A stretch of 64,000 bases of DNA, taken from NCBI RefSeq assembly GCF_014873755.1, contig NZ_JADBEG010000001.1:622501-686500 (forward strand), written 5' to 3'. The translations under genes were made by a program, and so were the position numbers. Under the pieces are notes generated by a model that did no database searches, was not told where the DNA came from, and worked only from the letters and a program-made list of their open reading frames with translations. The first letter of the stretch is position 1, and every line of letters begins with the position of its first letter. The stretch comes from Amycolatopsis lexingtonensis (GTDB lineage: Bacteria; Actinomycetota; Actinomycetes; Mycobacteriales; Pseudonocardiaceae). This document shows positions 1-64,000 of the stretch, in pieces.

Positions 1-123
1 CGACTGGATCACCGCGCCGTAGTCGAGGATCCGGACGGTGAGGCCGCCGGGGCGGGTCAGGGTGTAGCGGTGGACGTCCGTTTCGCCGGCGCGGCCGAAG
101 AACTCGGGAACGGGTGCGGTCAT
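1..123 (-). CDS. aldose 1-epimerase (galactose mutarotase), 5' fragment
   Basis: Only the first 41 codons lie in the window; the gene runs off the left edge. The protein starts MTAPVPEFFGRAGE and reaches VRILDYGAVIQS, which matches the first beta strands of GalM-type mutarotases (consensus LDYGAxIQS). These enzymes interconvert alpha and beta anomers of galactose or glucose in the cytoplasm. The ATG at 121-123 is preceded by a GGAGGG ribosome-binding site. A LacI-type operator sits about 20 bases upstream and is identical to the one before the alpha-galactosidase at 60492, which supports a role in galactoside use. The catalytic His and Glu are outside the window, so the call rests on the N-terminus alone. 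Confidence 0.75.
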   Translation of the reverse strand, partial: MTAPVPEFFGRAGETDVHRYTLTRPGGLTVRILDYGAVIQS

Positions 124-143
124 CGGGACGCCCTCCAGCACGC

Positions 144-157
144 TGTTAACGCTAACA
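144..157. promoter_or_regulatory. LacI-type operator box TGTTAACGCTAACA
   Basis: A 14-base near-palindrome (half-sites TGTTARC/GYTAACA) lies just upstream of the aldose epimerase. Its reverse complement, TGTTAGCGTTAACA, occurs base for base at 60451-60464 before the alpha-galactosidase gene. On the minus strand TAACAG inside the box can serve as the -10 element, so a bound LacI-family repressor would block the promoter. Confidence 0.6.
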
Positions 158-193
158 CCGTGCTGGAACTCTAGGATCGCGCGCGGTATGTGG

Positions 194-1429
194 TCAAGAG
201 CCCGAGGCGCGCGTCCCCAGCAACTGGTGGGCGCGCAACGCCATCTGGATCTCCAGGCGCCGCGCCGGATCCGCCAGTTGGTCGCCGAACAGTTCGGTCA
301 GCTGACTCACCCGGTAGCGGACCGTCTGGGGGTGGATCCCCAGCGCCTGCGCGATCTCCGGGGTGCTCCCGTTGTGCTCCAGCCAGCACAGCAGTGTCTC
401 GGCCAGCCGGGTCTGCTGCTTCGCCGTCAGGTCCGCGAACGGCGCGAGGACCTTGGCCGACAGCTCGTCCAGCAGAAACCGGTCGAGCAGCAGCCAGTGC
501 GTCGCGAGGTGGTCGGCCGTGTGCGTCACCGGGTGGTCGCCGGTCAGGCCGCGGCGGGCCAGGTCGAGCGTGCGGCGGGCCCACCGCGCCGACGTCGCCG
601 CGTCGGCCGGGCGGACGCGGGGGCCGACCGCCGCGCGCCGGCCGGGCAGGCGGCCTTCGAGGCCGAGCAGGTCGCGGTCCGGGTGCGGGGTCAGCACGCA
701 GGGCTCGGCGCCGTCGAGATCGATCAGCACGTCGTCGGCGAACCGCGGTGACGGCGGCGGGTGCGGTCCGGTCCACGGCTCGAGCGCGATGACCACGACC
801 TGCTCCGGCATCGGCCACCGCGCGGCTTCGGCCATCGTGGCGAGCGTCGACGGCGACGACGGCGGGGTGGCGAGCAGCAGTTCGAGCAACCTGCGGCGAC
901 GGCGTTCGAGCGTGCCCGCCGCCATCGCCTGCGCCAGCGTGTACCCCTCGACCGAATACGCCGAAATCTCGTCCACGTAAGCGAAAATCGCCTCCGCGCC
1001 GATGCAGAGCACCGCGGCCGGGAAGCGGTGCGCCTGCCCGAGTTCCGCGATGTACCGCCACGCCGCGCGCCCGCCCGCGCGGTAGGCGGCCTGCAGGGAG
1101 TTGACGCTGCCACCGTCGTGGTGGACGCGTTTGCCGACCTCCACGAACAAGCTCGCCCAATCGTCCTGTGTGGACGGAAGATCCTCGATGCTGTCGATGC
1201 AGCTGAGCACCGCCTGCTCGATCGCGAGCACGATCACCTTGCCGAACTCGCCTTCGAGGGGCTTGGCGTACTCGGGCACGGCCCGCTGAACCTCCTCGAG
1301 GATCCGCCGGGCGAGCGGGTCGGCGTGCGGCCGGAACCGCCGCGCGACCTCCGTCGGCAGTGAGCACCACAGCTGGCGGGCGCGGCCGGTGCCCCGGGGG
1401 AACGGGATCATCTGAGTGGTCGTCGTCAT
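194..1429 (-). CDS. PucR-family transcriptional regulator
   Basis: This 411-residue protein has the PucR/CdaR layout: a long sensory N-terminal and middle region and a C-terminal helix-turn-helix containing ETLLCWLEHNGSTPEIAQAL followed by HPQTVRYRVSQL, the family signature. The ATG at 1429 is chosen because AAAGGGG lies 8 bases upstream; a GTG at 1450 would put this site inside the gene. It is divergent from the MMPL gene, with 250 bases between them, so it may regulate the lipid locus. A clear paralogue with the same helix-turn-helix and the same AxxRAGxRAxWR-type middle segment is encoded at 18468-19661 on the other side of that locus. The ligand is unknown. Confidence 0.85.
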   Translation of the reverse strand: MTTTTQMIPFPRGTGRARQLWCSLPTEVARRFRPHADPLARRILEEVQRAVPEYAKPLEGEFGKVIVLAIEQAVLSCIDSIEDLPSTQDDWASLFVEVGKRVHHDGGSVNSLQAAYRAGGRAAWRYIAELGQAHRFPAAVLCIGAEAIFAYVDEISAYSVEGYTLAQAMAAGTLERRRRRLLELLLATPPSSPSTLATMAEAARWPMPEQVVVIALEPWTGPHPPPSPRFADDVLIDLDGAEPCVLTPHPDRDLLGLEGRLPGRRAAVGPRVRPADAATSARWARRTLDLARRGLTGDHPVTHTADHLATHWLLLDRFLLDELSAKVLAPFADLTAKQQTRLAETLLCWLEHNGSTPEIAQALGIHPQTVRYRVSQLTELFGDQLADPARRLEIQMALRAHQLLGTRASGS

Positions 1430-1651
1430 GCCACAACCCCTTTCCGGCACCGGTGCGCGGAGGTCATGTACTCACACGGAATTGAAGTTGGCAACCGCCG
1501 GTCCTGCCGCGCGACCGGGTTCTGTCACGTGGAGACCAATGGCGGCGGCCACTATTGTCACCTGTCCGACAAACGGCGGAACACTCACGGGCACAAGGGT
1601 TTCCGGTCCGCGATTTGTGCTCCGGGACGGTATCTTCGCGCCCTTCCTGGT

Positions 1652-1679
1652 TGTTAGCGTGATCAACCGAGGAGGCCGG
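1652..1679 (+). promoter_or_regulatory. putative promoter and RBS of the MMPL operon with operator-like box
   Basis: TGTTAGCGTGATCA at 1652-1665 shares its first nine bases with the operator at 144 and 60451 but has a divergent right half. TAGCGT within it fits the actinobacterial -10 consensus TANNNT, and GAGGAGG follows just before the ATG at 1680. It is either a degenerate copy of the sugar operator or only a -10 element; the latter is simpler. Confidence 0.4.
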
Positions 1680-3674
1680 ATGACGACGCTCGTATCGTGG
1701 TGCTCCCGCCGCGCCGGTGCGGTCGTCGTGCTGTGGCTGCTGGCGTTGGGGGGCCTCGGTTCCGCCGCGCTGCACACCGGCGCGGCCTTCCGCGACACGA
1801 TCGACCTGCCCGCCGCGGACAGCACCGCGGCGGCGAACCTGCTGCGCGGCAGCGGTGCCGGCGGTGCCGAGGAACGGGTCGTCGCCCGCACGCCGGACAG
1901 CCCGATCGACACCGGCACCGGCCGGGCCCGGCTCGACGACTTTGCCGCCCGGCTGGCGGCGCTCCCGCACGTCGTCGCGGTCACCCCCGGCGCGGTGTCG
2001 GCCGATCGGCGGACCGCCGTGCTCACCGTGCGGTTCGACGCGCCGGCCGCCGACCTGGGGCAGGGGACGGCCGACGCGCTGGCCGCCGTCGTCCGCGACG
2101 CCCGCGGGCTGACCGCCGGGGCGGCCGGCGAGCTCGCCGCGATGACGGCGGCCGCGCCGGATCTGGGCAACGCCGGGATCGGCCTGCTCGCCGCGGCGCT
2201 GGTGCTGCTGGTGACCTTCGGCTCGCTGACCTGCGTGCTGCTGCCGGTGCTCACCGCGGCGGTCTCGGTGGGCTGCGCGCTGGCCGCCGTCACGCTGCTC
2301 TCGCACGTCATGACCGTCCCGAAGATCAGCACCGAGATCGCCGCCCTGCTGGGGCTCGGCGTCGGCGTCGACTACGCGCTGTTCGTGCTGACCCGCTACC
2401 GGCAGGGCCGCGGGGACGGCGCGTCACCGGCGGCCGCGCTGGCCGCCGCCGCGGCGACGTCCGGTCGCAGCGTGGTCTTCGCCGGCGTCACCGTGTGCGT
2501 CTCGCTGGCCGGGCTGCTGACCGTCGGCATGCCGTTCCTCGACGGGATCGCCGTGGCCGCCGCGGTTTCGGTGCTGCTGACCGCGTTCGCCGCGCTGACG
2601 CTGCTGCCCGCGTTGCTGCGGCCCGCCGCCGCCCGGATGCGCGTCAAGCCGGCGGGGAACGGCGGCCGCTGGGCCCGGCTCGCGCGCTCGGTGACCGCGC
2701 GGCCCGGGCCGTACACGCTGGCGGCGGTGCTGGTCGTGGCCGTGCTCGCGCTGCCGATGACCGGGCTGCGGCTCGGCGTGCCGGACGCCGCGCAGGACCC
2801 GCCCGGCAGCATCACCCGGACCGGCGCCGAGCTGCTGGCCGACGGGTTCGGTCCCGGCGCCGGCGCCCCGCTGCTGGTGGTGGGCACCGGCGACGCCTCG
2901 CTGGGCACGCTGCGGGAGGCGGTGCTCGCCCGCGCCGACGCCGGCCCGCCGGCCGCGCTGCCGGGTGGTGGCTGGCTGCTCACCGTGGTCCCGCGGACCG
3001 CGCCCGGCGACCCGGCCACCACCGAGCTGCTGACCTGGACGCGGACCATGGCGGCGACGATCGGCGGCCCGGACGCGCACGTCGGCGGGCTCGTCGCGAC
3101 CCAGGCCGACTTCTCGGCGGCGATCACCGCGCGGCTGCCGGTGTTCCTGGTCAGCGTCGTAGGCATCTCGGTCCTGCTGCTCGCCTGGGTGTTCCGCAGT
3201 GTGCTGATCCCGCTGACGGCGGCGGTGATGAACCTGCTGACGGCGGCCGCGACGACGGGCGCGGTGGTCCACACCTTCGGCGCCCCGATCGAGCCGTACC
3301 TGCCGGTGTTCCTGTTCGCCGGGCTGTTCGGGCTGTCGATGGACTACGAGGTCTTCCTCATCGCGCGCATCCAGGAAGCCTGGCGCCGCCACGGCGACAC
3401 CCGGGCCGCGGTCGTCGACGGCGTCGCGGCGACCGGCCGGACCATCACCGCGGCCGCGCTGATCATGGCGCTGGTGTTCGTGTCGTTCGCCTTCGTCGAC
3501 GCCCGGGTCGTGCGGGAAGCGGGCGTCGGGCTGACCGTCGCCGTGCTGCTGGACGCGATCGTCGTGCGGTGCGTGCTCGTGCCCGCGGTGATGGCCCGCC
3601 TCGGCGCCGCGAACTGGTGGTTCCCGCGCCGGCGCCGCGTCCGCACCCGTGAGCTGGCCGGGAGCGTGCGATGA
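1680..3674 (+). CDS. MMPL-family (RND superfamily) lipid transporter
   Basis: This 664-residue membrane protein has the duplicated RND layout: one N-terminal transmembrane helix (residues about 8-30), an extracytoplasmic loop, five helices (about 185-320), a second loop and five more helices (about 510-640). Both halves keep the proton-relay Asp-Tyr pairs seen in MmpL3: D231-Y232 (GVDYALFVLTRYR) and D555-Y556 (SMDYEVFLIARI). Such proteins flip or export lipids at the plasma membrane using the proton gradient. It is shorter than mycobacterial MmpL3 because it lacks the long cytoplasmic tail. The ATG at 1680 has GAGGAGG upstream. It overlaps the MFS gene by ATGA and opens the FAAL/PKS locus, so export of the PKS-derived lipid is the likely job. 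The substrate is inferred. Confidence 0.88.
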   Translation: MTTLVSWCSRRAGAVVVLWLLALGGLGSAALHTGAAFRDTIDLPAADSTAAANLLRGSGAGGAEERVVARTPDSPIDTGTGRARLDDFAARLAALPHVVAVTPGAVSADRRTAVLTVRFDAPAADLGQGTADALAAVVRDARGLTAGAAGELAAMTAAAPDLGNAGIGLLAAALVLLVTFGSLTCVLLPVLTAAVSVGCALAAVTLLSHVMTVPKISTEIAALLGLGVGVDYALFVLTRYRQGRGDGASPAAALAAAAATSGRSVVFAGVTVCVSLAGLLTVGMPFLDGIAVAAAVSVLLTAFAALTLLPALLRPAAARMRVKPAGNGGRWARLARSVTARPGPYTLAAVLVVAVLALPMTGLRLGVPDAAQDPPGSITRTGAELLADGFGPGAGAPLLVVGTGDASLGTLREAVLARADAGPPAALPGGGWLLTVVPRTAPGDPATTELLTWTRTMAATIGGPDAHVGGLVATQADFSAAITARLPVFLVSVVGISVLLLAWVFRSVLIPLTAAVMNLLTAAATTGAVVHTFGAPIEPYLPVFLFAGLFGLSMDYEVFLIARIQEAWRRHGDTRAAVVDGVAATGRTITAAALIMALVFVSFAFVDARVVREAGVGLTVAVLLDAIVVRCVLVPAVMARLGAANWWFPRRRRVRTRELAGSVR

Positions 3675-5059
3675 GGCGGCCGACGCTCCTGCTGCTCGCG
3701 CTCGGCGCGTTCGTCACCACGCTCGACAACACCATCGTCGCCGCCGGGGCGCCGTCGATCGGCCGCGACCTCGCGCTCGACCTCGGTGCGCTGCAGTGGA
3801 TCGCGCTCGGCTACATGCTCCCGTTCGCCGGATTGCTGCCGGCCGGGGGCGCGCTGGTGGACCGCTGGGGACCCCGCCGGACCTTGTCCGCCGCACTGCT
3901 CGCGTTCGGCTCCGGCGCGGCCGCCGGCGGGCTGGCCGGGTCGCTGTGGCTGCTGGTCGCCGCCCGCGTGCTGCAGGGCGTGGCGGCCGCGTTCCTGGTG
4001 CCCGGCCTGCTGAGCTTGCTGCGCACGAACCTCGACGCGCGGGGCCGGACGCTCGGCGCGGCGGTCTGGACCGCGTGCCTCGCGGCGGCGCTGGCGCTCG
4101 GCCCCGCGCTCGGCGGGATCCTGAGCGCTTCCCTGGGCTGGGCCTGGATCTTCTTCGTCAACCTCCCGTTCGTGGCGGCGATGTTCGTGCTGCTGCCGGC
4201 GACCACGGCACCCGGCCGCACCGACGGCGCGACCCGCGCACCGCCACTCGCGGCGATGGTCCTGGTGACGGCGAGCCTGGTGCTGCTCACCACCGCGCTG
4301 GCCGAACCCCGGTTCGCGCTCCCGCTGCTCGCCGCGGGGGCCGTGGTCGGCATGGTGTTCGCCGTCCGGGAGCGGCGGGCGCGGGACCGGCTGGTCCCGG
4401 CGGCGCTGACCGGCAACCGCGTGTTCACCGGCTCGCTCGGCCTGCAACTGCTGTGGGGACTGGGAATTTCCGGGATCTTCTTCTTCACGCCGTTGCTGCA
4501 CCAGGAGTTCCTCGGGCTCGGTCCGGTCGGGGCCGGCCTGCCGCTGGTCCTGGTCGCGGTGGCGGTCATCGCCGCGACGCCGCTGGTGCCGCGGGCCGTC
4601 GCCCGCCACTGTCCACTTCGGACGGTAGCGGGCGGGCTCGCCGTGGTCGGGGCCGGGCTGCTGGCCCTCGCCGCGGTCAACCGGATCCCGGAGATCTGGC
4701 CGCGGGTGCCCGGGCTGGTCCTGATCGGCGCGGGGTCGGCCTTCACCGTGCCGATGACGTCGCACGCGCTGGACGTCGTGGCGGAGCGGCATTCCGGCAC
4801 GGCGTCCGGATTGCTCACCGCCGCCCGGGAGCTGTCGAGCGCGCTCGGCGTCGCGCTGATCGGCGCGGTGCTGACGGCGGTGCGCGCGGTGCGGCTCGGC
4901 GCGGGTGCCGCGCCCCCGGTGGCGCTGGCCGGTGGCTACACCGCCGGCCTGCTCGCCGCGGCCGCGCTGACGTTCGCCGGCGCGCTGCTGGCCGTGCGCG
5001 TGGCGAAGACCCGTTCCGCCGATACCTCGTCGCCGCGTGACAAACGCGCGGTCCCGTAA
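3671..5059 (+). CDS. MFS transporter, DHA2 (EmrB/QacA) type
   Basis: This 462-residue protein is a strongly hydrophobic multi-span transporter. The first helix carries TTLDNTIVAAGAPSIGRDL, the DHA2 motif that includes the conserved Asp-Asn, and WIALGYMLPFAGLLPAGGAL followed by DRWGPRR gives the loop 2-3 motif A. Family members export drugs or amphipathic metabolites in exchange for protons. Its start overlaps the end of the MMPL gene by four bases, so the two are translationally coupled. It may export a product or precursor of the locus, or provide unrelated drug resistance; the sequence does not decide this. Confidence 0.85.
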   Translation: MRRPTLLLLALGAFVTTLDNTIVAAGAPSIGRDLALDLGALQWIALGYMLPFAGLLPAGGALVDRWGPRRTLSAALLAFGSGAAAGGLAGSLWLLVAARVLQGVAAAFLVPGLLSLLRTNLDARGRTLGAAVWTACLAAALALGPALGGILSASLGWAWIFFVNLPFVAAMFVLLPATTAPGRTDGATRAPPLAAMVLVTASLVLLTTALAEPRFALPLLAAGAVVGMVFAVRERRARDRLVPAALTGNRVFTGSLGLQLLWGLGISGIFFFTPLLHQEFLGLGPVGAGLPLVLVAVAVIAATPLVPRAVARHCPLRTVAGGLAVVGAGLLALAAVNRIPEIWPRVPGLVLIGAGSAFTVPMTSHALDVVAERHSGTASGLLTAARELSSALGVALIGAVLTAVRAVRLGAGAAPPVALAGGYTAGLLAAAALTFAGALLAVRVAKTRSADTSSPRDKRAVP

Positions 5060-5092
5060 CCCGTTTCCCGGTGAGCATCCGGGAACCGCCGA

Positions 5093-5120
5093 TTGACAAC
5101 CGCACGGGCGCGGCTATTCA
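5093..5120 (+). promoter_or_regulatory. sigma-70-type promoter before the FAAL gene
   Basis: A perfect -35 TTGACA at 5093-5098 is followed 16 bases later by TATTCA at 5115-5120, a fair -10 element. The ATG of the FAAL gene follows at 5152 with GAGGG upstream. This promoter implies that FAAL, PKS and carboxylase can be transcribed separately from the transporter pair. It also argues against a GTG start at 5071. Confidence 0.55.
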
Positions 5121-5151
5121 CTGCGCCGGTAAACGCTCTCTGCGAGGGACC

Positions 5152-6978
5152 ATGGAAACCATTTCCCAGCCGATTCCCGGTACGCCGGAAAAGCTCGACG
5201 ACGGCGAATCGTTCGCGACCCTGCTGGCCCGGTGGGCGCGGGTGCTCGGCGGCGAAACCGCCGTCACGTACCTGGACCACCGCGCCGCCGCGGACGGTCG
5301 CGCGGTCACGCTCACCTGGCGGGCGCTCGACGAGCGGGTCGACGCGGTCGCGGCGCGGCTCGCGGACATCGCGGCGCCGGGGGAGCGGGCGGCGGTACTG
5401 GCCGGGCAGTCGGCCGACTACGTCGTGGCTTTCCTCGGCGCGCTGCGGGCCGGGCTGGTCGCCGTGCCGCTGTTCGCCCCGGGGCTCCCCGGCCACGAAG
5501 GCCGCCTGGCCGGGGCGCTCGCCGACTGCACCCCGCGGGTCGTGCTCACCACCGCGGCGGACTTCGACGCGGTGCGCCAGTTCCTGATCCGACCGAAAGC
5601 AGGCGGACGCGGGGCCGCAGCCGATCCGCGCGACGCAACAGTTTCCGCCGTGGCTGCCGTCGGATCGGGAACCAACGACACAGTCACCGCCGGGCCCGAG
5701 GTCGTCGCCGTGGACGCGGTGCCGGAGGCCGAAGCGCGCGAGTGGCCGCGGCCCGATCCGGACGCCGTCGCCTACCTGCAGTACACGTCGGGCTCGACGC
5801 GCTCGCCCGCGGGCGTGGTGCTGACCCACCGCAACGTGCTCGCCAACGCCCGGCAGGCCTGCGCGGCCTACGGGGTCGAGAGCCGGACGACGTCGACGGT
5901 GAGCTGGCTGCCGCTGTTCCACGACATGGGCCTGATCCTGGGTATCGGCGCGCCGATGGTCGGCGGGATGGCGGCGGTGCTGATGGACCCGCTGGCGTTC
6001 CTCGAGCGGCCCGCGCGGTGGTTGCAAGCGCTTTCGGCGAGCCCGGGGGCGATCAGCGCGGCCCCCAACTTCGCCTACGCCTACAGCGCTTCCCGCGTGA
6101 CCGAGGCCGAAAAGGACTTCCTGGAGCTGAGCCGGGTCGTGTCGCTGATCAACGGCAGCGAACCGGTGCTCCCGGCCACGATCGCGAAGTTCCAGGACGC
6201 CTTCGGCGGGTGCGGGCTGCGGCCTGAAGTCCACCGATCGTCCTACGGCCTGGCGGAGGCCACCGTGCTCGTTTCCGTGACCGGCAGCGGGAAGGAACCC
6301 CGGCAGGTCACGTTCGACCGGGACCGCCTCGCCGCCGGGTTCGCCGTGCCGGCCGCGTCCGGCACCACGCTCGTCTCGTGCGGCCGCCCGGCCGGCCAGC
6401 GGGTGCGGATCGCCGACCCGGTGACCGGAAATGCCGCCGAGCCGGGGGAAGTCGGCGAAATCCGGGTCAGCGGGCCGAACGTCGGCCGCGGCTACTGGGG
6501 ACGGCCCGACGCGTCCGCGGCGATCTTCGGCCTGCCCCCGCTGGACCCGGACACCGGTGCGGGCTGGCTGGCGACCGGCGACCTCGGCGTGCTCTTCGAC
6601 GGCGAGCTGTTCGTCACCGGCCGGCTCAAGGACCTGGTCGTCGTCGACGGCCGCAACCACTACCCGCAGGACATCGAGCAGACGGTGGAGGCACACCCGG
6701 CCGTGCGGCCCCACTCGGCGGCGGCCTTCGCGATCGACGTCCCCGACGGAGAGGCGGCGGTGGTCGTGCTGGAACGCGCGAAGGACGCCGAAGCCGACGT
6801 CGCCGACGCGGTCGCGGACCTGCGGGCCGCGGTGTCGGCCGGGCACGGGCTGCGCCTGCACGACGTCGTCTTCCTGGCGCCCGGCGAGGTGCCGCGGACG
6901 TCGAGCGGGAAGATCAGCCGGGCCCGCTGCCGGGCGTCCTATGCGGACGGTTCGCTGGCCGAGCGGCGGCTCGCGTGA
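5152..6978 (+). CDS. fatty acyl-AMP ligase (FAAL), FadD32-like
   Basis: This 608-residue adenylate-forming enzyme is expected to activate a fatty acid as acyl-AMP and pass it to the N-terminal carrier domain of the adjacent PKS. Residues 211-216 read YTSGST and continue RSPAGV, where acyl-CoA synthetases have a Lys-Gly; R/A at these positions is typical of FAALs such as FadD32. Further signatures are SWLPLFHDMGL, RSSYGLAEATVLVS and the C-terminal GRLKDLVVVDGRNHYPQDIE. ATG 5152 is preferred over GTG 5071, which lies upstream of a good promoter. The stop overlaps the PKS start as GTGA, so the two proteins are probably made in equal amounts. Whether the product leaves as acyl-AMP or acyl-CoA needs assay. 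Confidence 0.88.
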   Translation: METISQPIPGTPEKLDDGESFATLLARWARVLGGETAVTYLDHRAAADGRAVTLTWRALDERVDAVAARLADIAAPGERAAVLAGQSADYVVAFLGALRAGLVAVPLFAPGLPGHEGRLAGALADCTPRVVLTTAADFDAVRQFLIRPKAGGRGAAADPRDATVSAVAAVGSGTNDTVTAGPEVVAVDAVPEAEAREWPRPDPDAVAYLQYTSGSTRSPAGVVLTHRNVLANARQACAAYGVESRTTSTVSWLPLFHDMGLILGIGAPMVGGMAAVLMDPLAFLERPARWLQALSASPGAISAAPNFAYAYSASRVTEAEKDFLELSRVVSLINGSEPVLPATIAKFQDAFGGCGLRPEVHRSSYGLAEATVLVSVTGSGKEPRQVTFDRDRLAAGFAVPAASGTTLVSCGRPAGQRVRIADPVTGNAAEPGEVGEIRVSGPNVGRGYWGRPDASAAIFGLPPLDPDTGAGWLATGDLGVLFDGELFVTGRLKDLVVVDGRNHYPQDIEQTVEAHPAVRPHSAAAFAIDVPDGEAAVVVLERAKDAEADVADAVADLRAAVSAGHGLRLHDVVFLAPGEVPRTSSGKISRARCRASYADGSLAERRLA

Positions 6979-9900
6979 ACGCGGCCGGGATCCGCGCCTG
7001 GCTGCTGGAGCGGCTCGGCGACGTCGACGCCGACCGTCCCCTCCACGAGCTGGGACTGTCCTCACGGGACGCGACGGCGCTCGCGGCCGACCTGGGCCGG
7101 TTCGTCGGCCGCCCGCTGGCGCCGACGCTCGTCTGGCAGTACCCGACGATCGCCGCGCTCGCCACCCACCTGTCCACAGTGGAATCAGCACGGATCCCGG
7201 AGCCGGTGGGGGAGACCGGGGAACCGATCGCGATCATCGGCCTCGGCTGCCGCCTGCCAGGCGGGATCGAGTCCCCGGAGGCGTTCTGGCGCTTCCTCGA
7301 TGCCGGTGGTGACGCGATCGGCGACGTCCCGGCGGGCCGCTGGGAAACGTTCGCGCCCGCCGAAGACCTTGCCGGCGTGCCGGCGCAGGGCGGCTTCCTC
7401 GACGACGTCGCCGGGTTCGACGCCGCGTTCTTCGGCATCACCCCGCGCGAAGCCGAGGCGATGGACCCGCAGCAGCGGATCCTCCTGGAAGTCGCGTGGG
7501 CGGCGCTGGAGCACGCCGGAATCCCGCCGCACCGCCTGCGCGGCAGCCGGACCGGCGTGTTCGTCGGGCTGTCGGCCACCGAGTACGGCTCGCTGACGAT
7601 GACCGACGTCGCGGGCGTCGACGTCTGGTCCGGGACCGGGGCGGCGGCCAGCATCGCCGCGAACCGGCTGTCGTACCTGCTCGACCTGCGCGGGCCGAGC
7701 CTCACGCTGGACACCGCGTGCTCGTCGTCGCTGGTCGCGGTGCACCAGGCGGTGCAGAGCCTGCGCCGCGGCGAGAGCGAAATCGCGCTGGCAGCCGGGG
7801 TGAACGTGCTGCTGTCGCCGGGGATCACAGCGGGGTTCCACCGGGCGGGGGTGCTCGCCGCCGACGGCCGGTGCAAGCCGTTCGACGCCGCCGCGGACGG
7901 CATTGTGCGCGGCGAGGGCTGCGGCGTGGTCGTGCTGAAGCCGTTGCGCGCGGCCCGGCGGGACGGCGACCGCGTACTGGCGCTGGTGCGGGGCAGCGCG
8001 GTGAATTCGGACGGCCGCTCCAACGGGCTGACGGCGCCGAACCCGGAAGCGCAGGCCGCGCTGTTGCGGGACGCCTACGCGGGGATCGATCCGTCCTCAG
8101 TGGACTACGTCGAGGCGCACGGAACCGGCACGCCGCTGGGAGATCCGCTGGAGGCCGGGGCGCTTTCGGCGGTCCTCGGGCGTGACGCGGACCGGCCGTT
8201 GCTGCTCGGCTCGGTCAAGAGCAACCTCGGGCACCTCGAAGGGGCGGCCGGGATCGCCGGAGTGCTCAAGGTGGTGCTGGCGATGACGCACCGGCGGCTG
8301 CCCCCGAGCCTGCATTTCCGTGCGCCGAACCCGTACATCGACTTCGACGGGCTGCGCGTGGTCACGGAGGGGACCCCGTGGCCGCGGTACTCCGGGACGG
8401 CGCGGGCCGGGGTGTCGGCGTTCGGGTTCGGGGGCACCAATGCCCACGTCGTGCTCGAAGAGTGGCCCGCCGCGGCGTTTCCGCCCCGGGTGGCTGCGGC
8501 AGGGCCGCAGGTGTTCGCGCTCTCGGGACGGTCGGACGCGGTGTTGCGGGCGCGGGCCGGGGAGCTGGCGGATTGGCTCGACGGGAGTAACGTGCCGCTG
8601 GGTGCGGTCGCGGCGACCCTGGCGCATCGGCGGGAGCACCTCCCGGTGCGGGGCGCGGTCGTGGGCGAGCGCCGGGAAGAAGTCGTCGAGGCGCTGCGCG
8701 AGCTGGCGGCCGGACGGGGTGTCGCGGGCCAGGCCGAACCCGAGCCCAGCGTCGTCTTCGTCTTCTCGGGCTACGGGTCGCAGTGGCCGGGCATGGGCCG
8801 GCTCCTGGTGGAATCGGAGCCCGACTTCCGGGCCGAAATCGACGCGCTCGATCCCGTTTTCCGCGCCGTAGCGGGGTTTTCCCTGCGGGAAGCGCTCGAC
8901 CGGGACCTGCCGGATCTCGCCGCGACCCAGCTCACCCTGTTCGGCGTGCAGCTCGCCCTCGCCGCGCTGTGGCGGGCGCACGGCGTCACCCCCGCGGCCG
9001 TCCTCGGGCACTCGATGGGTGAGGTCGCCGCGGCCGTCGTCGCCGGGGCGCTGGACGTGGCCGACGGCCTGCGGGTGATGGCCACCCGGGCGCGGCTGCT
9101 CGCCGAACTCGACGAGTCGGGAGCGGGGGCGATGGCCGTCGTCGAGCTCTCGCCCGCCGAACTCGCGGAGTTTCCGGAGGTCGCCATCGCGGTGTACGCG
9201 TCGGCCACCCAGTGCACCGTCAGCGGGCCCGCCGACCAGGTCGAAGCGCTGGTGGAGCACGCCGAACGCCTCGGACGACTCGCACGGAGACTGCCCGTCG
9301 GCGGGGCCGGGCACTCCGCCGCCGTCGACGCCGTGCTCGGTCGCCTCTGTGAAGACCTGGCCGGGCTCACCCCGGGCGAGGCCGGAATTCCGTGCTACAG
9401 CAGCGTTCTCGACGACCCGCGGGAGCGGCCCGCGTTCGACGTCGAGTACTGGGCCGCGAACCTGCGCCGTCCGGTGCGGTTCAGCCAGGCCCTCGCCGCG
9501 GCGGCCGCGGACGGGCACACCGCCTTCGTCGAGATCGCGCCGCACCCGGTCGCGCTCGCCGCGATCGAGCAGGCCGGCGTGCTCGGCCTGCCGTCGGGGA
9601 GCCGGCGGATCGACGAGCGGACGGCGTTCTTGACCAGCCTCGCCCGGCTGCACGTCCTGGGCGTGCCCGGCGTGCTCGACGCCCGGCCGCCGGCGGCGCC
9701 CGTCGAGCTGCCCGGGCCCGTCTGGCGGCACGAGCGGTTCTGGCTGCGGCGGCCCGTCCGCGCCGGCGGCGGGCACCCGCTGCTGGGTGTCCACATCGAA
9801 CACCCGGACGGCGGCCACCTCTGGCGCGCCGACGTCGGCACCGCGGTGCTGCCGTGGCTGGCCGACCACACCGTGCGGGGCCTGCCGGTGTTCCCGGCCA

Positions 9901-12900
9901 CCGGGTTCCTCGAGCTGGCCTTGGCCACCGGCGGGCACGTGCGCGACCTCGAACTGCGGGAAGTGCTCCCGCTGGCCGAGCACACCGAGGTGACGACCAG
10001 CCTGTCCGGCGGCGAGCTGAGCGTGCACGCCAAGTCCGCGGCCGGCGAGTGGGTCCGCCACGCCACGGCCCGCATCGGGACCGGCGGGACGCCGTCGCCG
10101 CCGCTCGGCGAGGTCGACGGGGAGCCCGTCGACGTCTACCGCGCGCTGGCGGAGCTGGGCCAGTCCTACGGGCCGGCGTTCCGCGGCCTGCGCCGGGTCG
10201 TGGCCGCGGACGGCCGCGCGTCGGCGTCGATCGCGCTGCCCGGAGCCGACCACCCGGCGTACGTGCTGCACCCCGCCCTCGCCGACGCCTGCCTGCACGC
10301 GCTGGCCGCGGCCGTTGGCGCGGCGGACGTCCTCTACCTGCCGCTTTCCGTGGGCGAGGTGGTCGTCGCGGGCGAGCCGCGCGAGGGCGTGCGGGTGGAC
10401 GCGATGGTCGCCCCGTCCGGCGACGGACTGCTCGGGAGCGTCCAGCTGGTCGATGCCGAGGACGTCGTCCTGGTCGAATTCCGGGACGTCTACTGCCGCC
10501 CGTTGCGCGACGCGGCGCTGGGACGGCTCCTCCTCGAAGCGACCTGGCAGCCGGCGGAGCTTCCCGTGGCGCCGGAGCGCCCGCACCACTGGATCGAGCT
10601 GGACACGGACCGCCTCGGCGATCGCGCGGTGCTCGCGAAGCTGGTGCGGGACGGGGAAACGACCGCGGTCGTCGCGCGCCTCGGTTCGGCGGGCGACCCG
10701 GATCCGGCGTCCGCCGCGCGGCTGGTCGAGACGCTGACCGGGGTCGTCGCCGAACTGGCCGAGCTGCCGGCGCCGCCGCGGTTGTGGCTGGCCACGGCGG
10801 GGGCGCAGGCCGTCCGGCCAGGGGAGGCGGGTGAGCCGGGGCTGGCCGCGGTGCGTGGGCTGGTGCGGGTGCTCGCGTTCGAGCACCCGGAACTGCGGGC
10901 GTCCTTGGTGGACTTGGACGACTTCGCGCGACTGGGTGATGAGGTCCGCGCGGATGCTCCGGACGACGAGATCGCGTGGCGCGACGGCGTCCGGTACACC
11001 CGGTGGCTGACTCGTCCGGAACTCGGGGAGGCGGTCCGCGAACCGGTCCGGGACGGCGCCTACATCATCACGGGCGGCTTGGGCGGCCTCGGCTTGGTGA
11101 CGGCGAAGTGGCTGGCCGAGCGCGGGGCGACGCGGGTGGTGCTCAGCAGCCGCCGCCCGATGGACGTCGGGGAGCTGGGTACCGAAGTCCGCGTGGTGCC
11201 CGGTGACATCGCCGAACCGGGGACCGCCGAAAAGCTGGTCGCGGCCGCCGTCGAAGGGGGCGTGCCGCTGCGTGGGGTGCTGCACGCCGCCGGTGTGCTC
11301 GCCGACGGGGCCGCGATCACCCTCGATGCCGGGGCGCTCGAGGCCGTCTGGCGGCCCAAGGCGCTGGGCGCTTGGCGGCTGCACCAGGCGACCGCCGGGC
11401 ACGACCTGGACTGGTGGCTCGTCTACTCCTCCGCCGCCGCGCTCTTCGGGTCGCCGGGCCAGGCCGCCTACGCCACCGCCAACGCCTGGGCCGACGCCCT
11501 CGTCGCTTGGCGTCGGGCTCAAGGGCTCCCCGCCGCGACCATCAACTGGGGCGCGTGGGGCGAGGTCGGCGCCGCGGCCGGGTCGGCGAACCCGGTGCTG
11601 ACGCCGCTCGGTACCGACGAAGCCCTGGCCGCGCTCGACGCCGTTCTGGCGTGCGACCGCCAGGAAACCGGAGTCGCCCGCATCGACGCCGGTACCGTCC
11701 TGGAACTGTTCCCGCGGCTCGCCGAACGCCCGTTCTTCAGCCTGTTCAGCCCGCCGAAACAGTCCACTTGGGACGGCATGAAAACCCTGCGGGCCGGGAC
11801 GCCCGAGCGGGCCAGGGCCGCGATCGCCGACCACCTCGCCGGGCTCATCGCAGACCTGCTGGGCTTCGCCGAGGTCGATCGGGACGTGCCGCTCACCCGG
11901 CTCGGGCTCGATTCGCTGTCGGCCATGCGGGCCCGCGGTGCCGTGGAACGCGATTTCGGGCTGCCGCTGCCGATTCCGCTGCTCCTGCGCGGCGCCAGCC
12001 TCGGTGAACTCGCCGGGCACCTCGCCGAGCAGGCCGGGTTCGGGACCGCCGCGCCCGTCGAGCGGGTCGTCGCCGGGCCGCGGGATCCGGCCGAACGGTG
12101 GGTGGCGCGCCATTGGCGGACCGTCGTGGGCGGGGCCGAACCCGGCGTGCACGACGACTTCTTCGCCGCGGGCGGCGATCCGGAACGGCTGCGGGCGCTG
12201 TTCGCCGCCGAACTCGACGTGGTGCCCGACCGGCTGTTCGACACCCCGACCGTCGCCGCGATGGCCGATCTGCTGCGGCCCGAGCTGGAAGGGCACGGGG
12301 GCGGGCCGGTGCGGGTGCTGCGGGACGGCGTCGCCGATCCGGTGTTCCTGTTCCACCCGGCGGGCGGCCGGGCGAGCGTCTACCGCGAGCTGGTGCGGCT
12401 GCTGCCGGAAGGGCAGCCGGTGTACGGGTTCGAGCGGATCGACGACGAGGACACCGTCGAGGGCAAGGCCGCCTGCTACGCCGAGCTGGTCCGCGAGATC
12501 CAGCCGGACGGCCCCTACCGGCTCGGCGGCTGGTCGTTCGGCGGCTGCCTGGCCTACGAGACCGCGCGGCGGCTCGGCGGCGCCGAACTGGTGTTCCTGA
12601 TCGACACCATCCTGCCGCTGCCCGCACCCGAAACCCCGGTGGAAGAGCTGCTGCTGGACCGCTTCGACCGGTTCGCCGACCACGTTTCGCGGACGTACGG
12701 GGTGCCGTTCTCGGTGCCGCGCGAGGAACTCACGCGCCTCGACGAGGACGCGCAGATCCGGTGGGTGATGGCGAAACTCGCCGAGCACGTGCCGGACCTC
12801 GGCGCCGGGGTGCTGCGGCACCAGTACGAGTCCTATGTGGACGCCCGGGTCGCCGAGCGGTACACCCCCGCGCGCTACGACGGGCGGGTGGTGCTGCTGC

Positions 12901-13100
12901 GGGCGCAGGACCCGCACCCGCTGACCACCGCGCTGGACCCGCGGTACCTGCGCACCGACGACACCCTCGGCTGGGACGCGTACTGCCCCGCGCTCGACGT
13001 CGTGCGGGTGCCCGGTGACCACGTGTCGATGATCGACCCGCCGCACGTGACGGAGCTGGCGGCCGCGCTCGCCGCGCGGCTCGGGACAGGGGTGCGGTGA
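6975..13100 (+). CDS. Pks13-like iterative/modular type I polyketide synthase: ACP-KS-AT-DH-KR-ACP-(carrier remnant)-TE
   Basis: This 2041-residue synthase should condense a FAAL-supplied acyl chain with a carboxylated extender. Domains in order: N-terminal ACP (about 1-70, attachment Ser30 in LGLSSRD); KS (83-500, Cys249, His382, His420); AT (about 593-870, Ser680 in GHSMG, His780); DH (about 930-1190, His965 in HxxxGxxxxP, Asp1104); KR (about 1360-1530, GGLGGLG from 1367, Ser1486, Tyr1499, Asn1503); ACP (Ser1647 in LGLDSL); a carrier-like segment (about 1700-1760) with no attachment Ser; TE (about 1765-2041, Ser1854 in GWSFGG). An N-terminal ACP plus a C-terminal TE next to FAAL and AccD is the Pks13 plan, but Pks13 lacks DH and KR. 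At the AT specificity site, where YASH or HAFH is expected, it reads GAGH (777-780). All catalytic residues checked are present, so a reduced alpha-branched acid is a reasonable product guess. Starts with GTG inside the FAAL stop. Confidence 0.92.
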   Translation: MNAAGIRAWLLERLGDVDADRPLHELGLSSRDATALAADLGRFVGRPLAPTLVWQYPTIAALATHLSTVESARIPEPVGETGEPIAIIGLGCRLPGGIESPEAFWRFLDAGGDAIGDVPAGRWETFAPAEDLAGVPAQGGFLDDVAGFDAAFFGITPREAEAMDPQQRILLEVAWAALEHAGIPPHRLRGSRTGVFVGLSATEYGSLTMTDVAGVDVWSGTGAAASIAANRLSYLLDLRGPSLTLDTACSSSLVAVHQAVQSLRRGESEIALAAGVNVLLSPGITAGFHRAGVLAADGRCKPFDAAADGIVRGEGCGVVVLKPLRAARRDGDRVLALVRGSAVNSDGRSNGLTAPNPEAQAALLRDAYAGIDPSSVDYVEAHGTGTPLGDPLEAGALSAVLGRDADRPLLLGSVKSNLGHLEGAAGIAGVLKVVLAMTHRRLPPSLHFRAPNPYIDFDGLRVVTEGTPWPRYSGTARAGVSAFGFGGTNAHVVLEEWPAAAFPPRVAAAGPQVFALSGRSDAVLRARAGELADWLDGSNVPLGAVAATLAHRREHLPVRGAVVGERREEVVEALRELAAGRGVAGQAEPEPSVVFVFSGYGSQWPGMGRLLVESEPDFRAEIDALDPVFRAVAGFSLREALDRDLPDLAATQLTLFGVQLALAALWRAHGVTPAAVLGHSMGEVAAAVVAGALDVADGLRVMATRARLLAELDESGAGAMAVVELSPAELAEFPEVAIAVYASATQCTVSGPADQVEALVEHAERLGRLARRLPVGGAGHSAAVDAVLGRLCEDLAGLTPGEAGIPCYSSVLDDPRERPAFDVEYWAANLRRPVRFSQALAAAAADGHTAFVEIAPHPVALAAIEQAGVLGLPSGSRRIDERTAFLTSLARLHVLGVPGVLDARPPAAPVELPGPVWRHERFWLRRPVRAGGGHPLLGVHIEHPDGGHLWRADVGTAVLPWLADHTVRGLPVFPATGFLELALATGGHVRDLELREVLPLAEHTEVTTSLSGGELSVHAKSAAGEWVRHATARIGTGGTPSPPLGEVDGEPVDVYRALAELGQSYGPAFRGLRRVVAADGRASASIALPGADHPAYVLHPALADACLHALAAAVGAADVLYLPLSVGEVVVAGEPREGVRVDAMVAPSGDGLLGSVQLVDAEDVVLVEFRDVYCRPLRDAALGRLLLEATWQPAELPVAPERPHHWIELDTDRLGDRAVLAKLVRDGETTAVVARLGSAGDPDPASAARLVETLTGVVAELAELPAPPRLWLATAGAQAVRPGEAGEPGLAAVRGLVRVLAFEHPELRASLVDLDDFARLGDEVRADAPDDEIAWRDGVRYTRWLTRPELGEAVREPVRDGAYIITGGLGGLGLVTAKWLAERGATRVVLSSRRPMDVGELGTEVRVVPGDIAEPGTAEKLVAAAVEGGVPLRGVLHAAGVLADGAAITLDAGALEAVWRPKALGAWRLHQATAGHDLDWWLVYSSAAALFGSPGQAAYATANAWADALVAWRRAQGLPAATINWGAWGEVGAAAGSANPVLTPLGTDEALAALDAVLACDRQETGVARIDAGTVLELFPRLAERPFFSLFSPPKQSTWDGMKTLRAGTPERARAAIADHLAGLIADLLGFAEVDRDVPLTRLGLDSLSAMRARGAVERDFGLPLPIPLLLRGASLGELAGHLAEQAGFGTAAPVERVVAGPRDPAERWVARHWRTVVGGAEPGVHDDFFAAGGDPERLRALFAAELDVVPDRLFDTPTVAAMADLLRPELEGHGGGPVRVLRDGVADPVFLFHPAGGRASVYRELVRLLPEGQPVYGFERIDDEDTVEGKAACYAELVREIQPDGPYRLGGWSFGGCLAYETARRLGGAELVFLIDTILPLPAPETPVEELLLDRFDRFADHVSRTYGVPFSVPREELTRLDEDAQIRWVMAKLAEHVPDLGAGVLRHQYESYVDARVAERYTPARYDGRVVLLRAQDPHPLTTALDPRYLRTDDTLGWDAYCPALDVVRVPGDHVSMIDPPHVTELAAALAARLGTGVR

Positions 13101-14677
13101 TGGACGAACTCATGCCGGGCACGGCGTTCCGGATCGCCGACCTCGCCGCGCGGCAGGACGAAGCCGTTCGGATCGCCGAGAAGCGGGCCGTCGACCGGCA
13201 GCACGCCAAGGGCAAGCTGACCGCGCGCGAACGAATCGGCCTGCTGCTGGACCCCGGATCCTTTGTGGAGCTGGACCAGTTCGCGCGGCACCGGTGCGCC
13301 GAGTTCGGGATGGACGCCAACCGGCCGTGGGGCGACGGCGTGGTGACCGGGCACGGCACCGTCGACGGGCGGCAGATCTGCGTGTTCTCCCAGGACTTCA
13401 GCGTCTTCGGCGGGAGCATGGGCGAAGTCTCGGGCGAGAAGGTCCTCAAGGTGATGGACCTCGCGATGTCGCTGGGCTGCCCGGTCGTCGGGATCAACGA
13501 CTCCGGCGGCGCCCGGATCCAGGAAGGCGTCGTCTCGCTGGCGTACTACGCCGAGCTGGGCCGCCGCAACGCGCACGCCTCCGGCGTCATCCCGCAGATT
13601 TCGATGATCATGGGCCCGTGCGCGGGCGGCGCCGTCTACGCGCCCGCGATCACCGACTTCACCGTGATGGTCGACGGGACCTCGCACATGTTCGTCACCG
13701 GCCCGGACGTCGTGCACGCGGTCACCGGCGAGCGGGTGACCGCGCAGGAGCTCGGCGGCGCGGCCGTCCAGTCCGAAGTGGCCGGCAACGCCCACCACCG
13801 CGCGGTGTCCGAAGAGGACGCCGTCGAGTGGGTGCAGACCCTGCTCGGCTACCTGCCGCAGAACAACCTCGACCTCGCCCCGGAGTACGCCGACGACACC
13901 AGTCCCGTCGTCACGCCGGCCGACCTCGCGCTCGACCGGCTGGTGCCCGACTCGCCACACCGGACCTACGACATGGCCGAGCTGATCGCCGCGCTGGTCG
14001 ACGACGGCGACTACACCGAGGTGCACAGTGCCTTCGCACCCAACATGATCTGCGCGTTCGGCCGGGTCCAGGGCCGGTCGGTCGGCGTCGTCGCCAACCA
14101 GCCGCGCCACCAGGCCGGCGTGCTCGACATCGACGCGTCCGAGAAGGCGGCCCGGTTCGTGCGCTTCTGCGACGCCTTCGGGATCCCGCTGCTCACCCTC
14201 GCCGACGTCCCCGGCTACCTGCCGGGCACCGGGCAGGAACGCGGCGGGATCATCCGCCGCGGCGCGAAGCTGATCTACGCCTACTCGGAGGCGACGGTGC
14301 CGAAGGTGACCGTGGTGGTGCGCAAGGCTTACGGCGGCGGCTACGCGGTGATGGGCTCGAAGCACCTCGGCGCTGACGCCGTGCTGGCGTGGCCCACCGC
14401 CGAAATCGCGGTGATGGGGGCCGAAGGCGCGGTGCAGGTGCTGCACCGGCGCGAGCTGGCCGCGTTGCCGCCGCAGCAACGGGAAGCCACCCGCCGCCGG
14501 CTCACCGAGGAGTACCGCGAGCGCCACGGCGGCCCGTACCTCGCCGCCGAACGCGGGTACGTCGACCAGGTCGTCACGCCGTCGCAGACCCGCCTGCACG
14601 TGGCGCGGGCGCTGCGGACCCTGCGGACCAAACGGCAGACCCTGCCGGCGAAGAAGCACGGCAACATCCCCCTGTGA
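13100..14677 (+). CDS. acyl-CoA carboxylase beta subunit (carboxyltransferase), AccD4/PccB family
   Basis: This 525-residue carboxyltransferase moves CO2 from carboxybiotin to acyl-CoA to make the extender unit for the neighbouring PKS. Both crotonase-fold halves are complete: the acyl-CoA site GGARIQEGVVSL and CAGGAVYAPAI in the N-half, and VPGYLPGTGQERGGIIRRG with KAYGGGYAVMGSKHL in the C-half. Position A416 corresponds to Asp422 of Streptomyces coelicolor PccB, a residue known to set acyl chain preference, so the substrate may differ from propionyl-CoA. No alpha (biotin) subunit is present; one must be supplied from elsewhere. ATG 13100 overlaps the PKS stop (TGATG); a GTG at 13097 is equally possible. 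The link to long-chain substrates rests on the AccD4-like position. Confidence 0.88.
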   Translation: MDELMPGTAFRIADLAARQDEAVRIAEKRAVDRQHAKGKLTARERIGLLLDPGSFVELDQFARHRCAEFGMDANRPWGDGVVTGHGTVDGRQICVFSQDFSVFGGSMGEVSGEKVLKVMDLAMSLGCPVVGINDSGGARIQEGVVSLAYYAELGRRNAHASGVIPQISMIMGPCAGGAVYAPAITDFTVMVDGTSHMFVTGPDVVHAVTGERVTAQELGGAAVQSEVAGNAHHRAVSEEDAVEWVQTLLGYLPQNNLDLAPEYADDTSPVVTPADLALDRLVPDSPHRTYDMAELIAALVDDGDYTEVHSAFAPNMICAFGRVQGRSVGVVANQPRHQAGVLDIDASEKAARFVRFCDAFGIPLLTLADVPGYLPGTGQERGGIIRRGAKLIYAYSEATVPKVTVVVRKAYGGGYAVMGSKHLGADAVLAWPTAEIAVMGAEGAVQVLHRRELAALPPQQREATRRRLTEEYRERHGGPYLAAERGYVDQVVTPSQTRLHVARALRTLRTKRQTLPAKKHGNIPL

Positions 14678-14694
14678 CGAGTCGAGGAGTCGCG

Positions 14695-15669
14695 ATGAAG
14701 CGATGGGCTTTGCTGGCGTTGTCCGCCGTGCTCTTGGTGGCCGCCGGGGGCGTGACCCCGGCCGTGGCCGCCCCGGCGGTGGCCGACGACGGGGCGAAGG
14801 TCGTCGGGGAGACCTGGGTGGACGCCCGGACCGTCGACCTCAAGATCAGCTCGCCCGCGCTCGGCACCACCGGGATGGTCCGGCTGATCGTGCCGGCCGG
14901 GTGGGCCGCGCAGCCGAGCCGGACCTGGCCGGTGCTGTTCCTGCTGCACGGCTGCTGCGAACCCGTCGACTACAAGTCGTGGGACCAGTTCACCGACGTC
15001 AAGGCGTTCACCGCGAACAAGGACGCCCTCGTCGTGATGCCGACCGACGGGCCGGCCGGGATGTACACCAAGTGGTGGAACTTCGGCTTGGGCAGCACTC
15101 CCGACTGGGACACCTTCCACACCGCCGAAGTGCGCCAGATCGTCGAACGCGGCTACCGCGGCGGCACTCAGCGCGCGGTCGCCGGGCTGTCGATCGGCGG
15201 GTACGGCGCGCTCGCGTACGCGTTCAAGCACCCGGGGATGTTCGGCGCGGCCGCCTCCTACAGCGGCGTGCCGAACACCCTCTTTCCCGGCATCCCGGTC
15301 TGGATCATCGGCATCCTCGCCCGCGCCGGCATCTACAACTACCTCCAGCTGTGGGGCGATTCCTTCGGGATGCGGCCGCTCTGGTCGGCCGCCAACCCGT
15401 ACGACCACGTCGACCAGCTGCGCGGCACGGCGCTCTACATCTCGTGCGGCAACGGCCAGACCGGGCCGCTCGACCCGCCCGGCCAGTCCGACGTCCTGGA
15501 GCCCTCGGCACTGCTGTCTTCGCAGAGCTTCACGGATCTGCTGCGGGCCAAGGGGATTCCCGCGACCGTCGACTACTACGGGCCGGGCACGCACAGCTGG
15601 CCGTACTGGCAGCGGGCCCTGCACAACTCCTGGCCGGTCCTGGCCGGCGCCCTCGGCCTGCCCGCCTGA
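14695..15669 (+). CDS. secreted esterase of the PF00756 (esterase D/antigen 85) family
   Basis: This 324-residue protein begins with a Sec signal peptide (MKRWALLALSAVLLVAAGG...AVAAPA, cleavage near residue 26). The alpha/beta-hydrolase core follows, with the oxyanion region FLLHGCC, nucleophile Ser166 in GLSIGG and a catalytic His300 in GTHSWPYW. Antigen 85 mycolyltransferases belong to the same family but have a different elbow sequence, so family membership alone does not prove acyl transfer to a sugar. GAGGAG precedes ATG 14695 and the gene lies 17 bases after the carboxylase, clearly in the same operon. An extracellular acyltransferase or esterase acting on the exported lipid is the likeliest role. 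Confidence 0.8.
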   Translation: MKRWALLALSAVLLVAAGGVTPAVAAPAVADDGAKVVGETWVDARTVDLKISSPALGTTGMVRLIVPAGWAAQPSRTWPVLFLLHGCCEPVDYKSWDQFTDVKAFTANKDALVVMPTDGPAGMYTKWWNFGLGSTPDWDTFHTAEVRQIVERGYRGGTQRAVAGLSIGGYGALAYAFKHPGMFGAAASYSGVPNTLFPGIPVWIIGILARAGIYNYLQLWGDSFGMRPLWSAANPYDHVDQLRGTALYISCGNGQTGPLDPPGQSDVLEPSALLSSQSFTDLLRAKGIPATVDYYGPGTHSWPYWQRALHNSWPVLAGALGLPA

Positions 15670-15699
15670 CCGAATTCCCCTCTACCGATGGAGGTTGTG

Positions 15700-16908
15700 G
15701 TGAAGTCCGTCCACGTGCGACAGCTGGTGTCGGCGCTGGTGAGCTGCTGCCTGGTGGCACTGGGGGTGGTGGCCGCGAGCCCGCCCGCCGGCGCGGCGCC
15801 GATCCTGCCCGGGCCGTTCGACGACTCGTTCTACACCCCGCCGTCGCCGCTGCCGGCCGGGAAACCCGGGGACGTGCTCCGCTGGCGCCCCACCGTCCCG
15901 CTGCTCAACGCGGCCAACGCCGACGCCTGGCAGGTGATGTACCTCTCGACCAACGCACAGGGCCGGCCGGACGCGGTGACCGGGACGATCCTGGTGCCCA
16001 AGGGGAAGGACCCGGCCACGGCGCCGATCGTCGGCTACGCGGTGGGCACGCAGGGCCCGGCGTTCAAGTGCACGGCGTCCAAGGCGATGGAGCGGGGGAC
16101 GCTGTACGACCAGCCCGCCATCAACGACTCGCTCTCGAGCGGGTACGCGGTCGCGGTGACCGACTACGAGGGCTACTCCCCGGCGACCGTGCCCACCTAC
16201 ATCACCGGGCAGTCGATGGGGCCGGCCGTGATCGATTCGGTGCGGGCGGCGCAGAACCTCCCGTCCGCCGGGCTGGCCAAGGGCGCCAAGGTGATCTTCC
16301 AGGGCTACTCGCAGGGTGGCGGCGGAGCGATGTGGGCGGGGGAGAAGCAGCCCTCGTACGCGCCGGAGCTGAACCTCGTCGGTGTCGTCGCGGGCGGGAT
16401 CCCGGCCGACCTCACCGAGGTCGCCAAGGGGCTCGACGGGTACATCGGGTTCGGGTTCCTCGCGTTCGCCGCGGTCGGGCTGGACGCGGCCTATCCGGAC
16501 CTGAAACTGGATTCGTTCCTCAACGACACGGGCCGGCAGCAGTTGTCGGACGCCAAGAAGAACGCCTGCGTCGCGGAACTGCTGCTGAACTATTCGTTCA
16601 AGAAGATCAGTGACTACACGACGTCGAACCCGCTGGCCACTCCGCAGTGGCAGGCGCGGCTGGCGCAGAACAAGCTGGGTGCGAACCCGCCGCGGGTGCC
16701 GGTGTTCCAGTACCACGCGAGCACCGACGAGATCGTCAACACCCCGCAGGCGGAGACGCTGCACCGGACGTACTGCGCGGCGGGCGTCCGGGAGCAGTGG
16801 AAGACCTACATCTCCGACCACGCCACCGGGATCTTCGCCGGCAACGCCGACGCCCACCAGTGGATCGTCAACCGCTTCACGGGGGCGGCGGCGCCGTCGA
16901 ACTGCTGA
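15700..16908 (+). CDS. secreted LIP-family triacylglycerol lipase
   Basis: This 402-residue exported hydrolase resembles the secretory lipase family (PF03583, Candida antarctica lipase A type). A signal peptide with core LVSALVSCCLVALGVVAAS ends near AGAAP. Nucleophile Ser204 lies in GYSQGGGG, and the late HASTDEIVN and DHATGIF segments supply the Asp and His of the triad. GGAGG at 15690-15694 lies 5 bases before GTG 15700, whereas the ATG at 15688 contains the site itself, so GTG is chosen. It sits 30 bases after the esterase gene and ends 4 bases from the convergent cutinase. Hydrolysis of host or environmental lipids, or turnover of the locus lipid, both fit. Confidence 0.85.
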   Translation: MKSVHVRQLVSALVSCCLVALGVVAASPPAGAAPILPGPFDDSFYTPPSPLPAGKPGDVLRWRPTVPLLNAANADAWQVMYLSTNAQGRPDAVTGTILVPKGKDPATAPIVGYAVGTQGPAFKCTASKAMERGTLYDQPAINDSLSSGYAVAVTDYEGYSPATVPTYITGQSMGPAVIDSVRAAQNLPSAGLAKGAKVIFQGYSQGGGGAMWAGEKQPSYAPELNLVGVVAGGIPADLTEVAKGLDGYIGFGFLAFAAVGLDAAYPDLKLDSFLNDTGRQQLSDAKKNACVAELLLNYSFKKISDYTTSNPLATPQWQARLAQNKLGANPPRVPVFQYHASTDEIVNTPQAETLHRTYCAAGVREQWKTYISDHATGIFAGNADAHQWIVNRFTGAAAPSNC

Positions 16909-16912
16909 GGCG

Positions 16913-17563
16913 TCAGACCTTCGTAGCGGCGAAGGCTGCTGCGTCGGCGGCGTTGTTGCCGTAGCTCAGGTGGGCCAGGAAGTTGAAGCCGCCCGCCTGG
17001 CAGATCGGATCGCCGCCGGCGCAGTAGTCCTTGGTGCGGCTCTGATACGTGCCGGTGACCTGGCGGCCGAGCGCGCGGATCGGGTTGCCGAACAGCAGGA
17101 TCGCCGCGATCCGGGGCGCGAGGTCGGCGGGGATGGTCGCGACGATCGGGCCGCCGACGACGGCGCCGTCGCTGCTGATGCCGATCGAGTTGTCGACGAC
17201 GTTGGCGCCCTGGGAGTAGCCGATCAGCACGAACCGCTGCTGCGGGCAGGCCGCGGCCTGCGCTTTGACGTGGTCGACCAGATCGGTGTTTCCCTTCTGG
17301 ACCGACGCGGGCTCGCCGAGGTCGGCCGGGTAGTCGACCCGGTAGCTGCTGAGCGAACGCGGGCGCAGCGTGTTCTGGACCGCTTGGTAGACGGGGTCGC
17401 CGACGATGAAGCCCAGCGTGCCGGGTTCGCCGGTGCCGCGGGCGACCGGGACGTCGATGTCGGTGCACGGCGCGGCGGCCGAGGCCGCGGGTGCAGCGGC
17501 GACGCCGAGACCGGTGACGGCGAGGCCGAGCGCGGCGGCGGCGGAAAACAGGCGTGTTTTCAT
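16913..17563 (-). CDS. secreted cutinase-family serine esterase
   Basis: This 216-residue protein has a signal peptide ending at ASAAAP (about residue 31) and a complete cutinase domain: Cys33 and Cys106 for the first disulfide, nucleophile Ser117 in GYSQGA, Cys181 and Cys188, Asp185 in GDPIC and His198. In mycobacteria a cutinase-like protein (Rv3802c, Culp6) is encoded beside fadD32-pks13-accD4 and acts on cell-envelope lipids. This gene is convergent with the LIP lipase, leaving only 4 bases between stops. Its own promoter must lie in 17564-17718. The native substrate (cutin, glycerolipid or a wall lipid) is not readable from sequence. Confidence 0.88.
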   Translation of the reverse strand: MKTRLFSAAAALGLAVTGLGVAAAPAASAAAPCTDIDVPVARGTGEPGTLGFIVGDPVYQAVQNTLRPRSLSSYRVDYPADLGEPASVQKGNTDLVDHVKAQAAACPQQRFVLIGYSQGANVVDNSIGISSDGAVVGGPIVATIPADLAPRIAAILLFGNPIRALGRQVTGTYQSRTKDYCAGGDPICQAGGFNFLAHLSYGNNAADAAAFAATKV

Positions 17564-17718
17564 GACTGATCAACACCTCTTCGCGGAAAACGGAGTCGGC
17601 AAGCGCTTTCCGGGTGTGCCGGAATCGCTTTCATCGGCAGCGTCGCAGTGGCCGCCGACCGCGGCAAGAGGCAATTCCGGAATTGTTCAGCGGGTGACAA
17701 TCAGTCCGTTGTGGACGC

Positions 17719-18387
17719 TCAGGTGGCGCACTGGCGCGCTTCGCCGACGTGGTCGAGCAGCGCCGGGTCGAGGCCGCGCAGCGCGGCCATGACGAAGCCG
17801 GTGGCCAGTTCGCCCGCCGCGATCGGGTCGACGCCGGGGGAGTGCGAGACGTGCATCGCGGCGCGGCCGACGAGGCCCACCATCATCGCGGCGAGCAGTT
17901 CCGCGCCGGGGCCGGGCGTCCGGCCCCGGGCCAGCAGGTGCTCGCGGACCCGGGCGAGGACGTGCGTGGTGACGGTGTCGGCCAGCGCGCGGCGCTCGTT
18001 CGACATCTCGTCGACGGCGGAGTCGAACAGCAGCCGGAAGCTGTCCGGGTGGGCGCCGGCGTAGCTGAACATCGCCATCACCGAAAGCCGCACCCGGTCT
18101 TCCAGCGGCCGCCCGTTCGCGGTTTCGTAGGCGGCGAGCACCCAGTCCCGCAGCGCGGCGACTTCGCGGGTCACGGTGGCGCGGAAAAGGGCCGCTTTGT
18201 CCCCGAAGTGCGCGTACAGCGTCGGTTTGGTGGAGTCGGCGCGGTCGGCGATCAGCCCCATGGTGGCCTGGGCGTAACCGCGCTCGGCGAACACGGCGCG
18301 GGCGGCGTCGAGCAGTTCGCCGTCGGTGGGCCGGGCGGCCGGGCTGCGGCGGGTGCTGGATCGATCAGGGGGACTCGGCCGGCTCAT
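17719..18387 (-). CDS. TetR-family transcriptional regulator
   Basis: This 222-residue regulator has an N-terminal TetR helix-turn-helix (residues about 22-68, ERGYAQATMGLIADRADSTKPTLYAHFGDKAALF) and a C-terminal ligand-binding helical domain. It is divergent from the PucR paralogue, and the 80 bases between them hold a 20-base palindrome that is the likely operator for both genes. It could control itself, the PucR gene or the cutinase downstream; the 155 bases before the cutinase are too long to assume co-transcription. The ligand is unknown. Confidence 0.88.
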   Translation of the reverse strand: MSRPSPPDRSSTRRSPAARPTDGELLDAARAVFAERGYAQATMGLIADRADSTKPTLYAHFGDKAALFRATVTREVAALRDWVLAAYETANGRPLEDRVRLSVMAMFSYAGAHPDSFRLLFDSAVDEMSNERRALADTVTTHVLARVREHLLARGRTPGPGAELLAAMMVGLVGRAAMHVSHSPGVDPIAAGELATGFVMAALRGLDPALLDHVGEARQCAT

Positions 18388-18411
18388 AGCGGTGTACTGT
18401 ACGGTCCCGCT

Positions 18412-18431
18412 GCTTTACCGTCCGGTAAAGC
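18412..18431. promoter_or_regulatory. palindromic TetR operator
   Basis: GCTTTACCG-TC-CGGTAAAGC is a perfect inverted repeat with 9-base arms and a 2-base centre. It sits 25 bases from the TetR start and 37 bases from the PucR start, inside the divergent promoter region. Size and symmetry are typical of TetR-dimer sites. Confidence 0.65.
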
Positions 18432-18467
18432 TCGTTCCGTTCGCCCGTCCCCGGTGGAGGAACCCTG

Positions 18468-19661
18468 GTGTCGCCCGAAAGTGCCCGGCAGCGTGTCCCG
18501 GCTCCCCGGGACGACGGTGAAGAAGTGCTCGGGAGAAGCGAACTGGCGGCGCTCATGCGCCCCGCCCTCCCGGCGCTGGTGGACTGGATCGTGCAGGAGG
18601 TGTGGCGGGCCGTCCCGGTCTTCGCCCGGCCGGGGGACGGGTCCTACGGCCGCGTCACCCGGCACGGCGTCGAGTGCGCGGTCGCGCTCTTCGTGGACCT
18701 CGTCGAAGACCCGATGGCGCCGCGCGACCGGCTGTACGAGACCTGCCACCGGCTCGGCGCGGGCGAGGCGCGCGAGGGTCGGACGCTCGACGACCTGCAG
18801 GCGGCGTACCGCGTCGGCACCCGCGCGGGCTGGCGCTGGATCATGCGGCTCGGCCGCCGCCACCGGCTGTCGTCTACGGCGATGGCGCGGCTGGCCGAGA
18901 TGCTGTTCGGCTACGCGGACGAGCTGGCCCGGATGTCGGCGCAGGGCTACCGCGAAGCGCGCGCGGAGATCGAGGGCACGCGGGCGGGCCTGCGCCGCCG
19001 GCTGCTGCGGCTCCTCGTCGGCCCGGGCGCCGTCCCGGAGCCGGTTCTCGCCGAGCTCGCGGCCGCGGCCGGCTGGCCGGTCCCCGCTTCGGTGGCGGCG
19101 ATCGCGGCGGAGACGGCGGTGGGCCCGCCGTGGGGGCCCGAGGTGCTCACCGACCTCGAACCGCCGCAGCCGTACCTGCTCCTGCCCGCGCCCGTCGGCG
19201 CCGACACGCTGGCCCGCCTCGGCACGCGCGTGGCGGTCGGCCCGCCGACGGACCTCGCGGGCGCGGCCGATTCCCTGCGCTGGGCCCGCACCGCCCTGCG
19301 CCTGGTGGCCGGCGGCGCGCTCCCGGATGTGCCGGTGACGTGGTGCGCGGAGCACCTGACGACGTTGTGGCTGCTGTCCGACGCGCCGCTGGTGGACCAG
19401 CTGGCGGACCGCGAACTGGCCCCGCTGGCGCAGTTCCCGGACCGCACTCGGCGGCGGCTGGGGGAGACGTTGCTGTCCTGGCTGGAGAACGGCGGCAACT
19501 CGGAGAAGATCGCCGTGGAGCTGTCGGTGCACCCGCAGACGGTGCGGTACCGCGTGCGCCAGCTGAAGCAGGCGTTCGGGGACCGGCTGGAGAACGCGGA
19601 CGCCCGGTTCGCGATGCAGGCGGCGTTGCGCGCGTCGGGTTTGCGCGGAGGTCTTGAATGA
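18468..19661 (+). CDS. PucR-family transcriptional regulator (second paralogue)
   Basis: This 397-residue protein has the same layout as the regulator at 194-1429, including DLQAAYRVGTRAGWRWI in the middle and the C-terminal helix-turn-helix ETLLSWLENGGNSEKIAVEL with HPQTVRYRVRQL. GTG 18468 has GGTGGAGG upstream. The last four codons and stop lie inside the first copy of the 53-bp inverted repeat, so the repeat insertion or the gene end has been shaped by the other. It lies between the lipid locus and the steroid cluster, and may control either. The effector is not known. Confidence 0.85.
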   Translation: MSPESARQRVPAPRDDGEEVLGRSELAALMRPALPALVDWIVQEVWRAVPVFARPGDGSYGRVTRHGVECAVALFVDLVEDPMAPRDRLYETCHRLGAGEAREGRTLDDLQAAYRVGTRAGWRWIMRLGRRHRLSSTAMARLAEMLFGYADELARMSAQGYREARAEIEGTRAGLRRRLLRLLVGPGAVPEPVLAELAAAAGWPVPASVAAIAAETAVGPPWGPEVLTDLEPPQPYLLLPAPVGADTLARLGTRVAVGPPTDLAGAADSLRWARTALRLVAGGALPDVPVTWCAEHLTTLWLLSDAPLVDQLADRELAPLAQFPDRTRRRLGETLLSWLENGGNSEKIAVELSVHPQTVRYRVRQLKQAFGDRLENADARFAMQAALRASGLRGGLE

Positions 19662-19703
19662 GTCATTCAGGACCTCCGAAGACCTGAATGACTCATTCAA
19701 GAC
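19651..19703. repeat. 53-bp dispersed inverted repeat, copy 1
   Basis: Arms of 21 bases (GTCTTGAATGAGTCATTCAGG and its complement) flank an 11-base loop. Each arm contains the nested palindrome TGAATGASTCATTCA. Copies 2 and 3 lie at 37533-37585 and 45500-45552. This copy differs from copy 3 by one base. It overlaps the 3' end of the PucR gene. No run of T follows, so it is not a classical intrinsic terminator. Confidence 0.85.
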
Positions 19704-19733
19704 ACCGGCGGGCCGGGGCACCTTGCCCCAAGT

Positions 19734-19757
19734 GAGAACGTGTTCTAGTTTTGTGAC
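19734..19757 (+). promoter_or_regulatory. KstR-type operator overlapping a leaderless promoter
   Basis: GAGAACGTGTTCTA at 19734-19747 fits the KstR motif TNNAACNNGTTNNA except for its first base. TAGTTT at 19746-19751, a TANNNT -10 element, partly overlaps it and lies exactly six bases before the GTG start at 19758. The transcript is therefore probably leaderless, and a bound TetR-type repressor would cover the -10. The same box occurs at 28888-28901. Confidence 0.65.
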
Positions 19758-20525
19758 GTGAAGACCGATCTGGGCCTGGCCGGTTCCGTGGTGCTGGTCA
19801 CCGGCGGTGTCCGCGGCGTCGGCCAGGGCATCTGCAACGTGTTCCTGGCCCACGGCGCCCGCGTGGTCACCTGCGCGCGCCGCGAAGCGCCCACCGACGC
19901 CGAATTCGTCCAGTGCGACGTCCGCGACGAAGCGCAGGTCGCCGCGCTCGTCGAGGGGATCGTCGAGCGGCACGGGCGGCTCGACGTCGTCGTGAACAAC
20001 GCCGGCGGGGCGCCGTACGTCCCGGCGGCGGAGGGCTCGCCGCGGCTGCACGAGAAGGTCGTGCAGCTGAACCTGCTGGCGCCACTGCTGGTCTCGCAGC
20101 ACGCGAACGCCGTGATGCAGCGCCAGGACGACGGCGGTGCGATCGTGATGATCTCCAGCGTCAGCGGGACACGTCCGTCGCCCGGGACCGCGGCCTACGG
20201 CGCCGCGAAAGCCGGGCTCGACAACCTGACCGCGAGCCTCGCCGTGGAGTGGGCGCCGAAGGTGCGGGTCAACGCCCTCGACGTCGGGATGGTGCGGACC
20301 GAGCAGTCCCACCTGCACTACGGCAGCGAAGCCGCGGTCGAAGCGGTCGGGAAGACCGTGCCGCTGGGCCGGCTGGCCGAGCCCGAGGAAGTCGGCGCGT
20401 GCGCCGCTTTCCTGGCTTCGCCGCTGGCTTCCTACGTCTCCGGCGCGACCTTGCGCGTGCACGGCGGCGGTGAGGTCCCGGCTTTCCTCGCCGCGGCCGA
20501 CGTCAACCATCGGGAGGATTCGTGA
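19758..20525 (+). CDS. short-chain dehydrogenase/reductase of the steroid-ring (HIP) operon
   Basis: This 255-residue SDR has the NAD(P) site TGGVRGVG, the NNAGG strand, and the catalytic Ser in SSVSG with Tyr-x3-Lys in YGAAK. Position and sequence make it the counterpart of mycobacterial Rv3549c, next to a second SDR and echA20. It probably oxidises or reduces a hydroxyl on a CoA-linked HIP intermediate. There is no Shine-Dalgarno site; GTG 19758 is taken as a leaderless start because a -10 element ends six bases before it. It is the first gene of a seven-gene operon, with a GTGA overlap into the next gene. The exact step is not settled. Confidence 0.83.
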   Translation: MKTDLGLAGSVVLVTGGVRGVGQGICNVFLAHGARVVTCARREAPTDAEFVQCDVRDEAQVAALVEGIVERHGRLDVVVNNAGGAPYVPAAEGSPRLHEKVVQLNLLAPLLVSQHANAVMQRQDDGGAIVMISSVSGTRPSPGTAAYGAAKAGLDNLTASLAVEWAPKVRVNALDVGMVRTEQSHLHYGSEAAVEAVGKTVPLGRLAEPEEVGACAAFLASPLASYVSGATLRVHGGGEVPAFLAAADVNHREDS

Positions 20526-21400
20526 GCGGGTTGTGCCAGGACCGGGTGGTCGTGGTGACCGGAGCCGGACGCGGGATCGGGCGTGCGCACGCCCTCGCGT
20601 TCGCGGCGGAGGGCGCGCTGGTCGTGGTCAACGACGTGGCCGGGGACGCGACCGCCGAGGTCGTCGCCGAGATCGGGGAACTCGGCGGGAAGGCGGTGGC
20701 GAACACCTCGGACGTCGCCGACTGGACCGGGGCCGCGGAACTGATCGGCACGGCGCTGGAGACCTTCGGGCGCCTCGACGTGCTGGTCAACAACGCGGGC
20801 TTCGTCCGGGACCGGATGCTGGCCAACCTGGACGAGGACGAGTGGGACGCGGTGATCCGCGTGCACCTGAAGGGGCATTTCGCGCCGTTGCGGCATGCGG
20901 CCGCGCACTGGCGGGCCGAGGCCAAAGCGGGCCGGATGCCGCGAGCGCGGGTGATCAACACCAGTTCGGGCGCCGGGTTGCTGGGCAGCGTGGGTCAGGG
21001 CAACTATTCGGCGGCGAAGGCGGGTATCGCCGGGTTGACCGTCGTGGCGGCGGCCGAGCTGGCGCGGTACGGGGTGACGGTGAACGCGATCGCCCCGGCC
21101 GCGCGGACGCGGATGACCGAAGGGGTGTTCGCCTCGATGGCGAGGCCCGAGAGCGGCTTCGACGCGATGGCGCCGGAAAACGTCTCGCCGCTGGTCGTGT
21201 GGCTGGGCAGCGAGGAATCCTCGCACGTCACCGGCCGGATGTTCGAGGTCGAGGGCGGCAAGGTGTCGCTCGCGCAGGGCTGGCGGCACGGCCCGGCCGT
21301 GGACAAGGGGGAGCGCTGGGACCCGGCCGAACTCGGCCCGGTCGTCGCCGACTTGCTCGAGCGCGCGCCCGAGCCCGAACCCGTCTACGGAGCGAGCTGA
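20522..21400 (+). CDS. short-chain dehydrogenase/reductase, Rv3548c-like
   Basis: This 292-residue SDR is longer than the classical 250 because of a C-terminal extension after about residue 250. The cofactor motif TGAGRGIG is near residue 14, NNAG near 88, the catalytic Ser in NTSSGA and YSAAK supplies Tyr and Lys. It resembles the multifunctional-enzyme type 2 (3-hydroxyacyl-CoA dehydrogenase) branch, which suits beta-oxidation of a HIP-CoA side chain or ring. GTG overlaps the previous stop by four bases, and its stop shares a base with the echA20 start (TGATG). The specific substrate is inferred from context. Confidence 0.83.
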   Translation: MSGLCQDRVVVVTGAGRGIGRAHALAFAAEGALVVVNDVAGDATAEVVAEIGELGGKAVANTSDVADWTGAAELIGTALETFGRLDVLVNNAGFVRDRMLANLDEDEWDAVIRVHLKGHFAPLRHAAAHWRAEAKAGRMPRARVINTSSGAGLLGSVGQGNYSAAKAGIAGLTVVAAAELARYGVTVNAIAPAARTRMTEGVFASMARPESGFDAMAPENVSPLVVWLGSEESSHVTGRMFEVEGGKVSLAQGWRHGPAVDKGERWDPAELGPVVADLLERAPEPEPVYGAS

Positions 21401-22140
21401 TGGGCATCCTGACCAAGCGCGACGCGCACGTCGAGGTCGTCACGGTCGACTTCCCGCCGGTCAACGCGCTGCCGGTGCAAGGGTGGTTCGACCTGGCCGA
21501 CGCGATCACCCGGGCCGGGCGCGACCCGGACGTCCACGTCGTCGTGCTGCGCGCCGAGGGGCGGGGCTTCAACGCGGGTGTGGACATCAAGGAGATCCAG
21601 CGCAGCGCGGGGTACGACGCCCTCGTCGGCGCGAACCGGGGCTGCTACGCGGCTTTCGGGGCGGTCTACGACTGCCAGGTGCCGGTGGTCGCGGCGGTGC
21701 ACGGCTTCTGCCTCGGCGGCGGGATCGGGCTGGTCGGCAACGCGGACGTCGTCATCGCGTCCGACGACGCCACGTTCGGTGTCCCCGAAGTGGAACGTGG
21801 GGCGCTCGGCGCGGCGACGCACCTGGCCCGGCTGGTGCCGCAGCACCTGATGCGCACGCTGTACTTCACCGCCCGCACCATCACCGCGGCCGAGTTGCAC
21901 GCCCACGGCTCGGTCTACCAGGTCGTGCCGCGCGCGGAGCTGGACGACGCGGCGCTGGCCGTCGCCGCCGACATCGCGAAGAAGGACCCGCGGGTCATCC
22001 GGGCCGCCAAGGAGGCGTTGAACGGGATCGACACCCAGCAGGTGCACCGCAGCTACCGGTTCGAGCAGGGCTTCACCTTCGAGCTCAACCTGCTCGGCGC
22101 GTCCGACGAGGCCCGCGAGGAGTTCTTGAATGGCCGATAA
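21400..22140 (+). CDS. echA20: EchA20-type enoyl-CoA hydratase/ring hydrolase
   Basis: This 246-residue crotonase-fold protein carries the two oxyanion-hole segments GRGFNAGVDIKEI and FCLGGGIGLVGNAD. In the HIP pathway of Mycobacterium tuberculosis, EchA20 hydrolytically opens one of the two remaining rings before IpdAB opens the other. Here it is followed at once by ipdA and ipdB, the same order as echA20-ipdA-ipdB in that species, which supports the name. It overlaps both neighbours (1 base upstream, 11 bases downstream). A plain hydratase role is less likely given this order. Confidence 0.86.
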   Translation: MGILTKRDAHVEVVTVDFPPVNALPVQGWFDLADAITRAGRDPDVHVVVLRAEGRGFNAGVDIKEIQRSAGYDALVGANRGCYAAFGAVYDCQVPVVAAVHGFCLGGGIGLVGNADVVIASDDATFGVPEVERGALGAATHLARLVPQHLMRTLYFTARTITAAELHAHGSVYQVVPRAELDDAALAVAADIAKKDPRVIRAAKEALNGIDTQQVHRSYRFEQGFTFELNLLGASDEAREEFLNGR

Positions 22141-22993
22141 GCGCATGACCGCCGACGAAGTCGCGGCGGAACTGGAAGACGGCATGACGGTCGGCATCGG
22201 CGGCTGGGGTTCGCGGCGCAAGCCGATGGCCCTGGTCCGCGCCATCCTGCGCACGCCGGTGAAGGACCTCACCGTCGTCTCCTACGGCGGTCCCGACGTC
22301 GGCCTGCTGTGCGCGGCGGGCAAGGTCAAGCGGGTCGTGTTCGGGTTCGTCACGCTGGATTCGATCCCGTTCGACCCGTGGTTCGGCCGCGCCCGCGAAA
22401 CCGGCGCGATCGCGGTGACCGAATACGACGAAGGCATGTTCGGCGCGGCGCTTTCCGCGGCGGCGCAACGGCTTCCGTTCCTGCCGCTGCGCGCCGGGCT
22501 CGGCTCGGAGGTGATGCGCGCCAACCCTGACCTGCGGACCGTGCGCTCGCCCTACGCCGACGCCGAGGAGCTCGTCGCCGTCCCGGCCCAGCACCTCGAC
22601 GTCGCTTTGGTGCACCTCAACCGCGCCGACGCCCGTGGCAACGCCCAGTACCTCGGCCCGGACCCGTACTTCGACGACCTGTTCTGCCTCGCGGCGGCGA
22701 AGCGGTTCGTGTCCGTGGAAAAGGTCGTCGGGACGGCGGAGCTGACGGCGGGCGGGCCGGTGCAGTCGCTGCTGCTCAACCGCGGCGCGGTGGACGGTGT
22801 CGTCGAGGCACCGCGGGGCGCGCACTTCACCACCGCGGTCCCGGACTATGGCCGGGACGAACGGTTCCAGCGCCACTACGCCACCTGCGCCAAGGACCTC
22901 GACGCGTGGCCCGGGTTCGTGGACCGGTTCCTCTCCGGTGACGAACGGACCTATCTGTCCGAAGTGGACAAGTTCGAGGCGGAGGCGGCATGA
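22130..22993 (+). CDS. ipdA: IpdA, COCHEA-CoA hydrolase alpha subunit
   Basis: This 287-residue protein belongs to the type I CoA-transferase fold (alpha subunit), with the glycine-rich start GMTVGIGGWGSRRKP near residue 18 and VTEYDEGMF near 96. In steroid degraders the IpdAB heterodimer does not transfer CoA but hydrolyses the last carbocyclic ring of COCHEA-CoA by a retro-Claisen reaction. The gene overlaps echA20 by 11 bases and ipdB by 4, so subunits are translated together. The ordinary CoA-transferase alternative is unlikely in this operon. Confidence 0.88.
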   Translation: MADKRMTADEVAAELEDGMTVGIGGWGSRRKPMALVRAILRTPVKDLTVVSYGGPDVGLLCAAGKVKRVVFGFVTLDSIPFDPWFGRARETGAIAVTEYDEGMFGAALSAAAQRLPFLPLRAGLGSEVMRANPDLRTVRSPYADAEELVAVPAQHLDVALVHLNRADARGNAQYLGPDPYFDDLFCLAAAKRFVSVEKVVGTAELTAGGPVQSLLLNRGAVDGVVEAPRGAHFTTAVPDYGRDERFQRHYATCAKDLDAWPGFVDRFLSGDERTYLSEVDKFEAEAA

Positions 22994-23721
22994 ACGCGAC
23001 CCGGGCCGAGATCGCCGTCGTGGCGGTGGCCGAGCTGTTCCGCGGCGACGGCGAGATCGTCGCCAGCCCGATGGGCCTGATCCCGCAGCTGGGCGCGAAG
23101 CTCGCGCGGCTGACGTTCGAGCCGGACCTGCTGATGTCCGACGGGGAGGCGTACCTGGTCACCCCGGACGGCGTGGTCGAGGGTTGGCAGCCGTTCCGCA
23201 AGATGCTCGACACGATCGTCCCGCACGGGCGGCGGCACGTCGTGATGGGCGCGAACCAGGTCGACCGGTACGGCAACCAGAACATCTCCGCCATCGGCGA
23301 CCACGCGCACCCGAAGAAGCAGCTGCTCGGCGTGCGCGGCGCGCCCGGCAACACGGTCAACCACCGCACCAGCTACTGGGTGCCGAAGCACTCCACCCGG
23401 GTGTTCGTGGATGCTGTGGACGTCGTGTCCGGGGTCGGCTACGACAACGCGGCCAAGGCGGGGCCGTCCGCCGAGAAGTACCACGACGTCCACCGCGTTG
23501 TCACCAACCTCGGCGTGTTCGACTTCGGCACGCCGGACCACTCGATGCGGGCGGTGTCGCTGCACCCGGGGGTCACCCGCGAGGAGGTCGCCGAGGCGAC
23601 GACCTTCGAGATCGACTTCACGGACGCCGGAACCAGCCGCGAGCCGACCGCCGAAGAACTGCGCCTGATCCGCGAAGTGCTCGATCCGAAGAGCTTCCGC
23701 GACAAGGAAGTCCCGGCGTGA
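22990..23721 (+). CDS. ipdB: IpdB, COCHEA-CoA hydrolase beta subunit
   Basis: This 243-residue protein is the beta-subunit partner of IpdA, with SPMGLIPQLGAKLARLTFEPDLLMSDGE typical of the beta subunit of the CoA-transferase fold and the segment GVRGAPGNTVNH. Together they open the final ring in steroid degradation. It overlaps ipdA by ATGA and ipdC by GTGA. Length and order match the mycobacterial Rv3551-Rv3552 pair. Confidence 0.88.
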   Translation: MNATRAEIAVVAVAELFRGDGEIVASPMGLIPQLGAKLARLTFEPDLLMSDGEAYLVTPDGVVEGWQPFRKMLDTIVPHGRRHVVMGANQVDRYGNQNISAIGDHAHPKKQLLGVRGAPGNTVNHRTSYWVPKHSTRVFVDAVDVVSGVGYDNAAKAGPSAEKYHDVHRVVTNLGVFDFGTPDHSMRAVSLHPGVTREEVAEATTFEIDFTDAGTSREPTAEELRLIREVLDPKSFRDKEVPA

Positions 23722-24773
23722 GGACCGCGCTGACCCGGCTGGCGGGCGTCGAGCACCCGATCGTCCAGACCGGCATGGGCTGGGTCGCCGGCCCCCGGCT
23801 GGTGTCGGCGACCGCCGAAGCGGGCGCCCTCGGCATCCTCGCCTCGGCCACGATGACCTACCTCGAGCTGGAAGCCGCGATCGCCGAGGTCAAGAAGCGC
23901 ACCGGGAAGCCGTTCGGCGTCAACCTGCGGGCCGACGCCGCCGACGCGGGCGACCGGGTGGACCTGCTCATCCGCGAAGGCGTGAAGGTGGCGTCGTTCG
24001 CGCTCGCGCCGCGGAAGGAGATGATCGCGAAGCTGCGGGACCACGGGATCGTCGTGGTCCCGTCGGTCGGCGCCGCCCGGCACGCCGAGAAGGTCGCCGG
24101 CTGGGGCGCGGACGCCGTGATCGTCCAGGGCGGCGAAGGCGGCGGGCACACCGGCGGCGTCGCCACCACGCTCCTGCTGCCGTCCGTGCTGGACACCGTC
24201 GACATCCCGGTGATCGCGGCCGGCGGCTTCTTCGACGGCCGCGGGCTCGCCGCCGCGCTGGCCTACGGGGCCGCGGGCGTGGCGATGGGCACCCGGTTCC
24301 TGCTCAGCAAGGAGAGCACGGTCCCCGACGAGGTCAAGCGCGTCTACCTCGGCCAAGGGCTCACCGGGACGGTCGTCACCCGCCGGGTCGACGGCCTGCC
24401 GCACCGGGTGCTGCGCACCGACCTCGTCGACCGGCTCGAGCGTTCCGGGCGGCTGAAGGGACTCGCGCAGGCCGCGCGAAACGCGCTCCGCTTCCGGAAT
24501 ATCACCGGACTGTCCCCGGTTGCCATGGTCAAAGAAGGCTTCGCGATGAAGCACGGCAACGATCTCACCTGGAGTCAGCTGGTCATGGCGGCCAACACCC
24601 CCATGCTGCTGCGTGCGGGGCTGGTCGAAGGCCGGACCGACGCCGGAGTGCTAGCGTCGGGGCAGGTGGTGGGCATGATCCACGACCTGCCCACGGTGGG
24701 CGAGATCGTCGAGGGCACGGTGGCCGAGGCGGGTGAGATCCTGCGGCGCCTCGGCCGGGAAACGGGAGGATGA
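23718..24773 (+). CDS. ipdC: IpdC-like flavin oxidoreductase (nitronate monooxygenase fold)
   Basis: This 351-residue TIM-barrel flavoprotein has the hallmarks of the 2-nitropropane dioxygenase family: [14 protein letters not shown] at the N-terminus, [14 protein letters not shown] for flavin phosphate binding and [30 protein letters not shown]. In the HIP pathway IpdC acts on a CoA thioester just before ring cleavage by EchA20 and IpdAB. Gene order ipdA-ipdB-ipdC is conserved with M. tuberculosis. GTG 23718 overlaps the ipdB stop, and the 3' end overlaps the F420 enzyme gene by ATGA. Confidence 0.85.
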
Positions 24774-25780
24774 CAGTGGCGCTCAAGGTCGGTTACAAGG
24801 CGTCGCCGGAGCAGTTCGGGGCGCGCGACCTGGTCGAGTACGCCGTGCGCGCCGAGGAGGTCGGCCTGGACTCGGTCTGGGTGGCGGATCACTTCCTGCC
24901 GTGGCGGCACGAAGGCGGGCACGCGCCGTGGGCGCTGGCGTTCATCCCGGCGGTGGCGGAGCGCACGCGCCGGGTGCAGATCGGCACGAGCGTGCTGACC
25001 CCGACGTTCCGGTACAACCCGGCGGTGATCGCGCAGGCGTTCGCGTCGATGTCGCTGCTGTCGGAGGGCCGGGTGACGCTGGGCGTCGGCACCGGCGAGG
25101 CGCTCAACGAGATCGCCGTCTCCGGGATGGAGTGGCCGGAGTTCAAGGAGCGGTTCGCGCGGCTGCGCGAGGCGATCACGCTGATGCGGCGGCTGTGGAC
25201 CGAGGACAACGTCTCGCACGACGGCGAGTACTACAAGCTGGTCGACGCGCGGATCTACGACCGCCCGGACCAGCCGCTGCCGGTGTACATCGCCGCGGGC
25301 GGCCCGGTGGTGGCCAAGTACGCCGGCCGCGCGGGCGACGGCTTCATCTGCACCTCGGGCAAGGGCATGGACCTCTACACCGAGAAGCTGATGCCGGCCG
25401 TGGCCGAGGGCGCGGAAGCCGCCGGGCGCGAGGTCAAGGACATCGACCGGATGATCGAGGTCAAGATCTCCTACGACCGCGACCCGGAGAAGGCGCTGGA
25501 GAACACGCGCTTCTGGGCCCCGCTGTCGCTGACGGCGGAGCAGAAGCACACGATCTCGTCGGCTGATGAGATGGAGCGGCTGGCCAACGAGCTGCCGATC
25601 GAGCAGGTCGCCAAGCGCTGGATCGTGGCGTCCGACCCGGACGAGGCGGTGGCGCTGGTGAAGCCGTACGTCGACGCGGGGCTGAACCACCTGGTCGTGC
25701 ACGGCCCTGGCCACGACCAGGAGCGCTTCCTGACCCAGTTCTCCGAAGACGTCCTGCCGAAGCTGCGCGAACTCGGCTGA
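24770..25780 (+). CDS. fgd: F420-dependent glucose-6-phosphate dehydrogenase (luciferase-like fold)
   Basis: This 336-residue protein is the same length as mycobacterial Fgd1 and matches its signature residues: Asp40-His41 and Trp45 (VADHFLPW), the F420-contact Glu in [10 protein letters not shown], and the three phosphate-binding residues found in TSGKG, TAEQKH and [13 protein letters not shown]. The reaction is glucose-6-phosphate plus F420 to 6-phosphogluconolactone plus F420H2. It is the last gene of the HIP operon, overlapping ipdC by four bases, and its stop abuts the fadA6 stop (TGATCA). Linkage to steroid genes suggests F420H2 supply for catabolism, or a related hydroxy-substrate F420 dehydrogenase with the same residues. 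Confidence 0.83.
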
Positions 25781-26932
25781 TCACAGCCGTTCGATGATGG
25801 TGACGTTGGCGGTGCCGCCGCCTTCGCACATCGTCTGCAGGCCGTAGCGGCCGCCGCGGCGTTCCAGTTCGTGCAGGAGCGTCGCCAGGAGCTTGGTGCC
25901 GGTGGCCCCGATCGGGTGGCCGAGGGCGATTCCGCCCCCGTTCACGTTGACCCGGTCGGGGTCCGCGCCGGTTTCGTCCAGCCAGGCCAGGACGACGCTG
26001 GCGAAGGCCTCGTTGACCTCGAACAGGTCGATGTCCTCGATGGCCAGCCCGGCCTTGAGCAGCGCGTGCGCGGTGGCCGGGATCGGGCCGGTCAGCATCC
26101 ACACCGGGTCCGCGGCGCGCACCGACAGGTGGTGGATCCGCGCGCGAGGCGTCAGGCCGTGCTCCTTCACGAACGACGCGGACGCCAGCAGGGCCGCGCT
26201 CGCGCCGTCGGAAATCTGGCTGGCCACCGCCGCCGTCAGCCGGTAGCCCTCACCCAACGGCTTCAGGCCGCGCATCCGCTCCAGCGACGTGTCCCGGCGC
26301 GGCCCCTCGTCGTGCCGGAAACCGTCGACCGGCGCGATTTCCGCGTCGAACCGCCCGGCGTCGATCGCCGCCAGCGCCCGCTGGTGGCTGCGCAGCGCGT
26401 ACTCCTCCATGGTCTCCCGGCTGATGTCCCAGTGCGAAGCGATCATGTCCGCGCTGCGGAACTGCGAGACCTCGACGCTGCCGTAGCGCTCCTGCCAGCC
26501 CTTCGAGCCGGAGAACGGGTCCTCGAAGCCGTATTCGCGCCCGGCCAGCATGGCCGCGCTGATCGGGATGCGGCTCATGTTCTGCACGCCCCCGGCCAGC
26601 ACCAGGTCCTGCGTGCCCGACATGACGGCCTGGGCGGCGAAGTGGACGGCCTGCTGGCTCGACCCGCACTGCCGGTCGACGGTCACCCCGGGCACGTGGT
26701 CGCCGAACCCCGCCGCCAGCCACGCCGTGCGCGCGATGTTGCCCGACTGCGGCCCGAGGGTGTCGGTGCAGCCGAGGATGACGTCGTCGACGAGGTCCGG
26801 GTCGACGCCCGTGCGCGCGACGACCGCCTGGATGACGTGCGCGCCGAGGTCGGCGGAGTGCCACCCGGACAGGGCGCCGCCGCGCCGGCCGACCGGGGTG
26901 CGGACCGCGTCGAGGAGGAAGGCTTCGGGCAC
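25781..26932 (-). CDS. fadA6: FadA6-like acetyl-CoA acyltransferase (thiolase)
   Basis: This 383-residue thiolase has all three family motifs: the acyl-accepting Cys in TVDRQCGSSQQAV, NEAFASVVLAW with GGIALGHPIGATG supplying the catalytic His, and TMCEGGGTANVTI with the second Cys. It cleaves beta-ketoacyl-CoA; in the HIP pathway FadA6 performs the final thiolysis after ring opening. GTG 26932 is selected because TAGGAG lies 6 bases upstream and it begins VPEAFLLDAVRTPVG. It is the last gene of the fadE30-SDR-fadA6 transcript and meets the fgd gene tail to tail with no spacer. Confidence 0.87.
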   Translation of the reverse strand: MPEAFLLDAVRTPVGRRGGALSGWHSADLGAHVIQAVVARTGVDPDLVDDVILGCTDTLGPQSGNIARTAWLAAGFGDHVPGVTVDRQCGSSQQAVHFAAQAVMSGTQDLVLAGGVQNMSRIPISAAMLAGREYGFEDPFSGSKGWQERYGSVEVSQFRSADMIASHWDISRETMEEYALRSHQRALAAIDAGRFDAEIAPVDGFRHDEGPRRDTSLERMRGLKPLGEGYRLTAAVASQISDGASAALLASASFVKEHGLTPRARIHHLSVRAADPVWMLTGPIPATAHALLKAGLAIEDIDLFEVNEAFASVVLAWLDETGADPDRVNVNGGGIALGHPIGATGTKLLATLLHELERRGGRYGLQTMCEGGGTANVTIIERL

Positions 26933-26940
26933 GGGCGCTC

Positions 26941-27702
26941 CTAGGGGTGCTGGCTGCTGACGGAGACGACTTCGCCGGTCAGGTAACTGGCGTAGTCGCT
27001 GGCGAGGAAGACCATGACGTTGGCGACTTCCCAGGGTTCGGCGGCGCGGCCGAAGGCTTCGCGTTTCGTGAGGTCTTCGAGGAGTTCGTCGCTGGTCACC
27101 TTGGCGAGGAAGGGGTGCATCGCGAGGCTGGGGGCGACGGCGTTGATCCGGACGCCGTGGTCGGCGGCGTCGAGCGCGGAGCAGCGGGTCAGCGCCATGA
27201 CCCCGGCCTTCGCGGCGGCGTAGTGGGCCTGCCCGGCCTGGGCGCGCCAGCCGATCACCGAGGCGTTGTTGACGATCGCGCCGCCGCCGCCCTGGGCGAC
27301 GAACTGCTTCAGCACCGCGCGGGTGCAGCGGAAGGTGCCGGTGAGGGTGATGTCGAGGACCTTCGACCACTCGTCGTCGGTCATCTCCAGCACGGACTTC
27401 GTGCCGCCGAGCCCGGCGTTGTTGATCAGCACGTCGACGCGCCCGTAGTGCGCCACGGCGCCGTCGACGAGCGCCTGGACCTGGTCCTCCTGCGTGACGT
27501 CGCAGGGGATCGCGTGCACCTCGCCCAGTTCCGCGGCCTTCTCCTTCAGGCGCCGCTCGTGCCAGTCGCTGATGACGACCCGCGCGCCTTCCTCCAGGCA
27601 GCGCTTGGCCGCGGCCGAGCCGATGCCGGTGCCGGCCGCGGCGGTGACCACGACGACCTTGCCCGCGAGCAAGTTGTGGCCGGGCGGGTAGTGGGGGATC
27701 AC
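26941..27702 (-). CDS. short-chain dehydrogenase/reductase, Rv3559c-like
   Basis: This 253-residue SDR reads TAAAGTGIGSAAAKR for the cofactor loop, NNAG near residue 92, the catalytic Ser in NNASVIG and Tyr-x3-Lys in YAAAK. In M. tuberculosis Rv3559c lies beside fadE30 and is part of the HIP regulon; the same arrangement occurs here. It probably oxidises a hydroxy-HIP-CoA intermediate. GTG 27702 overlaps the fadE30 stop (GTGA). The start segment MIPHYPPGHNLL is conserved in this subgroup. Confidence 0.84.
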   Translation of the reverse strand: MIPHYPPGHNLLAGKVVVVTAAAGTGIGSAAAKRCLEEGARVVISDWHERRLKEKAAELGEVHAIPCDVTQEDQVQALVDGAVAHYGRVDVLINNAGLGGTKSVLEMTDDEWSKVLDITLTGTFRCTRAVLKQFVAQGGGGAIVNNASVIGWRAQAGQAHYAAAKAGVMALTRCSALDAADHGVRINAVAPSLAMHPFLAKVTSDELLEDLTKREAFGRAAEPWEVANVMVFLASDYASYLTGEVVSVSSQHP

Positions 27703-28844
27703 GGGCGGGCCTCCCGGGGCAGGCCGAGGACGCGCTCGGCGATGATGTTCCGTTCGATTTCGTCCGAGCCGCCGTAGATGGTGTCGGCGCGGGTGAACAG
27801 GTAGAGCCGCTGCCAGTCATCCAGCTCGGCGGTGGCCGAGGTGAGCGACCGCGCGCCACGGGCGCGCATGGCGAGTTCGCCCAGGCCCCGGTGCCACTGC
27901 GCCCAGAGCAGCTTGCCGACGGCGACTTCGGGACCGGCGGCCTGGCCCAGTGTCCGCAACGCGTGCGCCCGCAGGACGCGCAGGCCGATGCGGGCGCGGG
28001 TGAGGTCGGCGCGCAGCAGCGGGTCGTCGTAGGTGCCGGTCCGCTGGGCCTCCGCGGTGATGTCGTCGAGTTCGCGGCGGAAGCCGATCTGCTGGCCGAG
28101 CGTGGACACCCCGCGTTCGAAGCCCAGGGTGGCCATCGCGATCTTCCACCCCTCGCCGGGTTCGCCGACGACGAGACCGGCGGGCGTGCGGGCGTCGTCG
28201 AAGAAGACCTCGTTGAACTCCGACGTGCCGGTGAGCTGCTGGATCGGCCGCACGGTGACGCCGTCCTGGCGCAGCGGCACCAGCAGATAGGAGAGGCCGT
28301 GGTGGCGCTGGGAACCGGGCTCGGTGCGGGCCACGACGAAGCACCAGTCGGCCACGTGCGCCAGCGACGTCCAGATCTTCTGCCCGTTGAGCACCCATTC
28401 GCCGTCGCGCAGGACGGCCGACGTCGAGACGGCGGCGAGGTCGGAGCCGGCGCCGGGCTCGGAGTAGCCCTGGCACCACAGTTCCTCGACGGCGAGGATC
28501 TTCGGCAGGAACCGGGCCCGCTGCTCCGGCGTGCCGAACGCGATGAGCGTCGGGCCGAGGAGCTGCTCGCCGATGTGGTTGACCCGGGCGGGGGCGCCGG
28601 AGGCGGCGTACTCCTCGTGGAAGGCGACCTGCTCGGCCAGCGACAGCCCGCGGCCGCCGTGCTCGGCCGGCCACCCGACGCCGGTCCAGCCCGCGGCGGC
28701 GAGGTGGCGTTCCCAGGCCAGCCGCAGCTCGAACTCCTCGTGCTCGCGTCCCGGGCCGCCCAGGCCGCGCAGCCGGGCGAACTCGCCGGTCAGGTTGGCG
28801 GCCAGCCAGCCGGCGACTTCACGGCGGAATCCCGTCGGTTCCAC
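27699..28844 (-). CDS. fadE30: FadE30-like acyl-CoA dehydrogenase
   Basis: This 381-residue flavoenzyme introduces a 2,3-double bond into an acyl-CoA. It shows the acyl-CoA dehydrogenase signatures WCQGYSEPGAGSDLA (flavin and substrate loop), GQKIWTSLA, and the C-terminal YGGSDEIERNIIAERVLGLPR. In M. tuberculosis FadE30 acts on 5-OH-HIP-CoA right after FadD3. The GTG at 28844 (VEPTGFRREV) is chosen because GGAGG lies 5 bases upstream; an ATG at 28877 has no ribosome site. It is divergent from fadD3 across a KstR-type box, so the two genes are likely co-regulated. Confidence 0.87.
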   Translation of the reverse strand: MEPTGFRREVAGWLAANLTGEFARLRGLGGPGREHEEFELRLAWERHLAAAGWTGVGWPAEHGGRGLSLAEQVAFHEEYAASGAPARVNHIGEQLLGPTLIAFGTPEQRARFLPKILAVEELWCQGYSEPGAGSDLAAVSTSAVLRDGEWVLNGQKIWTSLAHVADWCFVVARTEPGSQRHHGLSYLLVPLRQDGVTVRPIQQLTGTSEFNEVFFDDARTPAGLVVGEPGEGWKIAMATLGFERGVSTLGQQIGFRRELDDITAEAQRTGTYDDPLLRADLTRARIGLRVLRAHALRTLGQAAGPEVAVGKLLWAQWHRGLGELAMRARGARSLTSATAELDDWQRLYLFTRADTIYGGSDEIERNIIAERVLGLPREARP

Positions 28845-28879
28845 ACACGCCTCCTTGCCGCCGGGCCGGTCCGGCACCT

Positions 28880-28905
28880 AGGGTAATGAGAACACGTTCT
28901 AGTTT
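28880..28905. promoter_or_regulatory. divergent promoter with KstR-type operator
   Basis: GAGAACACGTTCTA occupies 28888-28901. For fadD3, TAGTTT at 28900-28905 fits a -10 and a GGAGG site follows. For fadE30, the minus strand reads TACCCT at 28885-28880, a possible -10. One bound repressor could silence both genes. The box differs from that at 19734 only in its two central bases. Confidence 0.65.
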
Positions 28906-28926
28906 GCCGGTCCAGAGGAGGGTGTG

Positions 28927-30456
28927 GTGGGAAGAACCACGATCCCGGCCGTCGTCCGGGACGCCGCCGCCAAGTTCGGCTCCGCGGAGGCACTGGTCGA
29001 CGGCGGGCTGCGGCTCGGCTACGACCAGCTTCTGGAACGTGTTCGAACGGTTGCCAGGGCCTTCCTCGCCCGCGGGATCCAACCCGGTGATCGCGTCGCC
29101 ATCGCCCTGCCGAACACCCACCACTGGGTCCTCACGGCGCTGGGCGCGCTCTACGCGGGCGCGACGCTGATCCCGGTCAACACCCGGTTCACCGCCGCCG
29201 AGACCGTCGACCTGCTCGTCCGCGGCCGCGCGAAAGCGCTGGTCGTGGCGGCCGACTTCCTCGGCACCGACCGCCACGCCGCGATCCGCGCGACCGGCGC
29301 CGGGCTGCCCGAACTCGGCACCGTCGTCCGGGTACCGCTGGAGCAGGAGCACCGGCCGGTCGAAGGCACCCTGGGCTGGGACGAGTTCCTCGGCCTCGCC
29401 GAACGCGTCCCGCTCGCCGAGGCCGAGGCGCGGGCCGACGCCGTCGAGCCGGACGACGTCAGCGACATCCTGTTCACCTCCGGCACCAGCGGCCGCTCGA
29501 AAGGCGTGCTCTCGGCCCACCGCCAGGCGGTCGGCGTCGCGGCCGCGTGGGCGGAGTGCGGCCGGGTCACCGCCGACGACCGGTACCTGGTGATCAACCC
29601 GTTCTTCCACAGCTTCGGCTACAAGGCCGGGATCCTGGTCGGCCTGCTGACCGGCGCGACGCTCGTCCCGCAGGCCGTGTTCGACGTCCGCGCGGCCCTG
29701 GACCTGATCGAGCGGGAACGGATCTCCGTGCTCCCGGGCGCGCCGACGATCTTCCAGTCGCTGCTGCAAGAGCGGCGGGGTGATCTGCCGTCGCTGCGGC
29801 TCGCGGTCACCGGCGCGGCCACGGTCCCCGCGTCGCTGGTCCGGCGGATGCGGGCCGAGCTGGGGTTCGAGGTCGTCCTCACCGCCTACGGCCTCACCGA
29901 AGCCGTCGTGGTGACGATGTGCCGTCCCGGCGACGACGCCGAGCTGGTGTCCCGCACGTCCGGCCGCGCGACCGCCGGGTTCGAAGTCGCGATCCAGGGT
30001 TCGCCGGGCGAGATCGTGGTCCGCGGGCCGAACGTGATGCTCGGCTACCTCGACGACCCGGCGGCCACCGCGAAAGCCGTCGACGAGCAGGGCTGGCTGC
30101 ACACCGGCGACGTCGGCGAACTCGACGAGGCCGGCAACCTGACGATCACCGGCCGGCTCAAGGACATGTACATCTGCGGCGGCTTCAACGTCTACCCGGC
30201 CGAGGTCGAGCACGCCCTCACCGAACTGGACGGCGTTCGCGACGTCGCCGTCGTCGGCGTCCCGGACGACCGGCTCGGCGAGGTCGGCAAGGCCTTCGTC
30301 GTCGGCACCGGGCTGACCGGGGAAGCGGTCATCGCGTTCTGCCGCGAGCGGCTCGCCAACTACAAGACCCCGCGGTCCGTCGAGTTCGTGGACGAGCTGC
30401 CCCGCAACGCTTCCGGCAAGGTGCTGAAGCGGCTGCTGACCGAGGAGAGCGCATGA
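28927..30456 (+). CDS. fadD3: FadD3-like HIP-CoA ligase
   Basis: This 509-residue acyl-CoA synthetase is expected to activate HIP (the bicyclic indanedione propionate left after side-chain and A/B-ring removal) with ATP and CoA. Motifs: ILFTSGTSGRSKGVLSAH (A3, with the Lys kept, unlike the FAAL at 5152), TAYGLTEAVVVTMC (A5), GWLHTGDVGELDEAGNLTITGRLKDMYICGGFNVYPAEVE (A7-A8) and a C-terminal Lys in NASGKVLKR. GTG 28927 is 5 bases after GGAGG; GTG 28924 is too close. It opens the five-gene plus-strand operon. The FadD3 assignment rests on neighbours as well as family. Confidence 0.85.
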   Translation: MGRTTIPAVVRDAAAKFGSAEALVDGGLRLGYDQLLERVRTVARAFLARGIQPGDRVAIALPNTHHWVLTALGALYAGATLIPVNTRFTAAETVDLLVRGRAKALVVAADFLGTDRHAAIRATGAGLPELGTVVRVPLEQEHRPVEGTLGWDEFLGLAERVPLAEAEARADAVEPDDVSDILFTSGTSGRSKGVLSAHRQAVGVAAAWAECGRVTADDRYLVINPFFHSFGYKAGILVGLLTGATLVPQAVFDVRAALDLIERERISVLPGAPTIFQSLLQERRGDLPSLRLAVTGAATVPASLVRRMRAELGFEVVLTAYGLTEAVVVTMCRPGDDAELVSRTSGRATAGFEVAIQGSPGEIVVRGPNVMLGYLDDPAATAKAVDEQGWLHTGDVGELDEAGNLTITGRLKDMYICGGFNVYPAEVEHALTELDGVRDVAVVGVPDDRLGEVGKAFVVGTGLTGEAVIAFCRERLANYKTPRSVEFVDELPRNASGKVLKRLLTEESA

Positions 30457-31298
30457 GTGAACCGGTGGTCCGATCCGAGCGGCGCGGGCCGGTCGCGGTG
30501 GTCACGATGAACCGGCCGGACTACCGCAACGCCCAGAACTCCGCGATGACCTACGCGCTGGACGACGCCTTCGCGGCCGCGGTGAACGACCCCGAGGTCA
30601 AGGTGATCGTGCTGGCGGGCGAGGGCAAGCACTTCTCCGCCGGGCACGACATCGGCAGCCCCGGCCGGGACGCCGACCAGTCGTTCGACCGGCGCGCGGT
30701 CATGTGGTGGGACCACACCGACCGCGCGGGCGGCGACCAGCGGTTCGCCCGCGAGTCCGAGGTGTACCTCGGGATGTGCCGCCGGTGGCGGGAAATCCCG
30801 AAGCCGATGATCGCCAGCGTGCAGGGCGCGTGCATCGCGGGCGGGCTGATGCTGGCGTGGGTGTGCGACCTGATCGTCGCCGCCGACGACGCGTTCTTCG
30901 CCGATCCCGTGGTGCGGATGGGGATTCCCGGCGTCGAGTACTTCGCGCACCCGTGGGTGCTCGGACCCCGTGCGGCGAAAGAGGTGCTGTTCACCGGCGA
31001 GCGGTTCACGGTGCAGCAGGCCAAGGAATGGGGCATGGTCACCCGGATCGTGCCGCGCGCGGAGCTGGCAGAGCACACGTTGGCGCTGGCCGAAAAGATC
31101 AGCGCGATGCCGTCGTTCGGGCTGGCGCTGGCGAAGAAGGCGGTGAACCAGGCCGAGGACCTGATGGGCCTGCGGTCCGGGATGGATTCGGTGTTCGGGC
31201 TGCACCACTTCGCGCACGCCCACAACGCGGAGACCTCGGAGGACTCGCTCGGCGGCCAGTCGGCGCGGTCGATGCGCGACGCGAACAAGGGGAGCTGA
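30453..31298 (+). CDS. enoyl-CoA hydratase/isomerase family protein
   Basis: This 281-residue crotonase-fold protein has the oxyanion segments GEGKHFSAGHDIG and GACIAGGLMLAWVCDLIVAADDAFFADP. It is longer than a typical hydratase because of an insertion near residues 70-100 (RRAVMWWDHTDRAGGDQRFAR). It is coupled to fadD3 by an ATGA overlap and to the fadE31-like gene by TGATG, so it should act in the HIP pathway as a hydratase following a FadE step. I cannot match it to a specific mycobacterial EchA number with confidence. Confidence 0.8.
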   Translation: MSEPVVRSERRGPVAVVTMNRPDYRNAQNSAMTYALDDAFAAAVNDPEVKVIVLAGEGKHFSAGHDIGSPGRDADQSFDRRAVMWWDHTDRAGGDQRFARESEVYLGMCRRWREIPKPMIASVQGACIAGGLMLAWVCDLIVAADDAFFADPVVRMGIPGVEYFAHPWVLGPRAAKEVLFTGERFTVQQAKEWGMVTRIVPRAELAEHTLALAEKISAMPSFGLALAKKAVNQAEDLMGLRSGMDSVFGLHHFAHAHNAETSEDSLGGQSARSMRDANKGS

Positions 31299-32428
31299 TG
31301 GACCTCGACATCGACGAGGCTTCGGCCGCCTTCCGCGACGAGGCCCGGGAGTGGCTCGCCGCGAACGTTCCCACGCTGCCCTCGATGGACACCGCCGAAG
31401 GGTTCGCGGCGCACCGGGAGTGGGAAGCGCGGCTGGCCGAAGCGCGGTGGTCGGTCGTGTCGTGGCCGGCCGAGTACCACGGCCGGGACGCCTCGATGCT
31501 GCAGTGGCTGCTGTTCGAGGAGGAGTACTACGCGGCCCGCGCGCCCGGCCGGGTGAGCCAGAACGGCATCTTCATGCTGGGCCCGACGTTGTTCGCCCAC
31601 GGCACCCAGGAGCAGCGCGACCGGATCCTGCCGCCGATGGCCCGGGGCGAGCAGGTCTGGGCGCAGGCGTGGTCGGAACCCGAGGCGGGCAGCGACATCG
31701 CGGCACTGCGCAGCACGGCCAAGCGCACCGAAGGCGGCTGGCTGCTGTCGGGGCAGAAGACGTGGAGTTCGCGGGCGAGTTTCGCCGACCGCGCGTTCGG
31801 GTTGTTCCGCACCGACCCTTCGGCGCAGCGGCATCACGGGCTGACGTACTTCATGGCCGACCTGCGCGCCGACGGCGTCACCGTCCGGCCGATCCCGCAG
31901 CTCGACGGGGAACCGGGGTTCGCGGAGATCTTCTTCGACGACGTGTTCGTGCCCGACGCCGACGTGATCGGGGAGGTCGGGCAGGGGTGGCGGGTCGCGA
32001 TGACGACGGCCAACAACGAGCGCGGCCTGTCGCTGCGCAGCCCCGGCCGGTTCCTCGCCGCCGCCGACCGCCTGATCGGCCTGTGGCGGTCGCAGGGCTC
32101 CGAGGAGTCCACAAAGGACCGGGTGGCCGACGCCTGGATCGGCGCCCGGGCCTACCAGCTCTACACGTTCGGGACGGTGAGCAGGCTCGCCGAGGGCGGC
32201 GAGCTGGGCCCGGAGTCCAGTGTGAACAAGCTGTTCTGGTCCCACCTCGACGTGGCCCTGCACGAGACCGCGCTCGACGTGCTCGGCCCGGCCGGGGAGA
32301 CCGACCGGGACTGGGTGGACGGCTACCTGTTCTCCCTCGCCGGGCCGATCTACGGCGGCACGGACCAGATCCAGCGCAACACGATCGCCGAACGGCTGCT
32401 GAAACTCCCGAGGGAGGCCCGCCGATGA
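31298..32428 (+). CDS. fadE31: acyl-CoA dehydrogenase, FadE31-like subunit
   Basis: This 376-residue acyl-CoA dehydrogenase contains AQAWSEPEAGSDIAAL, GQKTWSSRASFADRAF and the C-terminal YGGTDQIQRNTIAERLLKLPREA. Steroid catabolism uses alpha2beta2 FadE heterotetramers encoded by adjacent genes; this full-length subunit with the C-terminal FAD-binding signature precedes two shorter relatives, as fadE31-fadE32-fadE33 do in M. tuberculosis. It overlaps both neighbours. The FadE31 name is based on order. Confidence 0.83.
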   Translation: MDLDIDEASAAFRDEAREWLAANVPTLPSMDTAEGFAAHREWEARLAEARWSVVSWPAEYHGRDASMLQWLLFEEEYYAARAPGRVSQNGIFMLGPTLFAHGTQEQRDRILPPMARGEQVWAQAWSEPEAGSDIAALRSTAKRTEGGWLLSGQKTWSSRASFADRAFGLFRTDPSAQRHHGLTYFMADLRADGVTVRPIPQLDGEPGFAEIFFDDVFVPDADVIGEVGQGWRVAMTTANNERGLSLRSPGRFLAAADRLIGLWRSQGSEESTKDRVADAWIGARAYQLYTFGTVSRLAEGGELGPESSVNKLFWSHLDVALHETALDVLGPAGETDRDWVDGYLFSLAGPIYGGTDQIQRNTIAERLLKLPREARR

Positions 32429-33339
32429 GGTTCCTGCTCTCGCCCGAGCACCGGCAGTTCGCCGCGACCCTGCACGAGCTGCTCGGCGGGGCGGACACCG
32501 CGGCCGCCGCCCGGGCCTGGGCGGCGGGGGAGCACGACCGCGGCCTGAAACTCTGGCGCGCGCTCGCCGACGTCGGGGTCTTCGCGCTGCTCGTGCCCGA
32601 GGAGCACGGCGGGCTCGGCGCCGGCCCGGTCGACCTGGTGGTCGCTTTCGAAGCGCTCGGCTACCACGCCGTTCCCGGCCCGCTCGCCGAGTCCGCGGCG
32701 GTCGCCCCGGCACTGCTGACCGGCGACCGGCTCGCCGCCCTCGCCGAGGGCGACCTCCTGGCCACCGTCGTCGCGCCGCCGGAAGTCCCCCTGGCACTGG
32801 ACGCCGACGTCGCCGGTGTCGTGCTGGACCTGACCGGTGCCGAATGCGCCGCGGAGACCGACCTCGTCCGCTCGGTCGACCCGGCTCGGCGGCTCTTCCA
32901 GGTCCCCGGTACACCGGTAGCCGACTCGCCCGCGTTCGACTTCGGCGTCCTGGCGGTGGCCGCGCAGCTCCTCGGCGCGGGCCAATGGCTCCTGGACACC
33001 TCCGTCGCCTACGCCAAGCAGCGCAGCCAATACGGCCGGGCCATCGGCGAGTACCAGGCGATCAAGCACCTCCTCGCCGACGTCGCCACCCGGCTCGAAC
33101 TGGCCCGGCCGCTGCTCTACGGCGCCGCGGTCGCCGAGGGGACGTTCGCCCGGGACGTCTCGGCGGCCAAGGTCATGGCCGGGGACGCCGCCTACCTGGC
33201 CGCGCGGACCGCCCTGCAGGTGCACGGCGCCATCGGCTACACCGCCGAACACGACCTCGGCCTGCGGCTCACGAAGGTCCGCGCGCTGGCCGGGGCGTGG
33301 GGCACCGGGTCGTTCCACCGCGCGCGGGTGCTGCGATGA
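32425..33339 (+). CDS. fadE32: acyl-CoA dehydrogenase, FadE32-like short subunit
   Basis: At 304 residues this is shorter than a complete acyl-CoA dehydrogenase, as expected for a partner subunit of a heterotetramer. It retains LVPEEHGGLGAGPVDLVVAFEALG, YAKQRSQYGRAIGEYQAIKHLLADVATRLE and LQVHGAIGYTAEHDLGLRL, and the middle beta domain is reduced. FadE32 is required for a late dehydrogenation after ring opening in the HIP pathway. It starts within the previous stop (ATGA) and ends within the next start. Confidence 0.82.
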   Translation: MRFLLSPEHRQFAATLHELLGGADTAAAARAWAAGEHDRGLKLWRALADVGVFALLVPEEHGGLGAGPVDLVVAFEALGYHAVPGPLAESAAVAPALLTGDRLAALAEGDLLATVVAPPEVPLALDADVAGVVLDLTGAECAAETDLVRSVDPARRLFQVPGTPVADSPAFDFGVLAVAAQLLGAGQWLLDTSVAYAKQRSQYGRAIGEYQAIKHLLADVATRLELARPLLYGAAVAEGTFARDVSAAKVMAGDAAYLAARTALQVHGAIGYTAEHDLGLRLTKVRALAGAWGTGSFHRARVLR

Positions 33340-34379
33340 CCGACCCGATGGCGACCGAGGAAGCCCGCGCCCTGCGGGACGCCGTGCGAGCGCTGCTGAC
33401 CCGGCGGTCGGGACCCGAGGCGGTGCGGGCCGCGATGGACTCGCCGCTGGGCCACGACGACAAGTTGTGGTCGACGCTGTGCGAGCAGATCGGCGTCGCC
33501 GCCCTCGCCATCCCGGAGCACTACGGCGGCGCGGGCGCGGGACTCGCCGAAGCGTGCGTGGTCCTGGAGGAACTCGGCCGGACGCTGACGCCCGCGCCGA
33601 TGCTGGGCTCGGCGCTGCTCTGCGGCGAAGCCCTGCTCCGCGCCGGCAACGACGAAGCCTGCGAACGGCTGCTGCCAGGCATCGCCGCGGGCACCACCCT
33701 CGCGGCGCTCGCCTGGGCCGACGAGGACTGGGCACCGGGACTGACCGCGTCGGACGCCGGGCTCGACGGCCGCGCCCACTACGTCCTGGACGGCGACCTC
33801 GCCGACGTCCTCCTCGCCGTGGCCCGCACCGCGGACGGCACCGGCCTGTTCGAAGTCCCGCTCGACGGTGTCCGCCGCGAGCGCGTCACGACGCTCGACC
33901 CGACCCGCCGGCTGGCCGTGGTCGACTTCGCGTCGACCCCGGCCCGGCGCCTCGACACCGGCGGCTTCGCGCGGCAGCTGCGGCAGGTGCTCGACGTCGC
34001 GGTGACCGGCGTGGCCGCGGAACAGGTCGGCGCGGCGGCCCGGGCGCTGGAACTGACGGTGGACTACACGAAGCAACGCCGTCAGTTCGGCCGGCCGATC
34101 GGGTCGTTCCAGGCGCTGAAGCACCGGATGGCCGACGTCCACGTCCACGTCGAAGCGGCGCGGTCGGCGCTGTACGCGGCCATTGTGGACGGTGACGAAG
34201 AAGCCGTCGCGGGCGCGAAACTCGTGTGCGGCGAAGCCTTTTCGCACGCCGCCGCCGAGATGATCCAGCTCCACGGCGGCATCGCGATCACCTGGGAGCA
34301 CGACGCCCACCTGTACTTCAAGCGCGCGCACGGGACCGCCCTGCTGTTCGGCGATCCCGCGCGCGCACTGCGCTCCTAG
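33336..34379 (+). CDS. fadE33: acyl-CoA dehydrogenase, FadE33-like subunit
   Basis: This 347-residue subunit is last in the operon. It carries IPEHYGGAGAGLAEACVVLEELG, YTKQRRQFGRPIGSFQALKHRMADVHVHVE and IQLHGGIAITWEHDAHLYFKRA. The paired short FadE subunits most likely form heteromers acting on ring-opened CoA thioesters. The stop overlaps the convergent monooxygenase stop by four bases, with no room for a terminator between the two transcripts. Confidence 0.82.
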   Translation: MTDPMATEEARALRDAVRALLTRRSGPEAVRAAMDSPLGHDDKLWSTLCEQIGVAALAIPEHYGGAGAGLAEACVVLEELGRTLTPAPMLGSALLCGEALLRAGNDEACERLLPGIAAGTTLAALAWADEDWAPGLTASDAGLDGRAHYVLDGDLADVLLAVARTADGTGLFEVPLDGVRRERVTTLDPTRRLAVVDFASTPARRLDTGGFARQLRQVLDVAVTGVAAEQVGAAARALELTVDYTKQRRQFGRPIGSFQALKHRMADVHVHVEAARSALYAAIVDGDEEAVAGAKLVCGEAFSHAAAEMIQLHGGIAITWEHDAHLYFKRAHGTALLFGDPARALRS

Positions 34380-36190
34380 CTGAGGTGGTGCACTTCCTGC
34401 AGCCCGTACACCGGCGTCGGCAGGCCTTCGGCGCGGGCCTTGAGCTGCAGGGCGAGGTAGAGCGAGTAGTGGCGGGACTGGTGCAGGTTCCCGCCGTGGA
34501 ACCACAGCCCCTCCTGCTGCGTGGGCTTCCACATGTTCCGCTGCTCGCCTTCCCACGGCCCTGGGTCCTTGGTGGTGTCCGAACCCAGACCCCACACCTT
34601 GCCGACCTTGTCGGCGACCTCCTGGCTGATCAGGTCCGCCGCCCAGCCGTTCATCGAGCCGTACCCGGTGGCGTAGACGACGAGGTCCGCTTCGAGCTCG
34701 GTGCCGTCGTCGAGCCGCACGGAGTTCTCCGTCAGCTCGGTGACCTGCCCGTGTGCCAGCTTGACGTCCCCGTTCGCCACCAGGTCCGCGGCGCCCACGT
34801 CGATGTAGTAGCCCGAGCCGCGGCGCAGGTACTTCATGAACAGCCCGGAGTCGTCGTCACCCCAGTCGTGGCGGAAGCCCGCGGCCTCGAGGCGGTCGTA
34901 GAACTCCTGGTCGCGTTCCTTGATCGCGGCGTACACCGGCTGCTGGAAGGTGTGCATGATCCGGTAGGGGAGCGAGGCGAACGTCAGGTCCGCCTTCTGC
35001 GTCGTCATCCCGGCGGCCAGCGCGCGCTCCGAGTAGAGGTCGCCGAGGGCGAGGTCCATCAGGGAGTCCGACTTCACGATGTGCGTGGAGCTGCGCTGGA
35101 CCATGGTGACGTCGGCGCCGGCTTCCCACAGCGCGCCGCAGATGTCGAACGCCGAGTTGTTGGACCCGATGACGACGGCCTTCTTGCCGCGGTAGGCGTC
35201 CGGCCCGGGGTGTCGGGAGCTGTGGTGCTGCTCGCCCCGGAAGCGGTCCTGGCCGGGCAGCACGGGGATGTTCGGCTTGCCCGACATGCCGGTCGCGAGC
35301 ACCAGCTGCTTCGGCTTGAGGACGACTTCTTCGCCGTCGCGGTCGAGGACGACCGTCCACTCCTTGGCTTCTTCGTCGTAGGAGGCGCGCTTGCAGGTCG
35401 TCGACGACCAGTAGTTGACCTCCATGACCTTCGTGTACATCTCGAGCCAGTCGGCGATCTTGTCCTTGGGCGCGAAGACCGGCCAGTTGCGCGGGAAGTC
35501 GAGGTAGGGCAGGTGGTCGTACCAGACCGGGTCGTGCAGGCAGAGCGACTTGTAGCGGCCGCGCCACTGGTCGCCGGGCCGGGCGTACCGGTCGACGACG
35601 ACGTGCGGCACGCCGAGCTGGCGCAACCGGGCGCCCAGCGCGATCCCGCCCTGCCCGCCGCCGATGACGACGACGTACGGCTGCCGCGTGGTGCCCAGCT
35701 CCGCCGCTTCCGCCTGCCGCGCTTCGGACCAGGTGACGCGGTCGGGGTTGATGCCGTGCTCGGCGCCCTTCGGCCGGGCGGTGCCGAGCGGCTCCTCGTG
35801 CCCCTTCAGCTCGTGCAGGGTGGTGAGCAGCGTGAAGGCGCCTTCGTCGGTGAGCCGCAGGTGGCCGCGTCCGCGCCCGGCCGCGGTTTCGAAACCGATC
35901 CACGCCTCGACGACGCCGTCGCTTTCGGTCGGCTCCTCGGTGGCGTGGAAGCCGCTCGCGTCCGTGGTGTCCATCGTGGCGAGCAGGAGGTCCTTGACAC
36001 CGTCGCGGTTTTCGACGGTCTTGAGGTTCCAGGTGAAGGCGACCAGGTCGCGCCAGAACGACGTCGTGGCGAAGAGGGCGGCGGCGCGGTCGGCGTCCCT
36101 GGCCGCGAGCGCGGCCTCGAAGTCGGCGAGCCAGCCGTCGACGCGCTGCCGGGCATCGAGGGCCGCGGCCGGTTCGAGGGTCTGGGTCAT
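34376..36190 (-). CDS. flavin-containing monooxygenase with N-terminal NTF2/SnoaL-like domain
   Basis: This 604-residue protein has an N-terminal part (about 1-150) that looks like an NTF2/SnoaL fold (AALFATTSFWRDLVAFTWNLKT) and a C-terminal class B flavin monooxygenase part: GGGQGGIALGARLRQLG binds FAD near residue 177, and GSNNSAFDICGALWEAG is the NADPH-binding loop. Such enzymes oxygenate ketones, amines or sulfides; the family includes FMO and Baeyer-Villiger types, but a clear FxGxxxHxxxW-type BVMO fingerprint is replaced by FRGEQHHSSRH. It probably follows the GAF regulator gene, 90 bases upstream on the same strand. A link to steroid ketones is suggested by position only. Confidence 0.85.
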   Translation of the reverse strand: MTQTLEPAAALDARQRVDGWLADFEAALAARDADRAAALFATTSFWRDLVAFTWNLKTVENRDGVKDLLLATMDTTDASGFHATEEPTESDGVVEAWIGFETAAGRGRGHLRLTDEGAFTLLTTLHELKGHEEPLGTARPKGAEHGINPDRVTWSEARQAEAAELGTTRQPYVVVIGGGQGGIALGARLRQLGVPHVVVDRYARPGDQWRGRYKSLCLHDPVWYDHLPYLDFPRNWPVFAPKDKIADWLEMYTKVMEVNYWSSTTCKRASYDEEAKEWTVVLDRDGEEVVLKPKQLVLATGMSGKPNIPVLPGQDRFRGEQHHSSRHPGPDAYRGKKAVVIGSNNSAFDICGALWEAGADVTMVQRSSTHIVKSDSLMDLALGDLYSERALAAGMTTQKADLTFASLPYRIMHTFQQPVYAAIKERDQEFYDRLEAAGFRHDWGDDDSGLFMKYLRRGSGYYIDVGAADLVANGDVKLAHGQVTELTENSVRLDDGTELEADLVVYATGYGSMNGWAADLISQEVADKVGKVWGLGSDTTKDPGPWEGEQRNMWKPTQQEGLWFHGGNLHQSRHYSLYLALQLKARAEGLPTPVYGLQEVHHLS

Positions 36191-36280
36191 GAGCGGACCT
36201 CCCCGTCTCGGGCACCGTCGTCGTCGGCGGCGCGTTCAGGGCAGCCAACCCCGGCGGCCCGGGTCCGCGTAAGGGTTGCC

Positions 36281-37453
36281 CTAAGGTTGCACGGCGGCTT
36301 CGACGCCGGGCGCGATCCGGTACGGCCGGGCGAGCAGCAGGCCGCCGACGAGCTTGCGCAGCCGGGACAGCTCGGCGCGCACGGTCACCAGGTGCGTCCG
36401 GTCGCCGTAGACGGTTTCCGACAGCTGCGCGGCCGACACCCCGGCGGGCCCCGCGGCCACGATCAGCCGCAGCAGCTCGGCCTGGCGCCGGCCGAGCGGG
36501 TGCGTCCACCGCGTCGAGCCTTCGACGATCGCGCGCGGCGCCCCGAGTTCGAGGGTGAGCCGCAACGGTTCCCGCCGGCTCGGCCGCAGCAGCCAGCCCC
36601 CGGGCACCGGCTCGGGTTCGCACGCCCCGATCCCGCGCACGGCCACCGGAACGCCGGGACTGGGCGCGGCGACCCGGTCGATCCCCGAGACCCCGCTCTG
36701 CGCGGCGACCCAGCCGTGGTCGTCGACGACCAGCCCGGGCCCGCCGCGGAGCACGTGCCCGGACAGCTGCCGGAGCCCTTGCAGCCGGGTCTCGTGCCGC
36801 TGCCACAGCAGGGCTTCGACGAGCCGCACGGACGTCCCGACCAGCGCGACGGTCATCGGGTGCACGGCCTCGGCCGGCCCGCTGACGTCGACGATGCCGA
36901 GCAGCTCGCCACTGCGCGGGTCGTGCACGGGGTAGGCGGTGCACGCCCAGGTGTGGTGCGACCGCACGAAGTGCTCGGCGGCGAACATCTGCACGGGCGC
37001 GGCCTCGGCCAGCGCGGTCCCGATCGCGTTGCTGCCGATGGCGGGCTCCGACCAGGTGGCCCCTTCGGTGAAGCCGAGCGAGTCGGCGCGGTGCCGCACC
37101 CTTCGCGCGCCTTCGCGCCAGAGGACGACCCCGTCGGCGTCGGTGACGACCATGAGGTGGTGCGCGTCTTCGGCGACCGACGTCAGCGAGCCCCGCAGCT
37201 CGGGCAGCACTTCGTTCAGCCGGCAGCCGGTCCGCCGCCGTTCGACTTCGGCGGCCCCGACGGGATCGGGCGCGGGCGGCCGATCGGGATCGACCCCTTG
37301 CGCGGCGACGCGCCGCCACGAGCGTTCGACGAGCAGCCGCGGAGGGGTTTTGGGTGGCTTCCCGGCCAGGACGGCGTCGTGGATGCCCGCGAGCAGCCGG
37401 GCGTGCCCGGCCACGTCGATGCCGGGCCGGACCGCGCAGACGCCTTCGTCCAC
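36281..37453 (-). CDS. GAF-domain transcriptional regulator (AcoR-like N-terminus, no AAA domain)
   Basis: This 390-residue protein starts like AcoR-type activators, with ERSWRRVAAQGVDPDRP, and has a GAF domain (about 70-210) containing EGATWSEPAIGSNAIGTALAE. It lacks the sigma-54 AAA+ module; the C-terminus instead holds a winged-helix-like segment (LGRRQAELLRLIVAAG... QLSETVYGDRTHLVTVRAELSRLRKLVGG). Such proteins in actinomycetes often control adjacent oxidoreductases, so the monooxygenase at 34376 is a likely target. GTG 37453 sits 5 bases after AGGAGG. The 53-bp repeat copy 2 lies just upstream. Confidence 0.82.
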   Translation of the reverse strand: MDEGVCAVRPGIDVAGHARLLAGIHDAVLAGKPPKTPPRLLVERSWRRVAAQGVDPDRPPAPDPVGAAEVERRRTGCRLNEVLPELRGSLTSVAEDAHHLMVVTDADGVVLWREGARRVRHRADSLGFTEGATWSEPAIGSNAIGTALAEAAPVQMFAAEHFVRSHHTWACTAYPVHDPRSGELLGIVDVSGPAEAVHPMTVALVGTSVRLVEALLWQRHETRLQGLRQLSGHVLRGGPGLVVDDHGWVAAQSGVSGIDRVAAPSPGVPVAVRGIGACEPEPVPGGWLLRPSRREPLRLTLELGAPRAIVEGSTRWTHPLGRRQAELLRLIVAAGPAGVSAAQLSETVYGDRTHLVTVRAELSRLRKLVGGLLLARPYRIAPGVEAAVQP

Positions 37454-37532
37454 CGCCACCTCCTGGGCCGTGGCTTCACGGTAACCCGGCTGGTGGGGGG
37501 TGGGGCAACCTTGACGCAACCCCGGCTCCGGC

Positions 37533-37585
37533 GTCTTGAATGACTCATTCAGGTCTTGGGAGGTCCTGAATGACTCATTCAAGAC
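37533..37585. repeat. 53-bp dispersed inverted repeat, copy 2
   Basis: In reverse orientation this copy differs from copy 3 (45500-45552) by a single loop base. It lies between the GAF regulator start and the stop of the sigma-factor gene. Arms again carry TGAATGASTCATTCA. Confidence 0.85.
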
Positions 37586-37605
37586 CTTTGCGGTGGGCGA
37601 GCGGG

Positions 37606-38352
37606 TCAGCCGGTGAGGCGGACCGCCATGGAAGGGAGTTCGCGGTTCGCCTCGTCCAAGCCTCTCGCCACCGTGCGGCAAGCTCCGCACCCCGCGATGT
37701 GCTCCGCGATCGCCGTCGCTCGCCGCGGGGACAGCGCGCCGCGGACCCACGCGCCCATCCGGCGGCGGGGCTCGCGGCAGATCGGTTCCTCCGCGTCCGG
37801 CACCTGGACCTGCAGGTACGCCTGCCGCAAACCCTCGCGTGCCCGCATCGCCAGCGCCGCCACACTATTGGGTGAAAGTCCGAGCAGGGGTGCGACCTCC
37901 GTCGGGGTGTCGCCCTCGGCTTCGGTCCGCCAGAGCACCGTCCGCCACCGGCCCGGGAGCGTGCAGTAAGCCGTCCACACCAGCTTCTCGTTCGACCGGT
38001 GCAACGCCAGTTCGTCGGCCCCGCCGGCCGCGGCGTTCTCGGGAACCGTCTCGCACAGCTCGACGCGGCTGCCTTGCCTGCCCCAGCGGGAAACCAGGTT
38101 CCGCATGGTCACCACGAGGTACGGCCGCAGGTCGCCGTCCGGGCCGCCGCCGGCGCGGACCACCGCCAGGACGCGGGTGAACGCCTCGGCCACCAGGTCG
38201 TCGCGCTCGGCGGGCTGGTTCGCCCAGCGGCTCGCGATGCGGCGCAACGGGTCCGCGTGCCTGCGGAACAGGGCGCCGCCCGCGGCGAGGTCGCCGGCGC
38301 GGAGGGCGGCGAGCAGCTCCGCGTCCGGCGGGTCCTCATCTGCTGTCCTCAT
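37606..38352 (-). CDS. sigma-70 family (ECF-type) sigma factor with C-terminal zinc-finger domain
   Basis: This 248-residue protein has sigma region 2 (about 25-90, ASRWANQPAERDDLVAEAFTRVLAVV), region 4 (about 130-185, LPGRWRTVLWRTEAEGDTPTEVAPLLGLSPNSVAALAMRAREGLRQAYL) and a C-terminal segment with H-x3-C-x2-C (EHIAGCGACR), the zinc-binding core of anti-sigma domains. A sigma factor with its own fused anti-sigma-like finger may be self-restrained by redox or zinc state. No separate anti-sigma gene is adjacent. ATG 38352 has GGAGAG upstream. It is divergent from a TetR gene. Confidence 0.84.
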   Translation of the reverse strand: MRTADEDPPDAELLAALRAGDLAAGGALFRRHADPLRRIASRWANQPAERDDLVAEAFTRVLAVVRAGGGPDGDLRPYLVVTMRNLVSRWGRQGSRVELCETVPENAAAGGADELALHRSNEKLVWTAYCTLPGRWRTVLWRTEAEGDTPTEVAPLLGLSPNSVAALAMRAREGLRQAYLQVQVPDAEEPICREPRRRMGAWVRGALSPRRATAIAEHIAGCGACRTVARGLDEANRELPSMAVRLTG

Positions 38353-38397
38353 TGTTGCTCTCCGTGACTGCGCTGCACCCAAAGTAAGAGGTACGGC

Positions 38398-38428
38398 AGT
38401 GTACGCCATAGTCCGGCGCCGGTACACT
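38398..38428. promoter_or_regulatory. inverted repeat in the sigma factor/TetR divergent promoter
   Basis: AGTGTAC at 38398-38404 and GTACACT at 38422-38428 form an inverted repeat with 7-base arms and a 17-base spacer. TACACT of the right arm also fits a -10 element for the TetR gene, ending 8 bases before its ATG. A dimeric regulator bound here would autoregulate. Confidence 0.45.
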
Positions 38429-38436
38429 CCGTGCCG

Positions 38437-39123
38437 ATGACATCGACGGACCGGCCGCGGCCTCCCGACGGGCGGGCCGCCAGGTGGGCCGGGCAGCGGG
38501 AACGCCGTCGCGGCGAGTTCGTCGAGGCGGGCCTGCGCGCCATCGAGCGGTACGGGCCCGAGGTGTCCACCGAGCAGATCGCCGAGGAAGCCGGCGTGGC
38601 CCGCACGCGCCTCTACCGGCACTTCGCCGGCGCCGCCGACCTGCAGCACGCCATCGCGGGCCGGGTGGCGGAGCTGATCACCGCCGAATTCGCGCCGCTG
38701 TGGAGCCCCGCCGGCACGCCGATGGACCTCATCCGGACGGCGATCGGCGCGCACACCCGCTGGCTGGCCGAGCACGGCTCGCTCTACCGCTACCTGACCA
38801 GGCACGGCATGGACGGCGCCCCCGACGTCTTCGCCGACGGCAAGACCGCCATCGCCCGTCAGCTCACCGTCGTCTTCGAGCACTACCTCGGGCTCTTCGG
38901 CATGGACACCCGCGTCTGCGAGGCCGTCGCGTTCGGGCTGGTCGGCCTCGTGGAAACGAGCACCTCGCGCTGGCTGGAGCACCCCCGCGGGGTCGGCCGC
39001 GCCGAGCTGGCCGCCCTGCTGGCGCGCTGGGTCTGGGGAATCGTCGACGACACCCTGCGCGCGGGCGGCGTGGTGCTCGACCCGGACACGCCGCTCGACG
39101 CGGCCGACCTGACCCCGCGCTGA
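38437..39123 (+). CDS. TetR-family transcriptional regulator
   Basis: This 228-residue regulator has the TetR helix-turn-helix at about residues 18-65 (GLRAIERYGPEVSTEQIAEEAGVARTRLYRHFAGAADLQHAI) and a long ligand-binding domain with ETSTSRWLEHPRG near the C-terminus. The ATG at 38437 is preferred to GTG 38431 because a -10 element TACACT ends 8 bases before it, implying a short or absent leader. It is divergent from the sigma factor and precedes TerC by 79 bases. Ligand and targets are unknown. Confidence 0.85.
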   Translation: MTSTDRPRPPDGRAARWAGQRERRRGEFVEAGLRAIERYGPEVSTEQIAEEAGVARTRLYRHFAGAADLQHAIAGRVAELITAEFAPLWSPAGTPMDLIRTAIGAHTRWLAEHGSLYRYLTRHGMDGAPDVFADGKTAIARQLTVVFEHYLGLFGMDTRVCEAVAFGLVGLVETSTSRWLEHPRGVGRAELAALLARWVWGIVDDTLRAGGVVLDPDTPLDAADLTPR

Positions 39124-39202
39124 CCGTCCACAGTGGAGTCCGGGTGCGCGGGCGCGGCCCCGCCCTTACGATCGCGGCAAGCACGCGGGAGCGGGGGAGC
39201 GG

Positions 39203-40204
39203 ATGGGCATCGGGGCCGGCACGTGGCTCGTCACCATCGGCGTCGTCCTGGCCTTGCTGGCCGTCGACCTCGTGATCGCCGCGGTCCGGCCGCACCGGGT
39301 CGGGTTCGGCGAGGCCGTCGCCTGGTCGGTGGGCTACATCCTGGTCGCGGTGGCGTTCGGCGTCTGGGTGGTGCTGGCGCACGGCGGTGAGTTCGGCGCC
39401 GAGTACTTCGCCGGCTACATCGTCGAAAAGAGCCTGTCGGTCGACAACCTGTTCGTGTTCGTGATCATCATGACGACGTTCGCCGTCCCGGAGGAGCACC
39501 AGCACAAGGTGCTCACGTTCGGGATCGTGCTCGCACTGGTGATGCGCGGGCTCTTCATCGCGCTCGGCGCGGCCCTGCTCGCGGTGTTCTCCTTCATGTT
39601 CCTGCTGTTCGGCCTCCTGCTGATCTTCACCGGCGTCCAGCTGTTCCGGCACCGCGACGCCGACCCCGACATCGAGCACAACCTCGTCGTGCGCACCGCG
39701 CGGCGCCTGCTGCCGGTGTCGGAGACCTACGACGGCGGCCGGCTGACCACCAAGGTGGCCGGACGGCGGCTCGTCACCCCGCTGGTGGTGGTCCTGGTCG
39801 CGATCGGCGGCGTCGACCTGCTGTTCGCGCTGGACTCGATCCCGGCGGTGTTCGGCGTGACCGACGAGCCCTTCATCGTCTTCGCCGCGAACGCGTTCGC
39901 GCTGCTGGGCCTGCGCGCGCTGTACTTCCTCGTGAAGGGGCTGCTCGACCGGCTCGTCTACCTCTCGGCCGGCCTCGCGATCATCCTCGCGTTCATCGGG
40001 GTGAAGCTGATCCTGCACTGGGCGCACGTCGACATCGACGCGCGCGTGCCGGAGATCGCCACGCCGGTCAGCCTCGCGGTGATCATCGGCGTCCTCGCCG
40101 TCGTGACCGTCGCCAGCCTGGTCAAGACCCGACGCGACCCCGGGGCGAAGGCGCACCCGGGCTCGCTGCGCGGGTCGGGTGGCTCAGACGGCGAAGACCT
40201 GTGA
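39203..40204 (+). CDS. TerC/Alx-family integral membrane protein
   Basis: This 333-residue protein has about nine transmembrane helices and the TerC signatures [18 protein letters not shown] near residue 73 and [19 protein letters not shown] near 210, whose acidic residues lie within the membrane and are associated with metal ion movement. Relatives handle manganese or confer tellurite resistance. GGGGGAGCGG precedes ATG 39203. The 79 bases upstream are too short for the yybP-ykoY manganese riboswitch often found with this family. It overlaps the convergent VOC gene by 21 bases. Confidence 0.88.
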
Positions 40205-40600
40205 GTCGTCGGCGAACGCCTTGAACTCCAGGGCGTTGCCGGCCGGGTCGAGCAGGAACATCGTCCACTGCTCGCCGGGCTGACCCTCGAACCGGAGGTA
40301 GGGCTCGATCACGAACGCCGTCCCGGCGGCGCGCAGCCGCTCGGCGAGCGCGTGGAACTCCTCGACCGCGAGGAGCAGGCCGAAGTGCGGCACCGGCACG
40401 TCGTGACCGTCGACCGGGTTGTGCGCCCGCTCGGGCCGGGACGGCGCCAGGTGCGTGACGAACTGGTGGCCGTGCAGGTTCCAGTCGACCCACCTCTCGG
40501 CGCTGCGGCCCTGCTCGAGGCCGAGGACCTCGCCGTAGAAATGGCGGGCGGCGGTGAGGTCGTCGACGGGTACGGCGAGGTGGAAGCGGGGGAGAGTCAT
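40184..40600 (-). CDS. VOC-family (glyoxalase/bleomycin resistance) protein
   Basis: This 138-residue protein has two beta-alpha-beta-beta-beta units with metal-ligand candidates His7 (FHLAVPVDD), His72 in [12 protein letters not shown] and Glu near the end in GNALEFKAF. Ring-cleaving dioxygenases, isomerases and antibiotic-binding proteins share this fold, so the reaction is not assigned. It has no Shine-Dalgarno site; TAACAT on the minus strand ends six bases before ATG 40600, which indicates a leaderless mRNA. It shares a promoter palindrome with the divergent GntR gene. Confidence 0.82.
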
Positions 40601-40605
40601 GTCTG

Positions 40606-40617
40606 AATGTTAACATT
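40606..40617. promoter_or_regulatory. symmetric divergent promoter/operator AATGTTAACATT
   Basis: This perfect 12-base palindrome lies in the 22-base gap between the VOC and GntR start codons. TAACAT occurs on both strands (40611-40616 plus; 40612-40607 minus), each ending exactly six bases before an ATG. It can act as the -10 of two leaderless, divergent transcripts and as the operator of the GntR protein. Confidence 0.6.
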
Positions 40618-40622
40618 ACGAC

Positions 40623-41267
40623 ATGAGTGCTCAAGTGGCTCCCGCACGGCGGCGCGGGCTGGCCGACGAGGTGGCCGACCGCCTCCGCGACGCGATCTTC
40701 GACGGCGGGTACGCGCCGGGCAGCCAGCTGCGCGAGGTGGAGCTGGCCGAGGCACTGGGCGTCAGCCGGGGGCCGGTGCGGGAGGCGCTGCTCAAGCTCG
40801 AGCGCGAAGGGCTCGTCCGCGGCGAGTGGCACCGGGGCACCACGGTCACCGCGCTGTCCGATGTGGACGTCGAGGAGCTGGACAGCCTGCGGGCGGCGCT
40901 CGAACAGCTCGCGGTCGCGCTGGTGGTCGAGCGCGGCTCCGACCTGGCGGAGATCGACGCCGTCGTCGCGCGCATGGAACGGGCGGCCGACGAGCACGAG
41001 ATGGTCCGCTGCGACCTGGCCTTCCACGACGCGGTCTACGCCGCCGCCGGCCACCGCCGCCTGCGCGAAGCGTGGGAGGCGATCCGCTCGCAGGTGCACC
41101 TGTTCCTGCTGACGCGGATCGGCGTCGAGTCCGAGGGCTACCTGGCGGGCATCCCCGCCGAGCACCGGCAGCTCGCCGACGCCCTGCGGGCCCGCGACCG
41201 CGAGGCCGCCCTCGAGCTCTTCGCCGTGCACCGCCGCCACGCGTTCGAGATCCTGCGCGGGAGTTGA
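40623..41267 (+). CDS. GntR-family regulator, FCD subfamily
   Basis: This 214-residue regulator has an N-terminal winged helix (GLADEVADRLRDAIFDGGYAPGSQLREVELAEALGVSRGPVREALLKLEREGLV) and an all-helical FCD domain with metal-binding candidates (DLAFHDAVYAAAGHRRL, EHRQLADALRARDREAALE, HRRHAFEI). FCD members sense small organic acids. It is divergent from the VOC gene over a shared palindrome and probably regulates it. The ATG 40623 lacks a Shine-Dalgarno site. Confidence 0.87.
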   Translation: MSAQVAPARRRGLADEVADRLRDAIFDGGYAPGSQLREVELAEALGVSRGPVREALLKLEREGLVRGEWHRGTTVTALSDVDVEELDSLRAALEQLAVALVVERGSDLAEIDAVVARMERAADEHEMVRCDLAFHDAVYAAAGHRRLREAWEAIRSQVHLFLLTRIGVESEGYLAGIPAEHRQLADALRARDREAALELFAVHRRHAFEILRGS

Positions 41268-41299
41268 CGGCGGCGTCCTGCGGCGCGGATCGTGGAGCG

Positions 41300-42118
41300 A
41301 TGGCGACACGCATGGGTGCGCGGTTCACCGGCGACCTGGCCGCACTGCGCTACGAACCGGTGGCGAAGCGCGTTCGGGCAGTCGCGAGTGGACGGACGTT
41401 CGCCGACTCGCGCCGGGCGGTGCTGGTCTGGGAACCGAAGCGGGTGGTGCCGTCGTACGCGATCCCGCTGCCGGACCTGCGGGCGACGCCGACCCCGGCA
41501 GGCGCCGAAGAAGCGGCGGAGCACCCGGTCCGGCTGGCCGAAGGCGGCCCGCCGGTCCTCGACCCGCGGACCGCGTTCGCCGTGCACACCTGCGCCGGCG
41601 AACCGCTGACCCTGGCCGCGGACGGCGTGACGCTGCCGGGCGCGGGTTTCCGGCCCGCCGACCCCGACCTCGCCGAGCACGTCGTCCTCGACTTCGCGGC
41701 CTTCGACGAGTGGCTCGAGGAGGCCGAGCCGATCGTCGGCCACCCGCGGGACCCGTTCTCGCGCATCGACGTCCGGCGCAGCGACAGCCGGGTCCGGATC
41801 GAGGTCGACGGCGTCGTGGTGGCCGACTCGGCCGCGCCCCGGCTGCTGTTCGAAACCGGCATCACCACCCGCTACTACCTGCCGCGCGAAGACGTCCGGA
41901 TGGAGCTGCTCACGCCGTCGGACACCCGCACGACGTGTGCCTACAAAGGACACGCGAGCTACTGGTCGGTGGGCGCGCACCCCGATCTCGCGTGGACGTA
42001 CGACGAACCGCTGTCCGACGCGCGGGACGTCGCCGGATACATCGCCTTCCTGACCGAACGCGTCGACGTCTTCGTGGACGGGGAGCGCCAGCCGCGGCCG
42101 GTCACGCCCTGGTCGTAG
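41300..42118 (+). CDS. tandem DUF427-domain protein
   Basis: This 272-residue protein contains two DUF427-type units; the second is clearer, with RIEVDGVVVADSAAPRLLFETGITTRYYLPREDV followed by TTCAYKGHASYWSV, the family signature. The N-half has the related pattern VRAVASGRTFADSRRAVLVWEPKRVVPSYAIP. The biochemical function of the family is not established. It begins 32 bases after the GntR gene and may be co-transcribed with it. No membrane or export signal is present. Confidence 0.8.
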   Translation: MATRMGARFTGDLAALRYEPVAKRVRAVASGRTFADSRRAVLVWEPKRVVPSYAIPLPDLRATPTPAGAEEAAEHPVRLAEGGPPVLDPRTAFAVHTCAGEPLTLAADGVTLPGAGFRPADPDLAEHVVLDFAAFDEWLEEAEPIVGHPRDPFSRIDVRRSDSRVRIEVDGVVVADSAAPRLLFETGITTRYYLPREDVRMELLTPSDTRTTCAYKGHASYWSVGAHPDLAWTYDEPLSDARDVAGYIAFLTERVDVFVDGERQPRPVTPWS

Positions 42119-42140
42119 CACCGGGTTGCCCGGACGACCG

Positions 42141-43748
42141 CTACGCGCGGACGGGCAGGACCACCGCCGACCCGGGATGGACCTCTTGGTCGGCGGCGCG
42201 CAGGGTGACCGCGGTGGCGTGCGGCTCGCCGGTACCCGGATTCCTGGCGTAGCGCGGGAAAGCGCCGCTGGAGACCTGGACGCGGATGCGGTGCCCGCGC
42301 CGGAACCGGTGCGCGGTCGGCCACAGCGTGACCCGGACGGTGGCGAGTTCGTCCGCGTTCGTCAAGCTGGCGAGGCCGTCGCAGACATTCGTCGAGCGGC
42401 CCTCCGGGTCGACGTCGCAAAGCCGGACGAAGACGTCGGCGAACCGCAGGCTGGAGCGGAACCGGATCTCCGCGCTCACCTCGCCGACGATTTCCACGTC
42501 TTCGCCGAGCACGGCCGTGGTGTAGGTGAGGACGTCGGCGCGGGCTTCCAGCGCCGCGTTGTCGACCCGGCCCGCGTCGGGGGCCATGCGCACGCCACCG
42601 GCCGCCGGCGTCGGGTCCGCCGGGTCGTAGCGGTAGCGGTCCGGCGCGGACCCGACCGGCTCCCCGGTCGACAGCGTGCCACCGGGCTGGAGGTGGAAGC
42701 GTTGCGGCGCATAGCCTTCCGGCGGCCACGACGCGAAGTCGCGCCAGGCTTCCTCGCCCATGACGTACAGCCGGACCGGCGCCCGCTCCGGCGGTTCCTC
42801 GCCGCGGGCGTGCGCGAGCCCGAACTCGAGGGTTTCCCGCAGGGCGAGGCCCGCGCCGCTGAGCAGGTCGTCGCGGCCGGCGTGGGTCCACGGCCCGACG
42901 GTGAGCCGCGGCCGACGTCCCGCGTCCTGCAGGGTCCGGAAGTCGCGGAGCTGGCCCGGCAGGAAGATGTCGTACCAGCCGCCGACCGAGCTGACCGGCA
43001 CGGTGACGCCGGCGACGCGGGACCGGTGGTCGGCCGCGGCCCAGTGCGGGTCGTGCTCCGGGCGGGTGAGGATGTCCTGGATGTAGTCGGAGCGGTGGCC
43101 GATGGCGACGACGTCGGCCTGCGCGAGCGGGAGCGTGGTCAGCGCCCGCTCGAGCTTCTTGGTCTGGGCGCGCTGCCGCAGCAGCGCGAAACGGCGCTCC
43201 TGGACCGCGACCTGGACGCCCCAGCCGAACGGCGTCTCCAGCGAAAAGCCGTCTTCGCGCAGGAATTCCAGCGTCAGCCCGGATTCGGTGACGTGCGGGA
43301 TCATCGCCTTCACCTGCGGTGGCAGGCGATCGGCGACGGCCCACTGCACGTACCCCAGGTAGCTGGCGCCGGTGAGCACGAGGGCGTCGCCGAACCACGG
43401 CTGCGCGATCACCCAGTCCAGCGTCGCCAGGCCGTCTTCGCGTTCCTGGCGCAGCGGGTCGAAGACGCCGCCGGACCCGAAGCCGCCGCGGGTGCTCTGC
43501 ACGAGCACCTGGAAGCCGCGTTCCGCCAGCGGCCGGGCCAGAAGCGAGCCGAACACGCCCCGCCGTCCGTACGGCGTGCGCAGCAACGCGGTCGGCAGCC
43601 CGGTGCCCGTGCGCGGTGCCCACCGGTCGGCGAGCAGCTCGGCGCCGTCGGGCATCGGGACGCGCAGGTCCCGCTGGACGACGACATCCCGGGTCGCCGG
43701 GGCGGGCAGCTTCAGCAGGCGTTCGACGAGCAGGCTGATCGGCTTCAC
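42141..43748 (-). CDS. CocE/NonD-family alpha/beta hydrolase (X-Pro dipeptidyl-peptidase S15 type)
   Basis: This 535-residue hydrolase has an S15/CocE catalytic domain, with the nucleophile elbow GASYLGYVQW, an Asp in RPEHDPHW and His in VGPWTHAGRDDL, and a C-terminal jelly-roll domain (about 360-535) ending VVLPVRA. Members include cocaine esterase, amino-acid ester hydrolases and glutaryl acylases; substrates are esters or amides. GTG 43748 follows AAGGAG and overlaps the TetR stop, so it is probably controlled by that repressor. No signal peptide is evident, suggesting an intracellular enzyme. Confidence 0.86.
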   Translation of the reverse strand: MKPISLLVERLLKLPAPATRDVVVQRDLRVPMPDGAELLADRWAPRTGTGLPTALLRTPYGRRGVFGSLLARPLAERGFQVLVQSTRGGFGSGGVFDPLRQEREDGLATLDWVIAQPWFGDALVLTGASYLGYVQWAVADRLPPQVKAMIPHVTESGLTLEFLREDGFSLETPFGWGVQVAVQERRFALLRQRAQTKKLERALTTLPLAQADVVAIGHRSDYIQDILTRPEHDPHWAAADHRSRVAGVTVPVSSVGGWYDIFLPGQLRDFRTLQDAGRRPRLTVGPWTHAGRDDLLSGAGLALRETLEFGLAHARGEEPPERAPVRLYVMGEEAWRDFASWPPEGYAPQRFHLQPGGTLSTGEPVGSAPDRYRYDPADPTPAAGGVRMAPDAGRVDNAALEARADVLTYTTAVLGEDVEIVGEVSAEIRFRSSLRFADVFVRLCDVDPEGRSTNVCDGLASLTNADELATVRVTLWPTAHRFRRGHRIRVQVSSGAFPRYARNPGTGEPHATAVTLRAADQEVHPGSAVVLPVRA

Positions 43749-44338
43749 CGGGACTCCTTCGTGAGCAGCTCTGTCACGACCGCGCGCACCCGCTCCAGGC
43801 GGTCGGTGAACCCGGCGGCGTCGAGCGGCTCCGGCCCCTCGACGACCCAGGTGTTGACGACGGCGGCGGCGCCGCCGGTCAGGAAGACGGCCAGGTCTTC
43901 GACGCCCTGCGCGTCGAGCCGGTCGCCGAGCACCCGGCCGATGTGCTGCCGGTTGAGCGGCAGGAACACGCTGGTCAGCGCTTTGTTGAGGGCGAACGCG
44001 GCGGGGCCGGTGAGCAGGGCCCGGTAGAACCGCCGGTGCGCGGCGAAGTGCCCGGCGAGGGCGAGCAGGGCCGCGCGTTCGTCGGCTTCGGGCGGGCCGT
44101 CCAGGAGTTCGCGCCGCACGAGGTCGAGCGCGGCTTCGAGGACGAGCGCGTCCCGGTCGCCGAACTGCTGGTAGAGCACCTGGCGGCTGACGTCGGCGGC
44201 GTCGGCGATGTCGGACACCGGCACGGCGGCCGTCCCCCGCTCGCTGACGAGGTCGACGGCGGCCCGCATCAGCGCGGTCCGCGACCGGCGCACCCGCCGG
44301 TCCTTGGCGGGCGCTTCCGTTGTCCAGTCGGCTGACAT
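43745..44338 (-). CDS. TetR-family transcriptional regulator
   Basis: This 197-residue regulator has the TetR helix-turn-helix at about residues 20-65 (DLVSERGTAAVPVSDIADAADVSRQVLYQQFGDRDALV). It is co-transcribed with the CocE-type hydrolase (GTGA overlap) and divergent from a zinc alcohol dehydrogenase, with a 16-base inverted repeat in the 54-base spacer. This implies local control of an ester-hydrolysis plus alcohol-oxidation pair. The inducer is unknown. Confidence 0.87.
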   Translation of the reverse strand: MSADWTTEAPAKDRRVRRSRTALMRAAVDLVSERGTAAVPVSDIADAADVSRQVLYQQFGDRDALVLEAALDLVRRELLDGPPEADERAALLALAGHFAAHRRFYRALLTGPAAFALNKALTSVFLPLNRQHIGRVLGDRLDAQGVEDLAVFLTGGAAAVVNTWVVEGPEPLDAAGFTDRLERVRAVVTELLTKESR

Positions 44339-44339
44339 G

Positions 44340-44355
44340 TGTTCGATAATGAACA
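44340..44355. promoter_or_regulatory. operator/promoter between TetR and alcohol dehydrogenase genes
   Basis: TGTTC-GATAAT-GAACA is an inverted repeat whose 6-base centre GATAAT reads as a -10 element toward the dehydrogenase. It starts 2 bases from the TetR start codon. A repressor bound here would block both directions. Confidence 0.55.
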
Positions 44356-44392
44356 GGTGTCCAGAAAAAGGCAAGCGTGCGAGCATGCACCC

Positions 44393-45406
44393 ATGTCTTC
44401 GATCATGCGGGCGTTCGTGCTCACCGGGCCGCGGGAGTACGGCGTGCAGGAGGTGCCCGCGCCGGTGGCGGTGCCGGGTGAGGTCGTCGTCGACGTCGAA
44501 CGGGCCGGCGTGTGCGGCACCGACGTCGAGTTCTTCACCGGCGAGATGCCCTACCTGCACGACGGTCACGCGGCCTACCCGATGCGGCTCGGGCACGAGT
44601 GGGCGGGCACGGTCTCGGCGGTCGGGGACGGCGTCGACCCCGCGTGGCTCGGCCGCCGGGTCATGGGCGACACGATGCTCGGCGACCGGACGTGCCGCCG
44701 CTGCCGGAAAGGCCACCAGCACACGTGCGACCAGCGCGAGGAGGTCGGCATCCGCGGCGGCCGGCCCGGGGCGCTCGCGGAGAAGCTCGCCGTCCCGGCG
44801 TGGTCCCTGCACGCGTTGCCCGAGACGGTCGACGCCGTCCTCGGCGCCCTGGTCGAACCGGGCGGCAACGCCCTGCGCGCGGCGCGGGCTTCCGGCGCCG
44901 GGCCGGGGGACCGGGCGCTCGTGCTCGGGCCGGGGACGATCGGGCTGCTGACGGCGATGTTCCTGCGGGCCGCGGGTGCCGAGGTGCACCTGATGGGCGT
45001 GGCCGACCTGGACTTCGCCCGGAGCCTGGGGTTCGCCGGCGTCTGGACCCGCGACACGCTGCCGGACCTGCCCTTCGACGCGGTCGTCGACGCCACCGGT
45101 GCGGCCGGGGCGCCCGCGCTCGCCGTGGACCTCGTGGAGCCCGCCGGGCGGGTGGTCTGCATCGGGCTGTCGGGCGACCCCAGCCGGGTGGACACGCGTG
45201 CGCTGGTGTTCAAGGACGTGACGGCCGTCGGCGTGCTCTCGGCGTCCCCGGGCCTGGCCGAGGCGATCGAGGCGTACGCGAGCGGCGCGGTCGACCCGCG
45301 GCCGCTGGTGGGGGCGACCGTCGGCCTCGACGGGGTGGGTGCGGTGCTGGCGGGGGAGCGGCCCGGCGGCGCCGGCCCGAAGGTGCACATCGACCCGCGG
45401 CGCTAG
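44393..45406 (+). CDS. zinc-dependent alcohol dehydrogenase (MDR family)
   Basis: This 337-residue enzyme has the catalytic-zinc Cys in AGVCGTDVEFF, GHEWAGTV with the His-Glu pair, a structural-zinc cluster (CRRCRKGHQHTC, three Cys visible), and the nucleotide-binding turn VLGPGTIGLLTAMFLRAAG. It oxidises an alcohol with NAD(P). ATG 44393 is chosen; ATG 44405 is an alternative, and neither has a strong Shine-Dalgarno site. Divergence from the TetR/hydrolase pair suggests it oxidises the alcohol released by the hydrolase. It ends about 90 bases before repeat copy 3. Confidence 0.86.
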   Translation: MSSIMRAFVLTGPREYGVQEVPAPVAVPGEVVVDVERAGVCGTDVEFFTGEMPYLHDGHAAYPMRLGHEWAGTVSAVGDGVDPAWLGRRVMGDTMLGDRTCRRCRKGHQHTCDQREEVGIRGGRPGALAEKLAVPAWSLHALPETVDAVLGALVEPGGNALRAARASGAGPGDRALVLGPGTIGLLTAMFLRAAGAEVHLMGVADLDFARSLGFAGVWTRDTLPDLPFDAVVDATGAAGAPALAVDLVEPAGRVVCIGLSGDPSRVDTRALVFKDVTAVGVLSASPGLAEAIEAYASGAVDPRPLVGATVGLDGVGAVLAGERPGGAGPKVHIDPRR

Positions 45407-45499
45407 TGTTGCGCCTCGCAAGTGGTTCGACGCACGGGACGGGCCCGGGTGCTGAAACGCCGGCCTGCCTCGGCCAGGCTCGGCAACTCCTGGCCGAAG

Positions 45500-45552
45500 G
45501 TCTTGAATGAGTCATTCAGGACCTCCGAAGACCTGAATGAGTCATTCAAGAC
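45500..45552. repeat. 53-bp dispersed inverted repeat, copy 3
   Basis: This is the most symmetric copy: 21-base arms around an 11-base loop. It lies in the 192-base gap between the convergent alcohol dehydrogenase and cyclase genes, a position where it could act as a bidirectional transcription barrier. One base differs from copy 1 and one from copy 2 (reverse orientation). Confidence 0.87.
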
Positions 45553-45598
45553 GTTGGCACTCGCCGCTGCCCCGTCAACGAACCTCGGACCCGCGCCG

Positions 45599-47128
45599 CT
45601 AGCTCCTCGGCGACGCGAGGGTCGTGGGCCGGGAGCGGCCGCGCAGCACCACTTCCTCCTTCACCACCCACTGGGCCGCCTCGGTTTCCGTGGCGGACTC
45701 GACCGCCGTCCAGGAGGCGAGGAGGCGGGCGGGGGCGTTCTTCGCCAGCTCCGTCAGCCGGGCGGCTTCGTTGACCGGGTCGCCGATCACCGTGTACTCG
45801 AAGCGGCGCGGGTCGCCGACGTTGCCCGCGACCGCGTCGCCGGTCGCCACGCCGATGCCGGCCGGGCCGTCCGGGACCTCCGCGGCCAGGCGGCGGGCGA
45901 TCGCGCGGCCGGCGGCCAGCGCGCACGTCGCGTGGTCGCCGAGCGGGGCGGGGGCGCCGAAGACCGCCAGCGCGGCGTCGCCGACGAACTTGTTGAGCAG
46001 GCCGTGGTGCCGGTCGACCTCGTCGACGACCACGGTGAAGAACCGGTTGAGCAGGTCGACGACCTCCTCCGGCGGGCGGCTCGCGGCCAGCGCCGTCGAC
46101 CCGACGAGGTCGACGAACAGCACCGACACCGTCCGGACCGTGCCGCCCAGCTCGGTGGCCGTCCGCATGGCCGCGACCGCGACCTCGTGCCCGACGTGCC
46201 TGCCGAACAGGTCGCGCAGCCGCTCGCGCTCGGCCAGCCCGGCCGCCATCCCGTTGAACCCCGCCTGCAGCAGGCCGAGCTCGCTGCCGTCGTAGACCGG
46301 GATCTCCACGGCGAAGTCGCCCGCCCGGACGCGGCCCAGCGCGTTCTGGACGGAGGTGATCGGGTTGACCACCGCGCGGGCGGTGAACACCGTGACCAGC
46401 AGGCCGAAGCACAGCACGACCAGGCCGAGGGCGATCACCGACACCGCGAGCTTCGTGGTCGACACGTCGCCGCGGACCCACGCCAGCACCGCGGTGACCA
46501 CCAGCCCGGCCACCGGCACCCCGGTGCCCAGGCACCAGAACAGCAGCATCCGCAGGTTGACGCCGCCGGTGACCGGGCGCGGCGGCGTCGTGCCCGCCAG
46601 CGCCAGCGCCGCGTACGGCCGCAGCGCGAATTCGCCGAACAGGTAGGCGATCGCGCAGACGACGACGGCGGCGAACGCCACGACCAGCAGCTCGGTCAGC
46701 ACGACGGCCGGCTGCACGAGCGCCGCGAGGCCGCCGAAGACCAGCGTCGCGAGACCCCACAGCACGGCCTGGACCACGGTGAGCCGCAGCGGGACGCGCA
46801 GGCTCGCGGTGCGTTCGGCGTCGGTGGGCCGGCGTCCCTCGGCCGCCCAGCGCAGCGTCCGCAGCGCGCCGCCGGTGCCCCACAGCGTGCCGACGACGAC
46901 CGCCGAAACGACGTACACGGGTACCGCGATCGCCGTCACCCGGACGAGGTCGCCGGACATCCCGGGCGCCGGCATGAGCAGCGCCGCCAGTCCGACCACG
47001 ACCAGCGCGCCGATGACGTTGGTGGCGATCAACGCGGCCGTGAGCAGCCGCTGGACCCGCCGTCGCAGCGCGGGGACGTTCTGGTCGAGCGGGCCGAGCA
47101 GCCCCGAGCCGTACGGCAGCGGTTTCAC
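45599..47128 (-). CDS. membrane-bound class III adenylate/guanylate cyclase with HAMP domain
   Basis: This 509-residue protein has six predicted transmembrane helices (about residues 25-290), a HAMP linker (VVNPITSVQNALGRVRAGDF, about 280-330) and a C-terminal catalytic domain. Metal-binding aspartates lie in VLFVDLVGSTAL and NKFVGDAALAVFG. The purine-recognition Lys precedes the latter, an Asp lies in VIGDPVN, and the transition-state Asn/Arg pair in VNEAARL. The Lys/Asp pair predicts cAMP synthesis. The start is GTG 47128; a longer reading from 47245 would run through the promoter of the next gene. The membrane signal is unknown. Confidence 0.87.
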   Translation of the reverse strand: MKPLPYGSGLLGPLDQNVPALRRRVQRLLTAALIATNVIGALVVVGLAALLMPAPGMSGDLVRVTAIAVPVYVVSAVVVGTLWGTGGALRTLRWAAEGRRPTDAERTASLRVPLRLTVVQAVLWGLATLVFGGLAALVQPAVVLTELLVVAFAAVVVCAIAYLFGEFALRPYAALALAGTTPPRPVTGGVNLRMLLFWCLGTGVPVAGLVVTAVLAWVRGDVSTTKLAVSVIALGLVVLCFGLLVTVFTARAVVNPITSVQNALGRVRAGDFAVEIPVYDGSELGLLQAGFNGMAAGLAERERLRDLFGRHVGHEVAVAAMRTATELGGTVRTVSVLFVDLVGSTALAASRPPEEVVDLLNRFFTVVVDEVDRHHGLLNKFVGDAALAVFGAPAPLGDHATCALAAGRAIARRLAAEVPDGPAGIGVATGDAVAGNVGDPRRFEYTVIGDPVNEAARLTELAKNAPARLLASWTAVESATETEAAQWVVKEEVVLRGRSRPTTLASPRS

Positions 47129-47182
47129 TCGCCGAGTGTACGACTGTTCACTCAAATGGTCTCCAGTGGGCGCGCAAGTATG

Positions 47183-47215
47183 TGTTACGGTTGGTAACAG
47201 TGAACTTCGGTAACA
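47183..47215. promoter_or_regulatory. TGTTAC/GGTAACA repeat operator before the AurF-like gene
   Basis: TGTTAC (47183-47188) and GTAACA (47194-47199) form an inverted repeat, and GGTAACA is repeated directly at 47209-47215, 16 bases further. The cluster sits 19 bases before the ATG of the oxygenase gene, which has GAGGAGG. It looks like two overlapping binding sites for a dimeric regulator not encoded nearby. Confidence 0.5.
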
Positions 47216-47234
47216 CCTGACGAGGAGGTCGGCC

Positions 47235-48137
47235 ATGACGAGCATCGGCGAAGCGGGCGTGTCGGACCGGGAGACCGTGGCGCGGCGCCTGCTCGACTCG
47301 TCCGAGCAGCTCTCCTACGACCCCGTCACGGAGGTCGACTGGGAGACGCCGCTGGACACGGACTACCACGGCGCGAGCCCGGAGTGGAGCACGCTCTACG
47401 GGACCTCCTACTGGGCGGACATGACTCCCGAGCAGCAGCGCGAACTGACCCGCCAGGAGGCGGCGTCGGTGGCGAGCACCGGGATCTGGTTCGAGATGAT
47501 CCTCCAGCAGATGGTGCTGCGCGACTTCTACGCCAAGGACCCGACCGACCCGGCCTTCCAGTGGGCGCTGACCGAAATCGCCGACGAGTGCCGCCACTCG
47601 ATCATGTTCGCCCGCGGCGCCGCGAAGCTGCGCGCGCCCGCGTACCGGCCGCGCCGGTTCGTCGTCGAGCTGGGCCGCGTCTTCAAAGCCACCGCGACCG
47701 GGGAGGCGGCCTACGCGGCGATCCTCGTCGCTGAAGAGGTCCTCGACGTGATGCAGCGCGACTGGATGCGCGACGAGCGCGTGGTCCCGTTCGTGCGGAC
47801 CATCAACAACATCCACGTCGTCGAGGAATCGCGGCACATGAAGTTCGCTCGCGAGGAGACCCGTGAGCGGCTGAAGGGCGCCGGATGGCTGCGTCGCCAG
47901 ATCAACGGCTTCGTCGTCGCGGTCGCGTCGTACTTCATCGTCACGAGCATGGTGAACGCCAAGGTCTACGAGAACGCCGGGCTGGACGGCAAGCGGGCGC
48001 GGCGCGAGGCGAAGGCGAACGAGCACCACAAGTCGATGCTGCGCTCGAGCTGCTCCGGGCTGATGGAGTTCCTGCACTCCGCCGGGCTGCTGACCAAGCC
48101 GTCGCTGTGGTTCTACAAGCGCGCGAACCTGATCTGA
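47235..48137 (+). CDS. AurF-like di-iron oxygenase
   Basis: This 300-residue protein has a ferritin-like four-helix di-iron core: ligands in ADECRHSIMF (E-x2-H), LVAEEVLDVMQ and VEESRHMKFARE (E-x2-H), plus an N-terminal Glu. AurF oxidises aryl amines; many actinobacterial homologues have no known substrate. It is the counterpart of M. tuberculosis Rv0885, which likewise precedes fprB. Only one base separates it from the FprB gene, so the reductase is its probable electron donor. Substrate unknown. Confidence 0.82.
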   Translation: MTSIGEAGVSDRETVARRLLDSSEQLSYDPVTEVDWETPLDTDYHGASPEWSTLYGTSYWADMTPEQQRELTRQEAASVASTGIWFEMILQQMVLRDFYAKDPTDPAFQWALTEIADECRHSIMFARGAAKLRAPAYRPRRFVVELGRVFKATATGEAAYAAILVAEEVLDVMQRDWMRDERVVPFVRTINNIHVVEESRHMKFAREETRERLKGAGWLRRQINGFVVAVASYFIVTSMVNAKVYENAGLDGKRARREAKANEHHKSMLRSSCSGLMEFLHSAGLLTKPSLWFYKRANLI

Positions 48138-48138
48138 C

Positions 48139-49608
48139 ATGGCCTTCGCGATCACGCAGACCTGCTGCGCCGACGCGTCCTGCGTGTCGGTCTGCCCGGT
48201 CAACTGCATCCACCCGACGCCGGACGAACCGGACTTCGGGACGACCGACATGCTCTACGTCGACCCGGACACCTGCATCGACTGCGGTGCCTGCGCCGAC
48301 GCCTGCCCGGTCGACGCGATCTTCCCGGCCGGGGCCCTGACCGGCCCGCTCGCGGTCTACCCGGAGCTCAACGCGGAGTACTACGCGGAGCGGGACGTGC
48401 TGGCCGAGGCCACCGTCGCCCCGAACTTCCACCGGTGGGCGCCGCCGTCGTTCGCGCGGATCCTCCCGAGCGACTTCGCGCCGCTGGACGTCGCGGTCGT
48501 CGGCACCGGCCCGGCGGGCATGTACGCGGTCGAAGACCTGTTGCTGCACACCAACTCCCGGGTCACGCTGGTCGACCGGCTGGCGGAGGCGGGCGGCCTG
48601 ATCCGCTACGGCGTCGCGCCCGACCACCCGTCGACGAAGAAGATCGGCGAGACGTTCGCGCGCTTCCACGACCACCCGCGGCTGCGCCTGCGGCTCGGCG
48701 TCGAGGCTGGCCCGGAACTGGCCACGCGGCACGACGCGGTGATCTACGCGGTCGGCGCCACCGAGGCCCGGCCCCTCGGGATCCCCGGCGAAGACCTGCC
48801 CGGCAGCCTCCCGGCCGCGTCCGTGGTCGGCTGGTACAACGGCCACCCGGACGTCGAGCCGGACGCCGTCGACCTCTCGGCCGAGCGGGTCGTCGTGGTG
48901 GGCACCGGCAACGTCGCCCTCGACGTCGCGCGGATCCTGACCGCCGACCCGGCGTCGCTGGCTGAGACGTCGCTCGCCCCCGCGGCCCTGGCCCGGCTGC
49001 GGTCGAGCAAGGTGCGCGAGGTCGTGGTGCTGGCCCGGCGCGGTCCCGAAGATGCCGCGTACACGCGGTCGGAACTGCTGGCACTGGTGGCCAGGGGCGG
49101 CCTCGTCGTGGACGACCACGACCCGCGGATCGCCGCGGCGATCGACGGTGACGTAGGGAAGGCCGGGTTGCTGCGCGGCCTGCCGCGCGAGGCGGTGGAC
49201 TGGTCTTCGCCACCCCCGGACAGCCGCCGGATCGTGCTGCGGTTCCACTCCTCGCCGGTCGCGTTCACCGGCGACACCGAGGTCCGGAGCGTGCTCACTT
49301 CCGGCGACGTCGAAATCCCGGCGGGCCGGGTCGTGCGAGCCGCCGGCTTCCGCGGCGCGCCGGTGGCCGGGCTGCCGTTCGACCCGGAAACCGGGACGGT
49401 GCCGAACGTCGCGGGCCGGGTCGCGCCCGGGACGTACGTGGCGGGGTGGATCAAGCGCGGGCCGTCGGGCGGCATCGGCGCGAACAAGGCGTGCGCCCGC
49501 GAGACGGTCGGCGCCCTGCTGGAGGACGCGGTCGCCGGACGCCTGCGGGCGCGCGCACCCCGGCGCGGACTGGCCAGGGTGCTCGGCCGGTCAGCCGCCC
49601 GAGGGTGA
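48139..49608 (+). CDS. fprB: FprB-type ferredoxin-ferredoxin/NADP+ reductase fusion
   Basis: This 489-residue protein joins an N-terminal seven-iron ferredoxin (cysteines in CCADASCVSVCPVNC and CIDCGACADACP, about residues 10-60) to an adrenodoxin-reductase-like flavoprotein: FAD site VVGTGPAGMYAVEDLL near 118, NADPH site VVVGTGNVALDVARIL near 255, and a C-terminal GWIKRGPSGGIGANK. It passes electrons from NADPH to iron-sulfur partners. Adjacent to the AurF-like gene with one base between, it likely reduces that oxygenase. The stop overlaps the convergent PNPOx gene by 18 bases. Confidence 0.9.
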   Translation: MAFAITQTCCADASCVSVCPVNCIHPTPDEPDFGTTDMLYVDPDTCIDCGACADACPVDAIFPAGALTGPLAVYPELNAEYYAERDVLAEATVAPNFHRWAPPSFARILPSDFAPLDVAVVGTGPAGMYAVEDLLLHTNSRVTLVDRLAEAGGLIRYGVAPDHPSTKKIGETFARFHDHPRLRLRLGVEAGPELATRHDAVIYAVGATEARPLGIPGEDLPGSLPAASVVGWYNGHPDVEPDAVDLSAERVVVVGTGNVALDVARILTADPASLAETSLAPAALARLRSSKVREVVVLARRGPEDAAYTRSELLALVARGGLVVDDHDPRIAAAIDGDVGKAGLLRGLPREAVDWSSPPPDSRRIVLRFHSSPVAFTGDTEVRSVLTSGDVEIPAGRVVRAAGFRGAPVAGLPFDPETGTVPNVAGRVAPGTYVAGWIKRGPSGGIGANKACARETVGALLEDAVAGRLRARAPRRGLARVLGRSAARG

Positions 49609-50127
49609 ATGGCTGGTGTGGGTGAACTCCACAGTGGACAGCATCGAAGCGTCCGCCGTGGTGCGTTTGCGGCCGAACGCGAGGACCTTCGCCGGCTCGA
49701 CCGCGAACACCGCCGCGTCGTGGCCGGCCTGCCGGAAACCCTCGTCGGTCACTTCGTAGACCCAGCTGCCGTCCCATTTGGACCGCCAGGCTTCGGCGAG
49801 CCGGTCCAGCTTCGCGCGGTCGGTCACGCGGCGGGCGACGCCTTCGACCACGACGTCGAGCGCGTCGTCCCAGGAGTCGCGGCCGGTGGTCAGCACGACG
49901 TTCGGGTTCGCGGCCAGGTTGAGGTACTTCTGCTCGGTTTCGCCGGTCGCGAAGTGCAGGGTGCCGTCGAGCCACACCGCGACCAGCGGCGTGACATGCG
50001 GCCGGCCGTCGGCGCGCACCGTGGTGAGCCAGCTGATCTGCGCCGCTTCGAGCGCCCGCGTGGTTTCGGCCCAGTCCGTGGCCCGGGTGCCGGGGTCGCT
50101 GAACCGTTCGTCGAGCCGGGTTTCCAT
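49591..50127 (-). CDS. pyridoxamine 5'-phosphate oxidase-fold flavin/F420-binding protein
   Basis: This 178-residue protein has the split-barrel fold pattern: SWLTTVRADGRPHVTPLVAVWLDGTLHFATGETEQKYLNLAANPNVVLTTG. Actinobacterial relatives bind FMN, F420 or haem and reduce varied substrates, so the true cofactor is open. ATG 50127 has GGGAG upstream and is preferred over 50139. It overlaps the fprB stop tail to tail by 18 bases. No link to a pathway is visible. Confidence 0.8.
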   Translation of the reverse strand: METRLDERFSDPGTRATDWAETTRALEAAQISWLTTVRADGRPHVTPLVAVWLDGTLHFATGETEQKYLNLAANPNVVLTTGRDSWDDALDVVVEGVARRVTDRAKLDRLAEAWRSKWDGSWVYEVTDEGFRQAGHDAAVFAVEPAKVLAFGRKRTTADASMLSTVEFTHTSHSPSGG

Positions 50128-50182
50128 CGTCACTCCCATCGTCGCCGAGGCGTCCAGGATGCGCCCCCGCGGCCGGGATCGG

Positions 50183-51322
50183 CTACCCGGCCAGGCGGTG
50201 CAGGACGGCGGCGGCCAACGCCGTGCGCTCCAGCATCCCCTCGACGCTGATGTGCTCGTGCCGCGCGTGGGCGCCGTCGCCGACCGCGCCGAAGCCGTCC
50301 AGGACCGGGTGGCCCAGTGCGGCCACGAAGTTGCCGTCGCTCGCGCCGCCCACCGAGCACTCGCGCAGCGTGACGCCCAGCTCCGCCGCTTCCTCGCGAG
50401 CCAGCTCGTACACCTGCGCGATGGCGTCCGAGCGTTCCATGACCGGCCGGTTCCAGCCGCCTTCGACGGTGAGCGAGGCTCGCGGGGCGCGGGCCTTGAG
50501 CGCCGCCAGGCCCGCGTCGACGCGGGCCGCCTCGGCCGCGCTCGACACGCGGACGTCGATCTCGCCGGAAGCCGCGCCCGCGATCACGTTCGAGCGCGTG
50601 CCACCCTCGATGACGCCGACGTTGACCGTCGTTCCGGCGTCCGGATCGGACAGTCCGTGCAACGCCAGGATCGCCCGCGCCAGCTCGTCGATCGCGCTCG
50701 CGCCCTTCGCCGGGTCCAGGCCCGCGTGCGCCTCGACGCCCGTCGCGCGCACCCGGAAGAGGCCGACACCCTTGCGTGCGGTCTTCACCGCGCCGTCGGC
50801 GCTCGCCTCGAAGACCAGCGTGGCGCGGGTGCCCGTGGCGGCTTCCTCGATCACCGGCCGCGACGCCGGGCTGCCGATCTCCTCGTCGCCGTTGAGGACC
50901 AGCCGCACGGCCGGGCGCGGCAGCCCGGCGGCGTCGAGCGCGCGCAGCGCCCACACCGCGTGCACCAGGCCCGACTTCATGTCGAAGATCCCCGGGCCGG
51001 TCGCGCGGTCGCCGTCCACGGTGAACGGCCACTCGGCCAGGGTGCCCAGCGGCCACACCGTGTCGTAGTGGCAGAGCAGCAGCACCGGCTCGCCGGTGCC
51101 GGCGAAGTCGTAGACCTTGATGTCGCCGTACGGCCCGCCGTCGACGTCCCGGACGCTTTCGGGCGCGCCCAGCCGGGCTCGCAGCCAGCCGTCCACCCAG
51201 GACAGTCCGCGGTCCAATGCGGACTTGTCGTCGCTGGGCGTCTCGATCCCGACGTAGGCGGCGACGTCGGCGAGGAGATCGTCGCGGTGGGCGCGCACCC
51301 ACTCGTGCAGTTCCCGGATCAC
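50183..51322 (-). CDS. M20-family metallopeptidase (carboxypeptidase G2/ArgE type)
   Basis: This 379-residue zinc hydrolase carries the M20 ligands: CHYDTVWPLG (His-x-Asp), GPGIFDMKSG (bridging Asp), LNGDEEIGS (catalytic Glu-Glu) and a C-terminal His in RHEHISVEGM. A dimerisation domain interrupts the core (about 175-285). The reaction is hydrolysis of an amide or peptide bond. It is the last gene of a minus-strand operon; GTG 51322 overlaps the preceding stop by four bases. In this operon it may release an amino acid from an N-acyl compound. Confidence 0.85.
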   Translation of the reverse strand: MIRELHEWVRAHRDDLLADVAAYVGIETPSDDKSALDRGLSWVDGWLRARLGAPESVRDVDGGPYGDIKVYDFAGTGEPVLLLCHYDTVWPLGTLAEWPFTVDGDRATGPGIFDMKSGLVHAVWALRALDAAGLPRPAVRLVLNGDEEIGSPASRPVIEEAATGTRATLVFEASADGAVKTARKGVGLFRVRATGVEAHAGLDPAKGASAIDELARAILALHGLSDPDAGTTVNVGVIEGGTRSNVIAGAASGEIDVRVSSAAEAARVDAGLAALKARAPRASLTVEGGWNRPVMERSDAIAQVYELAREEAAELGVTLRECSVGGASDGNFVAALGHPVLDGFGAVGDGAHARHEHISVEGMLERTALAAAVLHRLAG

Positions 51323-52305
51323 AGCGCTCGCTCCAGTTCGGCCAGGTGGTCTTCGGACATCGCGACGGCGCCGGTCTCGACTTCCCGCAGCCGGCCCAGC
51401 ACCGCGCGCAGCAACGGGACCGGCGCTTCCGCGAGCACCGGCGCGTAGTGGTGGTGGACCTCGACCGGCCGGTGCCGCACGGCGATGTCGCGCCAGATGC
51501 CGCTGCGGTCCTTCGGCTGGGTCCGCAGCCACGCGACCAGCCGGTCGGTCGCCGCCTCGCGCCCGGTCGCGCCCGGCAGGTACGCGGCCGGGTCGAACTG
51601 GTCGAACGCTTCCAGCGTGCGGTCGCCCGCCGCGGCGAACACTTCCGCCGTCAGCGCGTGCATGAGCGGCCGGTGCCGGTCGATCAGGTCGGCCATCGGC
51701 GCGTCGGCGAGCGCGGTCGTGGTGAGCATCGCGCCGAAGCCCAGCTTCGCCCACAGGTAGCCCTCGACGTTGGCGGTCGCCTTCGCCGGACCCCACGCCT
51801 GCAGGTCCGCGACGACCTCCTCGACCCGCGGCGTGATCCGGCCGTCGGGTTCGCCGACGACCAGGGCGCCGAGGCCGCCGTCCCGCACGACACCGGGTTC
51901 GACGACGTCGGCGAAGAGGTTCACGAACGCGCCGACCGTCCGCTCCGGACCGACGCGGGCGGCGATCAGCCGCTCGTTGAGCCCGTTCTGCAGCGACACC
52001 ACGAAACCGTCGTCCGCCAGGCGCGGCGCCAGCCAGTCCAGGACGGTTTCGGTGGCCTGTGCCTTGACGGCGAGCAGGACCCGGTCGAGCACGGGCGGGG
52101 CGGTTTCCGGGGCGAACGCGGGCAGCTCGACGGCTTCGTCGCTGTCCGGCCGCCGCAAAGTCAGGCCGCGCGCGGTGATCGCGGCCACGTGCGCCGGGTC
52201 GGCGTCCACGATGGACACCGGGTGGCCCGCGCGCGCGAGGTGGAACGCGAGCGTCCCGCCGATCGCGCCGCCGCCGACCACCGTGTACGCGCGCCGGTCA
52301 GACAT
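51319..52305 (-). CDS. 2-dehydropantoate 2-reductase family (PanE/ApbA-like)
   Basis: This 328-residue NADP-dependent reductase has the GGGAIGGTLAFHLARAG nucleotide turn, LLAVKAQATET with the conserved Lys, SLQNGLN, and the C-terminal-domain Lys in YLWAKLGFGAML. True ketopantoate reductases act in pantothenate synthesis, but a copy inside a catabolic operon with a peptidase, an SDR and a transporter may reduce or oxidise another 2-oxo acid. ATG 52305 has AAGGAAG upstream and overlaps the SDR stop by 8 bases. Confidence 0.82.
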   Translation of the reverse strand: MSDRRAYTVVGGGAIGGTLAFHLARAGHPVSIVDADPAHVAAITARGLTLRRPDSDEAVELPAFAPETAPPVLDRVLLAVKAQATETVLDWLAPRLADDGFVVSLQNGLNERLIAARVGPERTVGAFVNLFADVVEPGVVRDGGLGALVVGEPDGRITPRVEEVVADLQAWGPAKATANVEGYLWAKLGFGAMLTTTALADAPMADLIDRHRPLMHALTAEVFAAAGDRTLEAFDQFDPAAYLPGATGREAATDRLVAWLRTQPKDRSGIWRDIAVRHRPVEVHHHYAPVLAEAPVPLLRAVLGRLREVETGAVAMSEDHLAELERAL

Positions 52306-53077
52306 GCGCTTCCTTTCCTTGTTGCACCGGGGTTTCCCCGGTCCAGTGCAGCGGCAGGCCGGCCGCGCCCGCCGTGGACCCGCCGTCGACGCGCAGGACC
52401 GCGCCGGTGATCCAGGCCGCCTCGGGCCCGGCGAGCCAGAACACGGCGTCGGCGACCTCCCGCGGCTCGCCGCGGCGGCCGAGCGGGTTGACCGACACCG
52501 CGGCCGCGTAGGCCTCGGTGACCGGATTGGCTTCGCTGTCCACGGTGACGAAACCGGGGCTGACGGCGTTCACGCGGATGCCATGGGGTCCGAGTTCCAC
52601 CGCGCACGCCTTGGTGAGCATCTCCAGCGCGGCCTTCGACGTCGCGTAGTGCGCGGCGCCGGGACGCGCCCGGGTCGCCGCGCCGGAGGAGATGTTGACG
52701 ACCGCGCCCGAGGTTCCGGCGGCCACGTGGGACCGTCCGAACGCGATGGTCGTGAGCAGCGCGGCCCGGACGTTCACGTCCTGCACGCGATCCCACGTCG
52801 CCGCGGTCATTTCCAGCAGGGGAGTGGCGGGGTAGATCCCGGCGGCGTTGACGAGGACGTCGACCGGGCCCGCGCGCTCGACGAGTCCCTCGGCGAACTC
52901 CGCGTCCGCGAGGTCGCCGGGCAGCTCCACGACGTCGGCGGCGAGTTCAGCGGCCACTGTGGACAGTTCCGCCGCGCGGAGGTCGGCCAGGACGAGGCGG
53001 TCGCCCGCGGCGGCGAACCGGGCGGCGATCGCCGCGCCGATCCCGCCGCCGGCGCCGGTGACGAGCACGGTCCGCAC
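52298..53077 (-). CDS. short-chain dehydrogenase/reductase
   Basis: This 259-residue SDR has TGAGGGIGAAIAARFAAAG, NAAGIYP, the catalytic Ser in NISSGA and YATSKAAL. GTG 53077 is chosen because GAAGGAG lies 6 bases upstream. The reading frame is open further upstream into the transporter gene, but only because of a frameshift there; the SDR itself is complete from 53077. It probably oxidises a hydroxyl on the operon's unknown substrate. Confidence 0.83.
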   Translation of the reverse strand: MRTVLVTGAGGGIGAAIAARFAAAGDRLVLADLRAAELSTVAAELAADVVELPGDLADAEFAEGLVERAGPVDVLVNAAGIYPATPLLEMTAATWDRVQDVNVRAALLTTIAFGRSHVAAGTSGAVVNISSGAATRARPGAAHYATSKAALEMLTKACAVELGPHGIRVNAVSPGFVTVDSEANPVTEAYAAAVSVNPLGRRGEPREVADAVFWLAGPEAAWITGAVLRVDGGSTAGAAGLPLHWTGETPVQQGKEAHV

Positions 53078-54304
53078 TACAGCTCCTTCCCCTTGGTCTC
53101 CGGCATGGTCAGGTAGACCGCGACGCCGAGCAGGGCGGCCGCTGCCACGTAGACCCACACCAGGTGGCCGAGGTGGTTGGCGTTGAGCCAGGCCGATGCC
53201 GGTGGTGCGCACCTCGGCGGGGAACTGCTCGGCCATGATCACCGCGCAGTTCGCCGAGTAGCCGACGATCAGCACCAGGCCGATCAGCTCGATGACGAAG
53301 ACGCTCCAGAAGCTGTTGCCCAGGAAGTGGAACGCGGGCCAGGCGAACACCACGAACCCGGCGGCGAACGCGGTCATCGTCGCCTTGCGCCCGATCCGGT
53401 CGGACAGCAGGCCGCCGAACGGCAGCAGCGCGATGAACACGACCATGGCCAGGGTGTTGGCGAGCAGCGCCGTCTTGAGCGGGATGCCGGTGCTCAGGTG
53501 GGCGTAGGCCGGCATGTAGGAAACCCACACGTAGTAGATCAGCGTGCCGGCGATGGTCACCCCGGCCACGCGCAGCGCCGCGCCCGGGTGGTCGCGCAGC
53601 ATCGCGACGAGCGGGTTGCGCCGCGGCTTCGCGGCGATCTTCGTGAACGCCTCGGTTTCGTGCACCGACACGCGCAGCCACAGGCCGACCAGGCCGAGCA
53701 GGCCGGCGATGCCGAACGCGAGCCGCCAGCCCCAGCTGTGCAGGTCGCCCTCGGACAGCGTCGAGTTGAGGATCGTGCCCATCAGCGCGGCGATCAGCGA
53801 ACCCAGGCCGACCGAGACCTGCTGCCACGAACCGGCGAACGCGCGGCGCCCGGGTGCCGCGGATTCGATGAGGAACGCCGAGGAGGACCCGAATTCGCCG
53901 CCCGCCGAGAAGCCCTGGACGAGCCGGGCGAGCAGCAGCACGATCGGCGCCAGCACGCCGATCTGCGCGTACGTCGGGCACAGCGCGATGACGATCGACG
54001 CCCCGGCCATCAGCGAGATGGTGAGCGTCAGGCCCTTCTTGCGGCCCTTCCGGTCGGCGTACGCGCCCAGGACCGCGCCGCCGATCGGCCGCATGACGAA
54101 CCCGACGGCGAACACGGCCAACGTGGACAGCAGTGCGGTGGTTTCGTTGCCCCCGGCGAAGAACTGGCCGGCGAAGACCGGAGCGAAGGTCGCGTACACG
54201 GCCCAGTCGACCCACTCGACGGTGTTGCCGACGGCGCCGGCGACGATCGCCTTGCGCTGCTGGGCCGTCAGCCGGTGGCTTGCGACGGTGTCCACAGTGG
54301 TCAT
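53077..54304 (-). pseudogene. MHS-family MFS transporter broken by an internal deletion and frameshift
   Basis: From ATG 54304 the first 370 or so residues are a normal metabolite:H+ symporter (VEWVDWAVYATFAPVFAGQFF, ADRKGRKKGLTL, RLVQGFSAGGEFGSS). After EVRTTGIGL near position 53190 the frame changes. The expected C-terminal tail, WLNANHLGHLVWVY...YLTMPETKGKEL ending TAG at 53077, continues in another frame. About 17-20 residues of transmembrane helix 11 appear to be missing at the junction. As read, the protein runs into the SDR frame instead of stopping. It is either a true mutation or an assembly error. Its role would have been uptake of an organic acid or related substrate for the operon. 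Confidence 0.75.
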
Positions 54305-55188
54305 GGCTGCTCCTGCCGGACGTGGTCGGCGATCTGGGCGTGCGTGGCGTACCAGACGCCGTCGTGGCCGTCGACGTGGTCGAGCAGTTCGGCCAGGATC
54401 GCGAGCCGGGACCGGTGCCCGATGATGTGCGGGTGCATGGTGAGCTGGAAGATCCCGCCCTCGGCGTACGCGGCGTCGAACTCGTCGCGCCAGATCGAGA
54501 GCACGCCGCGCGGCGGGGTGTAGGGCCGCAGTGACGCGAAGCGGTCCATCATGAAGTAGGGCGCGTCGTCGCGGATCCACTCGACCGGCAGCTCCACGAT
54601 CCCGGTGGGCTCGCCGTGTTCGAGCAGCTCGTAGCAGTCGTCGTCGGCCATCAGCGACGAGTCGTAGGTCAGGCCCAGCTCGCGGGTGATGGCGAGGGTG
54701 TGCGCGGAGAAGTCCCACGACGGCGTCCGGATGCCGGTCGGACGGGTGCCGGCGAGCCGTTCGAGCACGTCGGCGGCGCGGAAGGCGAGGTCGCGCTCTT
54801 CGGTTTCGGTGAGCGAGGTGTTGCGTTCGTGGATCCAGCCGTGCAGCGCCACTTCGTGCCCGGCGTCCACATAGGACTTGACTTCGCCGTCGTGCAGCAG
54901 CGCCGACACGGCGGGCACGAAGAACGACGCGGGTGCGTTGTGCCGCTGCAGGAGCTTCAGGATGCGCGGGACGCCGACCCGGGCTCCGTACTCGCCCTGC
55001 GCCAGCTTGCCGGGCAGGACTTCGCCGTCGCGCAGCGCGGGCGTCTCGTGGTCGGAGTCGAAGGACAGCGCCACCGCCACCTTCGCGCCGCCGGGCCACG
55101 CGGCCGGGCGCAGCGGACGCCCCGCGCGGACGTGCTCGACGTGCCCGCGCCAGGTCGCTTCGTCCCACTGCCAAGGGTTTTCGGTCAT
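54301..55188 (-). CDS. polysaccharide deacetylase-fold hydrolase (PuuE/HpPgdA-like)
   Basis: This 295-residue NodB-domain protein has ALSFDSDHETP (catalytic and metal Asp), ALHGWIHER (metal His pair) and GIRTPSWDFS. It has no signal peptide, which suits the cytoplasmic branch that includes allantoinase PuuE and cyclic imidases instead of cell-wall deacetylases. It follows the Lrp regulator with an ATGA overlap and precedes the transporter. Hydrolysis of a cyclic or linear amide, followed by M20 peptidase action, would make a coherent catabolic route; this is inference. Confidence 0.8.
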   Translation of the reverse strand: MTENPWQWDEATWRGHVEHVRAGRPLRPAAWPGGAKVAVALSFDSDHETPALRDGEVLPGKLAQGEYGARVGVPRILKLLQRHNAPASFFVPAVSALLHDGEVKSYVDAGHEVALHGWIHERNTSLTETEERDLAFRAADVLERLAGTRPTGIRTPSWDFSAHTLAITRELGLTYDSSLMADDDCYELLEHGEPTGIVELPVEWIRDDAPYFMMDRFASLRPYTPPRGVLSIWRDEFDAAYAEGGIFQLTMHPHIIGHRSRLAILAELLDHVDGHDGVWYATHAQIADHVRQEQP

Positions 55189-56201
55189 GCGTCCTCCAGC
55201 TTGGCGGCGGGCGTCGGGGCCCACGCGCGCTTGAGCGTCGAAACCTGCAGGGTCACGTCGGCCTCCCGGAGCCCGGGCAGCGCGCCGACGACGTCGGTGG
55301 TGTGCCGGTACAGCTCGCCGTAGTGCCGCAGCACGATCTGGCCGACGAGGTTGAACCGGCCGGTGGTGGCGCTCAGGTACTTCGTGCCGGGGTGGGCGGC
55401 GAGCTGCTGCCCGGCGCGGTCGAGCTCGCCGGGGACCACCGAGAGCCAGAGCATGAATTCGAGGGCGTAGCCGAACATCGACGGCTCGGCGAGCGTCCGG
55501 AACCGCAGGCACCCGCGGCGCACCAGCGAATCGACGCGGCGGGCCACAGTGGACTCACTGGTGCCGACCAGTTTGGACACTTCCTTGAACGCCACCCGGC
55601 CGTCTTCGCCCAGGGCGGCGCAGATCGCGAGGTCCAGTTCGTCGAGCTGCTCGGGCGGGCGCTCCCAGTGCTGCTCCTCGAACGGCCGCACCTCCCCGCC
55701 GCGCAGCTCGGCGACGGCCTCGCGGCTCAGCTCGCCGGAGTCCCAGTCGTGGTTGGAGGTGAACGTCCGCATCACGGCGAAGGTCTCGGCGCCACGGACG
55801 TTCCCGTCGCCGGGGAAGCCGTTTTCCTGCAGCCGCGCGATGTCGCGGTAGGACGGGAGGACGAACTCGGCGGAGCAGTCGGCACTGCCGGCGAGCACGG
55901 TCGCGTACCGCACCTCGGGCCGCGCGGCGAGCGCCTCGGCCACGCGAGCGGCCGTACCGGGACGGCACCGCAGCCGCGCGAGCACCGGCACGCCGAGACC
56001 GCACCGCAGCACGTCCACGACCCCGATCACCCGGAGCCGTCCGCTGTCGGTGAGCTGCGCGGCGCGCCGGAGGACGGTGGACTCGCTCGCTCCGACGTGC
56101 CGGGCGATGGCGCCCCACGACGCCCGCCCGTTGAGCTGCAGGGCGGCGACGATCCGCCGGTCCAGTTCAGGTGCCTTGCCTTCGATCTGCACGAGAGGCA
56201 T
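55185..56201 (-). CDS. double-domain Lrp/AsnC-family regulator
   Basis: This 338-residue protein is two Lrp units in tandem. The first helix-turn-helix is at about residues 12-55 (LDRRIVAALQLNGRASWGAIARHVGASESTVLRRAAQL) and the second at about 187-230 (LDLAICAALGEDGRVAFKEVSKLVGTSESTVARRVDSLV), each followed by a ligand-binding (RAM-like) domain. Most Lrp proteins have one unit. It heads the catabolic operon at 56201-50183 and is its probable regulator, sensing an amino acid or the substrate. A large inverted repeat lies 73 bases upstream. Confidence 0.86.
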   Translation of the reverse strand: MPLVQIEGKAPELDRRIVAALQLNGRASWGAIARHVGASESTVLRRAAQLTDSGRLRVIGVVDVLRCGLGVPVLARLRCRPGTAARVAEALAARPEVRYATVLAGSADCSAEFVLPSYRDIARLQENGFPGDGNVRGAETFAVMRTFTSNHDWDSGELSREAVAELRGGEVRPFEEQHWERPPEQLDELDLAICAALGEDGRVAFKEVSKLVGTSESTVARRVDSLVRRGCLRFRTLAEPSMFGYALEFMLWLSVVPGELDRAGQQLAAHPGTKYLSATTGRFNLVGQIVLRHYGELYRHTTDVVGALPGLREADVTLQVSTLKRAWAPTPAAKLEDA

Positions 56202-56273
56202 CCTGAATGCAGGAAAACGTCAAGTCAAGAGGTGTGGATGCAAGAATGCGTCACCCTCGTCTTCGGCCGGTTC

Positions 56274-56362
56274 AAGCGCCCCAATGTGGCCTTGGTTGCG
56301 TCTTGCGCACCGAAGGCCGCCTTGGGTGCGTCTGACGCACCCAACGCCACATTGGGGCGCTT
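56274..56362. repeat. large multi-hairpin inverted repeat
   Basis: Perfect 17-base arms (AAGCGCCCCAATGTGGC and its complement, 56274-56290 and 56346-56362) enclose 55 bases holding two similar hairpins. The right one is GGGTGCGTC-T-GACGCACCC (56324-56342), perfect with 9-base arms. The left one around 56290-56320 is imperfect. It lies between the Lrp start and the PfkB stop, and could be a terminator-like or mobile repeat of the genome. Confidence 0.75.
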
Positions 56363-56378
56363 TGGGCGGGAGCGGGGG

Positions 56379-57314
56379 TCAGGCGAGGGTGGGAGTAGCT
56401 GCGGCGAAGGCGTCCGCCGCGGCGAGGTCGAAGTCGCCGTGGTCGCTGCCGAGGCCCTGGGCCACCAGTGCCGCCGCCGCGCTGCCCAGCACCGCCGCAT
56501 CACGCAGGGAATGGCCGAGACCCAGGCCGCGCAGGAAGCCCGCCGAGAACGCGTCGCCGCAGCCGGTCGTGTCCACCACCGGCACGGCGAACGCGGGCAC
56601 CGCGATGGTTTCCGCCGCCGTCACCACCAAAGCGCCGCGCGCGCCCCGCGTGACCGCCACGCAGCCGACGCCCGCGTCGAGCAGCGCGTGGGCACCGGCT
56701 TCGAGCGTGGCCGCGTTCGTCAAGCCCAGCAACTGTTCCTCGTTCGGCAGCAGGTAGTCCAAAGCGGACAACGCGGGCGCGAGCCAGGCCAGTACGCCGG
56801 GGTCGCCGGGGGCGAGCAGGTCGGCCGACGTCACCACGCCCGCCGCGCGCGCCGGGGCGAGGATCTTCGCCGCCTTCTCGCCGCCCATCAGCTCCGGCCC
56901 GCCCAGGTGCAGGTGGGTCGCGCGGGTGATGTCGGGCATGGGGGCGTCGGACGGCTCGTAGGTCAGGTTCGCGCCGGGGACGTGGAACGCGGGCCGGCTG
57001 CCGTCGGCGCGGATGGGCAGTACCGACGCCGAGGTCTGCACGCCGTCGCGGCGCAGGACCAGGGACGTGTCGACGCCGTGGCGGGCGAGCATCGCCAGCA
57101 GCAGGTCGCCGACCGGGTCGGTGCCGATCGCGCCGGCCGTGCGGACCGTCGCGCCCAGCTTGGCCAGCGTGACCGCCGTGCCCGCGGCGGTGCCCGCCGG
57201 GCCGAACCGGATCTGCTCCACCAGCGTCGCGCCCTGGCCGTCCGGGATGGCTTCGACCGGGCGGACCTGCACGTCGAACACGTGCGCGCCGAGCGTCACG
57301 ACCGTCTGCGTCAC
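56379..57314 (-). CDS. PfkB-family carbohydrate kinase
   Basis: This 311-residue ribokinase-fold protein has the substrate-side glycine motif FGPAGTAAGTAVTLAKLG near residue 37 and the C-terminal signature VVDTTGCGDAFSAGFLRGLGLG, where GAGD is replaced by GCGD with the catalytic Asp intact. It phosphorylates a sugar or nucleoside with ATP. GTG 57314 overlaps the stop of the class II aldolase gene, so a kinase-aldolase route for a sugar is likely. The substrate is not readable. Confidence 0.84.
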   Translation of the reverse strand: MTQTVVTLGAHVFDVQVRPVEAIPDGQGATLVEQIRFGPAGTAAGTAVTLAKLGATVRTAGAIGTDPVGDLLLAMLARHGVDTSLVLRRDGVQTSASVLPIRADGSRPAFHVPGANLTYEPSDAPMPDITRATHLHLGGPELMGGEKAAKILAPARAAGVVTSADLLAPGDPGVLAWLAPALSALDYLLPNEEQLLGLTNAATLEAGAHALLDAGVGCVAVTRGARGALVVTAAETIAVPAFAVPVVDTTGCGDAFSAGFLRGLGLGHSLRDAAVLGSAAAALVAQGLGSDHGDFDLAAADAFAAATPTLA

Positions 57315-57961
57315 CGCCCGTACCCCCGGCGCACGGCCGCGGCGACGACGGCTTCCTGCTGGGCGGAGTCCAGGACCCGCGGCGCGCCGAGCGTCGCGGC
57401 CCGCACGTACAGGCCGCACGCCCACTCGAGCAGCAGCGCGTTGTCGACCGCGGCTTCGAGGGTCGGGCCGTGGGCGACCGCGCCGTGGCTGGCCAGCAGC
57501 GCCGCGGACTTGCCGTCGAGCGCGGTGAGGGTTTCCGCGGCCAGCTCCGCCGACCCGAAGACGGCGAACGGCGCGACCCGGATCGCGCCGCCGAGGGCCA
57601 GCTGCTGGTAGTGGACGCAGGGCAGTTCGTCGAGCACCAGCGACACCGCCGTGGCCTGCGGGGAGTGGGTGTGCACCACCGCGCCCGCGCCGTAGCGCCG
57701 GTAGATCCCCAGGTGCAGCTCCAGTTCCGAGGTCGGCGCGCGCTCGCCGGCGACCACCTCGCCGTCCAGGTCGACGACCGTGACGTCGTCCGCGGTGGCC
57801 CGGCCCAGCACGACGCCGGTCGCGGTCACCGCCACGTGCTCGCCCACCCGGACGCTCACGTTGCCCGCGCTGCCGATGAGCAGGCCTTCGCCCGCGAGCC
57901 CGTGACAGGCCCTCGCCACCGATCGCCGCGCTTCGTCGAGCGTCGAACTCGCGTCTGCCAT
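57311..57961 (-). CDS. class II aldolase/adducin-family protein (fuculose-phosphate aldolase type)
   Basis: This 216-residue protein has the zinc-site HTHSPQA (His-x-His) near residue 97, a catalytic Glu in APTSELELHLGIYR, and a third His in LASHGAVAHG. It begins with GNVSVRVGEHVAVTATG, the phosphate-binding loop. The expected reaction is retro-aldol cleavage of a ketose or ulose phosphate made by the adjoining PfkB kinase. It is divergent from a TetR gene with a 54-base spacer. Confidence 0.84.
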   Translation of the reverse strand: MADASSTLDEARRSVARACHGLAGEGLLIGSAGNVSVRVGEHVAVTATGVVLGRATADDVTVVDLDGEVVAGERAPTSELELHLGIYRRYGAGAVVHTHSPQATAVSLVLDELPCVHYQQLALGGAIRVAPFAVFGSAELAAETLTALDGKSAALLASHGAVAHGPTLEAAVDNALLLEWACGLYVRAATLGAPRVLDSAQQEAVVAAAVRRGYGR

Positions 57962-58015
57962 GCGCCGAGGCTAGGATAAATCCGAAACAAAGTCACGTTC
58001 AGGTTTGGGGAGCGG

Positions 58016-58624
58016 ATGACCGAGGGCCGGCTGCGCCGGGTGCCGCGCCAGGCGCGCTCGCGGGAAAAGCTGGCCAGGGTGCTGGCGGCCGCCGACCGCC
58101 TGCTCGCCGCGGAAGGCGTCGAGGCGCTGACGACGACCCGCGTCGCCGCCGAGGCCGGGGTCCCGGTCGGGACGCTCTACCAGTACCTGCCGGACCGCGA
58201 GGCGATCACCGAGGCGCTGGCGGTGGGGTACCTCGCCCGGCTGGAAGAGCTCATGGACTCCTTCGCCGGGCGGGCGGAGCAGGAGGCCTGGGACGACCCG
58301 GTCGGCCTGCTAGTCGACGCGTTCGCCGGGCTCTACCGCGCCGAACCCGGGTTCCGCGCCCTGTGGCTGGGGCGCGGCCTCACCGACGGCGCCCGGGAAG
58401 CCGACCGCGCGCACAAGCGCGTGATGGCCACCGGGGTGCACCGCATCCTGGTCGCGCAGCACCTCCTGCGCGACGACTACGCGGCCGCGGTGGCCTGCCG
58501 CACGGCGTTCCTCGCCGCGGACGCCGTGCTCCAGGAAGCGTTCCGCGGCGACGGCGCACCCGAGTTGCTGGACCCGGTCAAGACGATGCTGCGGGCGTAC
58601 CTCGGGCAGCTGCCCCGGCCGTAG
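58016..58624 (+). CDS. TetR-family transcriptional regulator
   Basis: This 202-residue regulator has a helix-turn-helix at about residues 22-66 (AADRLLAAEGVEALTTTRVAAEAGVPVGTLYQYLPDREAITEAL). It is divergent from the aldolase/kinase pair and is a likely repressor of it. The 54-base spacer holds a GGATAAATCC palindrome and the pair AACAAAG/CAGGTTT, but I see no single convincing operator. Its 3' end overlaps the convergent methyltransferase by 47 bases. Confidence 0.86.
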   Translation: MTEGRLRRVPRQARSREKLARVLAAADRLLAAEGVEALTTTRVAAEAGVPVGTLYQYLPDREAITEALAVGYLARLEELMDSFAGRAEQEAWDDPVGLLVDAFAGLYRAEPGFRALWLGRGLTDGAREADRAHKRVMATGVHRILVAQHLLRDDYAAAVACRTAFLAADAVLQEAFRGDGAPELLDPVKTMLRAYLGQLPRP

Positions 58625-59453
58625 CGACGAGGAACTCCTCGCCGCGGGCGATCCGCAGGCCGTCCGCGCGGCCCGCGAAGTACCGCTCGTTCAGCTCGTC
58701 GCCCGAAACGTGCACCGCGGCGCCGAACCCGGCTTCCCGGGCCAGCGCCAGCATTTCCGTGGGGGAGAAGGAGCTGACGAAGGGCGTGCCGGCCGCCTTC
58801 GCCTTGGCCGTGGTGGCGCGGTGCCGGGCGCGGTCGTCTTCGCCGAGGAGCTCGGGCGGCAGCATGAACGTCATCGCCAGCGTGGAGCCCGGGGCGAACC
58901 CGGCGATCCGGCGCAGCGTCGCCGCGTTCGCCTCCTTCGTCAGGTACATGCTGACGCCGGTGGACGCGACGACCGCCGGCTCGTCCGCCGCGAAGCCCGC
59001 CTCCGTGAGCCGGTCCCACCACGACGCGGCCTCGAAGTCGACCGGCACCAGCCGCAGCCACTCGGGCACGCCGAGGCCGAGTTCCTTCAGGCGCAAGCGT
59101 TTCCAGGCCTGCGGGCCCGGCTGGTCGACCTCGAACACGCGCAGGCGCGACGCGAATTCCTTGCGGCGCAGGGCAAAGGTTTCGAGCCCCGCACCGAGGA
59201 TGACGTACTGCCCGACGCCGCGGTCCGCCTGCTCCACGACCAGGTCCTCGACGAACCGGGCCCGCGCGACCATCCCGGCCCGGTAGCGGCCGGCGCCGGC
59301 CGGGTCCATGTCGTCGCGGTCCCGCCAGCCCGCGCCCGGATCGGCCAGGCGCAGGCCGAGTTCGTCGGCGAACACGTGCGGCGGCGGGTCGGCGGCGACG
59401 TGCAGGGCCCGCCACAACGCGGTCCGCACCGCGGTGCTGTCCGGCGCGGTCAC
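58578..59453 (-). CDS. class I SAM-dependent methyltransferase (LCMT/TIGR00027 type)
   Basis: This 291-residue protein has R-A-R-F in the N-terminal helix (MVARARFVEDLVVEQ), the SAM loop VILGAGLETFALR and FEVDQPGPQAWKRLRL, characteristic of the actinobacterial S-adenosyl-methyltransferase family related to leucine carboxyl methyltransferases. Substrates are unknown for most members; many form polyketide or lipid O-methyl esters. It starts with GTG one base after the VOC stop, so VOC and methyltransferase are co-transcribed. The 47-base tail overlap with TetR is unusually long. Confidence 0.83.
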   Translation of the reverse strand: MTAPDSTAVRTALWRALHVAADPPPHVFADELGLRLADPGAGWRDRDDMDPAGAGRYRAGMVARARFVEDLVVEQADRGVGQYVILGAGLETFALRRKEFASRLRVFEVDQPGPQAWKRLRLKELGLGVPEWLRLVPVDFEAASWWDRLTEAGFAADEPAVVASTGVSMYLTKEANAATLRRIAGFAPGSTLAMTFMLPPELLGEDDRARHRATTAKAKAAGTPFVSSFSPTEMLALAREAGFGAAVHVSGDELNERYFAGRADGLRIARGEEFLVATAGAAARGTPAASS

Positions 59454-59454
59454 G

Positions 59455-59799
59455 TCAGCCCGCCGCGGGCGCGGACAGCGTCCACGTCCGCCCGTCGGGG
59501 TCGCGGACGGTCATTTCGCGGGTCCCGTAGTGGGTTTCCTCGAACGGGGTGACCACTTCGACGATGTCGTCGGCCCGGAACGCGTCGGCGTCCGGCACCT
59601 TGAAGACGACCTGCTGCCGCGGTTCCTGGCTCTCGGGCACCTCGGCGATGAACAGGTACGGGCCGTCACCGTTGCGGAGCAGCCCCGAGTTGTGGTCGGT
59701 CGCGAAGTCGATTTCGTAGCCCAGTGCCTGGAAGAACTTGGCCGCCTTGCCCCAGTTGTGCGTCTCCAGGTAGACGGCGTCGATGCCTTCGGTCGTCAT
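59455..59799 (-). CDS. VOC-family protein
   Basis: This 114-residue protein is a small VOC fold with GIDAVYLETHNWGKAAKFFQALGYEIDF and the closing MTVRDPDGRTWTLSAP. Metal ligands are not all present (the first strand has Glu-Thr-His), so it may be a binding protein, not an enzyme. It lies one base from both the RHH gene upstream and the methyltransferase downstream, in a three-gene transcript. Confidence 0.8.
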   Translation of the reverse strand: MTTEGIDAVYLETHNWGKAAKFFQALGYEIDFATDHNSGLLRNGDGPYLFIAEVPESQEPRQQVVFKVPDADAFRADDIVEVVTPFEETHYGTREMTVRDPDGRTWTLSAPAAG

Positions 59800-59800
59800 G

Positions 59801-59953
59801 TCAGTGCTCCTCTTCGGTCCGGAGGTAGGCGCGCAGCGCTTCGGCGACGAGCGCCGACAGCGACTGCTCCGTTTCGACGGCGCGGTGCTTGACCTGCCGG
59901 ATCAGGCCGACCGGCAGGTACACGTTGAACTGCTTGACGTCTTCATCGCCCAC
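59801..59953 (-). CDS. small ribbon-helix-helix (CopG-like) protein
   Basis: This 50-residue protein reads [20 protein letters not shown] at its N-terminus, then [23 protein letters not shown]. The pattern of a beta strand (KQFNVYLP) and two amphipathic helices is that of ribbon-helix-helix repressors. GTG 59953 has no Shine-Dalgarno site, but TAGGGT ends six bases before it, which suggests a leaderless transcript. An 8-bp tandem repeat just upstream is a likely autoregulatory site. No adjacent toxin gene is seen; the next gene encodes a VOC protein. Confidence 0.75.
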
Positions 59954-59963
59954 GGGCTGACCC

Positions 59964-59990
59964 TAGCATGCTAGCAAGGTAGCAAGCTAG
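59964..59990. promoter_or_regulatory. 8-bp tandem-repeat operator of the ribbon-helix-helix gene
   Basis: TAGCATGC, TAGCAAGG, TAGCAAGC and TAG follow one another with exact 8-base spacing at 59964-59990. CTAGCATGCTAG at 59963-59974 is also a perfect 12-base palindrome. Regular short repeats bound by successive RHH dimers are typical of this family. The array ends within the promoter of the 50-residue protein. Confidence 0.65.
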
Positions 59991-60001
59991 AGGTCTTGTA
60001 A

Positions 60002-60376
60002 CGTCCGAGGGCCGAGGGCGCCGAGACCGCGAATTTCCTGGATCCGCAGCCCTATCTGCGCGAGCTGCCGGGACTTGCTCTCCCGGTCGGCGCACGCGCG
60101 TTCGCCGCGGACCCCGAGCACTACGACTTCTGCAGTGCGAAGTGCGTCAAGGATCTCCGGATGGGGCAGCTGGCCGTTCGCGAGGCGGGGTACGCGAAGC
60201 TGGCGAGCCGGTCGGGTTCGAGCGGGCGCGTGTGGCCGGCCTCGCCGAGGCTCGGCGACCTCCAGCTGGACGAGATACTGCCGAATGCCGGTGGCTGTTC
60301 GCACGAGATCAAGTTCACCGGCGGGACCATCGTGATCGAGTGTGCGGACCTGACCGCGGAGTGGCTCAGCGCGTAG
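60002..60376 (+). pseudogene. 5'-truncated remnant of an unidentified gene
   Basis: An open frame of 124 codons reads plausibly as protein (NFLDPQPYLRELPG, then ARAFAADPEHYDFCSAKCVKDLRMGQL, ending IVIECADLTAEWLSA) yet has no ATG, GTG or TTG before codon 54 (ATG 60161). It begins right after an in-frame TAA next to the RHH operator array. Several codons (AAT, TAT, GAT, CTT) are less GC-biased than in neighbours. I read it as the 3' part of a gene whose start was lost, though a 71-residue protein from 60161 is possible. I do not recognise the family. Confidence 0.45.
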
Positions 60377-60450
60377 GTGCCGCCCGGTTCCGCCGTTCGC
60401 CGCTTGACGGCTGATCGCCGCGCCGTTCAGAATGCAAGCCGGACAACGCT

Positions 60451-60464
60451 TGTTAGCGTTAACA
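60451..60464 (+). promoter_or_regulatory. LacI-type operator TGTTAGCGTTAACA with promoter
   Basis: This 14-base box is the exact reverse complement of that at 144-157. TAACAT at 60460-60465 overlaps it and fits a -10 element, and a GGAG site at 60481-60484 precedes GTG 60492. The arrangement predicts repression of the alpha-galactosidase by a LacI-family protein not encoded in the window. Confidence 0.65.
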
Positions 60465-60491
60465 TTCTGACGACGAGGTCGGAGCGATGCC

Positions 60492-62360
60492 GTGAAGCTG
60501 CGCTGGTTGCTGTCCGTGGTCCTGGTGCTCGCCGGGGCCGTCGTCCCGGGAACGGCCGCCGCTTCGGTCACGGCCGAAGCGGCGGTGCCGCCGCCCGTCA
60601 TGGGCTGGGCGTCGTGGAACACCTTCGCCGCGAAGATCGACTACAACGTCATCAAAGCGCAGGCCGACGCGCTGGTGTCCTCGGGGCTCAAGGACGCCGG
60701 CTACAGCTACGTCAACATCGACGAAGGCTGGTGGCAGGGCACCCGCGACAGCTCGGGCAACATCACCGTCGACACCGCCGAGTGGCCCGGCGGCATGGCG
60801 GCCATCGCGGATTACCTGCACGAGCTGGGGTTGAAGGCCGGGATCTACACCGACGCCGGGCGCGACGGGTGCGGCTACTACTACCCGACCGGCCGCCCCG
60901 CGGCGCCCGGCTCCGGCAGTGAGGGCCACTACCTGCAGGACATGCTGCAGTTCCAGCGCTGGGGCTTCGACTTCGTCAAGGTCGACTGGTGCGGCGGCGA
61001 CGCCGAAGGCCTCGACCCGGCGAGCACGTACCGGGCCATCAGCGACGCCAATCGCGCCGCGACCGCGCAGACCGGGCGGACACTCGCGCTGTCGATCTGC
61101 GACTGGGGCAAGAAGAACCCGTGGAACTGGGGGCCCGGAATGGCCCCGATGTGGCGGACCAGCACGGACATCATCTACTACGGCCAGACCGCGACCCTGC
61201 CGCAGGCGCTCGCCAACTTCGACCAGGCGCAGCACCCCGTCTCGCAGCACACCGGGTACGTCAACGACCCCGACATGCTCACCGTCGGGATGCCCGGCCT
61301 GTCCGCCGCGCAGGGGCGCACCGAGTTCGGGATGTGGGCGGTGTCCGGGGCGCCGCTGCTGGCGGGCAACAACCTCGCGACGATGAGCGCGGAAACGGCG
61401 GGCATCCTCAAGAACCGCGAAGTCATCGCCGTCGACCAGGATTCCCGTGGCCTGCAAGGGGTCAAGGTCGCCGAGGACGCCGCCGGTCTCCAGGTCTACG
61501 GCAAAGTCCTGAGTGGGACCGGCAAGCGCGCGGTCCTGCTGCTCAACCGGACGTCGTCGGCGGCGACGATGACCGCGCGCTGGGCCGATCTCGGCCTGAC
61601 CCCGGCCGCGGCCCAGGTCCGGAACCTGTGGGCCGGTGCCGACAAAGGCAGCTACAGCACCGGTTACAGCGTCAGCGTGCCGGCCAATGACTCCGTGCTG
61701 CTGACCGTCCAGGGCACCGACGCCGCGGCCACGCACGGCACGACGCTCACCGCGGCCGCGACCGGGCTGGCCGTCGCGACCTTCACCTACAGCGCGACCG
61801 CCACGCAGACCGCGACCCTCGCGGTGAACGGCCAGCAGCCGACCACCCTCGCCTTCCCGGCGACCGGGGGAGCGGCCCAGACCGTCTCGGCGGTGGTGTC
61901 GCTGGGCAAGGGCACGAACACCCTGAAGCTCACGGGCACGGTCACCGACGTCGCGGTCCTGCCCCTGCCCGGGAGCAACGGCGTCCAGGTGGCCGGCACG
62001 CAGTCGGGGCGGTGCCTCGACGTGAACGACAACAGCATCGCCAACGGCGTCCAGACCCAGCTGTGGGACTGCGCCGCGGGACCGAACCAGACGTGGGTCC
62101 CGGCGCGCGGCCAGCTCGTCGTCAACGGCACGAAGTGCTTGGACGCCTACGACAACGGCACCGCCAACGGGACGGCCGTGGTCATCTGGGACTGCACCGG
62201 CCAGCGCAACCAGCAATGGGCGCTCAACGCCAACGGCACCATCACCAACGCACTGTCCGGGCTGTGCCTCGACGCGAGCGGTGCCGCCACCGCGAACGGC
62301 ACCAAGATCATCCTCTGGACGTGCGGCGGCGGGGCCAACCAGCAGTGGACCCGGCGGTGA
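60492..62360 (+). CDS. secreted GH27 alpha-galactosidase with C-terminal ricin-type lectin domain
   Basis: This 622-residue enzyme removes terminal alpha-galactose from galactosides outside the cell. A signal peptide (MKLRWLLSVVLVLAGAVVPGTAAA) leads into a GH27 barrel with GWASWNTF, nucleophile Asp165 in KVDWCGG and acid/base Asp226 in WRTSTDI. A beta-sandwich and linker follow (about 320-495). A ricin B-type carbohydrate-binding domain (about 498-622) has three QxW repeats (NQTW, NQQW, NQQW). GTG 60492 lies 7 bases after GGAG; an ATG at 60487 is followed at once by a stop. The shared operator with the epimerase at 1-123 places it in a galactoside regulon. Confidence 0.92.
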   Translation: MKLRWLLSVVLVLAGAVVPGTAAASVTAEAAVPPPVMGWASWNTFAAKIDYNVIKAQADALVSSGLKDAGYSYVNIDEGWWQGTRDSSGNITVDTAEWPGGMAAIADYLHELGLKAGIYTDAGRDGCGYYYPTGRPAAPGSGSEGHYLQDMLQFQRWGFDFVKVDWCGGDAEGLDPASTYRAISDANRAATAQTGRTLALSICDWGKKNPWNWGPGMAPMWRTSTDIIYYGQTATLPQALANFDQAQHPVSQHTGYVNDPDMLTVGMPGLSAAQGRTEFGMWAVSGAPLLAGNNLATMSAETAGILKNREVIAVDQDSRGLQGVKVAEDAAGLQVYGKVLSGTGKRAVLLLNRTSSAATMTARWADLGLTPAAAQVRNLWAGADKGSYSTGYSVSVPANDSVLLTVQGTDAAATHGTTLTAAATGLAVATFTYSATATQTATLAVNGQQPTTLAFPATGGAAQTVSAVVSLGKGTNTLKLTGTVTDVAVLPLPGSNGVQVAGTQSGRCLDVNDNSIANGVQTQLWDCAAGPNQTWVPARGQLVVNGTKCLDAYDNGTANGTAVVIWDCTGQRNQQWALNANGTITNALSGLCLDASGAATANGTKIILWTCGGGANQQWTRR

Positions 62361-62401
62361 GTACGCCGGACCCGACTACCGCCAGTTGAACGGACAGCGG
62401 C

Positions 62402-63502
62402 TCAGCGGAGGTACCGGGCGAAGAAGGCGCTCAACACCGCGCGCTGGGTGGCCAGGCTGCGGCCGGGGTCGATCGTGCCGACGTACGGCGCGATCGACCC
62501 CGGGTCGAGCCCGAGCCGGGGGAGGAACACCTGGTAGTCGGTGTAGCTGAAGTGCTCGCCGTCGGGCAGGTGGTGCTGGCGGACCGGTCCGTGCTGGTGG
62601 CTCAGGAACTCCTGCCAGGAACCGTCGGACGCGGCGCTGTGATTGCCCGCGCTCATCAGGAGGAACGGCCGGTCGAGTCCTTCGGTGGCCACCCGGCCGT
62701 AGTCGCGGGCCGACTGGGAATAGGCCATGCTGCCGTCGAGGTCGGCGCCCGCGTCGAGGCGCCGGTCGGACACCATCGTTTCGCCGGTGGTGAAGCCGCC
62801 GCCGGAGTGGCCGAACATGCCGGTCCGCGAGAGGTCGAGGGAAAGCCTCGGCAGCTCCCGGTGCTCGGCGTCGGGATTCCCGCCCCGGGCCAGGGTTTCC
62901 AGCGAATCGAGGACGAACCGGGTGTCGGCCACCCGGGTGGCGATGAGCCGCTTGCCCGCGTCCGGGCCGGACGGCAGCACCCGCCGTTCGACGCGGCCGC
63001 CGGGGAACTCCACGGCCGCCGGTTCGTGCGTGTGGTCGATCGCCACCGTCACGTAGCCCTCGCTCGTGAGCTGTTCGAGCAGCGCCGTCCCCACCGAGCG
63101 CGGGTACTTCGCGCTGGGCGAATAGAGCACGACCGGCCGCGGTCCGCCGGCCGCGGGAGCGCCGGTGCGGGCGTGCGTGGGGAAGGTGTAGTCGAGCCGG
63201 TCCGCCGGAATGCCCAGCAGGCGCGCGTCTTCTTCGGCAATCGGCCCGGCGGCACCGGGCGTGAGGTAGGGCGCCGGTGCGCCACCCGGTCGGGCGGGGT
63301 ACCGCACGGTGACCATCAGCTCCCGGGTCGTGCCCGCGACCCACGGGTCCGGCCGGGCGTGGTCGACGAGGTGCAGCTCGGTGCTGCCGACGGCGTACGG
63401 GCCGGTGGGCGCGGGCAGCCGGAGCGGCGTAGCGGCCGTGGCGGCGGGGACAGCGGTCAGGAGAAGGGCGCCGGTGACCCCGGCGGCGAGTACTTTTCGC
63501 AT
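62402..63502 (-). CDS. secreted alpha/beta hydrolase (PAF-acetylhydrolase-like)
   Basis: This 366-residue protein has a signal peptide (VLAAGVTGALLLTAVPAATAA) and a hydrolase core with VVLYSPSAKYPRS, the nucleophile elbow FGHSGGGFTTGE, and a C-terminal His in PDGEHFSYTDY. The layout resembles plasma-type platelet-activating-factor acetylhydrolases of actinomycetes, which cleave short or oxidised acyl esters. ATG 63502 has TACGGT ending six bases upstream, so the message may be leaderless. It is convergent with the galactosidase, 41 bases apart. Confidence 0.82.
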   Translation of the reverse strand: MRKVLAAGVTGALLLTAVPAATAATPLRLPAPTGPYAVGSTELHLVDHARPDPWVAGTTRELMVTVRYPARPGGAPAPYLTPGAAGPIAEEDARLLGIPADRLDYTFPTHARTGAPAAGGPRPVVLYSPSAKYPRSVGTALLEQLTSEGYVTVAIDHTHEPAAVEFPGGRVERRVLPSGPDAGKRLIATRVADTRFVLDSLETLARGGNPDAEHRELPRLSLDLSRTGMFGHSGGGFTTGETMVSDRRLDAGADLDGSMAYSQSARDYGRVATEGLDRPFLLMSAGNHSAASDGSWQEFLSHQHGPVRQHHLPDGEHFSYTDYQVFLPRLGLDPGSIAPYVGTIDPGRSLATQRAVLSAFFARYLR

Positions 63503-63563
63503 CCTTTGACCGTATTGCCGGGCTCGGCGCCGGACATCGGGATGATCACCGAGAACGACCCCG

Positions 63564-64000
63564 TCAGGGACCCGTCCAGTGGGCGGTCGGCAACGCGGGT
63601 ACGCGGTGGCCGCGGTGGCCGGTCATCTCCCGGCCGGCGACGAGCGCGTTGAGCACCGCTTCCTCGACCGCCTGCACGACCGCTTCGAAGAACGGGTCGA
63701 TCCGGCCCCACGGCACGAACCGGAGGTGCTCGTACTCGGCTTCGGCGGTGCGGGGGAAAGCGCTCGTCAGCGCGCCGGGGTTCGCCGTGCTGAAGGCGAG
63801 GAACAGGTCGCCCGAGAAGTGCGATCCGGTCGTGCCGGTGCGGGCCAGCCCGAGCGGGACCCGCCGGGCGAGCGCCGTGCACTGCCCCGGCAGCAGGGGC
63901 GCGTCCGTCCCGACGACGACGATCACCGAGCCCGCGCCGGGCGGTGCCGGGGCCCAGTCCGCCATCGGGTCGTCCGCCGCCAGCAGCGGGCCCACGGCTT
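63564..64000 (-). CDS. P1-family (S58, DmpA-like) aminopeptidase, 3' part
   Basis: The last 145 or so residues of a self-processing Ntn-type aminopeptidase are present; the gene runs off the right edge. GAGSVIVVVGTDAPLLPGQ contains the conserved Gly-Ser where autocleavage exposes the N-terminal nucleophile Ser, followed by ARRVPLGLARTGTTG and a C-terminal NALVAGREMTGHRGHRVPALP. Family members release D- or beta-amino acids from peptides. Because the 5' part is missing, the subfamily cannot be fixed. Confidence 0.82.
   Translation of the reverse strand, partial: AVGPLLAADDPMADWAPAPPGAGSVIVVVGTDAPLLPGQCTALARRVPLGLARTGTTGSHFSGDLFLAFSTANPGALTSAFPRTAEAEYEHLRFVPWGRIDPFFEAVVQAVEEAVLNALVAGREMTGHRGHRVPALPTAHWTGP

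Follow-up and report, generated by a model that had tools for sequence, protein, structure and literature searches.

Our analysis indicates that many Amycolatopsis carry a self-reducing relative of the enzyme that makes mycolic acids, the defining lipids of the outer membrane in mycobacteria and related bacteria; Amycolatopsis itself is not known to make mycolic acids. In the stretch of 64,000 nucleotides from the genome of A. lexingtonensis that was analysed (the window), the genes for a fatty acyl-AMP ligase (FAAL), a type I polyketide synthase (PKS), an acyl-CoA carboxylase carboxyltransferase subunit (CT) and an esterase resembling Ag85 and PS1 (EST) follow one another between positions 5152 and 15669 (Table 1). 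On balance we favor a reading in which this Pks13-related, self-reducing synthase, together with the FAAL, a CT of the MccB/AccD4 type and the mycolyltransferase-like EST, makes a 2-alkyl-2-enoic acid, for which we predict export and esterification to an extracellular acceptor. A preliminary description of the same DNA had correctly supposed the host to be Amycolatopsis-like, the closest PKS among the matches listed being 97% identical and from A. lexingtonensis, and the MMPL, FAAL, PKS, carboxyltransferase, esterase and cutinase genes are found where it placed them. An MFS exporter, a secretory lipase and a degenerate carrier domain are further features that it did not mention.

Table 1. Features of the FAAL-PKS-CT-EST locus and its surroundings (positions within the window).
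Feature	Positions	Strand	Basis or remark
PucR-type regulator	194..1450	-	divergent neighbour; in 16/27 relatives
MMPL-family (RND) exporter, accessory	1680..3674	+	Pfam MMPL; in 12/27 relatives
MFS exporter, DHA2/EmrB-like	3671..5059	+	Pfam MFS_1; in 23/27 relatives
Fatty acyl-AMP ligase (FAAL), sister-level to FadD32	5152..6978	+	start ATG 5152; FadD32-type chains are best PDB matches; tree
Single-module type I PKS, ACP-KS-AT-DH-KR-ACP-pseudoACP-TE	6975..13100	+	Pfam: KS, AT, DH, KR, carrier, TE
N-terminal ACP, Ser30 in LGLSSRD motif	6978..7202	+	alignment
KS, Cys-His-His motifs present	7221..8477	+	Pfam, alignment
AT, GAGH motif common to Pks13	8754..9578	+	Pfam, alignment
DH, motifs HTVRGLPVFP and D..LH	9774..10520	+	Pfam, motif
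KR, Ser/Tyr/Asn present	11055..11561	+	Pfam, motif
Second ACP (ACP2), LGLDSL	11835..12023	+	Pfam, alignment
Degenerate third carrier (pseudo-ACP) between ACP2 and TE, lacking the pantetheine Ser; matches Pks13 pseudo-ACP	12072..12311	+	profiles
TE, GWSFGG Ser, Asp and His	12339..13082	+	Pfam, alignment
Acyl-CoA carboxylase carboxyltransferase subunit (CT), MccB/AccD4 type	13097..14677	+	tree, specificity residues
Esterase/acyltransferase (EST), predicted secreted, mycolyltransferase-like (PS1, Cmt1, Ag85)	14695..15669	+	alignment, structural relatives
Secretory lipase, LIP family, accessory	15688..16908	+	in 14/27 relatives
Cutinase, accessory	16913..17563	-	in 10/27 relatives

The likeness to the fadD32-pks13-accD4 genes of mycobacteria drawn in the preliminary description holds in the order of the FAAL, of a synthase of the form N-ACP-KS-AT-...-ACP-pseudoACP-TE and of a long-chain-type CT, and Ag85/PS1-like esterases are also found nearby in 13 Rhodococcus and Rhodococcoides loci. 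Kinship with the mycolate locus extends beyond gene order, because the AT motif, the pseudo-ACP, the specificity residues of the CT and the clade of the FAAL are shared as well. The FAAL gene overlaps the start of the PKS gene by 4 bases, as the PKS gene does the CT gene if GTG is the start of the latter, and the LGLSSRD motif of the N-terminal ACP aligns with the Pks13 rows. The GA(G/S)H motif of the AT, which would select long carboxyacyl units, is present in 28 of 28 family synthases and 17 of 17 Pks13 sequences and in none of the 112 other ATs in hand. The pseudo-ACP, whose position between ACP2 and the TE is described as a feature of Pks13 (PMC9210659, PMC11649247), is shared with Pks13 at an hhalign E-value of 5.5e-12; a profile built without Pks13 recovers PDB entry 6c4v and the Pks13 entry 9f48, and matches active NRPS carriers as well.

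Against the NCBIfam model of Pks13 the window PKS scores 1277 bits, its best match (the runner-up model gives 1228) and under the cut-off of 2100; a Rhodococcus control (L062) reaches 2670 bits. A search of PDB chains scores MAS above Pks13, partly because MAS, too, has DH and KR domains. Branching of the KS and FAAL with ordinary lipopeptide or small polyketide clusters had been named beforehand as what would speak against the parallel; the FAAL does not branch in this way, lying in a clade of 26 rows with FadD32 (support 96/91), and the KSs of the family fall outside a clade that unites modular with later Pps-type KSs (100/100), in an order relative to Pks13 and PpsA that the tree does not settle. 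The Pks13 rows form a 100/100 clade of their own with the window KS outside it, and AU tests allow both a grouping of all TE-bearing rows (p-AU 0.38) and one of the family with PpsA-type rows (0.45), so that the KS tree was set aside as proof of kinship with Pks13. The TE tree is poorly resolved, and just three of the 18 other thioesterase loci of this genome were both long and good enough to be included. The FAAL scores 502 bits against the NCBIfam FadD32 model, under the cut-off of 975, and higher against two general FAAL models (553 and 545).

Pks13 has only a pseudo-DH, whereas the window synthase has the catalytic residues of both reductive domains; the His and Asp of the DH and the Ser, Tyr and Asn of the KR are present in 27 of 27 family members. 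With these residues intact, reduction on the synthase itself, as envisaged earlier, appears plausible, and the predicted product is an alpha-alkyl, alpha,beta-unsaturated acid. Of the beta-hydroxy or unsaturated lipid first suggested, the intact DH favors the unsaturated form and makes the beta-hydroxy form less likely. The suggestion that the PKS had added DH and KR is more probably to be reversed, since Pks13, described as carrying a dead DH* and a dead ACP (PMC11649247), appears to keep a relic of the DH. This DH* stretch, in the linker between the AT and ACP2 of Pks13, can be aligned with the DH of the family at E 4.2e-9; the score is 59.6, where 40 shuffled controls reach at most 17.4. 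The stretch also aligns, at a lower score of 42.1, with the DHs of unrelated PKSs. Because of this alignment, loss of DH and KR in Pks13 appears likelier than their gain in the present synthase, and Pks13 would most simply be a sister that lost its KR and whose DH decayed to DH*. We extend this only tentatively to the possibility that the family represents, in living form, the ancestor of Pks13, a self-reducing condensase, from which Pks13 might have arisen by KR loss and DH decay as reduction passed to a separate enzyme; mycolate-free actinomycetes might then make mycolate-like alpha-alkyl enoic acids (beta-hydroxy acids in Streptomyces), linked to the arabinogalactan of the wall or to a different surface glycan by a sister of the mycolyltransferases. 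Excerpts of the Pks13 structure literature (PMC11649247 among it) report the dead DH* and dead ACP and name no relative with a live DH; the family described here appears to be such a relative, sharing the oddities of Pks13 (pseudo-ACP, GA(G/S)H AT and a partner carboxylase of alkyl type). With it, structures and phylogenies can be used to test which way evolution ran.

In the model that we propose, the FAAL would, by its homology to FadD32, form an acyl-AMP and load Ser30 of the N-terminal ACP, and the CT, working with a biotin subunit of the housekeeping type, would supply an alkylmalonyl-CoA longer than methylmalonyl-CoA, as its residues G161 and A423 suggest. The AT, judged by its GAGH motif, would load the alkylmalonyl unit and the KS would condense once; the KR and then the DH, if as active as their catalytic residues imply, would carry the beta-keto group through beta-hydroxy to a trisubstituted enoyl chain, which the TE would free or transfer. 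Export of the product is predicted to go through the MFS exporter, joined by the MMPL protein in some species, and the putatively secreted EST would use its Ser-Glu-His triad to acylate an acceptor, not necessarily trehalose.

The CT groups with MccB (99/98) and next to AccD4 (90/80) in the tree. The pair G161/A423 (MccB numbering) is shared by the window CT, MccB, 7 of 8 family CT rows (the remaining one has Ala in place of Gly at 161) and 5 of 5 CTs of Pks13 loci; nine natural rows of the PccB/AccD5 type have F and D or C at these positions. The occurrence of this pair in MccB and AccD4 points to an alkylmalonyl extender, and a plain PccB/AccD5 carboxylase was rejected on the evidence of the tree and these residues. 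The Ala at 161 of one family CT, and an overall identity of 65% to PccB that is little below the 70% to MccB, would suit an ordinary methylmalonyl-CoA extender and thus a 2-methyl-2-enoic (tiglic-type) acid, but G161/A423 in the window CT itself, its placement in the tree and an AT motif of GAGH rather than YASH make this quite improbable. It is very doubtful that unrelated FAAL, PKS and esterase genes were brought together by convergence, with a merely superficial likeness to the mycolate locus, as the AT motif, pseudo-ACP, CT residues and DH/DH* are four separate features shared within one synthase set; FAAL-loaded PKSs are nevertheless common, the KS phylogeny leaves kinship undecided, and NRPS carriers, too, are matched by the pseudo-ACP profile. 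One module that bears KR and DH but no ER could also iterate, as does MAS, the best PDB match, and would then yield a polyunsaturated or multiply branched chain instead of a single condensation product. We consider this fairly unlikely, given that an N-terminal ACP passing a long chain to the KS fits a single step and that Pks13, which likewise begins with an N-ACP and ends in pseudo-ACP-TE, is described as performing one elongation cycle (PMC9210659).

The arrangement of the locus is not due to chance, because each of 27 Pseudonocardiaceae loci of the same type, drawn from the at least 77 loci listed, has FAAL, CT and EST beside the PKS; the survey of synteny across Pseudonocardiaceae that had been suggested thus finds the core together in every locus examined. 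The MMPL protein and the cutinase had been counted as parts of the system and were rejected as core parts, being present in just 12 and 10 of these 27 loci respectively. The MMPL protein scores 182 bits against the NCBIfam MmpL3 model (cut-off 1400), the cutinase 23 bits against the CulP6 (CulP6/Rv3802c) model (cut-off 570) and the MFS exporter 146 bits against TIGR00711 (cut-off 230), all under the cut-off. Of 80 same-genus genomes, 27 yielded no gene pair at the thresholds used and a few have the pair split, and 21 had no FAAL at E<=1e-120; the locus is therefore not a universal wall component. Core-genome status in Amycolatopsis, at first suggested by 5 of 5 genomes, was dropped after the search of 80.

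The best solved relatives of EST are mycolyltransferases, and its Ser-Glu-His triad aligns to those of Ag85C and PS1, with Asp replacing the Glu in two Actinokineospora relatives; the signal peptide was judged by eye from the N-terminus. In a midpoint-rooted tree EST belongs to a separate clade of 18 rows (100/99) outside the mycolate-genus esterases. The LLDGLR motif of Ag85, whose Asp and Arg we take to be trehalose contacts, reads LLHGCC in the window EST; in the alignment these two residues are absent also from Cmt1 and several mycolate-genus rows, so this test defines Ag85/PS1 only. The missing Ag85 contacts would agree with a product that arises by the same enzymology but is secreted as a soluble lipid or glycolipid (natural product or surfactant) and is no wall component, and that EST finishes or hydrolyses outside the cell. 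We hold this to be a serious possibility, short of an even chance: the conserved exporter is of the DHA2 type of MFS, suited to a small molecule, the locus is patchy in the genus, and a review lists an uncharacterised bioemulsifier of A. tucumanensis (PMC4365757), the species of one of the loci (L013). Esterification to an extracellular acceptor is instead favored by the kinship of EST to solved mycolyltransferases and by an Emb-type arabinosyltransferase in the genome, which implies that a polysaccharide acceptor is at hand.

A cryptic single-module cluster with homologues of MccB and SamR0482, said to be 'widely conserved in Amycolatopsis' (Ray et al., 2016, PMC5187497), is almost surely the present locus; the text of the paper, as far as available, gives no accession. 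The two have in common the genus, a single PKS module, a ligase and a CT of the MccB type whose specificity residues are identical. The description in that part of the text is silent on Pks13, FAAL loading and the esterase, and the window ligase groups with FAALs rather than with CoA ligases. For a cluster called cryptic in 2016, our analysis predicts an easily searched lipid class in Amycolatopsis, the 2-alkyl-2-enoic acids. MccB itself (the medium-chain acyl-CoA carboxylase of stambomycin, PDB 5inf) is close to the window CT in identity, specificity residues and clade, but belongs with a modular macrolide PKS where the window CT lies beside a one-module PKS, and its pocket residues I396 and F399 are A and I in the window CT. 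The locus described here differs from fadD32-pks13-accD4 in that its CT is closer to MccB and its EST lies outside the mycolate-genus clade. A paralogous locus at 1.70 Mb in the same genome (L176) likewise has a FAAL, an ACP-KS-AT-ACP-pseudoACP-TE synthase and a divergent esterase, but no DH or KR was found in it, no CT adjoins it and its AT motif is VAGH. Streptomyces loci with FAAL, PKS and esterase (L040, L051, L052 and L053) share the synthase order and the esterase, but the catalytic residues of the DH are lost and no CT was detected in the fetched loci; here a beta-hydroxy product would be expected.

Our analysis describes a locus of Amycolatopsis that is real and conserved and that, on sequence comparison, is related to the mycolate condensation locus (fadD32-pks13-accD4) through several separate features. 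In the window, positions 622,501-686,500 of the 10.74 Mb, single-contig host genome, seven forward-strand genes encode an MMPL protein, an MFS exporter, a fatty acyl-AMP ligase (FAAL), a polyketide synthase (PKS), an acyl-CoA carboxylase carboxyltransferase subunit (CT), a mycolyltransferase-like esterase and a secretory lipase; the MMPL and MFS, FAAL and PKS, and PKS and CT genes overlap by at most 4 bases. The gene order of the preliminary description stands, with the MFS exporter, the lipase and an extra carrier-like domain as additions. Among the 120 PKS matches listed of 7974 scored, the closest relative (97% identity) belongs to Amycolatopsis lexingtonensis, and most named proteins come from Amycolatopsis. 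From gene content, motifs and conservation we infer the activities, chain lengths, condensation rounds, acceptor and location of a pathway in which a FAAL-activated fatty acid would be condensed once with an alkylmalonyl unit, and the product would be reduced and dehydrated on the enzyme, exported and then esterified extracellularly.

Genes of the locus, in window coordinates
Feature	Position	Strand	Remarks
PucR-type regulator	194-1450	-	precedes the forward-strand genes
MMPL	1680-3674	+	
MFS exporter	3671-5059	+	
FAAL	5152-6978	+	
PKS	6975-13100	+	ACP, KS, AT, DH, KR, ACP, carrier-like domain without Ser, TE
CT	13097-14677	+	
Esterase	14695-15669	+	
Secretory lipase	15688-16908	+	
Cutinase	16913-17563	-	follows the forward-strand genes

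A scan of named bacterial genomes confirmed 577 relatives; among the best 77 loci, 27 are Pseudonocardiaceae loci of the window type (Amycolatopsis, Actinokineospora and Streptoalloteichus). The survey of synteny proposed in the preliminary description finds FAAL-PKS-CT-esterase constant, with all three partners beside the PKS in 27/27 of these loci. The outer genes occur in at least 23 (MFS), 16 (PucR), 14 (lipase), 12 (MMPL) and 10 (cutinase) of the 27, counts that are minima, as some loci stop at a contig edge (L025 and L031, for example). The A. tucumanensis locus (L013, 4255-6807) carries an S15-family hydrolase and a ribonucleotide-reductase-R2-like protein between MMPL and MFS, and locus L045 has a gap of equal size there. 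Four Streptomyces loci retain FAAL-PKS-esterase, with no CT detected beside the PKS. Thirteen Rhodococcus/Rhodococcoides loci among the best 77 have the order esterases, FAAL, PKS, CT, and the synthase of the one tested (L062) exceeds the NCBIfam Pks13 cut-off.

Within the host family, 120 genomes drawn yielded the FAAL in 25 (E<=1e-120) and the esterase in 43 (E<=1e-60); the two lie about 6-9 kb apart and share a strand, as they do in the window, in 15 of the 120 (coordinates read by eye). Of 80 genomes of the host genus, 59 encode the FAAL at E<=1e-120 and 21 do not, and 56 encode the esterase at E<=1e-100. The pair, at 70% identity or more and with both genes on the same strand some 8 kb from each other, is found in 48/80 (again read by eye), and one further genome (G182) has it with a truncated FAAL; at these thresholds no such pair was seen in 27/80. 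Two genomes (G151, G155) hold more distant copies 6-8 kb apart, and in another (G148) both genes are present on separate contigs. High-identity copies lie more than 4 Mb apart in G152 (C1 3850774 and 8100262) and tens of kb apart in G155 (C1 6752567-6822665), where the locus may have become fragmented. The locus is thus common in Amycolatopsis, not universal, and its patchy presence counts against an indispensable wall component.

The best PDB matches of the FAAL are FadD32-type, and a tree built from 38 of the available FAAL sequences places it inside a 26-row clade with FadD32 (96/91); ligases outside this clade mostly adjoin PpsA-type synthases. The window FAAL, at 502 bits, does not reach the NCBIfam FadD32 cut-off of 975, and it scores higher against two models for FAALs in general (553 and 545 bits). 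In a CT tree of 33 rows (36, from which 5 distant ones were removed and to which 2 from the PDB were added), the CTs of the window-type family and MccB form one clade (bootstrap/SH-aLRT 99/98). It adjoins the AccD4-type CTs found at Pks13 loci (90/80), and PccB/AccD5 are separate from it. The available text on MccB ascribes its acceptance of longer chains to Gly161 and Ala423, positions occupied in PccB by Phe and Asp (PMC5187497). The window CT has the same G and A, as do 7/8 family rows, the exception being an Actinokineospora row with Ala161, and 5/5 CTs of Pks13 loci, while nine natural PccB/AccD5-type rows pair F with D or C; the PDB PccB row carries a D-to-A mutation. I396 and F399, which also line the MccB pocket, are not common to the window CT.

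The acyltransferase carries a signature at four residues that align with the known extender-specificity site. These read GAGH in the window and in 27/27 loci, and GAGH (13) or GASH (4) in 17 Pks13 proteins. Other available AT domains that met cut-offs for length and score number 112, of which 106 belong to other PKSs and 6 to modular PKSs of the host; G-A-(G/S)-H occurs in 0/112 of them, and VASH, HAFH and YASH dominate. The motif may bear on extender choice. The Streptomyces group has GAGH in two and AAGH in two, and VAGH is found in the Actinosynnema locus (L058) and in a paralogue in the host genome.

This paralogue (L176, about 1,690,000-1,709,900 of the host genome; ORFs 6837-13510 on the reverse and 13729-14760 on the forward strand) belongs to another FAAL-PKS pair, whose synthase has just the basic Pks13 domains, ACP-KS-AT-ACP-pseudoACP-TE; neither DH nor KR was found in it. 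This locus also has a divergent mycolyltransferase-like esterase, and many of the 80 same-genus genomes searched likewise encode a second FAAL, at about 54-57% identity.

The KS domains are compatible with kinship to Pks13. In a tree of 68 rows, left after 11 of 79 were removed for long branches, distance or duplication, the family, Pks13, the paralogue, the Streptomyces synthases, L058 and one Actinomadura synthase group weakly (77/77), Pks13 as a separate 100/100 clade and the DH-KR family as a separate 96/91 clade. The starter KSs of PpsA type branch immediately outside this group, and a distinct 100/100 clade unites the modular with the later Pps-type KSs. Constrained trees placing the 29 TE-bearing rows together (p-AU 0.38) or the family with the PpsA-type rows (0.45) were neither rejected. 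Of the NCBIfam models, that for Pks13 scores highest on the window PKS, by a small margin (1277 vs 1228 for the next) and far below its cut-off of 2100, which a control Rhodococcus Pks13 exceeds at 2670.

A further resemblance lies before the thioesterase, where a carrier-like stretch lacking the GGDS serine separates the second ACP from the TE in 18/18 aligned synthases of the family and Pks13; in the part of the Pks13 literature available to us, this domain is termed a cryptic or an inactive ACP (PMC9210659, PMC11649247). Family and Pks13 profiles of this pseudo-ACP match at E 5.5e-12. A family-only profile (15 rows, including the paralogue and excluding mycolate-taxon Pks13) retrieves PDB 6c4v and the Pks13 entry 9f48 (E about 1e-11), and also matches active NRPS carriers with similar or better total scores. 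Among the available sequences, a combined profile of 26 of them gives at least 69 bits for 60 rows, all family or Pks13 and some of them overlapping loci of one gene, and at most 44 for all others. The best non-family matches are host loci around thioesterase domains (L191, L192, L195 and L190, of the set L187-L206), a hint that an NRPS terminus was the source of the pseudo-ACP and TE.

The preliminary description held that the PKS adds DH and KR to a Pks13-like plan; the simplest reading reverses this arrow. M. tuberculosis Pks13 is described, in the text available, as having after its AT a pseudo-dehydratase, DH*, that resembles the N-terminal half of a DH and lacks catalytic residues (PMC11649247). 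The AT-ACP2 linker of Pks13 aligns to the family post-AT linker plus DH (E 7e-15), and with the common linker removed the Pks13 stretch still matches the family DH (score 59.6, E 4.2e-9) better than it does 26 DH domains of other PKSs (42.1, E 4.7e-6), against maxima of 17.4 and 19.2 for 40 column-shuffled controls. DH ancestry of DH* is thus well supported by alignment, and the margin between the scores suggests the family DH in particular as its relative; Pfam reports no DH for any of three Pks13 proteins, even with E values up to 10 allowed. Pks13 would then derive from a DH-bearing synthase. The paralogue has just 58 residues at the DH position, which implies that DH was lost more than once or that the order of events was more complex.

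In the family the domains look intact: the DH catalytic His, motif Pro, Asp and following His/Gln are each present in 27/27 loci, the Gly of HxxxGxxxxP being Asp in 6/27, and the KR Ser, Tyr and Asn are retained in 27/27. The Streptomyces synthases (L040, L051, L052 and L053; PKS from about 9,200-16,600) have lost the DH His and retain the KR residues, and would be expected to make a beta-hydroxy, alpha-branched acid.

The best PDB matches of the esterase are PS1 (173 bits), Cmt1 and Ag85, and its Ser, Glu and His triad aligns, with Glu replaced by Asp in two Actinokineospora relatives. A midpoint-rooted tree of 52 rows, with no outside group, unites the family esterases, two others of the host, those of Streptomyces and L058 and a single Nocardia protein (100/99); the 34 remaining esterases, all of mycolate-bearing genera, lie apart from them. 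The LLDGLR segment of Ag85, whose Asp and Arg contact trehalose, is LLHGCC in the window esterase and is also absent from Cmt1 and several mycolate-genus rows. The enzyme looks like a sister of the mycolyltransferases with a different acceptor site. We know of no mycolates in the genus Amycolatopsis. The host encodes an Emb-type arabinosyltransferase, so that arabinan may be present as a possible acceptor, although nothing ties that gene to the esterase. Amycolatopsis sulphurea is placed apart from the mycolate-bearing suborder in the accessible part of one study (PMC4365757).

A 2016 study (PMC5187497), in the portion available, describes a cryptic cluster of unknown product that combines one PKS module with homologues of MccB and SamR0482 and is widely conserved in Amycolatopsis. 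It is almost surely the locus described here, its section 11 text giving no accession; SamR0482 is presented there as homologous to an acyl-CoA ligase, whereas the window ligase falls among FAALs. No title or abstract opening that we found in the open-licence literature links such a locus to Pks13, and passages of two further papers mention Pks13 solely for mycolate-bearing genera (PMC7413640, PMC12159101).

One contig filed as an Acidobacteria MAG (L041) bears Pps-type PKS genes whose KSs pair with those of Mycolicibacter, and is likely mis-binned or contaminated. Downstream in the window (19758-30456) lie two SDRs, two CoA-transferase subunits, a luciferase-like monooxygenase, a further SDR, an acyl-CoA dehydrogenase and an acyl-CoA ligase, which look like a catabolic cluster, perhaps for steroid rings.
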